Of a stretch of 64,000 nucleotides of DNA, positions 1-64,000 are shown one piece after another. Each line of letters starts with the position of its first letter. Positions within the stretch are counted from its first letter, which is position 1. The DNA comes from Geobacillus subterraneus (lineage in GTDB: Bacteria; Bacillota; Bacilli; Bacillales; Anoxybacillaceae): the NCBI RefSeq assembly GCF_001618685.1, contig NZ_CP014342.1, positions 2,418,001 through 2,482,000 on the forward strand, read 5' to 3'. The notes below the pieces were generated by a model. It was not told the DNA's origin and searched no databases. It worked only from the letters and a program-made list of their open reading frames with translations. Position numbers and translations under genes: made by a program.

Positions 1-134
1 TGTCTCCCCCTTGTCCCTAGCCAAGATGGCGTTTTCGCAATTCCTTTTACTATTATGATACCAATCATTCATTCGGATGTAAATGAGATTCATTTTCAAA
101 CTAACCATGTAATTTAAAGGAGATGTGTAAAAAA

Positions 135-488
135 ATGGGTAAAACATTCACGGTCGGCTCACTGAAGCCTGCCGTCCGGCCATCGGAGCGCTCCATTTCT
201 GCCGCGCCGCCTAAGCCCGATGGGCCGTCCGCCGTGCGGCCGTCTGTCATTCAAATCGAACAAAAAGGGAAAACGTTCACCGTGCAGCCAGCCCCCGGCG
301 TTTCGCTTCTTGACGCCGCCCTAGGACAAGGTGTTCTGCTCGATCACAAATGCAAAAAAGGAACGTGTGGCCGTTGCATGGTCACCGTTCTCGCCGGCGC
401 TCACCTTCTCGCTCCGAAAACGCGGCGCGAGCGCGAAAAAACGGATCAACCAGCCAAACGGCTTGCCTGCCAAGCACAAATCCAATAA
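135..488 (+). CDS. 2Fe-2S ferredoxin-type iron-sulfur protein
   Basis: The 117-residue protein has an N-terminal Pro/Ser/Ala-rich tail of about 40 residues followed by a plant-type 2Fe-2S ferredoxin domain. The cluster ligands are visible as Cys73, Cys78 and Cys81 (CKKGTCGRC) plus Cys112 (RLACQA). It should be a small soluble electron carrier; the partner is unknown. An ATG at 123 is also in frame, but it abuts the ribosome site AAAGGAG (116-122) with no spacer. The ATG at 135 lies 12 bases beyond that site and is preferred. The gene ends in its own terminator and appears monocistronic. The low-complexity N-terminal extension is not part of the classical fold and its role is unknown. Confidence 0.88.
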   Translation: MGKTFTVGSLKPAVRPSERSISAAPPKPDGPSAVRPSVIQIEQKGKTFTVQPAPGVSLLDAALGQGVLLDHKCKKGTCGRCMVTVLAGAHLLAPKTRREREKTDQPAKRLACQAQIQ

Positions 489-525
489 GCCGAGCGCTAT
501 TTTAGCACGATCGGCTTATTTTTTC
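484..525 (+). terminator. Rho-independent terminator of the ferredoxin gene
   Basis: A perfect 10-bp stem, AATAAGCCGA (484-493) and TCGGCTTATT (511-520), runs into a T-rich tract. An inner GCTA/TAGC stem extends it. Confidence 0.85.
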
Positions 526-617
526 CCATGCAACCGCTCCCACCTACTTTCTCTCATTGCCTGACTCTTTACGCCATGGTATGATGGTGAGAAATACAAA
601 AAACGGAGGGGATGCCT

Positions 618-1154
618 ATGAGAACGGTCACCTTAACCGACGTCTTTGCCCATCCGATTGCGCAAAAATATTTAAAACGATCCGGCCTCGCCCACGCCAT
701 CACCGCGGCGTACCATGCCTACCACCTTGCCCTCCGCCACGGAGTGAACGTCGACTTGGCGACAAAAGCGGCACTGCTTCATGATATCGGCCATTACACA
801 TGGTACAAAAACGGCCGTTGGGACTACGAACAATACCGGCAAAACGACATCCATGCCATCAAAGGGGCCGAGCGCGCCCATAAGCTGCTGATCCGCCTTG
901 GCGAACATCCGCAAAACGCTAAGGAAATTGCCCTGGCGATTTTGCTTCATACCGATTCCTACCTTCCAGAAGGAGAATGGAAACGAACGCCGCTCCAAGC
1001 CATCGTCAAATGGGCCGACGAAGCCGACGAGGAGCCCGGCGGCCGCCACCATTATCGAACGATCAGCGACGACTTAGCGTGGAAAAAAATCCGCCAGCTC
1101 GACGAACTCGTCAGCCGTCAGCACGCCCAAAAGTGGCTCGGAGATATCATTTGA
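618..1154 (+). CDS. HD-domain metal-dependent phosphohydrolase
   Basis: This 178-residue protein carries an HD hydrolase signature: His33-type residues in AAYHAYHLAL, the HD pair in LLHDIGHYTW (His55-Asp56), and downstream HTDSYLPEGEW and WADEADE that could complete the metal site. HD proteins of this size hydrolyse phosphate monoesters or nucleotides; the substrate cannot be read from sequence. An in-frame ATG at 612 touches the GGAGGGG ribosome site (605-611), so the ATG at 618 with a 6-base spacer is chosen. The gene stands alone between the ferredoxin terminator and a non-coding stretch. Confidence 0.85.
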   Translation: MRTVTLTDVFAHPIAQKYLKRSGLAHAITAAYHAYHLALRHGVNVDLATKAALLHDIGHYTWYKNGRWDYEQYRQNDIHAIKGAERAHKLLIRLGEHPQNAKEIALAILLHTDSYLPEGEWKRTPLQAIVKWADEADEEPGGRHHYRTISDDLAWKKIRQLDELVSRQHAQKWLGDII

Positions 1155-1571
1155 ACAGTTGCTTTAATGTCGTCATTTCCCGTAAACAGGAAACGAGATA
1201 TCGCCACAAACCATGTCTGCTCTGAACGGAAGCAGCTCACCCTTGAATCAGGTGGGCTGCTCGCGCGCCAGCAACACCAAGTCCCATCCCCATTGAATGA
1301 TACATCGTTCGCTCACATTTCAAGACTGCTTGGCATCATCTGTCCTGCTAAAACGCCCGCTGCTGTTCGTTCAAAACTCATATTTCGCAATCTTTGCATA
1401 ATATACAAAAAACAACCTCAATATTCACATAAAAATAAATGTTTTTCCAAATATTGTAAAATAACTAATTTTTATTCGTTAAAATCAGGCTTACTTTGAA
1501 TTTTTATTCAGGGTGCGAAATGTAGGTCAAAAAACGGCAAGTCAAGCAAAAGGCGAACGGCCTTGCCTGAC
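1155..1571. other. Non-coding stretch between the HD gene and nrdB
   Basis: No convincing gene is seen. The first part is GC-rich and contains a hairpin (AGCAGCTCACC, 1231-1241, with GGTGGGCTGCT, 1251-1261) that lacks a T-tract. From about 1385 to 1510 the sequence becomes very AT-rich. A 110-codon open frame here has no ribosome site or recognisable product and is not called. Confidence 0.6.
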
Positions 1572-1605
1572 AAAAAAGCCACGCTGACCGTTGTCAAACG
1601 TGGCT
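1572..1605 (-). terminator. Terminator of nrdAB
   Basis: On the minus strand the stem AGCCACG/CGTGGCT (1599-1605 with 1577-1583) is followed by a run of T (A-run 1572-1577 on the plus strand), just after the nrdB stop. Confidence 0.85.
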
Positions 1606-1613
1606 TCTCTCAT

Positions 1614-2654
1614 TTATAACTCATCAAATCCGTTGTCCACTTGCACTTTCGTATACTGGCGTGGTTTTTGCTCGAAGAAGTCTGATTTGCCAAGGTCAAC
1701 TTCTTCATACGCTTTAATCCAGCGGAGCGGGTTCGTCCGGTAGCCGTCAAACGGGCGGTCAAATCCGAGCTGATGAGCGCGGACGTTGGCGTAAAACTTA
1801 ATGTACGCTTCCAAATCAGCCAAGTCGATGCCATCGATGTCATTCCCGATGATTTCCCCGGCCCATTCGATTTCCAGCTCAGCCGCTTTCGTAAACGTTT
1901 CACGGACAAAATCGGAAAGCTCCGGCGTCCGATACTCCGGGTATTCGTTCAACACTTCTTTGAAAATTTTCGCAAACAAATCAACATGAATGTGCTCGTC
2001 GCGGTTGATGTAATTGATCATCGTGCTCGTCGCCACCATTTTTTGCTGGCGCGCAAGGTTGTAGAAGAACGCAAACCCTGAGTAGAAAAACAGTCCTTCT
2101 AAAATGACGTCAAAAACGATGGAGCGCAACAAGTTTTCCACATTCGGCTCTTCCGCAAACGCCTTGTAGCCGTTCGTCACAAAATCGTTCCGCTTGCGCA
2201 GCGTCGGTTCGTTCCGCCAAAAGTCGAATACTTCATCTTGCTTCGCTTTCGGCACAAGGCTCGAGAGCACGTACGAATAGGAATGGTTGTGAATGACTTC
2301 CTGCTGGGCGAGCATGATCATGAGCGCATTGATGCTCGGGTCCGTAATGTAATCAGCGACACGTCCGGCGTAATCGGTTTGGATGCTGTCAAGCAGCGCT
2401 AAAAGACCGATGATTTTCAAAAACGCCTCCTGTTCGCGGGCGGTCAGCTGCGGAAACTGCTTCACATCTTGGGCCATATTGATTTCAAATGGCGTCCAAA
2501 AGTTGGCGAGCATTCGCTTATATTTCGCATACGCCCATGGGTAGGCAATATCGTCCCAGTTCAACACATTCGAGCAGCGGCCGTTGATGATGCCCGTCGA
2601 ACGGTTCGGCGCCTCCGGATCCATAATCGGTCGTTTGACTAAGCCGATCGTCAT
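1614..2654 (-). CDS. nrdB: Class I ribonucleotide reductase, small (radical) subunit
   Basis: The 346-residue protein is the usual length for a class I R2 subunit. The di-iron ligands and radical tyrosine can be placed by motif: Asp89 (LLDSIQ), Glu119 and His122 with Tyr126 (QEVIHNHSY), Glu186 (LEGLFFYSG), and Glu220 with His223 (RDEHIHVD). It generates the tyrosyl radical used by NrdA to reduce ribonucleotides. The open frame runs much further upstream, but AAAGGAAGGA lies 8 bases before the ATG at 2654 and the family begins there. It follows nrdA by 110 bp on the same transcript and should share the upstream cobalamin riboswitch control. Confidence 0.95.
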   Translation of the reverse strand: MTIGLVKRPIMDPEAPNRSTGIINGRCSNVLNWDDIAYPWAYAKYKRMLANFWTPFEINMAQDVKQFPQLTAREQEAFLKIIGLLALLDSIQTDYAGRVADYITDPSINALMIMLAQQEVIHNHSYSYVLSSLVPKAKQDEVFDFWRNEPTLRKRNDFVTNGYKAFAEEPNVENLLRSIVFDVILEGLFFYSGFAFFYNLARQQKMVATSTMINYINRDEHIHVDLFAKIFKEVLNEYPEYRTPELSDFVRETFTKAAELEIEWAGEIIGNDIDGIDLADLEAYIKFYANVRAHQLGFDRPFDGYRTNPLRWIKAYEEVDLGKSDFFEQKPRQYTKVQVDNGFDEL

Positions 2655-2764
2655 CGTCCATTCCTTCCTTTCGTTTTCTAGTATCATGTGCGCGGCCAAC
2701 CTCGGACGCCCCTCCCGCACAAGGAAGGGAAAGCCCGACCAAAGGCGTTTGTTGCGCCCCATGG

Positions 2765-5047
2765 TCAGCTCGCGCAAGAATCGCACTCGTCGATCGTCCC
2801 CGATGTCGAACGCACGTAATACGTCGTTTTCAGCCCCGACTTCCACGCCGTCAAATGCAAATCGAGCAGCTCTTTTGCCTTAATCGTGTTCATGACGTAG
2901 AAGTTAAAGGAGATGGCTTGGTCGATATGGCGCTGGCGGGCGGCGTTTTGCTTGATGCTCCAACGTTGGTCGATATGGTACGCCGATTTGTAATACCATG
3001 TCGTCTGTTCGTTTAAATCCGGCACCGTAACGGGAATCTTATAATCTTTCTTTTCCTCGGCGTATACTTTTAAGAAAATGGGATCAATGCTCGCCGTGCT
3101 GCCGGCGATGATCGACGTCGATGTGTTCGGGGCGATGGCCATGATATAGCCGTTGCGCATCCCGTAGCGGGCCACATCTTGCTTCAGCCGATCCCAATCG
3201 AGTTCACCGTGGCTTTCGTAGCCGCGCCGCTCAAAATAAGCGCCCGTCTGCCAGTCCGACCCCGGAAACGCCGGGTAGCTCCCTTTCTCTTTGGCGAGCT
3301 CCATGCTCGCTTGAATCGCCAAATACGCGATCGTTTCATACAGCTCGTCGGCATAGCGGACCGCTTCGTCCGACTCCCAGCGAATGCCTTTTAACGCCAA
3401 AAGATGATGCCAGCCAAAGGTTCCAAGCCCGACAGCGCGGTATTTTTCGTTCGTCAGGCCGGCCTGCAGCACCGGAATATTGTTTAAATCAATGACATTA
3501 TCGAGCATCCGCATTTGAATCGGGATGAGCCGCGCCAAAACCCCATCGGTCACCGCCCGCGCCAAGTTGATCGACGATAAATTGCAGACGACAAAATCGC
3601 CTGGGATTTTCTCAATGATGATCATCCCGTCTTTTACATATTGCCGCTTCGTCACCGTCGGGCTTTGGTTTTGCGCGATTTCCGTGCAAAGGTTGCTGCA
3701 GTAGATCATCCCGAGATGGCGATTCGGATTTTGCCGGTTCACTTCATCGCGGTAAAACATAAACGGCGTCCCCGACTCGAGCTGGCTGCGCATGATGCTT
3801 TTCATCACTTCGATCGCCGGCACTTTTTCTTTCGACAGTCTTGGTTCGTTGACACATTGCCAATATTTTTCCCGAAAGCTGCCGCTCCCTTTTTCCTCAT
3901 CATAAAAGTCTTCCAAGCTAAATCCCATCACCTTCCGCACTTCATGCGGATCAAACAAGTACCAGTCGCCGCGCTGTTCGACTTGCTCCATGAACAAATC
4001 AGGGATGCAAACGCCGGTGAACAAATCATGCGTCCGCAGCCGTTCGTCGCCGTTGTTGAGCCGCGCATCGAGAAACGCAAAAATGTCTTTATGCCACACA
4101 TCCAAATAGACGGAAATGGCTCCCTTTCGCTGTCCTAACTGATCGACGCTCACCGCTGTATTGTTCAGCTGCTTCATCCACGGGATGACGCCGGAGGAGA
4201 CCCCTTTGAATCCTTTGATGTCGCTGCCGCGCGACCGGATTTTGCCTAAATAGACGCCGATGCCGCCGCCCGATTTCGATAAATTGGCGATGTCGGTGTT
4301 GCTGTCGTAAATCCCCTGCAAGCTGTCATCGACCGTATCAACAAAGCAGCTCGACAGCTGGCCGTATGACTTCCCGGCATTGGCAAGCGTCGGCGTCGCC
4401 ACGGTCATGTATAAGTTGCTTAACGCCCAATACGCTTCCTTCACGAGCTCAAGCCGCCGCTTTGGCGGTTCATTCGCCATAAGCGTCATGGCAATGACCA
4501 AAAACCGCTCCTGCGGCAATTCATACAACCGCCGCTCATAATCGCGGGCCAAATACCGATCAGCGAGCGTGCGCAGCCCGATATACGTAAACAACAAGTC
4601 TTTGCCTGGATCAAGAAATGAGCCAGCCGTCTCGATCTCTTCTTTCGTATAACGCTCAAGCAATAGCGGGCTGTACACCCCTTGTTCCGTCAGCGCAACA
4701 AGCAGCGAGTAGAAATCGCCATACCGCTCGCGTTCATCGTACCCGCGCTGCCGCGCCGCTTCACGGTACAATTGCCGCAAATACAGCCGGGCGCACACAA
4801 ACGTCCAGTCCGGCTCATCTTCATCAATGTAAGAAAGTCCTTCCAAAATAGCCGTTTGGTGCAGCTGTTCTACCGTGACGGACTCCTTTCGACTGAGAAG
4901 CTGCCAAACACGCTCGACGTATTCATCAAGCGACAGACGGCCGAATCCAGCGGCGGCTTGCCCAATCAGCGACGCAAACTCTTCACGTGAAAAAGAAACC
5001 GGCTTCCCTTGGTCATCGATGATGATCATTTTCGTCAATGCGGTCAT
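2765..5047 (-). CDS. nrdA: Class I ribonucleotide reductase, large (catalytic) subunit
   Basis: This 760-residue catalytic subunit has an N-terminal ATP-cone-like segment and the core R1 fold. Visible active-site elements are SSCFVDT and VVCNLSS (the redox cysteine pair), NLCTEIA (Asn, radical Cys, Glu), the tyrosine pair TTYYVRS for radical transfer, and the C-terminal thiol motif CDSC for re-reduction. It reduces ribonucleoside diphosphates with NrdB. The start is supported by GGAGGAGAGGGG 6 bases before the ATG. No nrdI gene is adjacent, and the sequence is NrdA-like rather than the NrdE type common in Bacillus. Expression should be turned off by cobalamin through the leader at 5068-5362, which suggests a B12-dependent class II reductase elsewhere in the genome. 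Confidence 0.95.
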   Translation of the reverse strand: MTALTKMIIIDDQGKPVSFSREEFASLIGQAAAGFGRLSLDEYVERVWQLLSRKESVTVEQLHQTAILEGLSYIDEDEPDWTFVCARLYLRQLYREAARQRGYDERERYGDFYSLLVALTEQGVYSPLLLERYTKEEIETAGSFLDPGKDLLFTYIGLRTLADRYLARDYERRLYELPQERFLVIAMTLMANEPPKRRLELVKEAYWALSNLYMTVATPTLANAGKSYGQLSSCFVDTVDDSLQGIYDSNTDIANLSKSGGGIGVYLGKIRSRGSDIKGFKGVSSGVIPWMKQLNNTAVSVDQLGQRKGAISVYLDVWHKDIFAFLDARLNNGDERLRTHDLFTGVCIPDLFMEQVEQRGDWYLFDPHEVRKVMGFSLEDFYDEEKGSGSFREKYWQCVNEPRLSKEKVPAIEVMKSIMRSQLESGTPFMFYRDEVNRQNPNRHLGMIYCSNLCTEIAQNQSPTVTKRQYVKDGMIIIEKIPGDFVVCNLSSINLARAVTDGVLARLIPIQMRMLDNVIDLNNIPVLQAGLTNEKYRAVGLGTFGWHHLLALKGIRWESDEAVRYADELYETIAYLAIQASMELAKEKGSYPAFPGSDWQTGAYFERRGYESHGELDWDRLKQDVARYGMRNGYIMAIAPNTSTSIIAGSTASIDPIFLKVYAEEKKDYKIPVTVPDLNEQTTWYYKSAYHIDQRWSIKQNAARQRHIDQAISFNFYVMNTIKAKELLDLHLTAWKSGLKTTYYVRSTSGTIDECDSCAS

Positions 5048-5067
5048 TCGTTTCCCCTCTCCTCCAT

Positions 5068-5097
5068 AAAAAAATCCGCTCGGGCAGGCGAGCGGAT
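5068..5097 (-). terminator. Riboswitch-controlled intrinsic terminator before nrdA
   Basis: A perfect 9-bp stem (ATCCGCTCG/CGAGCGGAT, plus-strand 5089-5097 with 5074-5082) ends in seven T on the minus strand, immediately before the nrdA ribosome site. An alternative pairing of 5147-5156 with 5095-5104 (GATGAAACGA/TCGTTTCATC) overlaps the terminator's 5' arm. A third segment, 5176-5183, can in turn pair with 5149-5155. This is an antiterminator/anti-antiterminator arrangement. Confidence 0.85.
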
Positions 5098-5185
5098 GAA
5101 ACGACAGACGGAAAAAGGCAGACGAACCCCTTGTTCTTTTCCCCTATCGTTTCATCTTCTCACACCCCGAAGAACATGAAACGTT

Positions 5186-5362
5186 CCAAGCAAGGCAGGT
5201 CTCCTGACTCGTGCATCGTCCTACTTTGGGTCCTTCCCAGCGGCGCGCTGAATGGCTCTTGCCGCCAGTGGCCATCCCATTTCGTCCGCACATACAGTTG
5301 CGGGGGCAGTTCCGGATTCACACCGGATTCCCTATTAAGTCCTGATGGACACCGTTGCTTAG
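5186..5362 (-). promoter_or_regulatory. Cobalamin riboswitch controlling nrdAB
   Basis: Read on the minus strand the region has the conserved B12-element blocks: AATAGGGAATCCGGTG, then the L5 block AACTGCCCCCGCAACTGT, and the 3' block AGTCAGGAGACCTGCC. The closing P1 stem is AAGCAA (5355-5360) with TTGCTT (5188-5193). Cobalamin riboswitches in front of B12-independent enzymes, including class I ribonucleotide reductase, are known. The downstream terminator indicates control by premature termination when cobalamin binds. Confidence 0.93.
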
Positions 5363-5525
5363 CAGAACAATATGTAGTTGTAAAAAAAGACCTCAAAACC
5401 AATATATAGTAGTTTAGCATCCTGATGGAACAAGCATATACCAAAACCGGGAAAATTGCAAGAGCGGGAGAAAGCAAATTTTCTCTTTCGCTTCGCCAAA
5501 GGCAAGGAAACTGTCCGCACCATCG

Positions 5526-5559
5526 AAAAAGGCGTTCTAGGTGTCGCCCTTAGAACGCC
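5526..5559 (-). terminator. Terminator of asnB
   Basis: A 9-bp perfect stem, GGCGTTCTA/TAGAACGCC (plus-strand 5531-5539 and 5551-5559), is followed by five T on the minus strand, 15 bp past the asnB stop. Confidence 0.88.
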
Positions 5560-5573
5560 CTGTCGTTTCCCTG

Positions 5574-7481
5574 CTACACCTCCAAAACAGACGCTGGCCG
5601 CTTCTCGTTTTGTACGGATGGAGCAAAATCGTACTTCTTTTCCACATAGACTTGATGCCAAACCATAAACGCCAAGACCGTCCACAGCTTGCGGCTGTGG
5701 TCCGCCTTGTGGCGGGCATGTTCATCCAGCAGCCGATAGAGCACGTCCTTATGGAACAGATGATCAGTTTCGCTTTCGTGGATGAGCTGTCTCGCCCAGT
5801 CATACATTTCGTTTTTCAGCCAGTGGCGAATCGGCACGGGGAACCCTAATTTTTTCCGGTTTAACACATGATCCGGCACGATGCCCTCGGCCGCTTTGCG
5901 CAAAATATATTTCGTCGTACCGTTGGCTATCTTCATATCAGGGGCGATTTGCCTAGCAACCTCAAATACCTTTTTGTCTAAAAAGGGAACGCGCAGCTCA
6001 AGCGAATGGGCCATCGTCATTTTGTCCGCTTTGACTAAAATATCGCCCCTTAGCCATGTATGAAGATCAATATACTGCATCCGGTTGACGGGCGGGTCAT
6101 GAAGCGTTTCGCGGTAAAACGGAGCCGTCACCGCCGTATATTCGCACCCTCCTCGGTACGTTTTGAGCAGCGCCGCTTTTTCCTTTTCGCTATAGATTTT
6201 GGCATTGCCGACATACCGCTCTTCAAGCGGCGTCGTGCCGCGCTCCAAAAAGCTTTTTCCTTTCATCCCGTCCGGAAGCATCTTCGCGATCACCCGCAAC
6301 ACCGCTTTTACGATGTTTGGCATGCGCGCAAACAGCCGCAACGACTCTGGTTCGCGGTAAATGTTGTAGCCGCCAAACAGCTCGTCCGCCCCCTCGCCGG
6401 AAAGCACAACCGTGACATGCTTTCTCGCCTCACGAGCGACAAAATACAGCGGCACAGCCGCAGGATCGGCAAGCGGATCGTCCATATGCCACATAATTTT
6501 CGGCAGCTCTTCCATATACTCCTGCGGTGAGATGACATAGCTAATGTTGTCTACCCCAAGCTTCTCTGCGGTTTCTTTTGCGACATCGATTTCACTGAAC
6601 CCTTCCCGCTCAAACCCGACGGAAAATGTCTTCAGGTGCGGATGGAATTGTTTCGCGATGGCGACGATGAACGATGAATCAATGCCTCCCGACAAAAACG
6701 CACCGACCGGCACATCGCTGCGCATATGGACGTTGACCGAATCAAACAGCGCATCGCGGATTTTCTTTACAAGCTCCTCTTCCGATTGGCGAATGGGCTC
6801 GAAGGATGCCTTCCAATAACGATGAATGGTGAGCGGTTTTCCGACTTTTTTCTTGAGATAATGCCCCGGCTCCAGCTTGTAAATGCCGGCCGACATCGTC
6901 AGCGGCTCAGGGACATATTGGAATGTTAAATAATGCTGCAGGGAGTCGCCGTTCAGCGATTCCTGTCCGAGGGCCAGCAAGATGCTTTTCTTTTCCGAAG
7001 CGAAAAACGTGCGATCTCCTTGCTCCGCATAAAAAAACGGCTTAATGCCGAACGGATCCCGCGCCGCAAACACCGTTTTCTCTTGCTTGTCCCAAATGAC
7101 AAACGCAAACATCCCGCGCAGCTTTTCGACCGCTTTTTCTTTTTCCGCGCTGTAAAGGGCAACAATCACCTCGGTATCCGAATGCGTCGCAAACGAATAT
7201 CCTTTCGCCGCCAGCTCTTCCCGCAATTCAAGATAGTTGTAAATTTCCCCGTTAAAAATGATCCAATATCGATCGTTTTCATAAGACAGCGGCTGATGTC
7301 CCGCCTCCAGATCGATGATGCTCAAACGCCGAAAACCAAAACTCACGTAGTCATCAAAAAAATACCCCTCATCGTCGGGGCCGCGATGGGTAATCAGGCG
7401 GTTCATCTCCACCAACGTTGTTTTCCATGTTTGCTCAATCGCTCTTGGGCGATCATGAATACAGCCAATAAAACCGCACAT
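5574..7481 (-). CDS. asnB: Glutamine-hydrolysing asparagine synthase
   Basis: The 635-residue protein has an N-terminal class II glutaminase domain and a C-terminal ATP-pyrophosphatase synthase domain. Starting at the ATG at 7481 places the catalytic cysteine at position 2 (MCGFIG), as needed for the N-terminal nucleophile; upstream in-frame codons would bury it. Other landmarks are HRGPDDEG, the DTEV motif and the PP-loop SGGIDSS. It converts aspartate, glutamine and ATP to asparagine. A GGGGGGG tract lies 12 bases upstream. It is a single-gene unit with its own terminator. The length fits Bacillus AsnB-type enzymes, although AsnO-like function in sporulation cannot be excluded. Confidence 0.95.
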   Translation of the reverse strand: MCGFIGCIHDRPRAIEQTWKTTLVEMNRLITHRGPDDEGYFFDDYVSFGFRRLSIIDLEAGHQPLSYENDRYWIIFNGEIYNYLELREELAAKGYSFATHSDTEVIVALYSAEKEKAVEKLRGMFAFVIWDKQEKTVFAARDPFGIKPFFYAEQGDRTFFASEKKSILLALGQESLNGDSLQHYLTFQYVPEPLTMSAGIYKLEPGHYLKKKVGKPLTIHRYWKASFEPIRQSEEELVKKIRDALFDSVNVHMRSDVPVGAFLSGGIDSSFIVAIAKQFHPHLKTFSVGFEREGFSEIDVAKETAEKLGVDNISYVISPQEYMEELPKIMWHMDDPLADPAAVPLYFVAREARKHVTVVLSGEGADELFGGYNIYREPESLRLFARMPNIVKAVLRVIAKMLPDGMKGKSFLERGTTPLEERYVGNAKIYSEKEKAALLKTYRGGCEYTAVTAPFYRETLHDPPVNRMQYIDLHTWLRGDILVKADKMTMAHSLELRVPFLDKKVFEVARQIAPDMKIANGTTKYILRKAAEGIVPDHVLNRKKLGFPVPIRHWLKNEMYDWARQLIHESETDHLFHKDVLYRLLDEHARHKADHSRKLWTVLAFMVWHQVYVEKKYDFAPSVQNEKRPASVLEV

Positions 7482-7768
7482 GGCGATGATTGTCCCCCCC
7501 ACTTTGCTAAGAAGAATCCAAAAACAACACCAAAAACCTTTTTGTTTAAAACTAAAATGATTTATACAAAGACACTTTCATTCTATCGTACACAACATCA
7601 AGTTTCAAAAACAATCTGTTTCCATTTTTTCAGGAAAACTGCTTGCAAGATTTTCAGTTTCTCATAATATTAACGATAAAATATGGAGAAAGTGTGAATT
7701 TCACTATTTTTGCACATCGATCTGTTACTATAAAAACACACACGTGTTATAAAGGAGTTGAGAATGGC

Positions 7769-8659
7769 TTGTTAGCGTTTATCCTTTTTTTGACTTTTCT
7801 CATCGTTTCCCTTTGTTTTGTTCTCTTGAGAAGACCTCTAAACGGGAGGATGGATCAACTGTCGCTCGGATTGTATATTTCCTGTTTCTTGCTATTGGCC
7901 GCCTCATTATCCTATTATGCAAGTTCGGCCCAGACAGGCGATGCCATCAAAGCCTTCATACAGAACAGAAACAGCAGAGAAACCAATCCGTCCCCCAGCA
8001 ATCAAGCAAAGGAGGCGAATCGATCAGTTGCCTCTTCAAAGAAACAAGCGCTAAGGACATCCGTCCTGATTGACGCCCCCCTTTTGTCTCAGCTTCCGGA
8101 ACTGCCGAGGGGATGCGAAGTAACCAGCTTGGCCATGCTCTTGAATCATGCGGGCATTCGCGTCGATAAGATGACGTTGGCGAAACAAATCAAGAAAAAT
8201 CCTACTCCGTATCAAGTGCGAAATGGCCAAGTGTTTTACGGCCACCCAAATGAAGGGTTTGTCGGCGATATGTATACGTTATCGAAGCCTGGATACGGCG
8301 TGTACCATAAGCCGATCAAGCAGTTGGCTGAGCGGTACTTGCCTAACCAAATCATCGACTTAACAGGGCAATCGTTTGAGAACATCTATACATACTTGGC
8401 CAAAGGCACACCGGTTTGGGTGATCACCAACACCACCTTTCGTCCTCTTCCTCCCTCTGCCTTTCGGGAATGGCAAACCCCGCAAGGCCCGATCAAAATC
8501 ACGTACCGGGAACACGCGGTGCTCATTACGGGATACGATGAGCAGTACATTTATTTCAATGATCCATTGACCGCTGTCAAAAACCAAAAAGCGCCGAAAC
8601 AAGACTTTATCGACGCTTGGGTTCAAATGGGACGGCAGGCGATTACCTACCACCGTTAG
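7769..8659 (+). CDS. Membrane-anchored C39-like peptidase family protein
   Basis: The 296-residue protein begins with two hydrophobic segments (about residues 1-20 and 27-50), then a polar linker and a C39_2-type papain-like domain. The probable nucleophile is the Cys in [12 protein letters not shown], and the His lies in [10 protein letters not shown], followed by YFNDP. The domain is likely extracytoplasmic. No ATG fits; AAAGGAG (7751-7757) lies 11 bases before a TTG at 7769, which is chosen. A homologous 39-codon tail of this gene sits in front of copper cluster copy 2 (44149-44266). It was therefore part of the duplicated unit, or next to it. Substrate unknown. Confidence 0.8.
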
Positions 8660-8788
8660 ACATCGGTGAATCCGAATCGCTTGCCTTTTTTTACATTTCA
8701 GTTGAACGATTTTCTCCATACATTTTGCACATCTATTTTTTATCATATCATTGCATCTCCCACTACAAGCTTAAGGAGGGAAAACGAC

Positions 8789-10366
8789 ATGAAAAAATGG
8801 CTGCTTGGCGCCATTTTCGCAGGAGTAGCAGCGATTGGCGCAGCTTGCTCAAATCCATCTTCCATGCAGGGACACGACATGTCCGGCATGAATATGGAAA
8901 AAGAAAATACTTCCGCTGAAACGAGCAAGCAGCAATTGCCTTTAGCAACCAATACAGAAGTATTATCCGGGAAAGAAATTCACCTTACTGCGAAGGAAGC
9001 GTTATTACCCATTAATGGTCAAATCAAACTCCCGGTATACACGTATAATGGATCCGTGCCTGGTGCACAAATCCGCGTGAAGCAAGGAGACAAAGTAAAA
9101 ATCGTAGTAAAAAATGAATTGCCGGAACCGACAACGATTCACTGGCACGGCTACCCTGTTCCAAATAACCAAGATGGAGTACCGGGTGTCACGATGGACG
9201 CCATTAAACCGGGTGAAACGTTTACGTATGAATTTACAGCAACCGTGCCGGGAACGTATTGGTATCATTCCCATCAAAAAAGCGCCGAGCAAGTGGACAA
9301 GGGATTATACGGTACATTAATCGTAGAACCGAAAAATGAAGAAAAAGTCGATCGAGATTATACACTTGTGTTAGATGAATGGATGAGCAATCCGGATGAA
9401 GGAAATATGGATATGAGCGGCATGGATCATAGTAATATGAATAATGGAAATAGCTCTGATAATCAACAAATGGATATGAGCAGCATGGGCCATGATATGA
9501 GTATGTATGATATTTTCACGATTAACGGGAAAAGCGGTTCCGCTGTCCAACCTTTAAAAGTGAAGAAAGGCGAAAAGGTGCGGCTTCGTCTGATCAACGC
9601 AGGATACATGGCCCACAAACTTCACCTGCATGGTCATGAGTTTAAAATTGTCGCAACTGACGGGCAGCCGTTAAAAGATCCGCAACCAATCAAAGATGAA
9701 CTTTTAAGTATTGCTCCGGGTGAACGTTATGATATTGAATTTATCGCGAATAACCCGGGTGAATGGTTATTAGAATGTCATGGTGATATGGAAGGTACCG
9801 ATGGCATGAAAGTGAAAATTCAATACGAAGACCAGACAAACAATACGGATAAAGAAAATGCAAAAGAAAACCTCCCTGTTGTGGATATAACAACATACGG
9901 AAAATATGAAGTAGGTCAATTTACACTAGACCAAAAATATGATGTAGAGTACACAATGGATTTAGGAACAGCCATGGGCAAAGATGGCATGGTCTACACG
10001 ATTAATGGGAAAACGTATCCTGACACAGCGCCTATTAATGTGAAGACAGGAGATTTAGTAAAAGTCAGAATTGTGAACAATTCACCAAAAGATGTACATC
10101 CGATGCATTTACACGGCCATTTCTTCCAAGTATTAAGCAAAAACGGCAAGCCGGTCACAGGCTCTCCATTGATAAAGGATTCCTTAAATGTAAACCCTGG
10201 TGAAGAATATGTCGTCGCGTTTAAAGCGGATAATCCGGGAAATTGGATGTTCCATTGCCATGACTTGCACCATGCTTCAGCCGGAATGGTCACAGAAGTA
10301 AAATATACCGATTACAAATCGGACTATACCCCAGATCCGAATGACACAACGAATAAAGGTGAATAA
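8789..10366 (+). CDS. Copper-resistance multicopper oxidase lipoprotein, copy 1
   Basis: This 525-residue oxidase has a lipoprotein signal ending at Cys20 (AIGAAC) and cupredoxin domains carrying all copper motifs: HWHG (118-121), WYHSH (158-162), HLHGHEF, HPMHLHGHFF (437-446) and HCHDLHH (489-495). A Met-rich loop (about 206-239, GNMDMSGMDHSN...) resembles Cu(I)-binding inserts of CueO/CopA-type oxidases. It probably oxidises Cu(I) at the outer membrane face. AAGGAGGG lies 8 bases before the ATG at 8789. It ends in a strong terminator and converges on the csoR-copA-copZ operon. From HWHG to the C-terminus it is identical in protein sequence to copy 2 (44429-46003), while the N-terminal part differs. 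Confidence 0.92.
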   Translation: MKKWLLGAIFAGVAAIGAACSNPSSMQGHDMSGMNMEKENTSAETSKQQLPLATNTEVLSGKEIHLTAKEALLPINGQIKLPVYTYNGSVPGAQIRVKQGDKVKIVVKNELPEPTTIHWHGYPVPNNQDGVPGVTMDAIKPGETFTYEFTATVPGTYWYHSHQKSAEQVDKGLYGTLIVEPKNEEKVDRDYTLVLDEWMSNPDEGNMDMSGMDHSNMNNGNSSDNQQMDMSSMGHDMSMYDIFTINGKSGSAVQPLKVKKGEKVRLRLINAGYMAHKLHLHGHEFKIVATDGQPLKDPQPIKDELLSIAPGERYDIEFIANNPGEWLLECHGDMEGTDGMKVKIQYEDQTNNTDKENAKENLPVVDITTYGKYEVGQFTLDQKYDVEYTMDLGTAMGKDGMVYTINGKTYPDTAPINVKTGDLVKVRIVNNSPKDVHPMHLHGHFFQVLSKNGKPVTGSPLIKDSLNVNPGEEYVVAFKADNPGNWMFHCHDLHHASAGMVTEVKYTDYKSDYTPDPNDTTNKGE

Positions 10367-10386
10367 CAGCTTATCGTAGTAAATAA

Positions 10387-10446
10387 AAGAGGCTGATTTC
10401 AAAAGGTCGATTTAGCAACCTTTTGAGACAGCCTCTTATTTTTTTG
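10387..10446 (+). terminator. Terminator after multicopper oxidase copy 1
   Basis: A long stem, AAGAGGCTG...CAAAAGG/CCTTTTG...CAGCCTCTT, is followed by T7. It is duplicated almost exactly at 46024-46081. Confidence 0.88.
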
Positions 10447-10520
10447 TTTTTATTTCCAGTTTATTATTTTTTAGTTAGAAAAAAATAAAAATGAATTTAA
10501 ATCAAAAGGAGTGATTATAT

Positions 10521-10868
10521 ATGACAACGGTTATTGATTCATCATTTCAACAATTTCAAACGTGTATTGATGCTTGCAACCAATGTATGCAAGCTTGTGA
10601 AGAATGTCTGACTTCATGTTTAAAAGCAGCTGACGTACAGGCTAGAACACATTGTATCAACATTTTAAGGGATTGTGCAGATATTTGTGCCATGGCGGCT
10701 CAATGGATGTCTCGCGGAAGCATGTATGCGAAGGAGTTTTGCCAACTTTGCGCGACAATTTGCGATGCTTGTGCCGCTGAATGTGCAAAATTCCAAGATA
10801 CACACTGTCAGGAATGTGCCAATTTATGCCGTCAGTGTGCTGAAGAATGCCGTAAAATGTCATCATAA
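10521..10868 (+). CDS. csp3: Cys-rich four-helix copper storage protein, copy 1
   Basis: This 115-residue protein has 19 cysteines, mostly in CxxC and CxxxC spacing along predicted helices (for example CIDACNQCMQACEEC and CQECANLCRQCAEEC), and no signal peptide. This matches cytosolic Csp3-type copper storage proteins such as Bacillus YhjQ, which bind many Cu(I) ions inside a four-helix bundle. AAAAGGAG lies about 9 bases before the ATG. It sits downstream of the oxidase terminator and upstream of a bidirectional terminator, opposite the CsoR operon. It differs from copy 2 by only a few codons near residues 20-27. Confidence 0.9.
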   Translation: MTTVIDSSFQQFQTCIDACNQCMQACEECLTSCLKAADVQARTHCINILRDCADICAMAAQWMSRGSMYAKEFCQLCATICDACAAECAKFQDTHCQECANLCRQCAEECRKMSS

Positions 10869-10876
10869 TACTATTT

Positions 10877-10914
10877 GAGGGTGTCTCAAAAGTGATCACT
10901 TTTGAGACACCCTC
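10877..10914. terminator. Bidirectional terminator between csp3 and copZ, copy 1
   Basis: A perfect 38-bp palindrome (19-bp arms beginning GAGGGTGTCTC) separates convergent genes. The same palindrome is present at 46520-46557. Confidence 0.9.
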
Positions 10915-10925
10915 TCTCTTTCATG

Positions 10926-11132
10926 TTACTTCACATTATATCCTTGCTCTTCAATCGCTTCTTTCAGTTTTTCTACGCTGACCTTTGTTTCATCATACTC
11001 CACATCGACAGTTCCTTCTTGCAAATGCACTTCTACACGGCTGACGCCATCCAACGCTTGAAGGGCATTGGTCACCGCCGCTTTGCAATGTCCGCATGTC
11101 ATTCCTTGTACTTGTAATGTAATCGTCATCAT
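10926..11132 (-). CDS. copZ: Copper chaperone CopZ, copy 1
   Basis: This 68-residue HMA-domain protein has the metal site GMTCGHC (MxCxxC) in the first loop and the usual beta-alpha-beta-beta-alpha-beta length. It carries Cu(I) in the cytoplasm to the N-terminal domains of CopA. AAGGAGG lies just upstream of tandem ATG codons at 11132 and 11129; either may be used. It is last in the csoR-copA-copZ operon, 18 bp after copA. The protein is identical to copy 2. Confidence 0.95.
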   Translation of the reverse strand: MMTITLQVQGMTCGHCKAAVTNALQALDGVSRVEVHLQEGTVDVEYDETKVSVEKLKEAIEEQGYNVK

Positions 11133-11150
11133 CCATTCCTCCTTGAATGT

Positions 11151-13547
11151 TTATAGTTTCACGCGTTTCAAACGAAGCGCGTTTGTCACAACCGATACAG
11201 AGCTAAATGCCATCGCTGCCCCAGCGATCCAAGGTTCCAACAGCCCGAGAGCGGCTACAGGAATGCCAACTGTATTATAGAACAAAGCCCAGAACAGATT
11301 TTGCCGAATGTTTTTCATCGTTTTGCGGCTCAACTCAATGGCTTTCGGGATATGGCGCAAATCGCCGCCGACCAAGGTCACGTCCGCGGTCTCGATGGCG
11401 ACATCAGCTCCCGTGCCAATCGCCATCCCAATATCCGCTTTGGCCAGAGCTGGAGCGTCATTAATTCCATCACCGACCATCGCCACACGTTTTCCTTGCT
11501 TTTGCAATTCCTCGACGATGTTCGCTTTGTCTTCCGGGAGCACCTCGGCGTACACATGCTCAATGCCGACTTCATTGGCGATCGCTTCCGCTGTCCGTTG
11601 ATTGTCCCCTGTTGCCATATAGACATCGATGCCCATTTGTTTTAATGTTTGAATTGCTTCTTTGGAGCTTTCTTTTACCGTATCCGCGACAGCAATGATG
11701 CCGGCAAGCTGTCCATCGATGGCAGCGAGCATCACTGTTTTCCCTTGTTTTTCAAGCTCTACCATTTTATCTTCATGCACAGAAATCGCTACAGAGCGTT
11801 CCTTCATCAATTTTCGCGTCCCAATAAGGATGCTTTTTCCGTCAATGACCGCTTCAATTCCGTGGCCGGTAATGGCGGAGAAGTGCTCCAATGGCTTCAT
11901 CGAAATCGCTTGTTTCTTCCCGTATTCAACAATCGCATGAGCCAGCGGATGCTCCGAAGCGCTCTCGGCGGAAACCGCATAATCGAGCATGTCCTCGCGG
12001 AAGGCTAGCACATCGGTGACTTCCGGTTTTCCTTTTGTCACGGTTCCTGTTTTATCGAGTAATACGGCATTGATTTGATGCGTTCTCTCTAGGTACTCAC
12101 CTCCTTTAAAGAGAATTCCCTGTTCTGCCCCTTTGCCGGTGCCGACCATAATCGATGTCGGTGTGGCCAAACCGAGCGCACAAGGGCACGCGATGACAAG
12201 AACGGCGATGGCCGCCTCAAGCGCTTTCGCCAAATCACCCGGCGCAACAAAGAAGTACCATATAATGAATGCAACGACAGCAATTCCGACAACAATCGGT
12301 ACGAAAATGCCGGAAATGGTATCCGCCATCCGCTGAATCGGGGCTTTCGACCCTTGCGCCTCTTCAACGATTTTAATGATATTGGCCAGCGCGGTATCTT
12401 TTCCGACTTTTTCGGCACGAATGGTCAGTACGCCATTCGTATTCATCGTCGCCCCGATCACATAGTCGCCTTCCTTCTTATCAACCGGGATCGATTCACC
12501 GGTAATCATCGATTCGTCTACGGAAGAAGCGCCGGAGATGACTGTACCGTCTACCGGAATTTTTTCTCCTGGCTTGACAAGAATCGTATCGCCGATCACC
12601 ACTTCCTCCAGCGGAACTTTCATTTCTTCCCCATTCCGAATGACGGTCGCTTCCTTCGCCTGCAGGCTGACTAGCTTCGAGATCGCTTCGGTTGTCCGCC
12701 CTTTCGCAAGAGCCTCAAAGTATTTGCCGACAAGCACAAGCGTAATCAAGACGGCGCTCGTTTCAAAATACAGCCTCGGCATATAGTCAGGATTCCCAAG
12801 CGTCCGCCACGCTTCATACAAGCTGTAAAAGTACGCGGCCGATGTCCCCAGCGCCACGAGAACGTCCATGTTGGCGCTTTTGTTGCGCAACGCCCGATAC
12901 GCCCCGACATAGAAGGGACCGCCGATGTAAAACTGAACGGGTGTAGCTAAAAGAAGCTGGAACCACGGATTCATCAAGAGCTGCGGCATCGGCAAGCCCA
13001 TATCAAACGGCATATGAGCCAGCATCGTATAAAGCAGCGGCAACGATAAGATGATGGAAATGGCGAGTTGCCGTTGTTTTTGTTTCAGCCGCTCTTCTTT
13101 CCGACCAGCATGGTCTTGTTCTTCGTTTCGAATTTGCCCCCTGTACCCAAGCTTTTTGATTTTCTCTAAAATGTCTTCGACAGATGTGACACCCTCCTTG
13201 TATTCGACCACCGCGCTGTTTGTCGCCAAGTTGACAGCAGCGCTTGTAACACCTTCCATCCGATTTAACCCTTTTTCAATCCGTGTCGCACAGGCCGCAC
13301 ATGTCATTCCTTCAATATCAAGCGTCACTTTTTCTGTCGCAACGCCATACCCCAAATTCTCAATTTTCATTTCGATATCGGCTATATTTTGCTTCGATGG
13401 ATCATATTTAATCGTTGCTTTTTCCATTGCCAAATTGACATTGGCTTCTACGCCATCCATCTTATTTAATACTTTCTCAATCCGATTGGCGCACGCGGCA
13501 CATGTCATGCCGGTCACTCTAAGTGTGACATGCTTTTGTTCACTCAT
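11151..13547 (-). CDS. copA: Copper-exporting P1B-type ATPase CopA, copy 1
   Basis: This 798-residue ATPase has two N-terminal HMA domains (GMTCAAC at Cys16/Cys19 and Cys83/Cys86), eight expected membrane helices, the TGES actuator loop (about 349), the transmembrane CPC site (454-456, [10 protein letters not shown]), the phosphorylation site DKTGT (Asp498), SEHPLAHA, and GDGINDAP in the nucleotide domain. It exports Cu(I) from the cytoplasm using ATP. The ATG at 13547 (MSEQKH) follows AAAGGAG with about 11 bases and is preferred to an in-frame start 21 bases upstream that overlaps csoR. It is co-transcribed with csoR and copZ. Blocks of this gene are identical to copy 2 while others differ. 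Confidence 0.96.
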
Positions 13548-13564
13548 AATGCTTCCCACTCCTT

Positions 13565-13876
13565 TCACTTTGAGAACTGTTTAATGACATCCATTAATTC
13601 GCGAATGGATTCTTCTCCACTTCCTTCGCGGATCGCTTTCGACACACAATGGCTGACATGACGTTCTAACAAGTTCAATCCTACTTTATTTAACGCTGCC
13701 GTGATCGCTGAAATTTGCACTAAAATATCAATACAATAACGATTGTCCTCCACCATTTTTTGCACACCGCGCACTTGTCCTTCGATGCGCTTCAAGCGCT
13801 TGATGATGCGTTCGATTTCCTGTTCCGTTCGTGGAACCATTTTTTTATCCATATTATGATCTTCATAATGGTTCAT
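13565..13876 (-). CDS. csoR: Copper-sensing repressor CsoR, copy 1
   Basis: This 103-residue all-helical DUF156-family repressor has the Cu(I) ligands of true CsoR proteins: Cys48 (NRYCID), His73 and Cys77 (ERHVSHC). Apo-CsoR binds GC-poor dyads with GG/CC cores and releases on Cu(I) binding. The ATG at 13876 follows AGAGGTGATG; a TTG one codon earlier is less likely. It heads the csoR-copA-copZ operon (17-bp gap to copA) and a matching operator lies 26 bp upstream. Confidence 0.95.
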
Positions 13877-13901
13877 CAAACATCACCTCTTTTCATTACA
13901 T

Positions 13902-13920
13902 TATACCGGTAATGGGTATA
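13902..13920. promoter_or_regulatory. Probable CsoR operator, copy 1
   Basis: The inverted repeat TATACC-N7-GGTATA lies just upstream of csoR. It resembles the ATACCC/GGGTAT dyads bound by Bacillus CsoR. The identical site is present before csoR copy 2 (49544-49562), and flanking bases have diverged, which supports function. Confidence 0.8.
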
Positions 13921-14011
13921 AAATGCAACAGAGATCCCCTCTACAAATCATGTTCACCACAAAACCGTAATCAATACCTGCGCAGGAAAAAGCCCGCTTT
14001 CCACAAAAAAT

Positions 14012-14119
14012 TCACAATTTTAATACTTTAATACCATAATAAAACATGACATAACTGATCAATAAGCCGCTGATAAGCAAAAGATTTTCGCCCTGAACGA
14101 CTATATTGCCGAATTGCAA
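14012..14119 (-). pseudogene. 5' fragment of a membrane-thioredoxin fusion gene (deletion scar)
   Basis: Starting from TTG at 14119 the frame reads MQFGNIVVQGENLLL..., matching the first ~33 codons of the intact gene at 50494-51732, including its ribosome-site region. It then stops at a TGA formed by fusion to sequence that in copy 2 lies upstream of csoR (TTCACAATTTTA). All of ccdA and the remaining ~375 codons are missing. It is not expected to make a functional protein. Confidence 0.85.
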
Positions 14120-14256
14120 TATACATTCCCCCAAAATTCATATTTCTATCGGTATTAGAAAGGATTCTTCTTTGCGACGAAAAAAATACAACTATAACTA
14201 CATCACCCTAACCATCTTGAAACGTTCTTCCAAACATTGTTACTGCATCATCTTCT

Positions 14257-15006
14257 TTAAAACCAATAAGTGATGGTATCGAACACGCCAAGCAATACCA
14301 TCACAATTCCAGCGGTTTGCTGAATGAGCTTCCCTACCCGTCTTCCTTTTTTCATGACAGCACCGCTCAATCCTAAGTACCAAAGGATGAGGATGAAGAA
14401 AATAACCGGTACAGAAGTTCCGACGGCAAAGACGCTCGGCAACAACACTCCATAAGACGTTGAGTATACGAGAGGCATTAGAGTAACAAAAAATAAAACA
14501 AACATCGTTGGACAAAAAGCCAACGAAAAGCCAAATCCCATGAAAAACGAACCGATTTTTCCTTTTACCCATCTCTCCGGCACTCTGAACAAAGTGACAT
14601 TCCAATACATTTTAAAAAGCCCTAACAAATACAAGCCTACGAGAACAAGAATCGGGCCAATCAGCTTTCTTAACCATGGAAAGTATAGTGTCAGTGTACT
14701 TTGAATCTCCTTCCCCATCAACCAGACGATCAAGCCTAACCCGGAAAAAGCGATGACCTTTCCGAAAATAAATAAAAGCAGTTCTTTCCAAGCGATCCCC
14801 TTTTGCAGAGATTGGTTGCTGTACAACGTGATTGCTCCTAAGTTGCTAGTCAGCTGGCACGGAGCCATCGCTCCAACGATGCCAAGAAGAAACGCTGACA
14901 AAACAGGAAGCGCTGTTGTGCTGTTGGCCATATTCAGAAACGGCTGGCTCAGCAGGTTGCTGATTTGGCTTAGGAATGAATACACTCTTCTTCTCACCCT
15001 CTCCAT
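14257..15006 (-). CDS. DsbD/CcdA-family polytopic membrane protein
   Basis: The 249-residue protein has about six hydrophobic helices. Cysteine-proline motifs are placed as in thiol-electron or metal transporters of the DsbD/CcdA/TauE-like group: GAMAPCQLTSN in the first helical pair and LAFCPTMFVLF in the second. Such proteins move reducing equivalents across the membrane or assist copper/cytochrome assembly; the exact role here is inference. The first in-frame ATG is at 15006 and no better ribosome site is seen. It lies beside copper cluster copy 1 and faces the same way as csoR-copA-copZ. It is not closely similar to the CcdA at 49707. Confidence 0.75.
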   Translation of the reverse strand: MERVRRRVYSFLSQISNLLSQPFLNMANSTTALPVLSAFLLGIVGAMAPCQLTSNLGAITLYSNQSLQKGIAWKELLLFIFGKVIAFSGLGLIVWLMGKEIQSTLTLYFPWLRKLIGPILVLVGLYLLGLFKMYWNVTLFRVPERWVKGKIGSFFMGFGFSLAFCPTMFVLFFVTLMPLVYSTSYGVLLPSVFAVGTSVPVIFFILILWYLGLSGAVMKKGRRVGKLIQQTAGIVMVLLGVFDTITYWF

Positions 15007-15070
15007 CCGTTACTTATATTGTAGCAGTGAATTTTGCAAAAATTATGGAGCGATATATTTTTAGGCAAAC

Positions 15071-15093
15071 AAAAAGACATGCGCCCGCATGTC
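15071..15093 (-). terminator. Terminator at the end of the BNR fragment
   Basis: The minus-strand stem GACATGCG/CGCATGTC (15086-15093 with 15076-15083) is followed by TTTTTG. Confidence 0.75.
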
Positions 15094-15094
15094 C

Positions 15095-15556
15095 CTATAT
15101 TTCCCCTTCTGATGCTAGTTTTGTCCAACTTCCACCGTTATTTTTTGTCATAAAAATATCCCCGTTCATTGTAACGATCACAATTTCTTTGTCGTTTGCT
15201 GGATTAGAAGTTATATACATGATATGATCTTTTTCATCCAATGGCGGAACAGCAAGAACTTCTTCGTGTTTTGTGTCTAATGATTGTTTGATGAGTATAG
15301 ACTGATCATTCTCTACAGCTGCAAATACAACCGACTTTTCTTGAAACATAAATGTCGTCGTATCAATTTTTCTCGTAAACCGTTCAAACGTATTCCCGTT
15401 ATCTCTCGAAATGAAAACTCCCTCGGCTGTACTAATCCCGACCATATTTTCATCCGTTGGGTGAGCCACAATCGTTCTCGCTGCCGTTTGCGGCAGGCCA
15501 TTCAATTGACTTGGCGACCACGTTTTGCCGTCATTCATGTCGGTAGACTCAACCTA
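15095..15556 (-). pseudogene. 5'-truncated BNR/sortilin-like repeat protein
   Basis: The remaining 150 or so codons encode Asp-box-type repeats (DGKTWSPSQL, SRDNGNTFERF, KNNGGSWTKL) typical of sialidase/sortilin-like beta-propellers of the F510_1955 type. The frame is open upstream of the first ATG (15538) through VESTD to a TAG near 15557. It has no ribosome site or signal peptide and is about half the usual length. The break coincides with the leader of the divergent YVTN gene, so the 5' half was probably lost by a rearrangement. Confidence 0.7.
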
Positions 15557-15585
15557 AATTCTAAAGCAAAAGGAGGAAACCGCTC

Positions 15586-16656
15586 ATGCGCAAAACCGCG
15601 ATTGTATGGTTATCGTTATTGGCGATGTTGGCGTTTGTTCTCGGGGGGTGCGCAGCCAATTCCCCTCAAGACAAAACCGAACCAGAGAAAAATGGGCAGC
15701 CAGCCGCCCTTGAACAAACACAAGAAACGAACAAATTCTACTTTACTGCCAACGAGGGCGGAAGCATTTCAAAAATTGATGCGAGAACAAACAAAGTGGT
15801 CGGAACGATCAAAGTCGACGGCGCGGTCCATAACGTCCAAGTTTCTCCCGACGGAGCTATTCTCGGCGCTACGTTAGTTCCGGCCATGCAACACGGGCAT
15901 GACCAGTCGATGGATATGAAAGGAATGGCGTTGTTTTATGATACGGAAACGAATGAATTAATCAAAAAAGTGGAAGTGGGACACCATCCCGCCCATATCG
16001 TGTTTACTGAAAACGGCAAATACGCCCTTGTGACCAATAATGAAGACAATAACGTTTCCGTTATTGATCTCGCGAGCTATTCAGTCATTGAAACCATTCC
16101 AACCGGAAAAGGCCCGCACGGGTTTCGCATTTCCAAAGACAGCCAATACGCGTATGTCGCCAACATGGGGGAAGACAGCGTCAGTGTTCTCAACTTGCAA
16201 ACAATGAAAGAAGAAAAGAAAATCACAGTCGGATCCATCCCTGTCACAACCGGCATTACTTCGGACGGCAAAACGTTAGTCGTAACGTTGAATGCTGAAA
16301 ATGCCTTGGCCATTGTTGACGTAACAAGCGGGAAAGTGGAAAAAATCCCTGTCGGGCAAGGGCCAGCCCAAGTGTACGTGTCGCCTGACGATACGTTTGC
16401 TTATGTCGCCAATCAAGGGACGAAAGAGGCGCCCTCTCATTCTGTAAGCAAGATAAACTTAAAAACGAAACAAGTCGTGGCCACAATTGAAACAGGAAAC
16501 GGAGCGCATGGGGTCGTCACAAGCCCGGATGGCAAGTATGTTTTCGTTACGAATATGTTCGACAACACCGTGAGCGTCATTGATCAAGAACAAAACAAAG
16601 CAATCCAAACGGTTCAAGTAGGCGAAATGCCCAACGGGATCAGCATCATGCCGTAA
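15586..16656 (+). CDS. YVTN/YncE-type beta-propeller lipoprotein
   Basis: The 356-residue protein has a lipoprotein signal (VLGGC, Cys22) and a seven-bladed propeller of YVTN repeats (YVAN, ALVTNN, VFVTN and similar, each followed by SVID-type turns). One early blade contains a His/Met insert (MQHGHDQSMDMKGM) resembling metal-binding loops in the neighbouring copper oxidases. AAAGGAGG lies about 9 bases before the ATG. The protein should be anchored on the outer face of the membrane. Its partner is unknown, but it lies head-on to the Rieske gene and within a copper gene group. Confidence 0.82.
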   Translation: MRKTAIVWLSLLAMLAFVLGGCAANSPQDKTEPEKNGQPAALEQTQETNKFYFTANEGGSISKIDARTNKVVGTIKVDGAVHNVQVSPDGAILGATLVPAMQHGHDQSMDMKGMALFYDTETNELIKKVEVGHHPAHIVFTENGKYALVTNNEDNNVSVIDLASYSVIETIPTGKGPHGFRISKDSQYAYVANMGEDSVSVLNLQTMKEEKKITVGSIPVTTGITSDGKTLVVTLNAENALAIVDVTSGKVEKIPVGQGPAQVYVSPDDTFAYVANQGTKEAPSHSVSKINLKTKQVVATIETGNGAHGVVTSPDGKYVFVTNMFDNTVSVIDQEQNKAIQTVQVGEMPNGISIMP

Positions 16657-16666
16657 AGGAAAAAGT

Positions 16667-16698
16667 AGCAGGTTGGACGTTCCAGCCTGCTGTTTTTT
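16667..16698. terminator. Bidirectional terminator between propeller and Rieske genes
   Basis: Eleven-bp arms, AGCAGGTTGGA/TCCAGCCTGCT (16667-16677, 16681-16691), are followed by T6 on the plus strand. It separates convergent genes. Confidence 0.8.
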
Positions 16699-16716
16699 CT
16701 GCGGAATAACGGATTT

Positions 16717-17217
16717 TCATTTTTCCCTTTTCCTCGGGCTCAGTACGGCAATATACACATTGCCATCTTGAATATAAGCGTCAAATGTATCTAACGGTCT
16801 TGGCGGTGGCCCCCCTACATTGATACCGTATTCGTCATATTGCCCCGCGTGGCACGGACATAAGAAGCGGATGCCTGTTTTCTGCATGTTCTCCTCAGCA
16901 TCTCCAACGGTACACCCTAGATGGGTGCAAATCGGGGACATAATGAGTAAAGAACCATCTTCATTTTTGTTAATGTAGACAAACCCTTCCCTTTCCTGTT
17001 TGGTCCATGCATCTTTTATGGTGACTTTATACGGCACCTTTTTAGGGAATTCTCCCTTTTCTAATTCGCTTAGAGGACCGAGATTGGCCATTGAACTTGT
17101 ATTGACCGTTTTCTTATCGTTGCTGCAGGCAGCCAGTCCTGCAGGCAATACCGAAACAGCCAGCAGTCCAGCCGCCCCCTTTAACGACCTGCGAAGAAAC
17201 TCTCGGCGATTCAACAT
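16717..17217 (-). CDS. Rieske 2Fe-2S protein with Tat signal
   Basis: This 166-residue protein starts with a twin-arginine signal (NRREFLRRS) that ends in a lipobox-like LAAC (Cys31). It therefore is probably exported folded and may be lipid-anchored. The Rieske ligands are clear: Cys97/His99 in CTHLGC and Cys120/His123 in CPCHAGQYD, plus the disulfide cysteines 102 and 122. GGPPPRPL is the Pro loop. It could serve a quinol-oxidising complex, but no cytochrome b gene is adjacent. AAGGAGG precedes the ATG. It sits next to a Met-rich peptide gene and the membrane cupredoxin, which suggests extracytoplasmic electron transfer with copper proteins. Confidence 0.88.
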   Translation of the reverse strand: MLNRREFLRRSLKGAAGLLAVSVLPAGLAACSNDKKTVNTSSMANLGPLSELEKGEFPKKVPYKVTIKDAWTKQEREGFVYINKNEDGSLLIMSPICTHLGCTVGDAEENMQKTGIRFLCPCHAGQYDEYGINVGGPPPRPLDTFDAYIQDGNVYIAVLSPRKREK

Positions 17218-17279
17218 AAGATTTCCCCTCCTTGCCTCCTCTAATAGTAGGGAGGTGCGTGAAATAAGAGGCGAATCGA

Positions 17280-17408
17280 TCAGCGTTTATCGCGCAATGC
17301 GAGTTTTACTGCAAAATACACGACCAATCCAATGACAAGCAAATTAAGAAACCAGCCGAGAATGCCAAACCCCATCATCCCCCAGCCACTCATCATCCCG
17401 CTCATCAT
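17280..17408 (-). CDS. 42-residue Met-rich single-span membrane peptide
   Basis: This short gene encodes a peptide beginning MMSGMMSGWGMMGFG, then one hydrophobic helix (about residues 15-36) and a basic tail (ALRDKR). GGAGG (17417-17421) is 8 bases before the ATG at 17408; further ATGs at 17414 and 17405 are in frame. The N-terminal Met/Gly/Trp segment could bind Cu(I) or act in a membrane complex. Similar very small SHOCT-like membrane proteins are common near copper genes in Firmicutes, but no function is assigned. It lies 62 bp upstream of the Rieske gene on the same strand and may be co-transcribed. Confidence 0.65.
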   Translation of the reverse strand: MMSGMMSGWGMMGFGILGWFLNLLVIGLVVYFAVKLALRDKR

Positions 17409-17420
17409 CCTCATCACCTC

Positions 17421-17744
17421 CTGCATGATCTAAAAATCATTCTCACCTATCGCTAACCATTTATGTCATAATTTCGCCTGACTTGAATGAAAAATCTAAT
17501 TGGAACTCCAAGCACCCTTTTCCGCATCTTTAGCATTTGTCAATACTCCCATTCACACTTGATGCAGCCAAAAATTGATCCACAACGTTTTCATCCTCTC
17601 TCCTCTTGCTTTACTTTCAGAATAGAGAAAAACTGTGGAGAAAATATTGAGAAAATATTGATAAAAACCTACAAATATTTGTCAAGGCTTTCACAAAAGT
17701 TCATTTCCCTTTTAGTCGCCACGCCTTCTATTGGTCAAAACAAA
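17421..17744. other. Non-coding leader region
   Basis: This stretch is gene-free as far as can be judged. It probably carries the promoter of the Met-rich peptide/Rieske unit (minus strand). It contains a short tandem repeat, GAGAAAATATT twice near 17637-17660, of unknown meaning. An open frame of 125 codons across it has no ribosome site. Confidence 0.5.
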
Positions 17745-17763
17745 TGCCGAGAAGATCTCGGCA
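17745..17763 (-). terminator. Terminator of the membrane cupredoxin gene
   Basis: The stem TGCCGAG/CTCGGCA is followed on the minus strand by TTTGTTTTG, 10 bp after the stop. Confidence 0.75.
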
Positions 17764-17772
17764 GCCATCATC

Positions 17773-18714
17773 TTATGAAACTTTCGCAAATCCAACCATA
17801 CCAGATTCTTTATGCCCTGGAACCGTACAATAAAATCGAAACACACCGCGTTCGATTGGTATGAACGTCACCTCGGCTGTTTTCCCCGGCAAGGAATAAA
17901 CATGAACGTCCGCATTTTCTGCATGGTTTCCATGGTCATTCTGCTGTAACAAAATCTTCATATTTTCGAATTCGATATCGTGTTCCATTTGACCGCTATT
18001 TTTCAGAATTAAGGTAACAGGCTGTCCTACAGTCAGTTGCAAACTCTCAGGAAAGTAATAAAATTCAGTCGCTTCAATCACTACCTTTTTCCCCTTTGTT
18101 TCGATGCTTAACGGAGATGCAGTTTGGTTGTGGCCCTCCATAAAATGGTTCATAGTCGGATTCGTTATCGGAAGATTAGAAGATCGAGAAAATTCATTAT
18201 ATAAATGGTTATACAAATAGAAAAACAGCGGAAGGACGATTGCTAACCATAGCGGGTTATGGAATAGTTTATTGATCAAAAACGCACGGTTAAAACCCGT
18301 TTCTTGTTGAAGCATGTATAGAACAATACAAGCCATTCCAACAAATAGAACAAGCATGATGTGAATCGTAGAATCCCGATATTCAGGCGCAATCATTTCT
18401 CCTAACATCGCTCCCATCATGCCGCCCATGACTCCTGATAAAACACCGTCGATGATGGCCATGATGCTGATCGGCATCCCAGCTAAAAATCCAGCTAAAA
18501 ACCCAAAAGCCATTCCTAAAATGGTTGACAAAAAGAGATTGCCGTTGTAAGAAATCCCAGCCAGCAGGCCGCCCGTCAGCCCAGCCAACATTCCTAACGC
18601 CATCGCCGCCATCATTCCAGCCATGCATGTGATTTTCTTCCTTTTGATAAAGATGAAAGCAATCACAATGAAAGACAAAACCGCCGCGATCCCCCCAGTG
18701 AATAACATCGGCAA
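17773..18714 (-). CDS. Membrane-anchored cupredoxin-domain protein
   Basis: This 313-residue protein has an N-terminal half of several hydrophobic segments rich in Gly and Met (for example GVMGGMMGAMLGEMI) and a further helix near residue 160. A C-terminal cupredoxin domain follows, with type 1 copper ligands: a His in GQMEHDIEF, then Cys296, His301 and Met306 in FYCTVPGHKESGMVG. The domain probably faces outward and carries electrons or copper. The best start is TTG at 18714, 8 bases after GGAGGG; an ATG two codons later is too far from that site. A 26-bp palindrome lies just upstream. The fusion of a Met/Gly-rich membrane part to a cupredoxin is unusual and its role is unknown. Confidence 0.8.
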   Translation of the reverse strand: MPMLFTGGIAAVLSFIVIAFIFIKRKKITCMAGMMAAMALGMLAGLTGGLLAGISYNGNLFLSTILGMAFGFLAGFLAGMPISIMAIIDGVLSGVMGGMMGAMLGEMIAPEYRDSTIHIMLVLFVGMACIVLYMLQQETGFNRAFLINKLFHNPLWLAIVLPLFFYLYNHLYNEFSRSSNLPITNPTMNHFMEGHNQTASPLSIETKGKKVVIEATEFYYFPESLQLTVGQPVTLILKNSGQMEHDIEFENMKILLQQNDHGNHAENADVHVYSLPGKTAEVTFIPIERGVFRFYCTVPGHKESGMVGFAKVS

Positions 18715-18739
18715 CGGATGATCCCTCCTGCAAATGTTT

Positions 18740-18765
18740 ATTTGTACACATATATGTGTGCAAAT
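18740..18765. promoter_or_regulatory. 26-bp palindrome upstream of the membrane cupredoxin gene
   Basis: The half-sites ATTTGTACACATA and TATGTGTGCAAAT form a near-perfect dyad with one mismatch, 26 bp before the TTG start. Its position suggests an operator for an unidentified dimeric regulator. Confidence 0.5.
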
Positions 18766-18880
18766 AACAGGTTAGTCCATGTCAGTGAACATCCCGGCTG
18801 AGTTTGAGCGAAAACAGAGGGCGTGTCATCCGATTACAGCTTTTTGTATTACACCTGCATGTATTCTGTTCTTGAGCGCT

Positions 18881-20452
18881 CTCCCACCTACGCTTAGAAG
18901 GCCGGTGAATTAATGGGGCATAGACTTCCCACATGTCGAATTTTGGAGGCCATTCTCCCCGCCGTTTGGCGCCAAAGGATGGGAAGACGAGCAGGACTTC
19001 CTGCTCCCAATTCCGGTTTTGCGCACGCCAAAGAGCCGGTCCCCCCTCGTTTTTTTCGAAACCGGCACAATCGCTTCAGATTTTGCACGACGGCGGTCAA
19101 CAGTGCCTGTTCTTCCATGGCGTAAAGGCCCCGGCTTCGGGCCCGGTCCAGCCCGTGACATTCCTTCCCTTCGGCGAACACATGCTCACAACGCGTGCGA
19201 AGGGCTTGAATGGATCGATAGCCGCCCTGTTGTTGAATGAGCCTCGCTTGATTGCGAATCTGAACGTCTCGGACTTTCGCCTGGCGCTTTGCTTCCTGAG
19301 CGGGATCCTTCGCCCGGCGCTTCCAGGTTGGAATCTCCTCCATCTCCTTGCGGCGCAACGGCACGAGCGGTGTGATGCCTTGAACGAAGAGCGCTTCCAG
19401 ATACTCGGTGGTGCCATACGCTTTGTCCGCAGACAAGGTCCGAATCGTAATCGACGGGTGGCGAAACTGAATCGAAGCCAGCTGCTCCAAACTCGTCTCC
19501 CGTTCCGCCGTTCCAGTGGCGAGGCTGGCCCGTCTGGATAAAATCACGCGCGACTGGACATCGATGACGTCGTGCACCAGATACCGAGGATACGCTTCCT
19601 GCCCTTTGCCTTTCTTGTACAACCGGGCATCCGGATCCGTCACGCTTCGATGGGTCCGGTTGGAAAACGTGGCTCCACGGAAGTTTCCCCGTTCTTCGGC
19701 ATGGACGCGTTCCCCTGATTTTGGAGACGGAGAGGGTGGGTCGTCATCCGGATCCCGGGCCTCGGTCTGTTCATCTTCCCGGGCAGTGCGGGCCAGATAG
19801 TCTTCCAACGTCTCCACCGGAGCGAGCTTGACCTCCCGCAAGCTGTGGATCGAGGCATTCGCCCGCACTTGGGTGCCGTCAGCCGCCGCATGGACATCCG
19901 GCGAGACCAACCCCGCCGCGATGCATTGATCCACCACATAGGTCATCAGCCGGTCAAAGATTCCATGTTGGCGCCAGCGTTTCCGTGTTTTGACGAGCGT
20001 CGTTCGATCCGGCAGTGTGGGGTGATGAGGATCCGGATGGAGCACGGATTCAAAGTCGAGACCGCAAAACCACAAGTATCCGGCATGCATGGGGAGGATC
20101 TCATACAACTCCCGCTCAGAGTGGTCGAACAAATACGAGAGCAGCATTAGGCGAAGCAGCCGTTCCGGATCCGCCGCCGGGCGACCCGTTTTTTCCGTGT
20201 ACAGGGGAGCCACCCAATCGTGAATGACGGAAAAGTCAACCGCTTCGTTGATTTGGCGCAAGATATGATGTGGAGGAACGAGTTCTTCCATGTCGATGAC
20301 TTGAAACAGACGAGGCTGAGTCGAAGGGTTTTTGGGGGCTTTCATGATCCGCTCACGCTCCATTCCAACGATTTTTCTTCCTTTTTCGACATAAGCCCCC
20401 TAAATCCCTGCCTCAGGGTGTACTTTTTTCACCGGCCTTTTAGAGGTGGGAG
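18881..20452 (-). mobile_element. IS1182-type insertion sequence
   Basis: A single full-length transposase gene lies between imperfect terminal inverted repeats. The core is AAGGCCGGTGAA (18898-18909) with TTCACCGGCCTT (20428-20439), and the outer parts are CTCCCACCT (18881-18889) with AGGTGGGAG (20444-20452). No clear target duplication is visible, so the exact ends are uncertain by a few bases. It separates the membrane cupredoxin gene from the two-domain oxidase. Confidence 0.75.
18894..20363 (-). CDS. IS1182-family DDE transposase
   Basis: This intact 489-residue transposase has an N-terminal helical DNA-binding region (FQVIDMEELVPPHHILRQI), the conserved stretch GRPAADPERLLRLMLLSYLF, and a DDE core. 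Asp lies in AAADGTQVRANAS, the second Asp in LSADKAYGTTEYLE, and the Glu region in RCEHVFAEGKECHGLDRAR. The C-terminal tail after VVQNLKRLCR is low in conservation. The first ATG at 20363 is kept; MKAPKN at 20345 is an alternative. No frameshift is seen, so it may still be active. Confidence 0.88.
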   Translation of the reverse strand: MERERIMKAPKNPSTQPRLFQVIDMEELVPPHHILRQINEAVDFSVIHDWVAPLYTEKTGRPAADPERLLRLMLLSYLFDHSERELYEILPMHAGYLWFCGLDFESVLHPDPHHPTLPDRTTLVKTRKRWRQHGIFDRLMTYVVDQCIAAGLVSPDVHAAADGTQVRANASIHSLREVKLAPVETLEDYLARTAREDEQTEARDPDDDPPSPSPKSGERVHAEERGNFRGATFSNRTHRSVTDPDARLYKKGKGQEAYPRYLVHDVIDVQSRVILSRRASLATGTAERETSLEQLASIQFRHPSITIRTLSADKAYGTTEYLEALFVQGITPLVPLRRKEMEEIPTWKRRAKDPAQEAKRQAKVRDVQIRNQARLIQQQGGYRSIQALRTRCEHVFAEGKECHGLDRARSRGLYAMEEQALLTAVVQNLKRLCRFRKKRGGTGSLACAKPELGAGSPARLPILWRQTAGRMASKIRHVGSLCPINSPAF

Positions 20453-20799
20453 ATTCTTGGGAACACCCGCCCCACGGCAGGCTGTCAACCAAGCCATCCC
20501 CGTGCGTCCCACGGTTCAGCTGCCTTACAAAGACAGCAAACGAAGCCTCTCATTTTGGAACACTCTTTGCAGCCAAGCCCCGACCCTGTTGTTTCATACG
20601 CTTGATTCCACTCGGCCAAAAGACTTTACACAAACCGGCAGCACCCAATCGTTTGGTTGATGAGCTCCGCTTGTTTTCGGGTGGGATCCAACCGAAACCG
20701 ATAGGCTCTATGCATGACCTTCCCTCCTATTTTAGGGAACGTTTGTTCTGTTCGTGCCCATTTTATACCTTTTGTTCTTTTGATGCAAGAGGAAGATCG
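20453..20799. other. Unassigned segment between IS1182 and the oxidase
   Basis: About 350 bp with no recognisable gene on either strand. The reading frame of the oxidase is open through it, but the translated residues (Pro/Ser/Cys-rich, no copper motif) do not look like a family member and there is no ribosome site at its upstream end. It may be the remains of an earlier insertion. Confidence 0.5.
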
Positions 20800-21909
20800 A
20801 TGAGGGAAGACACCGATTCATCCCCTACTGACGCTCACGCGTGGAAGTGGGGGTCTTCTCGGTTCGGGATGATCAAACGACTATCCACACATGCCGCAGC
20901 ATATGATGAAATTGTGATACCTTCTCTAAAGGGGGAAGAGGGAATGCATGGTTACTTGCCGGGAAATCCTCAAACGCCTATTATCACGCCCAATGTAAAA
21001 GATGCGCCATTTCGGGTTCTCAAAAACGGGGTAAAACAATTTCACTTGCGGGCGGAACCGGTCGTGCATGAGTTGGTAAACGGAATTAAAATCCGCGGGT
21101 ATGGATACAACGGAAGTATTCCCGGGCCGACAATTCTTGTCAATCAAGGGGACTATGTTCAAATTACAGTCGAAAACCGTTTGCCAGAAGCGACATCCGT
21201 CCATTGGCACGGATTAATTGTTTCCAACCGAATGGACGGCGTACCCGGCCCTGGGGGCAGCCCGATTATCCAACCGGGGGAAAGTTTTACGTATGAATTT
21301 CGCATCCAACAGTCAGGAACGTTTATGTACCACAGCCATGTCCATGATGCAAAACAAGAGTTAATGGGATTAGTAGGCATGCTTATTTCGCGCGGCATAT
21401 ACGAAGAACCCGTGGACCGCGATTATGTTCTGTTGCTTCAAGAGTGGGCTGTGCAGATGGAGATGCATCAGCAAACTAGCAGCCATCCAATGAATGATCA
21501 CCCTTCCAAACAATCGGCATCAAATATATATGACATCGATCCAATGTCAATGATGTTTAATTTTTTCACAATTAACGGCAAAGCCTATCCTGATACCGCT
21601 CCTTTATTTGTCCGATATGGCGAGCGCGTCCGTATTCGCCTTGGCAATTTAAGTATGGATTCTCATCCGATGCATTTTCACGGGCATGAGTTTAGTGTCA
21701 CCGCGGTTGACGGAAATCCGATTCCTATGATGGCAAGATTAAAACGAAACACGATTAATGTAGCGCCAGGAGAAACATGGAACATCGAATTTTTGGCCAA
21801 CAACCCGGGAAATTGGGTCTTTCACTGTCATAAACCTCACCATACAACCAACATGCATTCGATAAAGGACATGGGCGGCATGCTTACGATGGTCCGCTAT
21901 GCGAAATAG
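20800..21909 (+). CDS. Two-domain multicopper oxidase
   Basis: The 369-residue protein has only two cupredoxin domains. Domain 1 carries HWHGL and YHSHVHD. Domain 2 carries HPMHFHGHEF and FHCHKPHHTTNM, so both the type 1 and trinuclear copper ligands are complete. It should oxidise Cu(I), phenols or another exported donor using oxygen. The start is uncertain: AGAGGAAG precedes the ATG at 20800, but homology begins only near MHGYLPGN (20944), and no signal peptide is present in any version. The N-terminus may have been altered when the adjacent IS1182 element or an older insertion arrived. A strong terminator follows. Confidence 0.82.
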   Translation: MREDTDSSPTDAHAWKWGSSRFGMIKRLSTHAAAYDEIVIPSLKGEEGMHGYLPGNPQTPIITPNVKDAPFRVLKNGVKQFHLRAEPVVHELVNGIKIRGYGYNGSIPGPTILVNQGDYVQITVENRLPEATSVHWHGLIVSNRMDGVPGPGGSPIIQPGESFTYEFRIQQSGTFMYHSHVHDAKQELMGLVGMLISRGIYEEPVDRDYVLLLQEWAVQMEMHQQTSSHPMNDHPSKQSASNIYDIDPMSMMFNFFTINGKAYPDTAPLFVRYGERVRIRLGNLSMDSHPMHFHGHEFSVTAVDGNPIPMMARLKRNTINVAPGETWNIEFLANNPGNWVFHCHKPHHTTNMHSIKDMGGMLTMVRYAK

Positions 21910-21920
21910 ATGAGCATTCA

Positions 21921-21950
21921 AGAAAAAACGGCATCGCTGCCGTTTTTTCT
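21921..21950. terminator. Bidirectional terminator after the two-domain oxidase
   Basis: AAAAAACGGCA/TGCCGTTTTTT-type hairpin with a short loop, flanked by A and T runs, so it can work in both directions. Confidence 0.85.
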
Positions 21951-22043
21951 TCTCTCGATTCTCTTGCACCTGCTTGATAGTCAAGCAAATTATTTAACTT
22001 ACTCGGACTCACCGTCAGCCGAAAGAAAAAGTGAACGGCGCGC

Positions 22044-22598
22044 TCACCGTTCGCGATGCGTATGAATCCATTGCACAAACTGTTCGATCACTTGATCCAA
22101 CAAGTCGATGGTTGCCGTATCTATCAGTTGTCCCGATTCATCAAATTTTTGGCTGGCGAAGTTGATCAGCACCTCATTCCCAGCAGGCGGCAAGACGTTG
22201 GCTGAGAGTCCTGGGCTTTGCAAGATTTGGCGCAAATGGAGCTGCGCCCGAATCGTTCCCATCATCCCGCCTGATACACCGGCGGTCATCACCGGTTTAT
22301 TGATCAACACCTTATCAACGCGCGACAGCCAGTCCAACGCGTTTTTCAATACGCCTGGAACCGACCAGTTGTACTCGGGCGTGATGATCAACACACCATC
22401 GGCTGCGGCGATTTGCCGCTTAAACGACACCACCGCTTCAGGCGGGTTCAGTTCATCGTCCTGGTTGTAATGCGGCAGCCGCTCGATATCGGCGATGTTC
22501 AGTTGGAATTTGTCTTTGTACCGTTCTTGAATGAACTTCGCCAATTTGAGATTATAGGACTCTGTCCGCAAGCTTCCGACCAATGCAACGATATTCAT
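22044..22598 (-). CDS. NADPH-dependent FMN reductase (azoreductase/quinone or chromate reductase type)
   Basis: This 184-residue flavodoxin-like protein has the FMN-phosphate motif GSLRTESYNLKLA at the N-terminus and the flavin-contact motif TPEYNWSVPGVLKNALDW in the middle, as in YhdA/ChrR-type reductases. It transfers two electrons from NAD(P)H to azo dyes, quinones or metal oxyanions. The ATG at 22598 follows GGAGGAAGG and matches the family's start; the frame upstream is not coding. It is a single gene with a long hairpin just upstream. Confidence 0.88.
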   Translation of the reverse strand: MNIVALVGSLRTESYNLKLAKFIQERYKDKFQLNIADIERLPHYNQDDELNPPEAVVSFKRQIAAADGVLIITPEYNWSVPGVLKNALDWLSRVDKVLINKPVMTAGVSGGMMGTIRAQLHLRQILQSPGLSANVLPPAGNEVLINFASQKFDESGQLIDTATIDLLDQVIEQFVQWIHTHRER

Positions 22599-22652
22599 TG
22601 GCGTCCTTCCTCCGTTCATTGATTTCCATTTGAATATCATTTTTCTAATAAT

Positions 22653-22685
22653 CAAGGAAGAACATGGAATCCATGTCCTTCCTTG
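22653..22685. terminator. Imperfect hairpin between the GT and reductase genes
   Basis: CAAGGAAG-ACATGG pairs with CCATGT-CCTTCCTTG (one bulge). It may end transcription from the glycosyltransferase genes, but the T-tract is weak. Confidence 0.45.
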
Positions 22686-22764
22686 TTAGTTTACCATACA
22701 ATAAACTTCTTTTACTTCTTTCCTGCTTGTCGACCGGAAACGTTTCGACCCATGTACGGTACGT

Positions 22765-24276
22765 TTAGAAAATCCCTTTTCTATATTTCAAATAATACTT
22801 TTTCAACGGATGATCGGCATTCCACGGCTTATTCTCCCCGGTATAATGAATGATCGACGGTTTGAGTTTAGCGACCGGATCGTATAAATGGTACGTTTGA
22901 AAATTCCATTTCAGGTCCAACGGCAGCCATTGATCGAAAAGAACGGCGTTCAGTGCGTCTTGATCGCAATATTGAATGCGGTCTGAATGCGCACGGAGGA
23001 ATTCCATCACTTGTTCTTTTATATGCTGCTCGCGCCACTTTTTTACGTTAATCAACAGCACACCGGCATTAAAATACTTCGAATTCTCCGGCATAAACAA
23101 ATCAACATTTCTTGATTGCTTTATCCAATGATCCTCAATTGCGCCTAACAAATATCCGCTGATATCTATCTTCCATAGCTCCGTAATGTCCTTTTTTATA
23201 ATGAGATCACAGTCGAGATACAGCACTTTCTCAACCGTTTCGTCAAAGAGCTCCGGAATGGACAGGCGGTAATACGTTTCTCTCGTCAAATAAGCGAAGG
23301 TTGCAAACTCGCTGTACACAGCTCGATCGATATGTTTAAAATCCATTTTTGCCTTATACTTTTTGGCGATTTTCACTAACAGCGATTTCTTTTCTTCGCT
23401 GATGTCGCTACCGATGACATAAATATGAATTGGATTGTCCGATTTTTTGTTTTTCAACAAAGAACAAAGCATCACCGCTAACGGCTCAGCGTAAGCATCG
23501 TTGGCCGCCGTCACAATGTGAATGGTCTCTTTCTGTTTCGCCTGTTTCCCGCTTTTTTTCCTCTCCTCTTTGTCCTGTCGTTGAAAAATGCTCTTAGCCT
23601 GCGAAAGGACGCGCTTCATTTTCGCTTTGTCGTTCTCGGCTTCATAATACAACTCGCGAAGCATCAAATTGCGCTCGCCTTTTGGGTTGTTCTCATACCC
23701 GACGACCGGATGCCTCAGATGATAAATCGTATGCTCGAGCCGCTTGTAGCGGCCACATAGCGTATTCACGGCGCAGCTGAAGGCGTCATCCTCCCCTCCC
23801 CATCCTGAAAACCGCTCGTCAAAGCCCCCGACCGCTAGGAAATGATCGCGAGAAATGACGTTAAACCCTCCAAGATGCGTAAACTCCGACGTATGAATAA
23901 GCTCAAACTCCGTCACCTCGACTGGCCAAGTTGGAGAGGTCTCTAACAACATCCGCGAGTTTTCCTCAGTGATTCGCACAATTTTGCGAAAAGGAATGAC
24001 CCATGGCGCCTTGATCGCATGTTCAACAGCATCTTTCATCACTTCCGGGTCGCAAAAAATATCCCCATCGATAATCACGAATAGATCGCGGGTGGCTTGT
24101 TTGGCAGCACGGTTGATGGCCTGCGCTCGATTGAACGGCTCTTCTTCAGAAACACCGACGCAAATTTCAGCTTCAGGGAACATCTTTTCGTAAAACTCTT
24201 TTACCCAATGAAAATTGCGGTCTCGGATGCCACTGTCAGGTTTGTACGGAATGAGGATCGACACTCGTTCGAACAA
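22765..24276 (-). CDS. Bifunctional glycosyltransferase, GT2 plus GT8 domains
   Basis: This 503-residue protein fuses two transferases. Residues 1 to about 215 form a GT2-like nucleotide-sugar fold (SILIPYKPDSG, DGDIFCDPEV) ending in the galactosyltransferase-type acceptor segment GGFDERFSGWGGEDDAF. After a Lys/Gln-rich linker, residues 250-503 form a GT8 domain with the metal motif LYLDCDLI and the conserved YFNAGVLLIN, CDQDALN and HYTGENKPW. It probably extends a cell-surface glycan. The start is TTG at 24276, 7 bases after GGGGGTG. The gene lies 28 bp downstream of a separate GT8 gene on the same strand, forming a two-gene operon. Confidence 0.88.
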   Translation of the reverse strand: MFERVSILIPYKPDSGIRDRNFHWVKEFYEKMFPEAEICVGVSEEEPFNRAQAINRAAKQATRDLFVIIDGDIFCDPEVMKDAVEHAIKAPWVIPFRKIVRITEENSRMLLETSPTWPVEVTEFELIHTSEFTHLGGFNVISRDHFLAVGGFDERFSGWGGEDDAFSCAVNTLCGRYKRLEHTIYHLRHPVVGYENNPKGERNLMLRELYYEAENDKAKMKRVLSQAKSIFQRQDKEERKKSGKQAKQKETIHIVTAANDAYAEPLAVMLCSLLKNKKSDNPIHIYVIGSDISEEKKSLLVKIAKKYKAKMDFKHIDRAVYSEFATFAYLTRETYYRLSIPELFDETVEKVLYLDCDLIIKKDITELWKIDISGYLLGAIEDHWIKQSRNVDLFMPENSKYFNAGVLLINVKKWREQHIKEQVMEFLRAHSDRIQYCDQDALNAVLFDQWLPLDLKWNFQTYHLYDPVAKLKPSIIHYTGENKPWNADHPLKKYYLKYRKGIF

Positions 24277-24304
24277 TCGTCTTCACCCCCTTCAATGAAA
24301 GCAC

Positions 24305-25111
24305 TCATTCCAGCGATAAAGGTTTTTCCCATAACGACTTTTTTAAATATTTGCGATATTCTTTCGCAAACGGACTTTTCGAATTCCATGGTTTTTCAGG
24401 ACCGGTGAAATGGAGAATGGCTGCCTTTTTGGACGACCGTTTTGCAGAGTGGGCGGCGGTGAAGTTCCATTTGTCATCGAGGCGAAGCCAGCGGTTGAAA
24501 AGGACTGCGTTTAACGCATCTTGATCCATTAAGGCGAGCTTGTCGCCATGGGACTTGACAAACTCCATCAATTCGGCAGAAATGTTTTTCTCCCTCCACC
24601 GTTTTAGATTCATTAGTAATACACCAGAATTAAAATAATAGGAATCCGGGGGCAACGACAGCCTGTTCATTCGAATGTCCCGATCCGATTTGGTCAGCAC
24701 CCGTGACTCGTCCACTGCCGCTAGATCATATTCCTCGATATTCGTTTCCCATAATTCCGTGAGGTCGGTTCTGACGATGATATCGCAATCCAAATACAAT
24801 GCTTTCGAAATCTCCTCACCGAGCACATCAGGGATGATCATCCGGTAGTAGGCTTCTTTGCTGATGTATTTTTGCCCTCCCGAACCAGACGCAAAATCGG
24901 CAAACAATTGGACGTCGACACGAAGAAAGGTGATTGGCGTATGAAACTGCCCAACAACTCGTTGGAGCTTCGCCATGCTGATGGTAGAAAGATCGCTGTA
25001 CAGGATATAAATATGGATTGGGCGATTCATTTTTTGATTTTTTAATAGCGATGTTAACATTACCGCTAAGTGTTGGGCGTAATGATCGTTCGTCGCTGAC
25101 ACAATCACCAA
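24305..25111 (-). CDS. GT8-family glycosyltransferase
   Basis: This 268-residue single-domain GT8 enzyme has LYLDCDIIV (DxD metal site), YYFNSGVLLMNL, LMDQDALNAVLF and HFTGPEKPW. It resembles bacterial galactosyl/glucosyltransferases that build lipopolysaccharide-like or wall glycans. TTG at 25111 or GTG at 25108 is the start, about 9 bases after AAAGGAG. It is similar to the C-terminal half of the downstream fusion protein, which points to duplication and fusion. Confidence 0.88.
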   Translation of the reverse strand: MVIVSATNDHYAQHLAVMLTSLLKNQKMNRPIHIYILYSDLSTISMAKLQRVVGQFHTPITFLRVDVQLFADFASGSGGQKYISKEAYYRMIIPDVLGEEISKALYLDCDIIVRTDLTELWETNIEEYDLAAVDESRVLTKSDRDIRMNRLSLPPDSYYFNSGVLLMNLKRWREKNISAELMEFVKSHGDKLALMDQDALNAVLFNRWLRLDDKWNFTAAHSAKRSSKKAAILHFTGPEKPWNSKSPFAKEYRKYLKKSLWEKPLSLE

Positions 25112-25467
25112 AATGAACCACTCCTTTTTCTCTAATATTGCCTTTTCTATTGTATGTCCGAAGACACCACATTGCTCTCTGTATATGCGTCTATCTTCAT
25201 TACATCACAGCGCCTGATCTAAGCTTCAAGACCTATCCACCGGCAAGACCATTGTAGGCAATGGGTGGCCCCAAAAACAGACAAGGCGCCATTCCACCGT
25301 CTGATGCTTCCCACGAAAAACGGGCAACGCCACCAAACGGTGAACACTGCCCGTGAAAAAGGCAAATGACCTCATTAAAACCGGTTGCTCTCGTTTGCCG
25401 CCCGCCTTTTGCCTTTCATCTTAGAATCCGTTCTATCCAAAATGATGCACCTTCCGGCCGCCAAACA
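25112..25467. other. Intergenic region with a terminator for the GH1 gene
   Basis: No gene is seen. A hairpin with CGGGCA (25321-25326), inner CACC/GGTG, and TGCCCG (25348-25353) is followed on the minus strand by TTTTT. It would terminate the glucosidase transcript. The promoter of the GT8 pair should also lie here. Confidence 0.6.
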
Positions 25468-26913
<1,446 letters not shown>

Positions 26914-27019
26914 TCAGTCCCTCCTGTGCAAGTATGCCTCCCCACTAGCTTACCACAAACGCCGCTCCGCCTACACCGACGAATGCTTCGTTCCGCTGTT
27001 TCTTCTCCCCCATAAAAAA

Positions 27020-27042
27020 CCACCCTTACAACGGGTGGTTGA
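27020..27042 (-). terminator. Terminator of the fixABCX operon
   Basis: AACCACCC (27020-27027) pairs with GGGTGGTT (27035-27042), followed on the minus strand by T6. The stem overlaps the last codons of the small gene. Confidence 0.8.
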
Positions 27043-27226
27043 CATCGGAAGAAACACGAATCGTTTGCCTTTTCGTCAACTCCACATCGACCGTTAACAG
27101 CTCTTTTTTCTCCCAACTGACGAAACGGTCTTCCCATAACACGTGGCAAGAGTGATCATTCATTTCAAGCACGATTCCCCTCGCCCCATCACAGGCAAAA
27201 ATGACGCAATCCCCGATGTGGAACAT
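27026..27226 (-). CDS. Uncharacterised 66-residue protein in the fix operon
   Basis: This is the last gene of the fixABCX operon, 5 bp after fixX, with a weak GGTGAT site before the ATG at 27226. The product begins MFHIGDCVIFACDG and looks like a small beta-rich, SH3-like fold with two or three cysteines and many acidic residues. It has no membrane segment. Position in the operon suggests a link to the Etf complex or its regulation, but no function is recognised. Confidence 0.6.
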   Translation of the reverse strand: MFHIGDCVIFACDGARGIVLEMNDHSCHVLWEDRFVSWEKKELLTVDVELTKRQTIRVSSDVNHPL

Positions 27227-27231
27227 AACGA

Positions 27232-27519
27232 TCACCCTAGCCGAAAGACGATCCCGTGACCGCCTCTCGGATACTCCCAACGAATATTTTCATACGGACA
27301 GCCGATGCGGCAGCTGCCGCATTCATGGCAGCCTTCATAACCGACATGCATCCGCGTTCCCTCCCATTTATACACCGCCGCCGGGCAGAAAATCGTGCAA
27401 ATTTTATCCGGGCATTTCGTCAGGCAAATGTCATGATCAAGGACGTGAAGGTGGGATTTCGTATCGGCATTAAAGCGGACTAAGTATTGTTTTTCCTCAA
27501 TCGTTGGCAAATGGCTCAT
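27232..27519 (-). CDS. fixX: FixX ferredoxin-like protein
   Basis: This 95-residue 4Fe-4S ferredoxin-type protein has CLTKCPDKICTIFCPAA and CHECGSCRIGCPYENI, as in FixX. It sits on the FixC flavoprotein and passes electrons in the EtfAB-quinone oxidoreductase complex. GGAGGTGATG precedes the ATG at 27519, which overlaps the fixC stop (TAATG), indicating translational coupling. Confidence 0.92.
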   Translation of the reverse strand: MSHLPTIEEKQYLVRFNADTKSHLHVLDHDICLTKCPDKICTIFCPAAVYKWEGTRMHVGYEGCHECGSCRIGCPYENIRWEYPRGGHGIVFRLG

Positions 27520-28814
27520 TATTTCATCACCTCCCATGCCTTGAACACATCACGCGCCAATTTGAGTTTTTCCTTCACCGAGCCAAGATCGCGCCAAATT
27601 TTTTTCTGTTTTTCCCATTTCGATGCCCCATCGACCGTAAACATGTGGCTGGCCGCCCGGTTGAGCAGCGGAATGTAGCGTTCAAAATATTGCGGGAACG
27701 CATCAAAATGATGGGTCGCATCTTTATACTTCTTCAAGTCTTGGACAATAAAGCTTTCCATCAGTTTCAGCCGATAGTGGTCAAGCATGCTTTCCGAGAA
27801 ATCGTTGTACGTTTTCGCCATAATGATCGTTTCGGCTGCCAGGCGTCCGGAAGTCATCGCCATATTCGACCCTTCACGGTGAATGGCGTTGACGAGCTGG
27901 GCGGCATCCCCAACGACAAGCACACCGTCCCCGACCACTTTCGGCATCGAGTGGTAGCCGCCTTCCGGAATCAAGTGCGCCAAGTACTCGACCGGCTCGC
28001 TCCCTTGGAGATATGGGCGGATCATCGGGTGGTTTTTCACGTATTCAAGCAGTTCGTACGGTTTAATCTTATGCTTAATCAGCCCGGAAAGCAGCGTGCC
28101 GACGCCGATGCTTAAGGTGTCTTTATTGGTGTATAAAAATCCGGTTCCTAATATGCCTTTTGTTGCATCGCCGAGCAGCTCGATCGTGCATCCTTGCTCC
28201 GGCTCAAGGTTGAAACGTTCTTCGATCACTTTTTTATCGAGCTTGACAATTTCCATCACTGCGAGCGCGACTTCATCCGGCCGCCATTCGCGGTGAAACC
28301 CGAGCTGTTTCGCCAAAAGCGAGTTCACGCCGTCCGCCAGCACGACGACATCGGCATACACCTCGCCGTCCGGGCGGTCGGTGCGGACACCGACGACGCG
28401 GCCTTTTTCAACGATGCATTCGAGTGCCACCGTTTCACAAACGAGCAACGCCCCTTGTTCGACTGCTTTCTCGGCAAACCATTGGTCAAACTTCGCCCGC
28501 AAAACGGTAAAGTTGTTGTACGGCTCGCGCCCCCACTCCAATCCTTTATAGCTGAACGTCACCGCCGACTCTTTATCCATCAGCATAAACCGCTGCTCAA
28601 CGATCGGCCGCTCGAGCGGGGCCTCTTTATAAAACTCCGGAATAATGTCTTCCATCATTTTTCGATAGAGCACGCCGCCCATGACGTTTTTCGATCCTGG
28701 GTATTCGCCGCGCTCAAGCAATAATACGTTGACTCCGGCTTTGGCGAGCTCATAGGCGCACGCCGTTCCGGCCGGCCCCGCTCCGACGACGATACAATCA
28801 AACTTTTCAGGCAT
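27519..28814 (-). CDS. fixC: FixC flavoprotein (Etf:quinone oxidoreductase-like)
   Basis: This 431-residue FAD protein begins with the Rossmann motif VVGAGPAGTACAYELAKAG and has a second FAD motif (GDGVLVVGDAAQLVN) and RPYLQGSEP-like quinone-side regions of the Etf-QO family. With FixAB and FixX it is expected to split the electrons of NADH between menaquinone and a low-potential acceptor. The ATG at 28814 follows GGAGGAAAT; it overlaps the fixB stop by 8 bp. Confidence 0.93.
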   Translation of the reverse strand: MPEKFDCIVVGAGPAGTACAYELAKAGVNVLLLERGEYPGSKNVMGGVLYRKMMEDIIPEFYKEAPLERPIVEQRFMLMDKESAVTFSYKGLEWGREPYNNFTVLRAKFDQWFAEKAVEQGALLVCETVALECIVEKGRVVGVRTDRPDGEVYADVVVLADGVNSLLAKQLGFHREWRPDEVALAVMEIVKLDKKVIEERFNLEPEQGCTIELLGDATKGILGTGFLYTNKDTLSIGVGTLLSGLIKHKIKPYELLEYVKNHPMIRPYLQGSEPVEYLAHLIPEGGYHSMPKVVGDGVLVVGDAAQLVNAIHREGSNMAMTSGRLAAETIIMAKTYNDFSESMLDHYRLKLMESFIVQDLKKYKDATHHFDAFPQYFERYIPLLNRAASHMFTVDGASKWEKQKKIWRDLGSVKEKLKLARDVFKAWEVMK

Positions 28815-29856
28815 GGCGGATTTCCTCCTTCGCATCGGCCGATGCGTTTAATTTCGGAAGCTCTTCTTTCAACCGTTTAATGAGTAGCGGCACGATCTCC
28901 AGCGCATCGCCGACAATGCCGTAATGGCACGCTTGGAAAATCGGCGCGTTCGGATCTTTATTAATGGCGATGATCAGCTCGGAGTTTTGCATGCCGACGA
29001 TATGTTGTATCGCACCCGAAATGCCGATGGCGAAGTAAATCTTCGGCGTCACCGTCACCCCGGTTTGCCCGACTTGATGATGGTGGTCGATCCAGCCGGC
29101 TTCCACGACATCGCGGCTGGCGCCGACCGCCGCACCGAGGACATCCGCCAGCTCATGGATGAGCTGAAATCCTTCTTTGCTGCCCATTCCTTTGCCGCCG
29201 GCCACAACGATGTCCGCCTCGTCGATGCGTGCTTTTTTCACCGTTTCTCTTACGACTTCAAGCACTTTCGTCCGCATCTGTTCCTCGTGCAGCTCGATCT
29301 GCTCCTCGATGATCCGGCCGGTCCGTGCCGGGTCAGGCGAAAGCGCCTTCATCACTTTTGGCCGGACTGTCGCCATTTGCGGGCGGTACTTTTTGCATAA
29401 AATCGTCGCCATAATGTTGCCGCCAAACGCCGGCCGACTCGCCAGCAATAACCCGGTGTCTTCTTCAATATCGAGTATCGTTGTATCGGCGGTTAACCCT
29501 GTTGGCAAATCGGTGGCAATGGCGCTTGCTAAGTCTTTTCCTGTTGGCGTCGCCCCGTACAACAATACTTCCGGCTTATGCTTGTGACAGCAATCCAGCA
29601 ATGCGCGCATATACGGCTCTGTGCGATAATGTTCAAAAATCGGATCATCATATACATAGACAACGTCGGCCCCGTAGGCAAACAACGTCGTCGCGAGCGG
29701 TTTGACACCGCTTCCAATTAACACCCCGCCTAACTCTGTGCCGCGTTTATCCGCCAGCATCCGCCCGGCTCCGAGCAGCTCCAAGGAAACAGGGGCCACA
29801 TTTCCGTCTTTCACTTCAATGTATACCCATATCCCCCGATAATCTTCCAAATTCAT
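28807..29856 (-). CDS. fixB: FixB electron-transfer flavoprotein alpha subunit
   Basis: This 349-residue protein has the C-terminal FAD-binding signature of EtfA/FixB (GQTGVTVTPKIYFAIGISGAI shortened here; then NSELIIAINKDPNAPIF and GIVGDALEIVP). The start at 29856 (MNLEDY) follows GGGAGGGG with 9 bases and fits the family; the longer open frame upstream overlaps fixA and is not used. It forms a heterodimer with FixA. Confidence 0.92.
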   Translation of the reverse strand: MNLEDYRGIWVYIEVKDGNVAPVSLELLGAGRMLADKRGTELGGVLIGSGVKPLATTLFAYGADVVYVYDDPIFEHYRTEPYMRALLDCCHKHKPEVLLYGATPTGKDLASAIATDLPTGLTADTTILDIEEDTGLLLASRPAFGGNIMATILCKKYRPQMATVRPKVMKALSPDPARTGRIIEEQIELHEEQMRTKVLEVVRETVKKARIDEADIVVAGGKGMGSKEGFQLIHELADVLGAAVGASRDVVEAGWIDHHHQVGQTGVTVTPKIYFAIGISGAIQHIVGMQNSELIIAINKDPNAPIFQACHYGIVGDALEIVPLLIKRLKEELPKLNASADAKEEIRHA

Positions 29857-29887
29857 ACAAAAATCCCCTCCCACTATGTCTCTGTTT

Positions 29888-30703
29888 TTATGATTGAAAC
29901 AATTCTTTTTTCTCAAGAACGATCGAAAGCAGTTGTTCGACTTTTTCTTCTGTTGTTCCTTCCAGCAGCTCGCCGCCTTTTGGCTTCGGCGGCGTCCATA
30001 TTTTTGAAACAATCGTTGGGGAGCCTTTTAATCCTAACTGTTTGCGGTCAACATTTTCTAAATCGTCTGCAGTCCAAATCGTCGGGTGATATCGTGCGGC
30101 TTTGATCATGTTGGGTAAAGGCGCAAAGGAGATGTCGTTAATTTCTTTTTCAACGGTGAATAAACAGGGGAGCGTCGATTTCACGACTTCATAGCCATCT
30201 TCCAGCTTGCGGTGGACGATCGCATATCCTTTTTCTTTGTTAATTTCCACGACTTTGTTTACACCGGTGAGCGGCGGAATATCCAAGCGGCGGGCGATGC
30301 CTGGCCCCACTTGACCTGTATCACCGTCAATGGTCATCTTTCCGCAAATAATCAAATCAATCGGCCGCTGCTTCGCGATTTGTTCCAACGCCTTCGCCAG
30401 CGCATAGCTCGTCGCTAACGTATCCGCCCCGGCGAACGCGCGGTCGGAAATCATATACCCTTCATCAGCGCCAAGCTCAATACACTTTCGAATCGCCTTC
30501 ACCGCCGGCGGCGGACCCATCGTCAATACGGAAACGACGCCGCCATATCTCTTTTTTAGGCGGACAGCTTCCTCTACCGCGTGCGCATCATACGGATTTA
30601 AAATCGCCGGGGCGCTGGCGCGGTCGATCGTATTCGTCTTCGGATTGATCTTGGCAACCTTCGTATCCGGCACTTGCTTAATACAAGCTACAATATGTAG
30701 CAT
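29888..30703 (-). CDS. fixA: FixA electron-transfer flavoprotein beta subunit
   Basis: This 271-residue EtfB-type protein begins MLHIVACIKQVPDT and has NPYDAHAVEEAVRL, and the AMP/FAD-contact segment around DLIICGKMTIDGDTGQVGP, as in bifurcating FixA. The ATG at 30703 lies close after GGGGGGTGG. It heads the fixA-B-C-X-small gene operon. No nitrogenase gene is near, so the complex probably serves general redox balance. Confidence 0.92.
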   Translation of the reverse strand: MLHIVACIKQVPDTKVAKINPKTNTIDRASAPAILNPYDAHAVEEAVRLKKRYGGVVSVLTMGPPPAVKAIRKCIELGADEGYMISDRAFAGADTLATSYALAKALEQIAKQRPIDLIICGKMTIDGDTGQVGPGIARRLDIPPLTGVNKVVEINKEKGYAIVHRKLEDGYEVVKSTLPCLFTVEKEINDISFAPLPNMIKAARYHPTIWTADDLENVDRKQLGLKGSPTIVSKIWTPPKPKGGELLEGTTEEKVEQLLSIVLEKKELFQS

Positions 30704-30719
30704 ACATCCACCCCCCAAA

Positions 30720-31013
30720 ATGGTTTATCTTCCTATATTCATATTCTAGCATGATCAGAAAATTTCCTGAAGTTTTTGTCAAATATTTTACTATTTTGTT
30801 CAAGATTCTCACAGCCTGTCTATGAAAGGGAAGTAATGCTGAAGATAATCAATATATATATTATAAAAATAATATTAATATGGTTTTGTCGATGTACTAG
30901 AATAGTTTGTCTAATCAACACTGAACATTCCCTAACTTCTGCTCACGCTGAAGAGCAGGAGGCTGTTCCAGCTTGAGATGATCACTCATTCTGTTTGGAC
31001 GAGTGACAGTGTC
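30720..31013. other. AT-rich upstream region of the fix operon
   Basis: This stretch holds no gene. It must carry the fix promoter; a TTGACA is present on the minus strand near 30780, but no well-spaced -10 can be fixed. Near 30930-31005 two short hairpins are seen, and the sequence ends at the first copy of the 218-bp repeat. Confidence 0.45.
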
Positions 31014-31308
31014 CCGAGTTCGACAGTGACGAGGCAAACAAAATGCCTCTCATCCCTTGATACCAAAGGGACGAGGGGCATTGGGGCATACGTTGGGCGT
31101 GTATGTAGGTGCGAGGATGAATGCCTAGAATCTTCGGAGGAGGCTCCAGCCCTAGGGCCGCAAAGAGTTGCACTTGTTTGGCCGTCAGTTTGGTTCGCTG
31201 ATCAAGGCCGCCGTTTTTTGAAGAAAAATGTTCAAGCATGAGACGTTCCCTTTCAACCACTTGTCTTCGGCCGCCGCAATTTGATAGAGCCCGGCCAAGC
31301 AATCCCAA
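31014..31308 (-). pseudogene. Transposase C-terminal fragment with IS right end (repeat copy 1)
   Basis: Bases 31014-31231 match 38880-39097 with about two mismatches. The minus strand encodes a basic segment ending in LTAKQVQLFAALGLEPPPKIL, which resembles the C-terminal tail of IS1634/IS4-like transposases, and then the terminal repeat CCGAGTTCGACAGT. Upstream sequence to about 31330 may be more of the same transposase but is frame-disrupted. It marks the left border of the restriction island. Confidence 0.65.
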
Positions 31309-31338
31309 AATGCATTTGGCCAGACGCTCAACAACAAA

Positions 31339-32079
31339 CTAAATCCTCCTACGTGTTTCAACAATCTCCCTCAATTCTTCAATAGACAAATTCCCCCTAT
31401 GCAACATGGCATGGCAATTCGGGCAGACCGGACGCAAATCGTCAAACGGGTTCACCGTGTATTGCTCACCAATCTCGCTCAGCGGAAGGAGATGATGAAC
31501 TTCGATAAATCCTTTCCCGATTTCTCCGTAAACTTGCTCAAAGTCAAATTGGCAGACGGAACAACGGTAGCCGTGCTTTTGCAAACAAAGCCTCCGCGCC
31601 CTTGCATTTCGTTCATACCGATTCACAGCGACCAGCTTTTTGCCGCCTTCGCGCAGCGAGACATCCTCCAGCTCGCTCGGCAATAACGTATCGTTTTGAT
31701 GATCCGTGTCCGTTTGTTCGTATCGGCGCACCGCCTCGCGTAATTCAGGGCGCAATTGCCAAATATACTTATCGCGACGCTCTTCTCCTAAAAAAGGAAT
31801 ATGCCAATACCGTATTTTCCCATCCTCACGAATAGGAAACTGAACATCAGGATATTTTCGAATAATGCGTTTGCCCAATCTTCCTACTTGAGCATTTAAA
31901 GGGGAATGGCTGACTTTGTTTAAAAAACGCGCCAGCTCTTTCCCCGATGCGCGACAATCCGGAAAATAATACAATGTTCGGATCAGCTCCACATCTTCTT
32001 CACGGAATACACTTCGATCGTTTAACATGTCCAGCCATTGATCGGTGGATATGGCCAGCGGCTCAGCATAAATTTTCAT
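31339..32079 (-). CDS. HNH endonuclease family protein
   Basis: The 246-residue protein has a C-terminal HNH nuclease with zinc-type cysteines: CSVCQFDF, EVHHLLPL (catalytic His-His), and PVCPNCHAMLHR. The N-terminal two-thirds are helical and Arg-rich and may recognise DNA. This layout is typical of McrA-like or homing-type restriction nucleases. The ATG at 32079 (MKIYAEP) has a spaced GGGGG site; an ATG two codons earlier is too close. It lies 0.4 kb downstream of hsdS inside the repeat-flanked island and could be an extra restriction enzyme. Confidence 0.82.
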   Translation of the reverse strand: MKIYAEPLAISTDQWLDMLNDRSVFREEDVELIRTLYYFPDCRASGKELARFLNKVSHSPLNAQVGRLGKRIIRKYPDVQFPIREDGKIRYWHIPFLGEERRDKYIWQLRPELREAVRRYEQTDTDHQNDTLLPSELEDVSLREGGKKLVAVNRYERNARARRLCLQKHGYRCSVCQFDFEQVYGEIGKGFIEVHHLLPLSEIGEQYTVNPFDDLRPVCPNCHAMLHRGNLSIEELREIVETRRRI

Positions 32080-32115
32080 TGTCATCCCCCAATGCGCATA
32101 GATATTATCAACCAT

Positions 32116-32452
32116 TTACCTCTAAAACTAACATTATTATGGGTGAAACAAATCTCTAACATAAATTTATTTGCCAAAAAACGCAGCCCTCGTCGCAAGC
32201 TGCACACGCCATTTCAAAGATGTGACTGATACGACGCGCCCCCATCCCGTTACGGTAGGGCAAGATCCGTTACCGTCTGCATCGCTATAAAGAGCCATAT
32301 TGTCTCGATGATCCAGTGGTGGCGCTGACTTCAACATCTACGAGCGAAAAACTCCTTCTCTTTCCTTGTTCGTCAAGGATTCATTCGACAATGGACATAA
32401 AAAATCCTCCCGATTTTCGTCGGAAGGGAGGAAAATGGTAGTGAAGAGGAAA
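32116..32452. other. Intergenic region with an IS fragment
   Basis: No gene is seen between the HNH gene and hsdS. Bases about 32170-32228 resemble an internal segment of the broken transposase gene at 41889-41948 (TTGCCAAAAAACG, then GCTGC-CACGCCATT). The rest is unassigned. Confidence 0.5.
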
Positions 32453-32486
32453 AAGAGCTCACTCCATACTTGTTGAGTGAGCTCTT
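32453..32486 (-). terminator. Terminator of the hsdRMS operon
   Basis: An 11-bp perfect stem, AAGAGCTCACT/AGTGAGCTCTT, is followed on the minus strand by TTTTTCC, 12 bp past the hsdS stop. Confidence 0.88.
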
Positions 32487-32497
32487 ACATAAATGGT

Positions 32498-33964
32498 TTA
32501 TTTCGATTTCAGCACTTCTTTTAACAACTTAATGGCATGTTGATCGGTTGGATCGTTTGTACCAAGTTCGCCACGGAAGGCTTTGTTGAGGATGGATTGG
32601 CGTATCGAATCTATTTCTCCCTCTAATACCTCTATTTTATTAATTTCAACTTCTTTAGCATACAAGTTATCCAATAACTCAACAATTTTGTCCTGTTCTC
32701 CTTTTGGCGGGAATGGAAATAAATAATTTTCCAAAAATGATTTAGGTACACGTTGTTGACCTACTGCCCCTGTCATTTCTTTTTTAGCTTCCATCCTAAA
32801 TTTTTTAGATCGGAGTAAATAATATATTAACTTATTGTTAATATAAGGATTTGTTCTAATTACATGAAACTCAGTTGATCCAAATCCAAACCCATTTATT
32901 AAATTTTGCGCAATGGCTGTTTTTCCATTTTCCATACAGGGAGTTATTTTGGCAAAAAGAATATCATTTTCAAGAAAAAATGTATAACCTTTCTTTACTT
33001 CAGCATACTTCCTAATTTCCTGATTTTCTATTTCACCAGTTTTATCACTCACAGAATGCATAGGAATAAATGTGCAAATTTGATCATCTTCTATATCGGC
33101 TAGCTTCTTCTTAGGTGGGTTAATATCGACAATATCACCTAATCTAACCCATTTCCAATTTTGAGGAATCTGATAAGGTGGATTCATTTCGTCTTCATCT
33201 TTTTTATTGCTTTTTTTATAGACCTTTTGAATTTCTTTAAAAATATCATCAGCTTTTTCAGTCATTGAGTTCATAGATCGCCATTTTTTAGTTAGCTCTC
33301 CTCTAAACGCCTTGTCTAAAATGCTTTCCCAGCGAAGTTCAAACGACTCTTTCACTTCTTCAATCAACTGCTTCGCTTCATCAATTTTCGCAAAAAGCCA
33401 CTCGATTTTCTCAGCAATGCGTTTTTGTTCGTGTAAAGGAGCTAAAGGCACCTCTATTTCCTTTAGCCTACTCGCTTTTATCCCAGAAACAGTAGTTCCA
33501 GTAGCGTTACTTTTAATTAGAGCTTGCATTTGTGGACTCATTAAACAATATTTAAAGAAAGTCTTTTCAAGTGGCTGATAAGGGGAGATTGTGATAATCC
33601 TTTGAGCGAGCGCAATTTTCTCATTAATATCTAATTGAGCCACATTCCCTAAAGGTGCTTCGGTTGTAAATAATATATCACCCACATTTGGAATCCCTCT
33701 AGTCATCCATGAATCATAATCTTTTTCACTAATAAATTCTTTAGGTTCGTCTTGGATATAACCCATCCTAACATTTTTAGCGGTGATTAGTCTTATACCT
33801 GATTCAGTTTTTTTAGGTGTCTTACCTCGATAGTCAATAAACCTACTAATACTACCTAGTCTAACCCACACCCAATTCCCCGGCACTTCATACGGCTGTT
33901 CGTCTTCCGGCACTAACGCTTCTTCCAGTAGTTCTTCCAGCGTTTTTTGTTTCGTTTTGCTCAT
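32498..33964 (-). CDS. hsdS: Type I restriction enzyme specificity subunit
   Basis: The 488-residue protein has two target-recognition domains, each introduced by a conserved entry (PGNWVWVRLGSI near residue 28 and PQNWKWVRLGDI near residue 268). Each is followed by a helical spacer with the repeated motif LDKAFRGEL / LNKAFRGEL. The two recognition domains set the two halves of a bipartite DNA target. The start overlaps the hsdM stop (ATGA-type, 33961-33964). The recognition sequence cannot be read from sequence alone. Confidence 0.95.
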   Translation of the reverse strand: MSKTKQKTLEELLEEALVPEDEQPYEVPGNWVWVRLGSISRFIDYRGKTPKKTESGIRLITAKNVRMGYIQDEPKEFISEKDYDSWMTRGIPNVGDILFTTEAPLGNVAQLDINEKIALAQRIITISPYQPLEKTFFKYCLMSPQMQALIKSNATGTTVSGIKASRLKEIEVPLAPLHEQKRIAEKIEWLFAKIDEAKQLIEEVKESFELRWESILDKAFRGELTKKWRSMNSMTEKADDIFKEIQKVYKKSNKKDEDEMNPPYQIPQNWKWVRLGDIVDINPPKKKLADIEDDQICTFIPMHSVSDKTGEIENQEIRKYAEVKKGYTFFLENDILFAKITPCMENGKTAIAQNLINGFGFGSTEFHVIRTNPYINNKLIYYLLRSKKFRMEAKKEMTGAVGQQRVPKSFLENYLFPFPPKGEQDKIVELLDNLYAKEVEINKIEVLEGEIDSIRQSILNKAFRGELGTNDPTDQHAIKLLKEVLKSK

Positions 33965-35439
33965 TTTTTAAGCACCTCAGATGTTTCTGCCACTTTCAGC
34001 ACTTCGTTCGTTGCTTGGTAGCTATTAGGTTGTTCGACCGCTTTTAGCTCGGCGATGACTTCGCTTAGCAGCGAAATCGCCAATTCTAATTTTTTCACCG
34101 CTTCTTCGGAGGAGTCGATGGGGTCTGGCAAGTTTTCGTAGACGGATAGGGATTCATCAGCAATTAAGCCAATATCTAAGCTGTCGCCTTTTTTCGCAAT
34201 TTCTTCCCTTGTAAACACATTCCAGCGCTCGTCTTTAACTTGGCGGCGGTCTTCTGCCGTATAGGCCTTGATAAATCTTGCAAAATGTTCTTTCGTCAAC
34301 GGATTCCGCTTGCCGAAAGACGGCATGTTCGTCCGTAAATCGTACACCCATACTTCTTTCGTATTGCCGACGTCAGTTTTTCCGCGGGTGAAGAATAAGA
34401 CGTTCGTTTTCACTCCTTGGGCGTAGAAAATCCCGGTCGGCAAGCGTAAAATCGTATGCAAGTTGCATTTGTCCATTAAGTCGCGACGAATGTCGGCGCC
34501 GACTCCGCCTTCGAACAAGACGTTGTCAGGGACAACGACAGCGGCTCGTGCTTTTCCATTCGGTTTCAAAGCTCGGTAAATGTGTTGCAAGAAGTTCAGC
34601 TGCTTGTTTGATGTCGTAAAGGTAAAGTCTGTTCGTGTTGCCCGTTCGCCGCCTTTTTTCGTCCCAAACGGCGGATTCGTTAAGATCACGTCATAATTTT
34701 TCAGACGCTCACCAAGTGATGAGAGGGTATCGCCTAACAAGATTTCACCATGGACATCATGAAGCAGCGCGTTCATGACCGCTAAGCGATGCGTATCTCT
34801 GACCAGCTCTACTCCAGAGAAGGCCTTGTATTTTTGAAATTCAATTTCTTCTTGGGATAAGTCAAAATAATCATCCGTCTGTTCACGCACATGACGATCG
34901 GCCGCGATCATAAAGCCGAAGGTTCCCGCGGCGGGGTCATGGCAGCGCTCGCCCGGCTGTGGATTTACGAGCTCGACAATGACATCAATAAGGACGCGAG
35001 GCGTAAAATATTGCCCCGCTCCTGATTTGACTTCACTCGCGTTCTTTTCTAACAGTCCTTCGTACAAATCGCCTAAACCTTCTTGCTTGGCGTTATACCA
35101 ATCTAAGTTATTGATGGATTGAATAATTTTTTCCAAGTTCTTTGGTTCTCTAATATTCGATGTCGCGTCCGTATAAATTTGTTTTAATAATTCATTTTCC
35201 TCTTTTCCTAAATCAAGCAACAACTGTTGGTAATGCTCTTTTAGTTCAATCCCGTCTTTTTCTACTAACGAATCCCAGCGATAGTTTTCGGGAATGATAT
35301 ATTCTTGACCGGTTTCTTTCATCATTTTTAAAAATAACAGATAAGTTAGCTCCGTAACGTATTGATGATAAGTAATTCCATCATCACGTAGAACATTACA
35401 TAAGTTCCAAAGCTTTTGTACAATCTCTCTGTTGTTCAT
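33961..35439 (-). CDS. hsdM: Type I restriction enzyme methyltransferase subunit
   Basis: This 492-residue N6-adenine methyltransferase has an N-terminal HsdM domain, the SAM-binding segment DPAAGTFGFMIAA, and the catalytic NPPF motif (ILTNPPFGTKKGG). It modifies adenines in the target chosen by HsdS. It starts directly after the hsdR stop and overlaps hsdS by 4 bp, so the three genes form one operon. Confidence 0.96.
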   Translation of the reverse strand: MNNREIVQKLWNLCNVLRDDGITYHQYVTELTYLLFLKMMKETGQEYIIPENYRWDSLVEKDGIELKEHYQQLLLDLGKEENELLKQIYTDATSNIREPKNLEKIIQSINNLDWYNAKQEGLGDLYEGLLEKNASEVKSGAGQYFTPRVLIDVIVELVNPQPGERCHDPAAGTFGFMIAADRHVREQTDDYFDLSQEEIEFQKYKAFSGVELVRDTHRLAVMNALLHDVHGEILLGDTLSSLGERLKNYDVILTNPPFGTKKGGERATRTDFTFTTSNKQLNFLQHIYRALKPNGKARAAVVVPDNVLFEGGVGADIRRDLMDKCNLHTILRLPTGIFYAQGVKTNVLFFTRGKTDVGNTKEVWVYDLRTNMPSFGKRNPLTKEHFARFIKAYTAEDRRQVKDERWNVFTREEIAKKGDSLDIGLIADESLSVYENLPDPIDSSEEAVKKLELAISLLSEVIAELKAVEQPNSYQATNEVLKVAETSEVLKK

Positions 35440-38400
35440 CTACGCTTGCTCCTTCTTTTGATGATAGTTGTACAAATTAGAATTAATTTCACGAACAATC
35501 TGTGCTAATTGTCCGTCGAAAATTTGGTTTAACTGCTTAAAGCCTCCACGGCTCTTAAATGGTTCATATTCAAAAGCCTTTTCCGGATCTGGATGAAGAA
35601 CGGATTCTTGCAGTAATTGCTTTTCAATGCGTTCGAGCCATTTCTTTTGCACCGGCGGCCATGCTTTCATTTGGTAAACCTTTTTCATGGCGTTTTTAAT
35701 CCGTTCTTCATGGCTAATGAGCGGATCGCCTAGTGCTTGTTGGCGAATGAAGGCGATGATGTCCGCCGCGATGTCTTCGTTTTTCGCCTCCCGCCACGCC
35801 GCTTGCAGTTTTTTCTCGGAAAAGCCTTTTTGGTCCAGTTCAAGCAGCAGCTTTTTCAGTTCTTCCCTCGTTAGCTCGGTCGGCCGCTGGCAAACGATCA
35901 TTAAAGCCGGAATTTTGTTCATATTGTTGCGAATAAATTCGCCGAACGACTGCAAGTAGTCATCTGGCTTTTCCGCGTTTCCGTAGCCGCGTTTGACCGC
36001 GATCAGTTGATCCTCATGTGTGGAAATATATTGCTTATTTTCCCGGTAGCGATTTTCATCCATATAGCGGAACATCGACTTGTACTCTTTTAATTGTACA
36101 AGTAATTCCTCCGGCGGCAAGGCTTTTACCCAATCGATAAACTCATCGACCGTTTTGCCGCCGGACAGCACTTGAAAGTCTTGGTGCTGCCGATCGGACC
36201 ATTTCCGCTTTTTCCGCTGGATTTTGGCGATAAGTTGTTCTTTTTGATAGTGAAGATGTTCCGTTTTTTCTAGTCCCTCTAGTTCTTCGACTAACTGAGT
36301 CAGCGAAATATTCGGACGCGTTACGACCGGCTTCATGCTCGTATACGGCTTTAAAGATTCATAAATTCCAACCGCGTCAAAAATTTTAAAATGGTCTTTT
36401 TGGATTTCTTCGCATCTTCTCGTCGCGCGTCCCAACATTTGTTCATACAGAATGCGCGAACGGACACGACGCAAGAAGACGAGATTCGTAACCGCCGGCA
36501 CGTCCACCCCCGTCGTCAGCAAATCAACGGTAACAACAATAGTTGGATATTTTTCGTTTTTAAAGCGGCGGATCGCACCGGAAGGATCTTTAATTGAACC
36601 GGTAATTTTCATCACCGCGTTGTCTTCGACTTCGCCGTATAGATTTTCGAACTCTTCTTTTAAAAGGCGAACGACTAAGTCAGCGTGATCATCCGTGGCG
36701 GCAAAAATTAACGTTTTTCCTTCATCATCCGGAGAAATATAGTTCGTCAATTCGCGAATGATGACACGATTAAAGCTTTCGGTAATGACTTTGGTGTTAA
36801 ACTGCGACACGTCAATGTTGACTTCGTCTTCTAAATACTCTTGCGAAATCGTTCCTGTCACCGTGTCATACACATCGACCGTTTCCCCTTTCGCCCACGT
36901 AATCCCTTCCTTTTTCAACACCGTTTCAAATTGATACGGGGGTTCATGGTCGACTAAATAGCCATCCACTACCGCTTCCCGGTAAGAATACGTGAAGACA
37001 GGCGGTCCAAAAATTTCTGTCGTATGAAGCGCCGGCGTCGCCGTCAATCCGATGCGGACGGCATCAAAATAATCGAGCACTTTGCGGTATTTGCTGACGT
37101 AGTCTTGATGATCGCGAAATTGCAGTTCGACCTCATCCATTTCTTTATCTAGCGTATAACCGCGATGGGCTTCGTCCACAATGATGCAGTCATACTGATC
37201 CACCGGCGGGATGTCTCCCGAGCGGTCGTTATAAAAAATCCGTTTTAACATCCCTTGTACGGTAGCGATATGCACTTTCGTTTCGTCATCTGGTTTTTGA
37301 TCGTATAACGATTGTAAGCTATAAATTTCGGTGAACGTATGGAAACTTTCCATCTTGCTTTCTTTAAACGCGCTTTCTGCTTGTTCCGCTAGCGCTTTTC
37401 GGTCGACAAGGAATAAGATGCGGTTAAAGCGTTTCGCTTTAAGCAATCGGTAAATGAGGCCAATCGCCATTCTCGTCTTCCCTGTTCCGGTTGCCATGGC
37501 GATTAAAATGCTGCGTTTTTTCTCTTCGAGTGCTTTTTCAACAGCTTGAATGGCTTTCACTTGGTAAGGTCTTAATTTCAAATAATCAAATTTTTCATCA
37601 CGCAAAAATTGTTCTGAACGTTCAATATCCTGTTCCAATAGCTTTTTCAGCCCACGAGGAGTATACCATCCTTGAAGGGGACGCGGATGATTGGTTGATT
37701 TACGAGCATCTAAAAACCAAATGCCTGATTTTTGTTCGAGTTGTTTTAAATATGGCCGCCCATTCGTCGCAAAGAGAAACGGAACAAAATAGTCTCCCCA
37801 CGGCTCATGGATCACTTCGTTGCCATGTCGAACGACTAATTGGGCGTATTCTTTTGCTTGTTCAATGTCCGCTGGAATATCTTTGCTGGCGCGTTTCGCC
37901 TCGATGATGCCCACCAGTTCAAGACCAACAAATAGCGCATAATCGGCGTAACCGCGTTTTAAAGGCCATTCGGCGATGGCCATGTTTCGCCCTTTTTCCG
38001 GACGAACGCCTTTGGAGAATCGCAACTTTTCAGAGTCCGCCTCCCACCCGGCATCTCGTAATTGTTGGTCAATAAGAAGACGGGTTTCCGCCTCCGTCAA
38101 TTCAAAGTTCGCGATGGCACGTTGAGAGAATTCACGTCGTTTTTGCTTCTCTTCACTGCTAATATATAGCTGTTCTTTCCGTATCTTTTCAAGCTCCGTT
38201 TCCAATCGAGCGAGCTTTTCTTCGTATGATTGAACGATCTGATCGAACTCATCTGCTGTGATAGAGGTTTGCGGTGTCGGTTCGATATACTCTGGAGCTT
38301 GGAATGACCAATCGCCATACACTTCCATAAACCAAACGGCGATGCGGAACGCCATATGCAATAAAGCCTTTGCTTCGTTTACTTCTCCATAAGTCGGATT

Positions 38401-38685
38401 ATGTACCGCTTCATTTCCTTTCAACCGAATGACCGTCAATAAGTCATAGATTTCTTTCGGGATAATTTGCTCGTACAACAGAACTCTTAGACGTTCTTGC
38501 TGATCCGTTCCCCGCTCTTCCCGAATTTCTTCTAAAGCTAAAATATATTTTGTAATCGTTTCCGCAAATTTTCTCAGCTCACTCATCGCCACGTTTGGAT
38601 TTTGATATACATTTCGTTCCGCTGTTTCCCCAACACGGGCGAGGACTTCCCATTTTCCTTCTAAAAAACGGAAATTGTGCGCCAT
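35440..38685 (-). CDS. hsdR: Type I restriction enzyme motor/nuclease subunit
   Basis: This 1081-residue protein has an N-terminal DUF4145-like helical domain (about 1-130), a PD-(D/E)XK nuclease (GYADYALFV, then IIEAKRA), and an SF2 helicase motor with Walker A MATGTGKTR, DEAHRGY, and VDLLTTGVDVPAV, ending in a C-terminal helical region. It translocates and cuts unmodified DNA with HsdM2S. The open frame extends 8 codons upstream, but GGAGG lies 11 bases before the ATG at 38685 (MAHNF), which is chosen. No inactivating mutation is seen. Confidence 0.94.
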   Translation of the reverse strand: MAHNFRFLEGKWEVLARVGETAERNVYQNPNVAMSELRKFAETITKYILALEEIREERGTDQQERLRVLLYEQIIPKEIYDLLTVIRLKGNEAVHNPTYGEVNEAKALLHMAFRIAVWFMEVYGDWSFQAPEYIEPTPQTSITADEFDQIVQSYEEKLARLETELEKIRKEQLYISSEEKQKRREFSQRAIANFELTEAETRLLIDQQLRDAGWEADSEKLRFSKGVRPEKGRNMAIAEWPLKRGYADYALFVGLELVGIIEAKRASKDIPADIEQAKEYAQLVVRHGNEVIHEPWGDYFVPFLFATNGRPYLKQLEQKSGIWFLDARKSTNHPRPLQGWYTPRGLKKLLEQDIERSEQFLRDEKFDYLKLRPYQVKAIQAVEKALEEKKRSILIAMATGTGKTRMAIGLIYRLLKAKRFNRILFLVDRKALAEQAESAFKESKMESFHTFTEIYSLQSLYDQKPDDETKVHIATVQGMLKRIFYNDRSGDIPPVDQYDCIIVDEAHRGYTLDKEMDEVELQFRDHQDYVSKYRKVLDYFDAVRIGLTATPALHTTEIFGPPVFTYSYREAVVDGYLVDHEPPYQFETVLKKEGITWAKGETVDVYDTVTGTISQEYLEDEVNIDVSQFNTKVITESFNRVIIRELTNYISPDDEGKTLIFAATDDHADLVVRLLKEEFENLYGEVEDNAVMKITGSIKDPSGAIRRFKNEKYPTIVVTVDLLTTGVDVPAVTNLVFLRRVRSRILYEQMLGRATRRCEEIQKDHFKIFDAVGIYESLKPYTSMKPVVTRPNISLTQLVEELEGLEKTEHLHYQKEQLIAKIQRKKRKWSDRQHQDFQVLSGGKTVDEFIDWVKALPPEELLVQLKEYKSMFRYMDENRYRENKQYISTHEDQLIAVKRGYGNAEKPDDYLQSFGEFIRNNMNKIPALMIVCQRPTELTREELKKLLLELDQKGFSEKKLQAAWREAKNEDIAADIIAFIRQQALGDPLISHEERIKNAMKKVYQMKAWPPVQKKWLERIEKQLLQESVLHPDPEKAFEYEPFKSRGGFKQLNQIFDGQLAQIVREINSNLYNYHQKKEQA

Positions 38686-38879
38686 CTTCAATTTTTCCTC
38701 CATACGCATTGGTCGTTTCCCGAATCACTCTAATGCCTGACAAATATTCAGAAGACTATGCAGTTCCATTTTACCATAAAACTTTACAGCATTTCACATT
38801 TCATCATACATTCAGTTTCATTAGGAATAAATTTAGACAAAATAACAAACAACGGCTTTTCCTGTTCAACAAGGATTCC

Positions 38880-39141
38880 CCGAGTTCGACAGTGACGAGG
38901 CAAACAAAATGCCTCTCATCCCTTGATACCAAAGGAACGAGAGGCATTGGGGCATACGTTGGGCGTGTATGTAGGTGCGAGGATGAATGCCTAGAATCTT
39001 CGGAGGAGGCTCCAGCCCTAGGGCCGCAAAGAGTTGCACTTGTTTGGCCGTCAGTTTGGTTCGCTGATCAAGGCCGCCGTTTTTTGAAGAAAAATGTCCA
39101 ATTTCATTTGCCTAAAATGGCCTAAAAACTGTCGAACTCGG
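38880..39141. mobile_element. 262-bp MITE-like IS deletion derivative (repeat copy 2)
   Basis: Terminal inverted repeats CCGAGTTCGACAGT (38880-38893) and ACTGTCGAACTCGG (39128-39141) enclose 218 bp shared with 31014-31231, plus about 30 bp from the other IS end. The transposase core is deleted. Flanks carry ATTC on both sides (38875-38878, 39142-39145), a possible target duplication. It lies 0.2 kb upstream of hsdR and borders the restriction island on the right. Confidence 0.8.
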
Positions 39142-39217
39142 ATTCTTGGCACTTAAATTTCTTGAAAAATTATTCGTTTTTTAAATAAAAAACGTCCTGC
39201 CTTTGCCGCAGAACGTG

Positions 39218-39793
39218 TTAATTCAATTTGCTGTTAATAGACTCAAATATCTCTTTTATTTCTATAACTTTTTTTGGCGGTAAATTTAATTTCTCAGATA
39301 TCTCCTCAACCGTCTTTCCTTCAAGTAATAACTTCACAACAGCTAATGCGTTTTCTGTATTTTTTTTATAACTTTGCTCTAGCCCTGAAATCATAAAGGA
39401 CACCTCCTCTTGATTCGAATTTTCAATGAGGCTTATTATTTCTCCAGACTGTTCTTCTGGGAACCTATTGATTAGTATATGTTTTACCCAATTTTTAAAT
39501 ACCAAGAAATCTTCCCGCGGGATATATTGGAGGACTCGTGAAATGGTGTTTAATCTTTCAAAGATCTCTTCTTCATTCTTGACGGTACGATCAAGATAAA
39601 ATATAGACGATATCAAGTTCTCGTTATTTATTAATTCATCTTTTTCCATTCGATTGATGTCCAATAAGATATATTTGAAATCTAATACTTGTTCACCAAA
39701 GAGTTCACCTTGATGGAAGTAGTCTTTAAACGCTAATGGAGCAGTCCATTTATTTTGGCCATTATACTCTTGAGATGACTTTCTTTCAATCTA
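39218..39793 (-). pseudogene. 5'-truncated Rpn-type recombination-promoting nuclease
   Basis: The remaining ~190 codons match the C-terminal half of Rpn/PD-(D/E)XK transposase-like proteins: WTAPLAFKDYFHQGELFGEQ, then LDINRMEKDEL, and the helical tail LLLEGKTVEEISEKLNLPP. The frame meets a TAG near 39794 and the nuclease core is lost. The break joins directly to a decayed ISLre2-type gene. An ATG at 39646 could give a shorter product, but it lacks the catalytic part. Confidence 0.75.
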
Positions 39794-39798
39794 TTTTT

Positions 39799-40298
39799 TT
39801 ACATCCGCCCACCGTCCCGAAGCGTCGGCAACGCTTGATCAATCGGTGTCCCCGATAACTGTTGAAGATACGGGATGTTCTGACGCATCACATCCGCCAA
39901 CAACCGTCCTGCCTTCCGTTTGGCCTGTTCGATCCGCTTGGGCTTCGTCGGGGTCGAGACTGCCCTCCGGGGCTCTTCCTCCTCCAACTGCCCCTTTCTC
40001 CGCCATATTCCGTCGATTCGGGCCACCATCTCCTTCAGAAACGACTAAAGTCCTTGGTCTTTCCAGCTGCGGCGGGATTTCACCCGGTACGCGAACCGGC
40101 TCATCACGCTCTCGGCGTGGCCCATCGGACGCATGCCGGCCGTCTCCACCCCTTGGCTTCCACCAACAGCACCCGGCCATGCCGTTGGGAAACAGGGTGG
40201 TGCAGCGAGACAGGGGCCGCCAACACGTTTTGAAGAGTTCTCAACAATTGTTCCTCCAGCTCTTTTAATAAAGGCCATTCTGTGGTAAGATGTTTCAT
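39799..40298 (-). pseudogene. Decayed ISLre2/UPF0236-type transposase
   Basis: Reading from the ATG at 40298 the frame gives MKHLTTEWPLLKELEEQLL, the typical N-terminus of UPF0236/ISLre2 transposases. After about 50 codons it jumps to the C-terminal part (GHAESVMSRFAYRVK), which then meets a stop before SFLKEMVARIDGIWRRKG and the final LRDGGRM. Most of the central catalytic region is missing. Confidence 0.78.
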
Positions 40299-40469
40299 GG
40301 ACTCTTTCCCTCCTGTTTTCGGTTGATGTGGACAATCACTATCATAGCAGGGAGAGAGTCCTTTTGCATGAGATCCGCTTTTTCCTACCGCGCTTCGCTT
40401 GGTAGCCCCGACGAGCGTCGCGAACAAAAGTTCGCAACTCTCATCGGGGATCCTTCCTGAACGTTACCC

Positions 40470-40697
40470 ACAAATATTTTACTCACACTTTCGGATGACG
40501 AGATTCAACTGACTGCTGAAGCGGTTGGATATCGTGATTCGTCTCGAACCTTTACGTTGCGCGAGTGGATTCACTTCTTCCTGCTAGCCGCCATGCATCA
40601 ATGGAAAAGCTTTCGCCACGGAGCCGATGTGGGGCCTCTATACGGATGGCCAAGATTCCTTTGGAAATCCGGGATGGCCGCTGCTTTCTTTGTTTGA
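40470..40697 (+). pseudogene. N-terminal fragment of an IS4-type transposase
   Basis: A frame reads LSDDEIQLTAEAVGYRDSS, then LREWIHFFLLAAMHQWKSF and RHGADVG, and stops at 40695-40697 after unrelated residues. This resembles the start of an IS4-family transposase, with the catalytic part missing. Confidence 0.6.
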
Positions 40698-40807
40698 GTA
40701 TGCCTAAATTTATGGAAGGCGCGTGTATAATTTTGGATAATCAACACTCGTGAAAGTAAGGAATTTTTGGTTCCACCTATACAGTTTCAATTATATTTTT
40801 AGCACTA

Positions 40808-41395
40808 TTATTTACATATTATATCTTCGTTTAGTCCGTTATAAGAAACAACTTCCCAAACAGGCTCTTGTTTTTCTGCAACAAAATAGCCATTCAATTC
40901 AACGACTCGCCCTTTTGCCCATGGAGATTTCTCTATGTCTACCCAAGAAAATGTTGAATTTATTTCATATTCAACTTCATGGATAAACGCTAAATAATAG
41001 AGAGCATTTATTTTATATTCTTCAATACTCCTCCGCACTTTTTCAATGTCACTTAGAAATGGTTTGTCTGACAAATCATATTTATATTTCATTTCAACCA
41101 CTGCAATGATTTCGTCTATGTCGTTTTTCAAATGGCCATTTCCCCCCGGATTTTCATTCAGTTTGACAACAACCAAATCTGCACGCAAACCTACATAATA
41201 AAATTCTGTATATATCCTTAAATGATTATTCAATAAGTAATGATCACCCAATCGCCTTCTCAAGTGATAATAAAAAGCATTTTTCAATGAATCCTCCTTC
41301 AGCAAACTATACTGCAAATAATCTTTTTTGATATCTTCCAACCAAACCTTTTTTATAGCACTATCGACCTCTTTGTAAATTTTTTCGCTAAACAT
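40808..41395 (-). CDS. Uncharacterised PD-(D/E)XK-like nuclease-fold protein
   Basis: This intact 195-residue protein has a motif order that fits the PD-(D/E)XK fold: an N-terminal helix, RADLVVVKLN (Asp), and IIAVVEMKYKYD (Glu-x-Lys). GGTGAGG precedes the ATG. It is AT-rich compared with core genes and is surrounded only by broken transposases, so it was probably imported. It could be a defence nuclease or a remnant of one; no partner gene remains beside it. Confidence 0.6.
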   Translation of the reverse strand: MFSEKIYKEVDSAIKKVWLEDIKKDYLQYSLLKEDSLKNAFYYHLRRRLGDHYLLNNHLRIYTEFYYVGLRADLVVVKLNENPGGNGHLKNDIDEIIAVVEMKYKYDLSDKPFLSDIEKVRRSIEEYKINALYYLAFIHEVEYEINSTFSWVDIEKSPWAKGRVVELNGYFVAEKQEPVWEVVSYNGLNEDIICK

Positions 41396-41445
41396 AGCCT
41401 CACCCAGATCATCAAAAAATTTAAGTTTGCAGTAAAAGCAACTCT

Positions 41446-42821
41446 TTACTGTAGATGAGCAAATTTGCTAACATAAATTGACAACTAAACAAAAAAAGGA
41501 GACATGAACCCGATTCCTTGGTTAGAATAGATGTGCCACCAACTACCCACAAGGAGGTTCATGTCTCATGAATAGATTAGCACATCATCAAGGAATCCAC
41601 AAGTTTTTCATGACGCTGGGATTGGCGCTTTATTTCTCGAAGCCGGTCATCAAGCATCTGGTTCATCTTGTCGACGCCTTGACGACCAAGGGATGTTCGG
41701 GGACATTGACGGATGTCGGGTACTGGAGTTTTCACCCGAATCATCGAACCACGCTCAGCCATTTTTTCACGAAAAGCCCTTGGAACGAGGAAAAACTGCT
41801 TGAGAAGCTTCAAGAATGGATCCTTCGCTAGATCGAACGCCTGGCCAAACGGGAGAATCAACCCCTTTTTGTTTCGATTGATGATACCATTTGCCAAAAA
41901 ACGAAGCCTTCGTCACGGGCTGCCCACGCCATTCAAGGGTGTGATTGGCATTTCTCTCACAGCGATCATCAATTGGTCTGGGGGCATTCGCTTGTTTGGC
42001 TGATGGTGCACACCTTCACGCAAGCGTTTCCGTTCGCCTTTCGTCTGTATGACAAGACGGCGGGAAGAAGCAAAATCGACCTGGCGATCGAGATGCTTTC
42101 CTCGCTCAAGGGGAAGCGGGCTCAGCCGGTGTATGTGCTCGTGGATTCATGGTATCCGTCCCAAGCGCTCATCGAAGCCTGTCTGAAACAAGGATTCCAT
42201 GTCATCGCCATGCTCAAGACGAACCGAATTCTCTATCCGAAAGGCATCGGCCGTCCAAGCGAAGGAGTTCGCCCGCTATATCGAACCAAACGACACCCGC
42301 CTCGTCACGGTGGGGAAGGAGCGTTACCGCGTGTATCGCTGTGAGGGATCGATCCATGGCCTCGATGACGCGGTGGTGCGGCTGGCTTGGAAGGCGGATC
42401 AACCGATGACGCCGGATCATCTCCATGTCATATTGAGCACCGACCGGGAGCTGAGTGACGAAGACATCTTGCGTTACTATGCCCAGCGCTGGACGATCGA
42501 ATGCTTTTTCCGGCAGGCCAAAGACCAGCTGAAGCTCGATGGGTACCGTGTTCGCCACGTTCGGGCGGTGAAAAGGTATTGGGCAGTGGTGCTATTCGCC
42601 TGCGTATACAGCATCGCGGAATCCCAACAAGACATCTCTTTCGGACTGGAGCTTCTTCGGTCTCGGAAAGGGCACAGCGTCGTCGAGTTCATCTATGACG
42701 CCGCAAAGCAAGATATTCCCATTGATGTGATCAAAAAACAGCTCCATGTTGCCTAAGGGGTCCCCTGTTTGTCTCTTAGGGTATGGAAATTACTGTAATG
42801 AAAAATGCTCATCTACAGTAA
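41446..42821 (+). mobile_element. Inactivated IS701/IS4-like insertion sequence
   Basis: Terminal inverted repeats TTACTGTAGATGAGCA (41446-41461) and TGCTCATCTACAGTAA (42806-42821) flank a single broken transposase gene. No target duplication is obvious. Confidence 0.85.
41568..42756 (+). pseudogene. IS701/IS4-like transposase with stop and frameshift
   Basis: The gene starts MNRLAHHQGIHKFFM after AAGGAGG. It is interrupted by a TAG at 41829-41831 (after KLQEWILR) and by a frameshift near 42240-42255 (after NRILYPKGI). Joined, the parts contain the DDE landmarks SIDDTICQKT, VDSWYPSQAL and the Tyr-rich WTIECFFRQAKDQLKLDGYR, ending KKQLHVA. The element cannot make its own active transposase. 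Confidence 0.9.
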
Positions 42822-42907
42822 TTGAGTAAAAAAATGGGAGGTTATTATTAAAATCCATACAAATTTATGTTAAAATTTAGATAAAGGATAAAGGGAGGGT
42901 GAAAAAA

Positions 42908-43143
42908 GTGAATTTTTTTGGGCAGGATTATTATTTTGGTTGTTAATCGGTGTTTCGATTTTCTTTCTCATTTGGGGATTGATTAAAAAAAGGGCAATTC
43001 ATTTTGTACTTAGTGCTTTACTATTTTCACCTATTGCTTATTATTTCAGTGGAGCAGAGAATGCTTTTAAGTTAATTATGTTTTATCCTATAGTTCCACT
43101 ATTGCTGGCGGTATTTTTCGTACCAAAAAAAAACGTTAAGTAA
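42908..43143 (+). pseudogene. Small membrane protein, probably frameshifted at a T7 run
   Basis: A GTG at 42908 follows GGGAGGG but reads out of frame after seven T (42913-42919). With eight T it would read MNFFWAGLLFWLLIGVS and continue into the open frame ending PKKNVK (42940-43143), giving a two-helix membrane protein of about 78 residues. As written, only the downstream part is open. This may be a true mutation or a base-calling error. The IS982 element begins at the stop codon. Confidence 0.55.
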
Positions 43144-44148
43144 ACCCGTGGTGCTAGTTGAGCGTCAGCGCTCAACCAGCCCTAGTGTGACCAAGGAATA
43201 AGCCAACAAGATGCCATCGAGTGCCACTTCAAACCCGGCCATGGAATTCGCTCGAATGTCGGTGATCCGGTATTGGTCTACGAGAATCGAAAACACCGTC
43301 TCGATGACTTTGCGTTTTTTCCTGATCCATTCTTCCCATGCCTTGGATGGGCCGTGCTTTTGATTGTGTCGAGACGGTGTCCAGAACGCGGCTTGGTGTT
43401 CTTCGTACAGCTTTTCTCGAAGAGCGTGGCTGATGTACCCTTTGTCCCCAAAGTTGTAGGGATGAGGGATTTGAGTCATCACCGTTTCAGCGGCTTTGAC
43501 GTCGTGGCAGGACGCTTCCGTCACGACATAGCCCATGGCCAGCCCTTGATTGGTCACTTGAAGATGCAGCTTGAAACCGTAGTACCATTGCTTTTTGGAA
43601 GCACAATACCCCATATCCGCGATCCCTCGAAATCGCTTGACGCGCTGCATTCTTGCGGGATGGCACAACGGAAGAGGCAAGCTGTCGACGACCGCATAAG
43701 CATGGTGTTGGCCACGTTTCGCCAGCTCATGACGAATCCATTTGATGGCGAAACCAAGCGCTCGGCAGCGGCGGTTGTATCGGGAGCGTTCAAGAAACGA
43801 GCCGTTTGTGAACAAATTTCCCGTGACAAAACGATGCCAGGCTCGTTCGGAAGAAAAGCCCAGCAGCTTCCCCAAAAGGTGAACCGCCATGACCACTTCG
43901 TCTTCTTGCTTGACCAAGTGACGGTTGCGGCGATGAAGATCCATTTGAATCAACGACAGTTGGGCAGAAACAAAACAGAAAATAGCGGCATATTGTTTTT
44001 GAAGTTTGGCTGGATCTGTAGTAAAATGAAAGTGCTCTTGCATGGGGGATCTCTCCTTTCGAATGTTGGGTGACACTTTCATTCTACTGGAGATCCGCCA
44101 GCAAGGGCTATTTTTATGCTTGTCTGAGTTTTATCTAGCACCACGGGT
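43144..44148 (-). mobile_element. IS982-family insertion sequence
   Basis: Perfect terminal inverted repeats ACCCGTGGTGCTAG (43144-43157) and CTAGCACCACGGGT (44135-44148) enclose one transposase gene. Left and right flanks belong to unrelated genes and show no target duplication, so a deletion accompanied or followed the insertion. Confidence 0.9.
43165..44043 (-). CDS. IS982-family transposase
   Basis: This intact 292-residue transposase has the IS982 DDE motifs: AVVDSLPLPLCHPARM (Asp), NFGDKGYIS (Asp), and KRKVIETVFSILVDQY (Glu). ATG at 44043 follows GGAGAG. It is apparently functional. Confidence 0.9.
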   Translation of the reverse strand: MQEHFHFTTDPAKLQKQYAAIFCFVSAQLSLIQMDLHRRNRHLVKQEDEVVMAVHLLGKLLGFSSERAWHRFVTGNLFTNGSFLERSRYNRRCRALGFAIKWIRHELAKRGQHHAYAVVDSLPLPLCHPARMQRVKRFRGIADMGYCASKKQWYYGFKLHLQVTNQGLAMGYVVTEASCHDVKAAETVMTQIPHPYNFGDKGYISHALREKLYEEHQAAFWTPSRHNQKHGPSKAWEEWIRKKRKVIETVFSILVDQYRITDIRANSMAGFEVALDGILLAYSLVTLGLVER

Positions 44149-44266
44149 ATATATTTATTTTAATGACCCATTGACAGGTACGAAAAATAAAAAAGCACCT
44201 AAGTCTGAATTTATTCAAGCTTGGATACAAATGGGCAAACAAGCTATTACCTATAACCGCAATTAA
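44149..44266 (+). pseudogene. 3' fragment of a second C39-like peptidase gene
   Basis: The 39 codons ([10 protein letters not shown]... to AITYNRN and TAA) match the end of the peptidase at 7769-8659. The rest was removed at the IS982 junction. It shows that the duplicated copper region once included this gene. Confidence 0.9.
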
Positions 44267-44428
44267 CCGGTTATAGGTAGTGGCTTATCTTTTTTATGTC
44301 AAACAATAATTTAATCTTCGAACTACTTCGTGTGAAAAAAAATATAATTTTTCTCCATAAATTTTGCACATTTATTTTTTATGATGACGTTACTATGACT
44401 TACATCACAAGTTTATGGAGGGAAAGCG

Positions 44429-46003
44429 ATGAAGAAATTATTGTTAGGAACTGTTTTGGCAGGAGTTGTTGCGATTGGTGCAGCTTGCTCAAATAATTCT
44501 TCGATGCAAGGACACGACATGTCCAACATGAATATGAAGGAAGAAAACACCGCACAGGACTCCAGTAAGAAACTGCCTTTGGCAACAAACACAGAAGTTT
44601 TATCCGGTAAAGAGATTAATCTTACTGCTAAGGAAGCATTATTACAAATAAATGATCAAGTCAAACTTCCGGTCTACACGTACAATGGATCGGTACCCGG
44701 TGCGCAAATCCGCGTAAAGCAAGGGGATAATGTGAAAATTGTTTTAAAAAATGAATTGCCAGAACCGATCACGATTCACTGGCACGGCTACCCTGTTCCA
44801 AATAACCAAGATGGAGTACCGGGTGTCACGATGGACGCCATTAAACCGGGTGAAACGTTTACGTATGAATTTACAGCAACCGTGCCGGGAACGTATTGGT
44901 ATCATTCCCATCAAAAAAGCGCCGAGCAAGTGGACAAGGGATTATACGGTACATTAATCGTAGAACCGAAAAATGAAGAAAAAGTCGATCGAGATTATAC
45001 ACTTGTGTTAGATGAATGGATGAGCAATCCGGATGAAGGAAATATGGATATGAGTGGAATGGATCATAGTAATATGAATAATGGAAATAGCTCTGATAAT
45101 CAACAAATGGATATGAGCAGCATGGGCCATGATATGAGTATGTATGATATTTTCACGATTAACGGGAAAAGCGGTTCCGCTGTCCAACCTTTAAAAGTGA
45201 AGAAAGGCGAAAAGGTGCGGCTTCGTCTGATCAACGCAGGATACATGGCCCACAAACTTCACCTGCATGGTCATGAGTTTAAAATTGTCGCAACTGACGG
45301 GCAGCCGTTAAAAGATCCGCAACCAATCAAAGATGAACTTTTAAGTATTGCTCCGGGTGAACGTTATGATATTGAATTTATCGCGAATAACCCGGGTGAA
45401 TGGTTATTAGAATGTCATGGTGATATGGAAGGTACCGATGGCATGAAAGTGAAAATTCAATACGAAGACCAGACAAACAATACGGATAAAGAAAATGCAA
45501 AAGAAAACCTCCCTGTTGTGGATATAACAACATACGGAAAATATGAAGTAGGTCAATTTACACTAGACCAAAAATATGATGTAGAGTACACAATGGATTT
45601 AGGAACAGCCATGGGCAAAGATGGCATGGTCTACACGATTAATGGGAAAACGTATCCTGACACAGCGCCTATTAATGTGAAGACAGGAGATTTAGTAAAA
45701 GTCAGAATTGTGAACAATTCACCAAAAGATGTACATCCGATGCATTTACACGGCCATTTCTTCCAAGTATTAAGCAAAAACGGCAAGCCGGTCACAGGCT
45801 CTCCATTGATAAAGGATTCCTTAAATGTAAACCCTGGTGAAGAATATGTCGTCGCGTTTAAAGCGGATAATCCGGGAAATTGGATGTTCCATTGCCATGA
45901 CTTGCACCATGCTTCAGCCGGAATGGTCACAGAAGTAAAATATACCGATTACAAATCGGACTATACCCCAGATCCGAATGACACAACGAATAAAGGTGAA
46001 TAA
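44429..46003 (+). CDS. Copper-resistance multicopper oxidase lipoprotein, copy 2
   Basis: This 524-residue paralogue of 8789-10366 has the same lipoprotein signal (GAACSN), HWHG, WYHSH, Met-rich loop, HPMHLHGH and HCHDLHH copper sites. The first ~115 residues differ at many positions (MKEENTAQDSSKK, LQINDQVKL, VKIVLKN), but from HWHG onward the protein is identical to copy 1 and the DNA nearly so. GGAGGGAAAGCG precedes the ATG. Presumed role is Cu(I) oxidation on the outer membrane face. Confidence 0.92.
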   Translation: MKKLLLGTVLAGVVAIGAACSNNSSMQGHDMSNMNMKEENTAQDSSKKLPLATNTEVLSGKEINLTAKEALLQINDQVKLPVYTYNGSVPGAQIRVKQGDNVKIVLKNELPEPITIHWHGYPVPNNQDGVPGVTMDAIKPGETFTYEFTATVPGTYWYHSHQKSAEQVDKGLYGTLIVEPKNEEKVDRDYTLVLDEWMSNPDEGNMDMSGMDHSNMNNGNSSDNQQMDMSSMGHDMSMYDIFTINGKSGSAVQPLKVKKGEKVRLRLINAGYMAHKLHLHGHEFKIVATDGQPLKDPQPIKDELLSIAPGERYDIEFIANNPGEWLLECHGDMEGTDGMKVKIQYEDQTNNTDKENAKENLPVVDITTYGKYEVGQFTLDQKYDVEYTMDLGTAMGKDGMVYTINGKTYPDTAPINVKTGDLVKVRIVNNSPKDVHPMHLHGHFFQVLSKNGKPVTGSPLIKDSLNVNPGEEYVVAFKADNPGNWMFHCHDLHHASAGMVTEVKYTDYKSDYTPDPNDTTNKGE

Positions 46004-46023
46004 CAGCTTATCGTAGTAAATAA

Positions 46024-46081
46024 AAGAGGCTGATTTCAAAAGGTCGATTTAGCAACCTTTTGAGACAGCCTCTTATTTTTT
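46024..46081 (+). terminator. Terminator after multicopper oxidase copy 2
   Basis: Same long AAGAGGCTG/CAGCCTCTT hairpin with T6 as at 10387-10446. The sequences of the two copies diverge immediately after it. Confidence 0.88.
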
Positions 46082-46163
46082 GTCCTTGGTTCGTATTTCC
46101 AGTATATTATTTTTTAGTTAGAAAAAAATAAAAATGAATTTAAATCAAAAGGAGTGATTATAT

Positions 46164-46511
46164 ATGACAACGGTTATTGATTCATCATTTCAACAATTTC
46201 AAACGTGTATTGATGCTTGTAACAAATGTGTGCAAGCATGTGAAGAATGTCTGACTTCATGTTTAAAAGCAGCTGACGTACAGGCTAGAACACATTGTAT
46301 CAACATTTTAAGGGATTGTGCAGATATTTGTGCCATGGCGGCTCAATGGATGTCTCGCGGAAGCATGTATGCGAAGGAGTTTTGCCAACTTTGCGCGACA
46401 ATTTGCGATGCTTGTGCCGCTGAATGTGCAAAATTCCAAGATACACACTGTCAGGAATGTGCCAATTTATGCCGTCAGTGTGCTGAAGAATGCCGTAAAA
46501 TGTCATCATAA
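46164..46511 (+). CDS. csp3: Cys-rich four-helix copper storage protein, copy 2
   Basis: This 115-residue Csp3-like protein differs from copy 1 only around residues 21-23 (CNKCVQAC instead of CNQCMQAC). It has 19 cysteines and no signal peptide. It shares ribosome site and flanks with copy 1. Confidence 0.9.
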   Translation: MTTVIDSSFQQFQTCIDACNKCVQACEECLTSCLKAADVQARTHCINILRDCADICAMAAQWMSRGSMYAKEFCQLCATICDACAAECAKFQDTHCQECANLCRQCAEECRKMSS

Positions 46512-46519
46512 TACTATTT

Positions 46520-46557
46520 GAGGGTGTCTCAAAAGTGATCACTTTTGAGACACCCTC
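46520..46557. terminator. Bidirectional terminator between csp3 and copZ, copy 2
   Basis: The 38-bp perfect palindrome is identical to that at 10877-10914. Confidence 0.9.
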
Positions 46558-46568
46558 TCTCTTTCATG

Positions 46569-46775
46569 TTACTTCACATTATATCCTTGCTCTTCAATCG
46601 CTTCTTTCAGTTTTTCTACGCTGACCTTTGTTTCATCATACTCCACATCGACTGTACCTTCTTGCAAATGTACTTCGACGCGGCTGACGCCATCCAACGC
46701 TTGAAGTGCATTTGTCACCGCCGCTTTGCAATGTCCGCATGTCATTCCTTGTACTTGTAATGTAATCGTCATCAT
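46569..46775 (-). CDS. copZ: Copper chaperone CopZ, copy 2
   Basis: 68-residue HMA protein with GMTCGHC, identical in protein sequence to copy 1 although several synonymous bases differ. This argues for purifying selection on both copies, or recent conversion of part of the gene. Confidence 0.95.
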   Translation of the reverse strand: MMTITLQVQGMTCGHCKAAVTNALQALDGVSRVEVHLQEGTVDVEYDETKVSVEKLKEAIEEQGYNVK

Positions 46776-46793
46776 CTATTCCTCCTTAAATGT

Positions 46794-49190
46794 TTATATT
46801 TTCACGCGTTTCAAACGAAGCGCGTTTGTCACAACCGATACAGAGCTAAATGCCATCGCTGCCCCAGCGATCCATGGTTGTAATAACCCAGCTGCAGCGA
46901 CTGGAATGCCAACGCTATTATAAAATAATGCCCAAAATAAGTTTTGCCGAATGTTTTTCATTGTTTTGCGGCTTAACTCAATCGCTTTCGGAATATGGGC
47001 TAAATCCCCACCGACCAAGGTAACATCGGCCGTTTCGATCGCGACATCCGCTCCTGTGCCAATCGCCATCCCAATATCCGCTTTCGCAAGAGCTGGAGCG
47101 TCATTAATTCCATCACCGACCATCGCGACTCGTTTCCCTTGTTTTTGCAATTCCTCGACGATTTTCGCTTTGTCTTCCGGCAGCACCTCTGCATAGACAT
47201 GATCAATGTGCACTTGGTTTGCGATCGCTTCCGCTGTCCGTTTATTGTCTCCCGTTACCATGTACACTTCGATACCCATTTGTTTTAATGTTTGAATCGC
47301 TTCTTTGGAGCTTTCTTTTACTGTATCCGCGACAGCAATGATGCCGGCAAGCTGTCCATCGATCGCAATGAGCATGACTGTTTTTCCTTGTTTTTCAAGC
47401 TCTACCATTTTATCTTCATGCACAGAAATCTCTACAGAGCGCTCCTTCATCAATTTTCGCGTTCCAATAAGGATGCTTTTTCCGTCAATGACAGCTTCAA
47501 TTCCGTGGCCGGTAATGGCAGAGAAATGCTCCAATGGCTTAATAGAAATTGCTTGTTTCTTCCCGTATTCAACAATCGCATGAGCCAACGGATGTTCCGA
47601 AGCGCTCTCGGCTGAAACGGCATAGTCAAGCATGTTTTCTTGGAATTGTAACACATCTGTCACTTCCGGTTTTCCTTTTGTCACTGTTCCTGTTTTATCC
47701 AGTAATACGGCATTGATTTTATGCGTTCCCTCTAGGTACTCACCTCCTTTAAAGAGAATTCCTTGTTCTGCCCCTTTGCCTGTACCGACCATAATCGATG
47801 TCGGCGTGGCAAGACCGAGCGCACAAGGACACGCAATGACAAGAACGGCGACGGCCACTTCAAGCGCTTTTGCCAAATCACCCGGCGCAACAAAGAAGTA
47901 CCATATAATGAATGCAACGACAGCAATTCCGACAACAATCGGTACGAAAATGCCGGAAATGGTATCCGCCATCCGCTGAATCGGGGCTTTCGACCCTTGC
48001 GCCTCTTCAACGATTTTAATGATATTGGCCAGCGCGGTATCTTTTCCGACTTTTTCGGCACGAATGGTCAGTACGCCATTCGTATTCATCGTCGCCCCGA
48101 TCACATAGTCGCCTTCCTTCTTATCAACTGGAATCGATTCACCAGTAATCATCGATTCATCTACGGAAGATGCCCCGGCGATGACCGTACCGTCTACCGG
48201 GATTTTTTCTCCTGGCTTGACAAGAATCGTATCGCCGATCACCACTTCCTCGAGCGGAACCTTTCTTTCCTCCCCATTACGGATAACAGTCGCTTCCTTT
48301 GCCTGAAGGCTCAACAGCTTAGAGATCGCTTCGGTTGTTCTCCCTTTCGCAAGATCCTCAAAGTATTTTCCGACAACCACAAGCGTAATCAAGACGGCGC
48401 TCGTTTCAAAATATAATCTTGGCATATATTCAGGATTCCCAATCGTTCGAAAAGCTTCATACAAGCTGTAAAAGTACGCAGCCGATGTTCCAAGCGCTAT
48501 GAGAACGTCCATGTTAGCGCTCTTGTTTCGTAACGCCCGGTACGCCCCGACATAGAAGGGACCGCCGATGTAGAACTGAACCGGTGTAGCTAAAAGAAGC
48601 TGGAACCACGGATTCATCAGCAGATGCGGCATCGGCAAGCCTATATCAAACGGCATATGGGCAAGCATCGTATAAAGCAGCGGCAACGATAAGATGATAG
48701 AAATAGCGAGTTGCCGTTGTTTTTGTTTAAGCCGCTCTTCTTTCCGGCCAGCATCGTCTTGTTCTTCGTTTCGAATTTGCCCCCTGTACCCAAGCTTTTT
48801 GATTTTCTCTAAAATGTCTTCGACAGATGCAACACCCTCCTTGTATTCGACCACCGCGCTGTTTGTCGCCAAGTTTACAGCAGCGCTTGTCACACCTTCC
48901 ATCCGATTTAACCCTTTTTCAATCCGTGTCGCACATGCCGCACATGTCATTCCTTCAATATCAAGCGTCACTTTTTCTGTCGCAACGCCATACCCCAAAT
49001 TCTCAATTTTCGTTTCGATATCGGCGATCGCTTGCTTCGATGGATCATATTTAATCGTTGCTTTTTCCATTGCCAAATTGACATTGGCTTCTACTCCATC
49101 CATCTTATTTAATACTTTCTCAATACGATTGGCACACGCGGCACATGTCATGCCGGTCACTCTAAGTGTGACATGCTTTTGTTCACTCAT
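46794..49190 (-). CDS. copA: Copper-exporting P1B-type ATPase CopA, copy 2
   Basis: 798 residues, the same length as copy 1, with both GMTCAAC metal domains, [27 protein letters not shown] and GDGINDAP intact. Amino-acid changes are scattered (for example [47 protein letters not shown]), while a central block of about 240 bp (47881-48120) is identical in DNA to copy 1 (12241-12480). Start at 49190 is as for copy 1. Nothing suggests a changed metal. Confidence 0.96.
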
Positions 49191-49207
49191 AATGCTTCCC
49201 ACTCCTT

Positions 49208-49519
49208 TCACTTTGAGAACTGTTTAATGACATCCATTAATTCGCGAATGGATTCTTCTCCGCTTCCTTCGCGAATCGCTTTCGACACACAATGGCCAAC
49301 ATGACGTTCTAGCAAGTTCAATCCTACTTTATTTAACGCTGCCGTGATCGCTGAAATTTGCACTAAAATATCAATACAATAACGATTGTCCTCCACCATT
49401 TTTTGCACACCGCGCACTTGTCCTTCAATGCGCTTCAAGCGCTTGATAATGCTTTCGATTTCCTGTTCCGTTCGTGGAACCATTTTTTTATCCATATTAT
49501 GATCTTCACAATGGTTCAT
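49208..49519 (-). CDS. csoR: Copper-sensing repressor CsoR, copy 2
   Basis: This 103-residue CsoR has the ligands Cys48, His73, Cys77 (ERHVGHC). It differs from copy 1 at a few positions, including an extra Cys at residue 4 (MNHCED for MNHYED). The two repressors could form mixed oligomers and bind both operators. ATG at 49519 follows GAGGTGATG. Confidence 0.95.
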
Positions 49520-49543
49520 AAAACATCACCTCTTCAATTACAT

Positions 49544-49562
49544 TATACCGGTAATGGGTATA
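49544..49562. promoter_or_regulatory. Probable CsoR operator, copy 2
   Basis: TATACC-N7-GGTATA dyad identical to 13902-13920, upstream of csoR copy 2. Confidence 0.8.
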
Positions 49563-49706
49563 AAGCGCAACTAGGATATCTCACAAATCATGTTCGCCAA
49601 CAATCCATAATAAACACTAAGTAGGAAAAATCCAATTTTCCACAAAAAATTCACAATTTTATTTTACAGTATCGTTATCAAGATTGAAGAGAGAGGATCG
49701 ATCAAT

Positions 49707-50414
49707 ATGAACGATATCAATGTATTTCTAGCTTTCGGAGCGGGATTACTGTCTTTTATATCCCCTTGTTGTTTACCGCTATATCCAGCTTTTTTATCTT
49801 ACATTACTGGGGTATCCGTTGATGAAATAAAGAAAGAAAATGGGATGCTTCAAAAACGCGCAATACTCCATACATTCTTTTTCTTGCTCGGTTTTTCCGT
49901 CATCTTCATCGCTATTGGTTTTGGTACTTCTGTAATAGGAAAACTATTCGTTGATTACCAAGATTTAATCAGACAAATTAGTGCCTTGTTCATTATCTTT
50001 TTTGGTCTCGTCATTTTAGGTGTATTTTCACCTTCCTTTATGATGAAAGATAAACGGTTAGTTTTCCGCAACAAGCCTTCCGGTTATTTTGGCTCTATTT
50101 TAATTGGCATAGGATTCGCAGCGGGCTGGACTCCCTGCACAGGTCCAATTCTTGTATCAGTGATCGCGTTAGCAGCTACCAAACCGAGTGCAGCTATGTT
50201 ATATATGTTCGCATATGTATTAGGGTTTGCTGTACCTTTTTTCATCATGTCATTTTTTATCAGCAAGTTGAATTGGATAAAAAGATATAACGCTGTCATC
50301 GTCAAAGTCGGAGGGGTTCTTATGATTATCATGGGAATTATGCTGTTTTTTGATTGGATGACAAAGATCATTATCTTTTTTACAGATTTGTTTGGTGGGT
50401 TCACAGGTTTTTAA
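49707..50414 (+). CDS. ccdA: CcdA-type thiol-disulfide membrane transporter
   Basis: This 235-residue six-helix protein has the two CcdA/DsbD redox cysteine regions, [13 protein letters not shown] (Cys21/22) and [11 protein letters not shown]. It carries reducing equivalents from cytosolic thioredoxin to extracytoplasmic thioredoxin-like proteins. GAGAGAGG lies about 10 bases before the ATG. It converges on the TlpA-like fusion gene at 50494, its probable redox partner. Copy 1 of the cluster lacks it. Confidence 0.9.
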
Positions 50415-50430
50415 TATACTCCCGAAATCC

Positions 50431-50478
50431 CCCCTTGAGTGAATAGCAACAATTCTTGTTACTGTCCACTCAGGAGGG
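50431..50478. terminator. Bidirectional terminator between ccdA and the TlpA fusion
   Basis: CCCCTTGAGTG (50431-50441) pairs with CACTCAGGAGGG (50468-50478) with an inner AACAA/TTGTT stem, between convergent genes. Confidence 0.7.
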
Positions 50479-50493
50479 ATCATTATTTAGTTT

Positions 50494-51732
50494 TTATTGA
50501 ATATTCGAGATCATGCGATCCATCGTTTCATAAGACATAGGACCTATATACTTATCTCTAATAACCCCGTTTTTATCGATGATATACGAAGTGGGGATCG
50601 TTATTGCACCGTATAGATTTCCAATGTCCCCTTGCTCATCAAGCACAACTTTAAATGTCACTCCCTTATTTTTCACAAAATCGTTCACCGCATCAGGACC
50701 TCTTTCGCTATTCGTTAAGTTGACTGCTAAAATTTCTACATTGTTATTTTTATTATTTTCGTAGAACTTTTGCATTTCTGGCATTTCAGCTCTACAAGGC
50801 GGACACCAAGTAGCCCAAAAATTCAATATCACCGTTTTTCCACGCAAATCAGACAATTTTATTTTATCCCCTGTAATTGAAAGTAATTCAAAATCCGGGG
50901 CAACTTCTCCTTTATTCGTGCCGATTTTTCCCGAATCCAATGAAGTAGACACGACCGGCTTTGGTTTGATCTTTCCTTCTTCCTGTTGATTGTTAAAAAT
51001 AGAAGCTACAGCAATACTTACCATCATCACACCTAAAGCGAGTTGGGTCATTGCGTTTCTCCGCCCCTTGTTCTCGTCCCCAAGAGCCGCTTCTCTTTCT
51101 CGCCTCTCTAACCAATATGAAATACATATAAAAACGATAACGAGAGAGCCATACAACCATACTTCTTTTGATATGATTCCTGTATTTACAAAATATTTTT
51201 TATACAGGGCTAGTTCGAATTGAATGAGATGGAACCATATAAGAAGTTGCAATAAAGTTTTTTGAATTTTGACTCGTGATGCTACTATAAAAAAACAAAT
51301 CGCTACTATTGCTTGCAAAATGATGAAATAATTTTGGGAATTTTCCATTACTCGAATCCATGCAAAAGTACTAAAATAGCCAAAATATACCGGAACTACT
51401 GCTCGTGTGTAAGAAGCCACAGGAATATTCTGCTTTTTTACGTATAACCAAGTATAGACCGTGATAAAAACAATCCCCATACTAATGCCAACATATCCCC
51501 CGTTAAAATAAAGGATTGTCATCGGATTTTGTAAAACTGAATTCGGATGTAAAAAGACATAACTAAATTTCCAAATGAGTACACCGTTAATAAAACTGTT
51601 AAAAATTAAATCCATGATGTTTCGTTCTATTTTTAATATCTTAATGCCGTAATAAAACATAACATAGCTAATCAGTAAGCTGCTTACGAGCAAAAGATTT
51701 TCGCCTTGAACTACAATATTGCCGAATTGCAA
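50494..51732 (-). CDS. Polytopic membrane domain fused to a TlpA/ResA-like thioredoxin
   Basis: The 412-residue protein has about seven hydrophobic helices in residues 1-215 (loosely like the prolipoprotein diacylglyceryl transferase fold, uncertain) and another anchor near 245. A TlpA/ResA-type thioredoxin domain follows with the active site WCPPC (Cys310/Cys313) and the cis-Pro IPTSYII. The thioredoxin should face outward and be reduced by the neighbouring CcdA. TTG at 51732 follows GGAGGG with 7 bases; this start is conserved in the copy 1 fragment at 14119. The tnpB-element end lies only about 45 bp upstream and may have replaced the promoter. Confidence 0.82.
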   Translation of the reverse strand: MQFGNIVVQGENLLLVSSLLISYVMFYYGIKILKIERNIMDLIFNSFINGVLIWKFSYVFLHPNSVLQNPMTILYFNGGYVGISMGIVFITVYTWLYVKKQNIPVASYTRAVVPVYFGYFSTFAWIRVMENSQNYFIILQAIVAICFFIVASRVKIQKTLLQLLIWFHLIQFELALYKKYFVNTGIISKEVWLYGSLVIVFICISYWLERREREAALGDENKGRRNAMTQLALGVMMVSIAVASIFNNQQEEGKIKPKPVVSTSLDSGKIGTNKGEVAPDFELLSITGDKIKLSDLRGKTVILNFWATWCPPCRAEMPEMQKFYENNKNNNVEILAVNLTNSERGPDAVNDFVKNKGVTFKVVLDEQGDIGNLYGAITIPTSYIIDKNGVIRDKYIGPMSYETMDRMISNIQ

Positions 51733-51773
51733 TACGCATCCCTCCAAAATTTTATGTAGTTGGCTTATTATAA

Positions 51774-51841
51774 GTGAACTACCCCCACTTAATTTTCTAG
51801 CGAAAATTTGAAGTGGGGGCTTCCAAAGAAGTTTGACTGCT
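51774..51841 (-). ncRNA. 3' end of a TnpB-associated omega RNA / IS200-IS605 right end
   Basis: Downstream of tnpB the minus strand has the hairpin AAGCCCCCACTT/AAGTGGGGGT (51811-51820 with 51781-51790) and ends with AGTTCAC, the common right end of IS605/IS1341-type elements. In such elements the tnpB 3' end and right end form the omega RNA scaffold, with the guide read from the flank beyond 51774. Transcription is not shown. Confidence 0.65.
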
Positions 51842-52165
51842 TCAAGCAATCCTTATTCTTTGAGGCGTGTCCACTTCGCCGCTAGAGCATAAGACACTCA
51901 GGTCTACAGCTTTACTTTTCTTTAAGATGTTTAATGCGCCATTGACATCAGCATTAATTAGTTTGCCAGACTTTGTTCGATACAAGCCGCGCTTAATACG
52001 TTTGCCGCTGAACTTATATTCTTTTGGATTGTCGGCATTATATTCAGGAATCTCATCGCCGTCAAAAAAGCTGGCTTGAGACGTATATGATTCTTCCTGT
52101 TTCAAGAATTCAATGCCGTAAAATTCACAAAGATATTCTAATTTTTCTTTTATGTTACCGAGAGG
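51842..52165 (-). pseudogene. tnpB: C-terminal fragment of TnpB
   Basis: About 107 codons remain: PLGNIKEKLEYLCEFYGIEF, QEESYTSQASFFDGDEIP, GKRIKRGLYRTKSGK and the final RuvC Asp motif NADVNGALNILKKS, ending VDTPQRIRIA. The frame is cut exactly at the IS66 terminal repeat (52166). The RuvC-I/II and DNA-binding parts are gone, so no nuclease activity is expected. The upstream half is not found beyond the IS66 element. Confidence 0.9.
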
Positions 52166-53778
52166 GTAACTATTCAGCCACATCATAAAGTGAGCTGAAT
52201 ATTTTCTTCTTTTCTTGTCTATGATGTGAATATTGATAGACAAGGAGGTGAATCGCATGTTGACGGTACAACAAGCTGTATTTACAGTTGAGAGCTTAAT
52301 CGGCAAAGTTCAACAACAAAAACAGCTCATTCATCAACTCATTCAAGAAAATGAACATTTGCGTCACGAAAACAAACAACTACGCAAAGAAAATGAACAA
52401 CTGAAGTACCGTGTTCAAGAGCTGGAAGCACGCACGAAAAAAAACAGCTCCAATAGCCATTTGCCCCCATCTTCTGACCGTTTTGAGAAAAAGCGTTCCT
52501 CCCGCGAGCCGTCTGGCAAAAAGCCTGGTGGGCAAGAGGGACATGAGGGGAAGACGCTCCGTCAAGTGGAACATCCACATCATCGTGTCGTCCACCGTGT
52601 GCATACGTGTCAAGGATGTGGAGCTTCTTTGCGTGAAGTCAAACCGTTCAAAGTCGATATCCGTCAAGTGTTTGATGTCCCTCCTGTGGCGATCGAGGTG
52701 ACACAACATGAACGTGAAGTGAAATCGTGTCCACATTGTCGATGCGTGCAACAAGCCGAATTCCCATCCCATGTCACGAATCATGTGCAATACGGTCCAC
52801 GGCTCACGGCGCTCGTTGTTTATTTACATCATATCCAATTGATCCCGTACAAGCGTTTAAGTGATACAATCGAAGCGTTATATCAACACTCGATTAGTAC
52901 AGGAACCCTTGCCAATATGGTGAAACGAGGACGCGAAGCGCTGGAATCAAATATGGACATCATCGAAGACGCCTTACTTGAATCCAACATCCTGCATGTC
53001 GATGAAACGAGTTTGCGCATCAATGGGAAACTCGCATGGGTGCATGTCGCGTGTACATCGAGATATACATACTTGGCTCCTCACGCTTCTCGTGGAAAAA
53101 AAGCGACCGATGATATCGGGATTCTTCCCCGATATGAAGGGACGATGATGCACGATGCGTTCGGTACGTATCCGAAATACACACATGCCACCCATGCCCT
53201 TTGTCATGCCCACCATTTGCGTGAGTTAAAAGGATTCATCGAACAGGGGCATACGTGGGCGATGCGCATGACCACGTTTCTGTTAGCCGCCAAGCAAGCC
53301 GTCGAAGCCCATCACGGTGCACTTTCCGAAGAAGAAGCGAGACGGTGGGAACGAGTGTATGATCGCATCCTAGAAAGAGCACAACACCGATTAGAAACGA
53401 TGACGCCTCTTCCGAAAAAAGCACTCGCTTTTGTTCGACGCCTTCAAAAACGAAAGGAAGAAGCGCTGCGTTTCTTACGTGAAGTACATGTTCCCTTTGA
53501 TAACAACCAAGCCGAACGCGATCTTCGCATGGTCAAAGTCAAAGAGAACATTTCGGGTACGTTTCGCGAAGAAACATTCGCGCAGTCGTTTTGCATCGCA
53601 AGAAGCATCGTTTCCACACTGACGAAACACGAAAAAAACGTGTGGGATTCGTTATGTCTTCTGTTGGCAGGCGAAACGATCGATCGAGTTCTTTCCGCTA
53701 CCTAGGGCATTTTCTATGACCGAAATGCCCTATTTGTGCTGGGCTTTTTTATACACTAGCACTGGGGTGAATAGTTAC
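52166..53778 (+). mobile_element. IS66-family insertion sequence
   Basis: Inverted ends GTAACTATTCA (52166-52176) and TGAATAGTTAC (53768-53778) enclose a single IS66-type gene; the usual tnpA/tnpB accessory genes of IS66 are absent. The element is 1613 bp. Flanking 8-mers CCGAGAGG and GTTGCCTG do not match, so no target duplication remains. Confidence 0.85.
52257..53705 (+). CDS. IS66-family transposase
   Basis: This 482-residue transposase has an N-terminal coiled coil (about residues 20-65, IQENEHLRHENKQLRKENEQ), NSSNSHLPPSSD, a CxxC zinc finger pair (CQGCGAS and CPHCRC), and the DDE core: HVDETSLRING (Asp), MHDAFGTYP (Asp), CHAHHLRELKG, and DNNQAERDLRMVKVKENISG (Glu). ATG at 52257 follows AAGGAGGTG. 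Intact and possibly active. A hairpin TTGTCTAT/ATAGACAA lies just upstream and AGGGCAT/ATGCCCT follows the stop. Confidence 0.92.
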   Translation: MLTVQQAVFTVESLIGKVQQQKQLIHQLIQENEHLRHENKQLRKENEQLKYRVQELEARTKKNSSNSHLPPSSDRFEKKRSSREPSGKKPGGQEGHEGKTLRQVEHPHHRVVHRVHTCQGCGASLREVKPFKVDIRQVFDVPPVAIEVTQHEREVKSCPHCRCVQQAEFPSHVTNHVQYGPRLTALVVYLHHIQLIPYKRLSDTIEALYQHSISTGTLANMVKRGREALESNMDIIEDALLESNILHVDETSLRINGKLAWVHVACTSRYTYLAPHASRGKKATDDIGILPRYEGTMMHDAFGTYPKYTHATHALCHAHHLRELKGFIEQGHTWAMRMTTFLLAAKQAVEAHHGALSEEEARRWERVYDRILERAQHRLETMTPLPKKALAFVRRLQKRKEEALRFLREVHVPFDNNQAERDLRMVKVKENISGTFREETFAQSFCIARSIVSTLTKHEKNVWDSLCLLLAGETIDRVLSAT

Positions 53779-53779
53779 G

Positions 53780-54013
53780 TTGCCTGTAATTATAAGTATC
53801 ATTATTTTCTATGTCGAAAGAGGTCCAAATGCTGATATTTATTTCGTGATCATAATTTATGGTATCTTATCAATTATTGGTATTTTATTCGCGGCGTTAT
53901 CGTGTTTGATGACTAAACGTTTCTTTCTGCTAATTATCAGCTTGATAGGAAATGGAGCGGTTTTGGCCGTTGCTTTTCTTTTGCTATTGGCAATGGGGAT
54001 TAGTGAACCATAA
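53780..54013 (+). CDS. Small hydrophobic protein, probably truncated by IS66
   Basis: A 77-codon open frame starts with TTG only 2 bases after the IS66 end and encodes two to three hydrophobic helices (YFVIIIYGILSIIGILFAAL; RFFLLIISLIGNGAVL). It has no ribosome site of its own. It is probably the C-terminal part of a membrane protein whose start was lost with the IS66-linked deletion. A terminator follows. Confidence 0.45.
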   Translation: MPVIISIIIFYVERGPNADIYFVIIIYGILSIIGILFAALSCLMTKRFFLLIISLIGNGAVLAVAFLLLLAMGISEP

Positions 54014-54065
54014 AAAATATTCTTAAACTATTAGGTGGGTTAGTTGAAATAAGATTTTTCGAAGT

Positions 54066-54095
54066 CGATTCCCTGACTGGGAAATCGGTTTTTTT
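54066..54095 (+). terminator. Terminator after the small hydrophobic gene
   Basis: CGATTCCC with GGGAAATCG (one-base bulge) followed by T7. Confidence 0.7.
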
Positions 54096-54211
54096 ATTTC
54101 ATTAAAACGGTTAGACAAAAATAAAAAGACCTGATTGCTCCGGTCATTCCCACTCGTATGGGTCCCAACTATACGTTTTTGCAGAGACCGTACCTTTAAA
54201 AAATGTAAATT

Positions 54212-54340
54212 AGCACATTATTTCAGAATCCCTTTTTCAAATTATTTCAGGCGGATTCGGAAATAATGTGCAAAATTTTTGCGGATTGTTCCGGATTTTG
54301 CACATTCTTTCGGAACGTTTGCACGCTCTTTCAGATGAAG
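54212..54340. repeat. Iterated transposon-end motif
   Basis: Four copies of a GCACATTNTTTCNGA-like motif occur: about 54212-54230 (plus), 54249-54275 (minus), 54297-54315 (plus) and 54320-54337 (plus, degenerate GCACGCTCTTTCAGA). Repeated transposase-binding motifs of this kind are typical of the ends of Tn7/Tn5053/Mu-like transposons, and the array lies just beside an ExeA/TniB-like pseudogene. Confidence 0.6.
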
Positions 54341-54410
54341 ATTTCCAGCGCGCCTGATGGACCGATGGAAAAGAGAAAGCACAAAAGAGGCCGATTCGGC
54401 CCCTTTCGTG

Positions 54411-55190
54411 CTAATACCCCATTTCCTCTGCGGCCATGCGCACCACTTCTTCGTCAATGGCGTCCTTTTTCAGCTGATACCCGTATAACAGGCACGTCGT
54501 GGCCAACGTGTTGATGACACGAGGCCAACCACGTGATTGCAGGGCAATCGCCTCTAACGCCGATGGGGTGAAGATCGGATGCTTCGCCCCGGCCTGTTTC
54601 ATCCGATGCTCGATGTAGCCCGCCACCTCTTCCTTCTCCAGCGGCCCCATCCGGCATCGCATGATGATCCGCTGATCGAGAGGGCGGTGCTGATTGAGCC
54701 GCAGCTTCCCCTGTAAATGGGGCAGCCCGGCCAACATCAAGACAAATGGGTTGGTCGAATCCATCTCAAAGTTGAACAAGATGGCGATGTCCTGTAAAAA
54801 TGCATCCTTTGCTAAATGCATCTCGTCCAAAATGAACACCGGCGTGATCCGTCGTTCATGATGCAATCGCTCGATCGCCTGCTGGATTTGGCGGAAGAGG
54901 TCTACCTTGCGGTACTTCGGTTCCTCTCCTAATCCCAAGGCCAGTCCACGGTAAAAATCCATCACGCCTCCGGTCGATAACGGGAAGTAGACCACATGAT
55001 ACAACGAAGGGGACAACGATTCCTTCCACGCCCGAAGGGCGAACGTCTTGCCCGCCCCCGGCTCCCCAATCAACAGCCCGATTCCCCCGGGTTCGTTTCA
55101 CGTACTCCAGCGCCCGCAGCGCTTCTTGAAACGCCGCCCCTTGATACGCCTCGGACGGATCTGTTTCTTTCGCAAACGGCTATAAAAAAG
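54411..55190 (-). pseudogene. ExeA/TniB-like AAA ATPase of a transposon, frameshifted
   Basis: The main open part (220 codons) has Walker A GEPGAGKT, Walker B PVFILDEMHLA, sensor and C-terminal winged regions of transposon-type AAA regulators. Its N-terminus, FAKETDPSEAYQGAAFQEAL and RALEYVKRTRG, lies in another frame. The switch is at a run of five G (about 55087-55091), where four would restore the frame. A further 7-base loss near 55180 disrupts the start. No partner transposase remains. Confidence 0.82.
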
Positions 55191-55210
55191 CAATCCCGCC
55201 TAACCAAACG

Positions 55211-55253
55211 AAAAACCCCAAACGGTCATGGATGCCTCCCGTTTGGGGTTCGC
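55211..55253 (-). terminator. Terminator of the moeA-ywiC operon
   Basis: AACCCCAAACGG pairs with CCGTTTGGGGTT (55214-55225, 55239-55250), followed by TTTTTCG on the minus strand, right at the ywiC stop. Confidence 0.88.
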
Positions 55254-55982
55254 TCAAGAGTAGAGCACGATCATCGCAATGAAAAAGTACGCCGCGTTGG
55301 CGATTTCCAAGATGCCTAGTTTCATGATCGGCAGCGATTTTCCGTATAAGTAGACAGCGCGAATGGCGCTCGGCGCGTAGGCCAAAACGGCAAATGTCTC
55401 GCCGATGGCAATGAGACCGGCAATCAACAAGGCATGGTACCCCCATGACAGCCATTTGTACCGCTCGTTTTTCTTTTCGCGAATCATCGTTTTGACGTAA
55501 AACGTGCTGCCAATGAAAAAAAGGAAGGAAAATGCGGCCAATTCGAACGCCTCCAACGTCAATTCCCCGCGCCCGACATAAAAGGCGCCCAAGCCGCCGA
55601 CGCAAAACGCCGCGATGGCCGCAACATCATTCCAGAAAGCGCGCTCGTTCTTTTTCTTGCTGTAGTAGATGTTTACTAGGAAAAACGGAATCATCGCCAA
55701 GCCAAAGAGAACAAGAGCCGGCCGCTGCCAAAGGGAAACGGCCAGAGCCGGCGCGGCGATGGCGCCATAGCGGGCGGCGGCGGGCACGTACGGCTCTTTC
55801 CGCTTCGTTTTCACCGCCATCAAGAGCGGATACGTCGCCAAATAGAGCGCAAGCCAGGCGACAAAGAGCGGCGCGTGAATCCACGAAAGCCCACCGGCGT
55901 ACGCCCCGAGCCAGAACGGGATGATGAGCATCGCCCAGGCGCCGTGTTGTTTTGGCATCACCCATTTGCTTTTGTTCGCCAT
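55254..55982 (-). CDS. ywiC: YwiC-like membrane protein
   Basis: This 242-residue polytopic protein begins with the family signature PKQHGAWAMLIIPFWLG and has about seven hydrophobic helices. YwiC-type proteins are encoded near fnr and nar genes in Bacillus; the function is unknown. ATG at 55982 follows GGAGGATGAG; an ATG 9 bases upstream overlaps that site. It is the last gene after moaD, separated by 5 bp, and likely under the same Fnr-linked promoter. Confidence 0.85.
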   Translation of the reverse strand: MANKSKWVMPKQHGAWAMLIIPFWLGAYAGGLSWIHAPLFVAWLALYLATYPLLMAVKTKRKEPYVPAAARYGAIAAPALAVSLWQRPALVLFGLAMIPFFLVNIYYSKKKNERAFWNDVAAIAAFCVGGLGAFYVGRGELTLEAFELAAFSFLFFIGSTFYVKTMIREKKNERYKWLSWGYHALLIAGLIAIGETFAVLAYAPSAIRAVYLYGKSLPIMKLGILEIANAAYFFIAMIVLYS

Positions 55983-55987
55983 CCGTC

Positions 55988-56218
55988 TCATCCTCCGCTT
56001 ACCGGTGGAATAAAGGCGACCGTGTCGCCGGCGTGAAGCGGCGCTTCGTCGCGGACATACTCCTCATTGACCGCGGTCATGACGCGCCCGAGCGAGACGC
56101 CATAGCGCTCTTCCACTTCGTCTTTCAGTTTTTTCACCGTTTCCGGAACGTGCGGCCACATCACTTCCCGCTCGCCGATTTGCTCGCCCAAATGGGCGAA
56201 AAACAATAGACGGATCAT
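55988..56218 (-). CDS. moaD: Molybdopterin synthase sulfur carrier subunit
   Basis: This 76-residue ubiquitin-like protein ends in the required Gly-Gly (PPVSGG), which becomes a thiocarboxylate and donates sulfur to precursor Z in the MoaE complex. The ATG at 56218 overlaps the moaE stop (ATGA). A longer frame upstream lies inside moaE and is not used. Confidence 0.93.
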   Translation of the reverse strand: MIRLLFFAHLGEQIGEREVMWPHVPETVKKLKDEVEERYGVSLGRVMTAVNEEYVRDEAPLHAGDTVAFIPPVSGG

Positions 56219-56682
56219 TCCTCTTTCACCTCCGGTTTTCCGGACGGATACGCCGTTGTTTCCAACTGGTCGCCCACCCAGGCGCTTCCGTCCTCCCATT
56301 GCTCTTTTTTCCAAATCGGCACGATTTGCTTGATCCGCTCAATGGCATAGCGGTTCGCCTCATACGCTTCGGCGCGGTGCGGCGAGGAAACCGCGATGAC
56401 GACGGCGATGTCGCCGATCTTAAGCCGCCCGATCCGGTGGGTGATGGCGGTTTTCGCCCCTGGCCATTTCTCCGCAATTTCCGCCCCGATTTGCGCCAGC
56501 ATTTTCTCCGCCATCGACACGTACGCTTCATATTGCAAAAAGAGCGTCCGCTTGCCGTTCGTCCATTCACGCACCGTGCCGGCAAACACGGCGACCGCGC
56601 CGGCTTCCGGGCGCATCACTTTTTTCATCACGTCTTCGACCGAAATCGGTTCAGACGTGATGGCAAACAACGATTCCGTCAT
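56215..56682 (-). CDS. moaE: Molybdopterin synthase catalytic subunit
   Basis: This 155-residue protein has GAVAVFAGTVREWTNGK near the start, the catalytic Lys region in IWKKEQWEDG, and the HRIGRLKIGD block of MoaE. It inserts two sulfurs into precursor Z with MoaD. Its start overlaps the mobB stop (ATGA) after GGTGAGAAGAGGG. Confidence 0.95.
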   Translation of the reverse strand: MTESLFAITSEPISVEDVMKKVMRPEAGAVAVFAGTVREWTNGKRTLFLQYEAYVSMAEKMLAQIGAEIAEKWPGAKTAITHRIGRLKIGDIAVVIAVSSPHRAEAYEANRYAIERIKQIVPIWKKEQWEDGSAWVGDQLETTAYPSGKPEVKEE

Positions 56683-57179
56683 GTCCCTCTTCTCACCTCA
56701 TTCATCAACCATGGGATATATGCGGCCTCATCAGCCAGCGAAAACACAGGGTGCGGCAGCGGCCGGGAAAGCGGCTCCCAGGCGATGACGGCGCGGATGT
56801 TGGCGAGGTGCTGAAGCGACGCCCAATCTTCCTCGGAGCGCACGAGCACGACTTTCGGATGGGGCGCCTGCTTATAGCCTTCGACCAGCACGAGATCCAG
56901 TCGAAGCGGCGCATAAAGCGCCAACACATCATCCAACCGCCACAACGGGCGGCGGAGATGCAGCTGCAACAGCCCATCCCCTTCCACCGCTGTCGCCACC
57001 GCCCCGGCCCGCTCATGACGGACGGAATCGACGCCTTCCGGCCGTGCCGGCTCGCCTCCATGGCCGTGATGCTTTACCGTCCCGACGCGCCATCCTTCCC
57101 GGACGGCGGCCGCCACCCATTTTTCGACGAGCGTCGTCTTGCCCGTATGTTTATAGCCGACAACTTGCCAGACGTTCAT
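56679..57179 (-). CDS. mobB: Molybdopterin-guanine dinucleotide biosynthesis adaptor MobB
   Basis: This 166-residue P-loop protein (VVGYKHTGKTTLVEK) has KHHGHGGE and VEGYKQAPHPKVVLVR as in MobB, a GTP-binding helper in making the bis-MGD form used by nitrate reductase. It overlaps moeA upstream and moaE downstream by 4 bp each. Confidence 0.92.
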   Translation of the reverse strand: MNVWQVVGYKHTGKTTLVEKWVAAAVREGWRVGTVKHHGHGGEPARPEGVDSVRHERAGAVATAVEGDGLLQLHLRRPLWRLDDVLALYAPLRLDLVLVEGYKQAPHPKVVLVRSEEDWASLQHLANIRAVIAWEPLSRPLPHPVFSLADEAAYIPWLMNEVRRGT

Positions 57180-58435
57180 TCGCTCGATCCCTCATCATCA
57201 TCGAGCAGCCATACGTCCACCTCGTCATCCTTAGCGAACCCTCTCGTCCCGCCCGGCAGCACCATCAAGGCGTTGGCCGCCGCGAGCGAGGTGACGATGT
57301 TCGACTTATCCATGCCGACCGGTTTGACGATCAGCCGGCCGTCAATCGCTTCGACTCGGCTGCGCACGAAGCGGGTGAACGGATTCGGCTTTGGAAAATC
57401 GGCGCCGAGCGTGGCCTTCACTTTTTTCAAATACGGCTTGGGGGAAAACAAGCGCGTCCGCACGACCGGGCGGACAAACAGTTCATAGCCGACGTAGCAC
57501 GCCGACGGATTGCCGGAGAGGCCAAACAGCAGCTTGCCATTCCACTCCGCGACGGTCGTCACGCTCCCCGGGCGCATGGCGATTTTGTTAAACAAAACGT
57601 TCGCCCCCAGCCGCTCGTAAATGGCGGGCAAATAGTCGTAATCGCCGACCGAGACGCCGCCGGTCGTCACGAGCATGTCCACTTGGTCGAGCGCCTCGCG
57701 CACGGCGTGAAAGCACGCGTCGAGGTCGTCGGCCAGCTGGCCAAAATAGATCAGCTCAGCGCCGCTTTTGAGCGCCTGTGCTTCAATCATGTAGGCGTTG
57801 CTGTTGCGGATTTTTCCCGGAACGAGCGGTTCAGAAACGTTAAGCAGCTCGCTGCCGGTTGCAAACAAGCCGATCCGCGGCTTTTTCGCCACCTTCACTT
57901 CGGCGTAGCCAAACGTCGCCAACAGCGCCGCCACTCCCGGATTGATGCGCGTTCCTTTCTCGACGAGCGGTTGTCCCTTTTTGGCATCTTCTCCTTGAAA
58001 TGAAATGTTGTCGCCAGGGCGGAACGGGCGCTTAATCGACATATACGTTTTTCCATCCCGTTCATACTGTTTGGCCAGCTCCAACATGACGACCGCATCA
58101 CACCCTTGTGGAATTTGCGCTCCGGTCATCAGGCGCACCGCTTGAAACGGACCAACGGGCTGTTCCGCCACTTGTCCGGCGCCAATCGTTTCGATCACTT
58201 CAAACTCGACCGGACGATCCAGCCCCGCTCCTTCCGAATCGGCGGCGCGAATGGCAAATCCGTCATACGGGGAGCGATCAAACGGCGGCACATCATGGTC
58301 AGCGCGCAAATCTTCAGCCAAATAGCGGCCATACGACTGGCGAAGCGGCACCGTTTCCTCTTCTCCCACTCCGGCGTAACGCATCACCCGATCGATCGCT
58401 TCCGCTACAGGAATCGGGGTTCGTCTTTCAACCAT
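57176..58435 (-). CDS. moeA: Molybdopterin molybdenumtransferase
   Basis: This 419-residue MoeA has the signature segments DVPPFDRSPYDGFAIRAAD, MTGAQIPQGCDAVV, TTGGVSVGDYD and LFGLSGNPSACYVGYE. It inserts molybdate into adenylylated molybdopterin. AAAGGAG precedes the ATG. It lies 50 bp after the chemoreceptor gene and leads into mobB-moaE-moaD-ywiC with overlapping starts. Confidence 0.95.
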   Translation of the reverse strand: MVERRTPIPVAEAIDRVMRYAGVGEEETVPLRQSYGRYLAEDLRADHDVPPFDRSPYDGFAIRAADSEGAGLDRPVEFEVIETIGAGQVAEQPVGPFQAVRLMTGAQIPQGCDAVVMLELAKQYERDGKTYMSIKRPFRPGDNISFQGEDAKKGQPLVEKGTRINPGVAALLATFGYAEVKVAKKPRIGLFATGSELLNVSEPLVPGKIRNSNAYMIEAQALKSGAELIYFGQLADDLDACFHAVREALDQVDMLVTTGGVSVGDYDYLPAIYERLGANVLFNKIAMRPGSVTTVAEWNGKLLFGLSGNPSACYVGYELFVRPVVRTRLFSPKPYLKKVKATLGADFPKPNPFTRFVRSRVEAIDGRLIVKPVGMDKSNIVTSLAAANALMVLPGGTRGFAKDDEVDVWLLDDDEGSSE

Positions 58436-58485
58436 CTCTCTCTCTCCTTTCGATCATACGCCTGGCGGCAACGATAATCTTTCTT

Positions 58486-59442
58486 TTACCGTTGTTGCCA
58501 TTGTTGCAGTTGTTTTATGCCTCCCGCCAACTTTTCATCAACGACGCTCGCATCGGCGATATGTTGCAAAATCATCTCCCGCGTCTCGCCGAACAAAGCG
58601 GCCGACTGTTCGAGCTCTTGCCTCACTTTATCCGCATAGCGGTATTGTTCCTGAATATAGTTTAGCACGTCTTGGGCCCGATTTTCGACTCGATCGATCA
58701 ACTCCATCATCGCCGACCATTTCCGCGCTGTATGGATGCTCATTTGGACAACCGTTTCGATCAAGGACGAAATGACTTCCGTCTGCTCGAGCGATCGCTC
58801 GATTTCGTGCTGCACAGCGTCAGTTAGCTGGTGAATCGTTTCGGTGCTGTCCGCCGTATGCTCAGCCAATTTCCTCACTTCAGCAGCGACAACGGAAAAC
58901 CCTTTGCCATGCTCCCCGGCGCGGGCGGCTTCGATCGAGGCGTTTAACGCAATCAAATTCGTCTGTCCAGCGATTTCTTTGATCACTTTCACAATTTGTT
59001 CAATTTCTTGCGAGCGGCCGCGCAACCGATGCATCGCGGCCGATGTCGTTTCCATCTCACTGCCGAGCCGCCCCATCGCCTGCTCCATTTCTTCCGACAT
59101 GCGGATGCCTTCTTTTGCGGCTGCGACCATCTGGCCCGCTGTCTCCGCCAACGCGTTCCCTTGTTCGCACAGACGGTCGGAAATCGCATATGATGACTTG
59201 CTGAGCGTACTGACATTATCAACCTTTTCTTTCGTTCGGTCAACCAGTTGGCCTAATACATGGTGTTGCCCGTTGACCACCTCGTGCTGGTGAACGATTT
59301 CCTGCAGCTCCCCAAGCAGGTCTGCCACCGTCTCATGAATGGCTTCCTTTTGTCTCGTGAGCTCTTCTTTCATCTCAGCGAGTTGCCGCTCCAGTTCTGT
59401 TTTTTCCTCCTCCCACTGCCTTCCCTTCACCAACGCCCACAT
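58486..59442 (-). CDS. Soluble methyl-accepting chemotaxis-type signalling protein
   Basis: This 318-residue protein has no membrane segment. An N-terminal coiled coil (about 10-60) is followed by a chemoreceptor signalling domain with the conserved hairpin tip [20 protein letters not shown] and [13 protein letters not shown]. It would activate CheA in response to a cytoplasmic cue, perhaps redox or electron-transport state. The start at 59442 (MWALVKG) follows GGGGAGAC. It heads the operon that continues with moeA, and an Fnr box lies upstream, which ties taxis to anaerobic nitrate metabolism. Confidence 0.85.
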
Positions 59443-59606
59443 ATTTGTCTCCCCTTTTCCTGCTCTTGATTGGCTTCTGTTGTCAACACGCTGTATGTTC
59501 TCTGCTGAACATGTCCGTTCTCGTCCATGAAAGCAGACACCGCCTCCGAAAAGAATCAGCAAAAGTCTGCTTTTTTTCATTGTACGATAAAGAAGAAACG
59601 GGCTGT

Positions 59607-59622
59607 TGTGATGTTTGTCACA
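59607..59622 (-). promoter_or_regulatory. Fnr box for the chemoreceptor-Moco operon
   Basis: A perfect TGTGA-N6-TCACA dyad lies 33 bp (centre to centre) from a minus-strand TACAAT -10 element at 59579-59584, the spacing of an Fnr-activated (class II) promoter. Confidence 0.8.
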
Positions 59623-59650
59623 TAGATCGATGTCCACTTTTTTTTACGTA

Positions 59651-59666
59651 TGTGAGATCCGTCACA
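59651..59666 (+). promoter_or_regulatory. Fnr box for ric
   Basis: A perfect TGTGA-N6-TCACA dyad lies 32 bp before a TATGCT -10 element (59688-59693), which would put the box near -41.5. Confidence 0.82.
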
Positions 59667-59729
59667 ACACCTTTGTGGAAAACACGGTATGCTGAAGCTG
59701 TAACGATTGGATCAATGGAGGGATGATGA

Positions 59730-60437
59730 ATGGAACAGCGGTTTACTGAACAATCATTGATTGGCGATATTGTCACTCAATTTCCGAAAGCGGCTGATTT
59801 GTTTAAAGCGCGACGCATCGATTTTTGCTGCGGCGGACAGCGCCCGTTAAAAGAAGCGATCGAAGAGCGCGGACTCGATGGCGAAGCGCTCCTTCGCGAG
59901 CTGAACACCCTTTATGCAGAGGCGCAAAACAAGCCGACCGGAAACTGGAGCGAAGCGCCGCTGACCGACTTGGTCGATCATATCATCAACACGCACCACC
60001 GCTATTTGAACGAGGAACTGCCGCAGCTCAGCCCATATGTCACAAAAGTATTGCGCGTACACGGCATGCACCACCCGCACCTTTCCCGCGTGCATAAACT
60101 GTTTCATGAGTTAAAAACGGAGCTCGAGCAACACTTGATTAAAGAAGAAACAGGAGCATTCCCGCTCATTTTCCAATTTGCCGACAACCCCTCGCCGGAA
60201 AACCGGGAGGCAGTCGAGCAGGCCGTTCGCGAACTGGTCAATGAGCATGAGGTCGCCGGCGATTTGATCAAAGACATTCGCGACATCACCAACGACTTCA
60301 CCCCGCCGGAAGACGCGTGCGGCACGTATCGGCTCGTTTACAATCGACTGGCGGCGCTCGAAGAAGATTTGTTTACCCACATCCATTTAGAAAACAACGT
60401 CCTCTTCCCGCGCGTGCTGGCAGCGGTGAAGGCATAA
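59730..60437 (+). CDS. ric: Iron-sulfur cluster repair di-iron protein
   Basis: This 235-residue protein has an N-terminal ScdA-type domain with the Cys pair RIDFCCGG (Cys33/34) and a C-terminal hemerythrin-like bundle with His/Glu ligands in DHIINTHHRY, HGMHHPHLSRVH, HLIKEETG, NEHEVAG and FTHIHLENN. It repairs Fe-S clusters damaged by nitric oxide or oxidants, fitting a nitrate-respiring cell. GGAGGGATGA lies just upstream of the ATG. It is transcribed alone, divergently from the chemoreceptor operon. Confidence 0.94.
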   Translation: MEQRFTEQSLIGDIVTQFPKAADLFKARRIDFCCGGQRPLKEAIEERGLDGEALLRELNTLYAEAQNKPTGNWSEAPLTDLVDHIINTHHRYLNEELPQLSPYVTKVLRVHGMHHPHLSRVHKLFHELKTELEQHLIKEETGAFPLIFQFADNPSPENREAVEQAVRELVNEHEVAGDLIKDIRDITNDFTPPEDACGTYRLVYNRLAALEEDLFTHIHLENNVLFPRVLAAVKA

Positions 60438-60495
60438 GCAAGCAAACCCTTCCCCCATTTCTAAGGCAAAGGCAGGCGCATTGAACGATAAAGAA

Positions 60496-60528
60496 CAGGG
60501 CCGCTCTTCGCTGGAAAGAGCGGCCCTG
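60496..60528. terminator. Bidirectional terminator between ric and moaA
   Basis: CAGGGCCGCTCTT (60496-60508) pairs perfectly with AAGAGCGGCCCTG (60516-60528). Confidence 0.88.
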
Positions 60529-60536
60529 CTTCTTTG

Positions 60537-61562
60537 TTACCCACCGATATACGACATTTCAATTTTCGTCCGTTGTTTCGCCGTTTCTTCCGTCCGTTCT
60601 TCTGAATAGCGATCTGTCCGCTGGTTCCAAACCGCGGTGATCAACGACTTCAGTTCCTCTTTCGTCGCCCCAGCTCTCAGATTGTCTTTCAACGATACGC
60701 CCTTCGAGGCAAACAAACACGTATACAGCTTCCCGTCCGCAGAAATGCGCGCCCGCGTGCAGCTGCGGCAAAACGTTTCCGTCACTGAGGCGATAAAGCC
60801 GACTTCCACCTCCGTGCCGACGTAGCGATAGCGGCTCGCCACTTCGCCGAAGTACGCTTTTTCAACCGGTTCGAGCGGATGTATGGCGTTGATTTGTTCA
60901 TACATCTCTTTTTTCGTCACAACATGGGAGTAATCCCAGCCGTTCGTTGTGCCGACGTCCATAAATTCAATGAGGCGGAGCGGAATGCCTTGTTCTTTGA
61001 AATAGGCCGCCATCGGCACGATTTGCGAGTCGTTCCACCCTTTTTTGACGACCATGTTCACCTTGACGCCGAGCCCTGCCGCCCGGGCGGCTTCGATACC
61101 TTTTAACACCGGGGCGACGCCGACGCCGATGCCGTTCATTTTGCGGAAAATGTCATCATCCAACGCATCCAAGCTGACGTTGACGCGCTTTAGCCCGGCT
61201 TCTTTCAGCCGCTGCGCCCATTTCACTAAATGGACGCCGTTGGTCGTCAAGCCGATATCGCGCAGGCTGGGAATCGCAGACAACCGCGCAATGAGCGCGT
61301 CTAAATCGCGCCTTAAGAGCGGTTCGCCGCCCGTCAAGCGGATTTTTTCGACGCCAAGCTCGACAAAGCATTCCGAAAGAAGCGCCATTTCCTCGACCGT
61401 CAACAGCTCGCCTTCCGCCAAAAAGCGAAAATTCGGCCCGAACACTTCGGCCGGCATGCAATAGACGCAGCGAAAATTGCATTGGTCGATCACTGATAAC
61501 CGCAAGTCGCGAAGCGGGCGGGACAGGCGGTCCATGACGTTCGTTCGGTTGCGCTCGCTCAT
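60537..61562 (-). CDS. moaA: GTP 3',8-cyclase (radical SAM)
   Basis: This 341-residue radical SAM enzyme has the N-terminal cluster motif CNFRCVYC (Cys28, 32, 35), GGEPLLR, a second C-terminal 4Fe-4S site (CRSCTRAR and the later Cys in LYTCLF), and the terminal Gly-Gly needed for activity. It makes the first intermediate of molybdopterin from GTP. ATG at 61562 follows GGAGGGAGCG. It lies 54 bp after modB and is probably co-transcribed with it. Confidence 0.95.
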
Positions 61563-61616
61563 CGCGCTCCCTCCTTTCTGTTTCGTTCGCCTCATGATGT
61601 TGCCAGGCGGCTTTGT

Positions 61617-62279
61617 TTATTCTCGTAAACGACCGAGTTTCGTCGCAAAGACCAATAAACTGAATGACAATCCGATCGTGACCGCCACCCATGCCCACGC
61701 TACCTCCATCCGCCCCGACTCCATGGCCATATAGACGGCGGTCGGGATCGTTTGCGTTTTTCCTGGAATATTACCGGCAAACATGAGTGTTGCGCCAAAC
61801 TCCCCGAGGCTGCGGGCAAACGACAGCACCGCTCCGGATAATAGTGCGTGTCTGGCAAGCGGCAGCGAAATATGCCAAAAGACTTGGCGCTCATTCGCCC
61901 CATCGATGCGCGCCGCCCCTTCAATGGTTGGATCGACCGCTTCGAGCCCGGTTTTGGCCGCCTGATACATGAGCGGGAATGACACGACCACGGCGGCCAT
62001 CACCGCGGCACCAGGCGTAAACAGTACGGTCGTATGAAACGACGCCTCGATCCACTGGCCCATCGGACTATGTCGGCCAAACAAGACGACGAGCAAAAAA
62101 CCGACGACCGACGGCGGCAACACGAGCGGCAACATAAACACCGTCTCCACCAACGTCTTGCCGCGAAACCGGCGGCGCGCCATCCGCTTCGCCGCCGCTG
62201 TCCCTAAGACCGCGACAATCAAGCCAGCGAGGAGCGATACTTTGATCGATAACCAAACCGGTGACCAAAACGATGTCAT
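61617..62279 (-). CDS. modB: Molybdate ABC transporter permease
   Basis: This 220-residue inner-membrane permease has about five hydrophobic helices and the ABC coupling loop EGAARIDGANERQVFWHISLPLA (shortened: EGAARIDGAN). It is the channel subunit for molybdate import. No modA or modC gene is adjacent. GAGAGG lies 8 bases before the ATG. An Fnr box and a TATAGT -10 element lie upstream. Confidence 0.9.
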   Translation of the reverse strand: MTSFWSPVWLSIKVSLLAGLIVAVLGTAAAKRMARRRFRGKTLVETVFMLPLVLPPSVVGFLLVVLFGRHSPMGQWIEASFHTTVLFTPGAAVMAAVVVSFPLMYQAAKTGLEAVDPTIEGAARIDGANERQVFWHISLPLARHALLSGAVLSFARSLGEFGATLMFAGNIPGKTQTIPTAVYMAMESGRMEVAWAWVAVTIGLSFSLLVFATKLGRLRE

Positions 62280-62338
62280 GAATCAACCTCTCTTTGCTAT
62301 ATCCCCATCCTACTATACGGAAACGAGCAGGCAAACGC

Positions 62339-62354
62339 TGTGACACTGCTCACA
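62339..62354 (-). promoter_or_regulatory. Fnr box for modB-moaA
   Basis: TGTGA-CACTGC-TCACA. A minus-strand TATAGT at 62312-62317 lies 32 bp from the box centre. The box lies in the divergent region shared with fnr. Confidence 0.8.
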
Positions 62355-62397
62355 TTGATTGTATCATATGGGCGGGGAAATCCGGTTTAGAAAAATT

Positions 62398-62413
62398 TGT
62401 GACAACCTGCACA
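62398..62413 (+). promoter_or_regulatory. Imperfect Fnr-like box upstream of fnr
   Basis: TGTGA-CAACCT-GCACA matches the dyad at 9 of 10 positions. A TACAAT near 62467-62472 could be the fnr -10 element, about 64 bp away, so the box may serve a class I or repressing role. Uncertain. Confidence 0.4.
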
Positions 62414-62503
62414 AAAAAAGTGACAAACGGTGATTTTTTTCACTCTGTCCTCACTGTGATGTTTTTTACAATAGAAGCAGCCGAACAAATGGAGGTGTCG
62501 ATC

Positions 62504-63214
62504 ATGCAACGGCCAAGCCAACCAGTGGAGAAACGCGATTTTTCCCTCTTGCGCTCGTGGCTGCAATCGTCGAAAAAAGTGATTCCGCTTCGCAAACATT
62601 CGTTTTTGTTTCAAGAAGGGATGCCGGCCAATGAGCTGTATTTGATTCTTTCCGGTAAAGTGCAAGTAAGCAAAATTTGCCCGGACGGAAAAGAAATGTG
62701 TTTCCGCATTTGTGGAAGCGGGGAAATTGTCGGCGAGCTGACGCTGTTTACGAACGACCCGCGCTATTTATTGACCGCCAAAGTGATTGAACCGGGCGAG
62801 GCAGCGGTGATGAATAAAAACGAACTCGAAGAGCAGTTGCTGATCAATCCCACCCTTACCCTTGAATATATGCGCTGGATGAGCAAGCATGCCCGGCGGA
62901 CGCAGACGAAGTTTCGCGACTTGATGATGAACGGCAAAAAAGGGGCGCTCTATTCGACGCTCATTCGCCTATGCAACAGCTATGGCGTCCCGCTTGAAGA
63001 TGGGAGTATTTTCATTGATGTGACGTTAAAAAACCAAGACTTAGCCAACTTTTGCGGCACGACACGCGAAAGCGTCAATCGGATGCTCAATGCGTTAAAG
63101 CAAGATGGGGTTATTTCCATGAAGAGGGGGAGAATCACCATCCACGACTTGAACTATTTAAAAACGGAAATCCAATGCGAAGATTGCCCACCAGATATTT
63201 GCTGCATTGAATGA
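62504..63214 (+). CDS. fnr: Fnr-type oxygen-sensing transcription regulator
   Basis: This 236-residue Crp/Fnr regulator has a cyclic-nucleotide-like beta barrel (GKVQVSKICPDGKEM, GEIVGELTLF), a dimer helix, and the helix-turn-helix NQDLANFCGTTRESVNRMLNALK. The C-terminal cysteines (225, 228, 233, 234) are arranged as in Bacillus Fnr, where they bind a 4Fe-4S cluster, rather than at the N-terminus as in E. coli. ATG at 62504 follows GGAGGTG; longer upstream frames overlap the promoter. It should activate narGHJI and the boxes listed here under low oxygen. Confidence 0.94.
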   Translation: MQRPSQPVEKRDFSLLRSWLQSSKKVIPLRKHSFLFQEGMPANELYLILSGKVQVSKICPDGKEMCFRICGSGEIVGELTLFTNDPRYLLTAKVIEPGEAAVMNKNELEEQLLINPTLTLEYMRWMSKHARRTQTKFRDLMMNGKKGALYSTLIRLCNSYGVPLEDGSIFIDVTLKNQDLANFCGTTRESVNRMLNALKQDGVISMKRGRITIHDLNYLKTEIQCEDCPPDICCIE

Positions 63215-63222
63215 AATTTAGC

Positions 63223-63267
63223 GGGCTGTCATAAAAGAGTTGCCAAGCGGCTCTTTATGGACAGCCC
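63223..63267. terminator. Bidirectional terminator between fnr and narI
   Basis: GGGCTGTC-ATAAAAGAG pairs with CTCTTTAT-G-GACAGCCC (one bulge), 8 bp after the fnr stop. Confidence 0.82.
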
Positions 63268-63277
63268 TGCTCTTTCA

Positions 63278-63970
63278 CTAAATTTTTTTCGCCCGCATCC
63301 GGCGATAGACGACGTAATGCCGGTTTAAATATGTCAGCGGGACGCTCCATACATGAACGAGGCGGGTGAACGGCCAAATGCCAAATAACAGCAAGGCAGA
63401 GAGAATATGAATTTGAAATCCAATCGGCGCATCGCTGACGAGCTGCGGCAGCGGCCGAAACGTTAAAATACCGCGAAACCAAGGGCCGATCGTATCCCGA
63501 TAGTCAAACGTCCCACCGGTCGCTGTATATCCAACCGTATTTGTAAACCCTGTCAAAATGACTATCGTTAATAGCAGCAATACAACAAGATCGCTTTTGC
63601 TGCTATGGCGGAGAAGGCGGCGAACGCTCAACCGCCGCCATAAAAGCAACACCACCCCAATCACAGTCGCGACCCCGGCGGCGCCGCCAAACCAGACCGC
63701 CCCAAAATGGTACATCTCCTCTGTAATCCCGATTGATTCATAAAATGCCTTTGGAACTAAAATGCCGGCAACATGGCCAAGAAACACGAAGAGAATGCCC
63801 CAATGAAACAGAACGCTTCCCCAACGCAACCGCCGTTTCTCAAGAAACTCACTTGACTTCGCCGACCAGCCAAACTGATCAGTATTGTAACGGTAAATAT
63901 GGCCGGCAACAAATAATGTCAACATAATATACGGATAGATCACCCAAAGGAACTGGTCAAGCAACGTCAT
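63278..63970 (-). CDS. narI: Respiratory nitrate reductase gamma subunit (cytochrome b)
   Basis: This 230-residue five-helix membrane protein has haem-ligand histidines in VAGHIYRYNTDQFGW, FHWGILFVFLGHVAG, and near the C-terminus QIHILSALLLFG and TRLVHVWSVP. It takes electrons from menaquinol and passes them to NarH. ATG at 63970 follows GGAGGAGG and overlaps the narJ stop (ATGA). It is the last gene of narGHJI. Confidence 0.96.
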   Translation of the reverse strand: MTLLDQFLWVIYPYIMLTLFVAGHIYRYNTDQFGWSAKSSEFLEKRRLRWGSVLFHWGILFVFLGHVAGILVPKAFYESIGITEEMYHFGAVWFGGAAGVATVIGVVLLLWRRLSVRRLLRHSSKSDLVVLLLLTIVILTGFTNTVGYTATGGTFDYRDTIGPWFRGILTFRPLPQLVSDAPIGFQIHILSALLLFGIWPFTRLVHVWSVPLTYLNRHYVVYRRMRAKKI

Positions 63971-64000
63971 GTGGCCTCCTCCGCTCTCATTGGAATATCC
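63967..64000 (-). CDS. narJ: 3' end of nitrate reductase chaperone gene (partial)
   Basis: The last codons (DIPMRAEEAT, TGA) lie in the frame that overlaps the narI start by 4 bp, as expected for narJ. The rest is outside the window. Confidence 0.7.
   Translation of the reverse strand, partial: DIPMRAEEAT

Follow-up and report, generated by a model that had tools for sequence, protein, structure and literature searches.

Two xenologous copper-resistance clusters in Geobacillus subterraneus and the probable placement of csp3 in the resident one by gene conversion

The window, that is, the whole 64-kb stretch analyzed here, carries two copper-resistance (cop) clusters in direct orientation (Table 1). 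In a blastn alignment, positions 8710-14022 (copy 1) match 44349-49661 (copy 2) on the plus strand over 5,322 columns with 93.56% identity, a length and identity that exclude a chance origin. Both copies have the gene order multicopper oxidase (MCO), csp3, copZ, copA, csoR, with all five reading frames open in each, and across the cluster proper the offset varies only between 35,637 and 35,643, in line with the near-constant spacing of the original prediction. The 38-bp terminator palindrome is identical in the two copies. Also repeated, once per cluster, is the operator-like palindrome TATACCGGTAATGGGTATA, which occurs nowhere else in the window at 0 to 1 mismatch. The interval between the copies does contain the predicted fix operon (ETF/fix type) and restriction system (type I), along with several transposases. 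The repeat of a whole cluster, as originally proposed, holds for MCO-csp3-copZ-copA-csoR but not for ccdA and tlpA, which are found only in copy 2; copy 1 retains the 5' end of tlpA alone, in a second matching blastn block (84.3%). Likewise, the tail of the C39 peptidase gene is repeated (8546-8655 in copy 1), although the whole gene is present in copy 1 only. Thus, aligning the copies bore out the repeat but revealed uneven identity, ranging from 74 to 100% per 100 bp.

Table 1. Features of the two cop clusters (window positions)
Feature	Position	Strand	Basis or remark
C39-like peptidase, whole, left neighbor of copy 1	7643..8659	+	PF13529 E 7.4e-43
Copy 1 MCO	8786..10366	+	PF07731/07732/00394; translation
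Putative converted tract, copy 1 (MCO body, terminator, csp3, shared terminator, copZ 3' part)	9136..11007
Terminator-like hairpin between copy 1 MCO and csp3	10389..10435	+	read from sequence
Copy 1 csp3, DUF326 copper-storage protein, 115 aa, 19 Cys	10521..10868	+	PF03860 E 2.9e-17
Palindrome, shared terminator of convergent csp3 and copZ, copy 1	10877..10914		sequence match to copy 2
Copy 1 copZ, 68 aa	10926..11132	-
Copy 1 copA, P-type copper ATPase, resident type	11151..13568	-	PF00122/PF00702/PF00403; nearest rows G011 resident, G009
Copy 1 csoR	13565..13879	-	PF02583
CsoR-operator-like palindrome, copy 1, putative function	13902..13920		sequence pattern
tlpA 5' remnant, copy 1	14018..14138	-	84.3% to 51631-51751
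IS982-family element (ISGsp1-like), left boundary of copy 2	43144..44148	-	PF13612
3' tail of imported C39 gene, truncated by IS	44150..44259	+	72.7% to copy 1 tail
Copy 2 MCO	44429..46003	+	96.8% aa to G014
Partner of the tract in copy 2, probable donor lineage	44773..46650
Copy 2 csp3, 19 Cys in 115 aa	46164..46511	+
Shared terminator palindrome, copy 2	46520..46557
Copy 2 copZ	46569..46775	-
Copy 2 copA, Anoxybacillus type	46794..49211	-	nearest row G014
Copy 2 csoR	49208..49519	-	PF02583
CsoR-operator-like palindrome, copy 2, putative function	49544..49562		sequence pattern
ccdA/dsbD-type membrane protein, copy 2 only	49707..50414	+	PF02683, PF13386; 98% aa in G014
tlpA-type thiol-disulfide protein, copy 2 only	50494..51750	-	PF00578
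Right boundary of copy 2: TnpB/IS605-type remnant, then IS66	51774..53782

The MCO of copy 1 likely starts at 8786, which is a lipoprotein start, within a longer open reading frame from 8666. The tlpA frame of copy 2 continues to 51849 into the adjoining IS, and its relatives align only from residue 26-35. The end of the TnpB/IS605-type remnant at the right boundary recurs at many sites in this genome, and a G. zalihae plasmid carries an element, annotated as belonging to the ISGsp1 family, to which the IS982 element at the left boundary is 99.5% identical.

Both csp3 genes encode cysteine-rich DUF326 proteins of the Csp3 family (PF03860), in which a tetramer of four-helix bundles binds many Cu(I) ions. 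CsoR repressors, a family characterized by Cu(I)-dependent release from the operator, are represented in both clusters by a Trns_repr_metal domain protein, and the palindrome preceding each operon is presumably its site. By analogy with these families, CsoR would repress copZ-copA until it binds Cu(I), CopZ would pass Cu(I) to the exporter CopA, Csp3 would act as a cytosolic Cu(I) store, and the lipoprotein MCO would oxidize Cu(I) outside the cell. On the same grounds, the dose should be higher with two clusters, and the resident cluster should gain from csp3 a storage function new to it. We found csp3 in two of 14 genomes of the genus (this one and G011) and in seven of 41 genomes of the family. 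In G011 it is confined to the imported copies, the resident cluster beside them being without it, and, to judge from the sequences, the other residents of the genus lack csp3 as well.

The implied origin of both copies from a single duplicated cluster is not upheld by identity and trees, by which copies 1 and 2 are to be regarded as xenologues rather than duplicates. Copy 1 appears to be the native copper cluster of the genus, the congener G009 matching it at 96 to 100% identity in the flanks, the MCO 5' end, and copA-csoR; the C39 neighbor is 100% identical at the amino acid level in G009 and in the resident locus of G011, and the MCO 5' end is identical to that of G009 over 426 columns, compared with 79.1% identity to copy 2. 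Copy 2 (44149-51773), in turn, is 96.9% identical to the cluster of Anoxybacillus ayderensis AB04 (G014) over 7,628 bp, whereas asnB, which adjoins the AB04 cluster, is only 77% identical. Since identity to a foreign genus thus lies far above that of neighboring genes, copy 2 must, by this measure, have been imported from an Anoxybacillus-like donor, and it has IS elements at its edges. Over copA-csoR (12484-13890), copy 1 is 98.9% identical to G009 and copy 2 is 96.3% identical to G014. Further along, at 55200-63900, matches of >400 bp in G026, G027, and G030 are 66 to 78% identical.

For phylogenetic analysis, 14 sequences were aligned; G001, G004, G005, G008, G012, G013, G025, and G030 were excluded for a missing or short MCO or copA or for greater sequence divergence. 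The four trees used 12, 13, 12, and 12 of these rows, omitting G011c2 (a near copy of G011acq) everywhere, G011res from the MCO 5' tree, and G026 from copA. The copies fall apart in the trees of the MCO 5' end and the two copA segments and are therefore not closest to each other throughout; a clade of copies 1 and 2 was rejected in both copA segments (AU P values of 3.8e-7 and 1.3e-46). For the MCO body, by contrast, the best tree retains this clade (99/98), although that bootstrap had not settled. The tests rejected a clade of copy 1 with all residents for the MCO body as well as for the two copA segments, where Anoxybacillus rows nest among the residents. This would imply wide recombination of the cluster within the family, so that some patches may have come by transformation instead of intragenomic exchange.

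Between the copies, the tract at 9136-11007, whose limits were chosen after inspection of agreeing runs, shows 10 substitutions and one 6-nucleotide indel. Substitutions amount to 0.53% in the tract versus 20.7% on its left and 10.0% on its right, the pattern of a bounded, near-identical tract inside otherwise divergent copies that gene conversion would leave. Purifying selection does not explain it, since synonymous changes are also nearly absent there: the 410 codons of the MCO part contain 2 changes, both synonymous, compared with 78 synonymous changes in 359 codons and 52 in 338 codons of copA outside the tract. When copies 1 and 2 were compared with eight other sequences, their longest agreeing run covered 197 polymorphic sites (1,020 bp), which none of 10,000 permutations reached. 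Two controls between unrelated copies gave runs of 39 and 36 sites, significant though shorter, and long cross-genome runs exist within the imported lineage (173 sites between copy 1 and the imported G011 copy and 149 between copy 2 and G014). The mosaic identity of the copies is thus evident from the alignment itself.

The present-day copy 2 is unlikely to be the exact donor, because copy 1 is without two patches of changes (10445-10461 and 10577-10595) that are common to copy 2 and the imported copy of G011. Either the copying predates these patches or the donor was a sister of the imported element. Substitutions around the csp3 start are common to copies 1 and 2 and the G011 copy and are absent from all four aligned Anoxybacillus sequences. 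In the MCO body, copy 1 is likewise close to the G011 resident (96.7% identity) and to G006 (95.3%), suggesting that these two residents are partly of the same type.

G011 combines a csp3-less resident with the same imported cluster at a spacing of about 20.1 kb. Its imported copy matches copy 2 over 49560-51588 in 2,029 columns with 0 substitutions and 1 gap column, its imported segment differs from 40969-44860 in 51 of 3,891 columns, and the MCO bodies are 95.3% identical. The imported G011 copy carries a copA-csoR of the resident type, which we interpret as a second exchange in the opposite direction. As for the tlpA remnant of copy 1, it appears to be what a deletion removing ccdA and most of tlpA left behind. 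The same deletion is seen in G006 and the G011 resident, while in G009 both genes are whole and lie between flanks of the resident type; the 5' part of its ccdA is 98 to 99% like that of copy 2, which may reflect ancestral retention or a past exchange.

We therefore favor, with a probability of roughly 0.8, the explanation that two xenologous clusters were homogenized by gene conversion, by which csp3 was placed in the resident. An Anoxybacillus-like cluster would have entered as part of a longer segment and settled in an IS-rich variable region, 35.6 kb from the resident and in the same orientation. Nonreciprocal exchange would then have homogenized the clusters in patches, a tract of ~1.9 kb anchored in MCO and copZ bringing csp3 and the terminator into the resident. 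We infer that this exchange was of the RecA type and intragenomic, with the immediate ancestor of copy 2 as the donor.

Alternatively, one copy might be a false duplicate created during assembly, the finding that would have undone the original prediction. No supporting evidence for this was found, and we consider it practically ruled out by the 6.4% divergence of the copies and their different flanks and orthologues, by the assembly of the genome into one contig with a completeness of 100, and by the same arrangement at another spacing in G011. Segmental duplication within the lineage, followed by uneven divergence, could account for the shared order, orientation, and offset and for patches of 100% identity. 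It is nevertheless highly improbable, given that, the tract aside, the two copies are closer to different genera, with strong divergence on the left, that copy 2 has an Anoxybacillus-type ccdA-tlpA absent from copy 1, that the same cluster pair occurs in G011, and that the MCO 5' and copA trees contradict it.

Harder to dismiss, but still unlikely, are two separate imports by transformation, in which the csp3 tract reached the resident without copy 2, directly from a different molecule of the Anoxybacillus type. The mosaic nature of the cluster across the family would fit, as would the Anoxybacillus-like state that copy 1 shows in the two patches changed in copy 2 and the G011 copy. Yet the shared csp3-start substitutions missing from the Anoxybacillus sequences, and the complete agreement of copies 1 and 2 over 1,020 bp of MCO and spacer, argue against it. 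It is similarly doubtful that the imported cluster was mobile as an IS-bounded unit, a composite transposon that landed beside the resident by chance. An ISGsp1-type IS982 element does adjoin copy 2 on the left, and G011 has two copies, 99.8% identical, of a 39.8-kb unit beginning at the same IS. In this genome, however, there is no matching IS982 on the right, inspection revealed no target duplication at the left IS, and the right edge is an IS605/IS66 pair cutting a segment that is longer in G011; the same IS at both ends with a target duplication, as expected of such a transposon, is thus not what we find here. This scenario concerns the arrival of copy 2 and is compatible with gene conversion.

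Deletion or amplification of the 35-kb interval by recombination between the copies, as originally proposed, is plausible: direct repeats are a substrate for such events, for example, under copper stress, and this can be tested. In a survey of relatives with one genome per species, the two-cluster form was recovered in G011. No deletion or amplification junction and no fused or deleted single-cluster form was seen among the matches listed for 13 congeners or in the neighborhoods of eight of them.

With a relative retaining the unconverted resident, the locus illustrates how recombination with an imported homologue may add a gene to a resident resistance operon. It also cautions that such loci will be misread from a single tree or from identity over the whole operon. 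Tentatively, one may imagine a more general process of "upgrade and shed," in which a foreign cluster near its resident counterpart writes an extra gene, such as csp3, into it by conversion via flanking homology and may then decay or be lost. If so, new genes could arise inside old operons without the trace of a mobile element, and the exchanges in this genome and in G011, opposite in direction, would represent two snapshots of the process.

Among known systems, Bacillus methanolicus plasmid pBM69 has the same C39-MCO-copZ-ccdA-tlpA-tauE order and flanking genes, but plasmid-borne; csp3 and copA-csoR are not in its PLSDB gene table, such tables being incomplete. The CsoR-regulated copZA efflux operon of B. 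subtilis (PMC5171941) likewise comprises CsoR, CopZ, and CopA, and here too a palindrome precedes csoR; unlike that operon, the present one is linked convergently to MCO and csp3 and occurs twice. The cytosolic Csp3 copper-storage proteins (PMC5171941) are similarly Cys-rich DUF326 proteins, and a leader is absent here by inspection; the difference is that csp3 lies inside a cop cluster and would have reached the resident locus via recombination. The horizontally acquired copper loci copB-mco and copXL of Staphylococcus aureus (PMC6191537, PMC5947656) also represent a mobile copper locus joining a resident cop system, although the titles and abstract openings of these papers do not mention exchange with the resident. 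No literature on this locus itself was found by title or abstract opening. Concerted evolution of bacterial paralogues, such as rRNA operons, by gene conversion, from what is given in part of the sources (PMC6002687, PMC8022953, PMC6053082), resembles the present case in the patchy homogenization of dispersed homologues within a genome. In contrast to such paralogues, the partners here are xenologous, one of them having lacked a gene in the tract. Hence, the kind of event is already known, and this locus is a clean, dissectable instance of it.

Comparison of the window with itself recovered the two direct copies about 35.64 kb apart of the original prediction, as one long repeat and a short companion belonging to the same pair (table below); within the cluster proper, the offset is 35,637 to 35,643 bp. 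The predicted gene set of oxidase, csp3, copZ, copA, and csoR also stood. The multicopper oxidase (MCO), the DUF326 copper-storage protein Csp3, CopA, and CsoR were recognized by Pfam in copy 1 (resident) and copy 2, CopZ is likewise present, and the frames are open in both. Each copy has one operator-like palindrome before csoR, identical in the two. The idea of a repeated cluster needs qualification in that identity is uneven, at 74 to 100% per 100-bp step, and the copies are mosaic. An assembly artefact is ruled out by the single contig, the overall divergence of 6.4%, and the unlike flanks. A search of the genome (one contig, 3,474,426 bases) with the cluster gave two full-length matches; the next best (75%) lies at 1.664 Mb, where a third copper operon aligns in part. 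This csoR-copA locus (L003, G000:C1:1664431-1666162) has a copA frame of only 481 amino acids; a longer match occurs in G004, G005, and G008.

Features of the two copper clusters and their surroundings (window positions)
Feature	Position	Counterpart	Observation
Long direct repeat	8710-14022	44349-49661	5,322 columns, 93.56% identity
Companion repeat	14018-14138	51631-51751	84.3% identity
Left of tract	8710-9135		copies differ 20.7%
Converted tract	9136-11007		copies differ 0.53% over 1,872 bp (10 substitutions), plus one 6-base indel
Right of tract	11008-12229		copies differ 10.0%
Farther right	12230-12483		0%
Next stretch			7.4%
Farther right	13500-13616		0%
Last stretch			8.7%
Patches of changes absent from copy 1	10445-10461; 10577-10595		common to copy 2 and G011 imported copy
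ETF/fix-type operon	27.5-30.7 kb
Type I restriction system	32.5-38.7 kb
Direct repeat, 223 bp	31013-31235	38879-39101	98.7% identity
IS982-family element	43144-44148		truncates C39 gene of copy 2
Copy 2	44149-51773		right end abuts IS605/TnpB remnant and IS66 element

The converted tract comprises the MCO body, csp3, the terminator, and the 3' part of copZ, its limits being taken from agreeing runs after run analysis. Its oxidase part has 2 synonymous changes and no others in 410 codons; in two copA segments, by comparison, synonymous differences affect 78 of 359 codons and 52 of 338. The longest run on which the copies agree spans 197 polymorphic sites (1,020 bp), and none of 10,000 permutations gave a run this long. 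Control runs did not exceed 39 sites for copy 2 against the congener G009 and 36 sites for Anoxybacillus ayderensis AB04 (G014) against G009; these too were significant in the permutation test, and conserved stretches or wider recombination therefore add background to it. Cross-genome runs within the imported lineage reach 173 sites (copy 1 with the imported copy of the congener G011) and 149 sites (copy 2 with G014), and the resident and imported copies of G011 share one of 101. Trees agree with the tract analysis in suggesting a mosaic copy 1, which groups with G009 in the MCO 5' end, with residents in copA-csoR, and, for the MCO body, with copy 2 (99/98, from a bootstrap that had not yet settled).

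Copy 2 aligns to G014 without a break at 96.9% over 7,628 bp, against 77% for asnB adjoining the G014 cluster. As a background, matches of >400 bp to 1465-8000 and 55200-63900 in four family members (G014, G026, G027, and G030) give 66 to 78%, the fix operon is 80 to 82% identical to A. tepidamans DSM 16325 (G027), and values for the segment on the right-hand side of copy 1 run from 77% (G030) to 86% (G027). Copy 2 was therefore imported. If copy 1 and its imported counterpart in G011 are disregarded, the row nearest to copy 2 is G014 in all four tree segments. The imported segment of G011 extends to ~15.3 kb at 92 to 96% identity to G014, so that this genome (G000) retained about its left half. 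In the five-contig G011 assembly, the imported cluster sits in a 39.8-kb unit that appears to be present twice (L125/L156/L155, C1:9063-48823; L127/L158/L162, C2:423360-463094), 99.8% identical (19 mismatches, 48 gap openings), and both units begin at the same IS982 element. Since both clusters (7643-14022 and 44349-51770; 42.9 to 46.2% G+C, with ccdA-tlpA at 36.2%) fall below the G+C content of nrd/asnB (51.5%) and of the stretch at 55.2-63.9 kb (54.5%), the resident may itself be an older import.

As to direction, G014 (97.3%) matches the copy 1 oxidase body better than G009 does (92.3%), with the G011 resident (96.7%) and G006 (95.3%) not far behind, and neither csp3 nor its terminator was found in the resident loci of G006, G009, and G011, where the spacer is unrelated. 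Together these points indicate an exchange from imported to resident. G011 also carries a resident/imported pair, similarly oriented and at a spacing of ~20.1 kb, its resident lacking csp3. In that genome the exchange ran the opposite way: copA-csoR of its imported copy is resident-type (97.3 to 98.0% to G009, 90.3 to 93.7% to copy 2), while the MCO 5' end is 99.8% identical to copy 2 and the ccdA-tlpA end shows no substitution in 2,029 columns. At 95.9 to 96.6% identity, the present G011 resident is not clearly the donor. Some details fit less well. Copy 1 has neither of two small patches of changes common to copy 2 and its imported counterpart in G011, yet it has, like both of these, substitutions around the csp3 start that occur in none of four aligned Anoxybacillus sequences; the donor would therefore belong to the same imported lineage, either before the patch changes or as a sister copy. 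That G011 counterpart is, moreover, 95.3% identical to copy 2 in the MCO body and differs from it in 51 of 3,891 columns across 40969-44860. The exchange probably (about 0.65) happened inside an ancestor of G000. G011 also has ~150-bp insertions of at least two kinds that look like MITEs (L125, L126), one between imported MCO and csp3 and directly before resident C39 (93% relative at window 1375-1523), another within the copA of the imported copy and in the 5' part of tlpA.

Each copy has lost one end. Copy 1 keeps C39 (C39-like peptidase), with ccdA gone and tlpA reduced to its 5' end, a deletion common to the G006 and G011 residents; the G009 resident still has both genes. Copy 2 keeps ccdA and tlpA and has lost most of C39. 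In G009, which has no second cluster, the ccdA 5' part (L128) is 98 to 99% identical to the imported type amid resident flanks, possibly a trace of past exchange. The flanks of copy 1 are ~96 to 99.5% identical to the G006, G009, and G011 residents. Across the 14 genus genomes, one per species and G000 included, csp3 occurs in two, G000 and G011. Oxidase and copZ-copA-csoR stand at the resident locus in G002, G003, G006, G007, G009, and G010; the oxidase is missing or a stub in G001, G012, and G013; G004 and G005 have the oxidase there and no copA; and in G008 the 75% operon is the sole match. G011 (L126) and G013 (L131) have lost the promoter and 5' part of the oxidase gene through one shared deletion, its break points being identical in the two (window 8692-9228).

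The fix operon, restriction system, and IS elements predicted between the clusters were found, as an ETF/fix-type operon, a type I system, and transposases, together with glycosyltransferases and a second oxidase. This region is variable: 22.1-40.9 kb is largely missing between the G011 clusters, most of 22-38.7 kb lies near the resident in G004, and the 55-64 kb genes start 53 to 137 kb past the resident in the seven congeners with both on one contig (G004-G007, G009, G010, and G012), compared with 41 kb in G000. Congeners differ in which parts of the interval they carry, and its loss would probably be tolerated. Of the one-copy, two-copy, and deleted forms sought in relatives, the pair recurs in G011; no junction that would mark a deletion or amplification between the clusters was seen among the matches listed for the congeners or in eight congener neighborhoods, a search that, at one genome per species, has little bearing on the species itself. 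The 223-bp repeat flanks the entire restriction system and could allow its loss or exchange.

By family, CopZ and CopA would serve export under CsoR control, the MCO lipoprotein external oxidation, Csp3 storage, and CcdA/TlpA thiol handling; PMC5171941 treats Csp3, CopZ, and CsoR, including the storage role of Csp3. The cluster pair may have a dose effect and a storage effect. Import followed by gene conversion is a known kind of event, and the locus is well explained by it. The instructive twist is that a gene was placed into a resident operon by conversion through flanking homology, with a related genome (G011) keeping the unconverted resident. The order C39-MCO-copZ-ccdA-tlpA-tauE is likewise found on plasmid pBM69 of Bacillus methanolicus.
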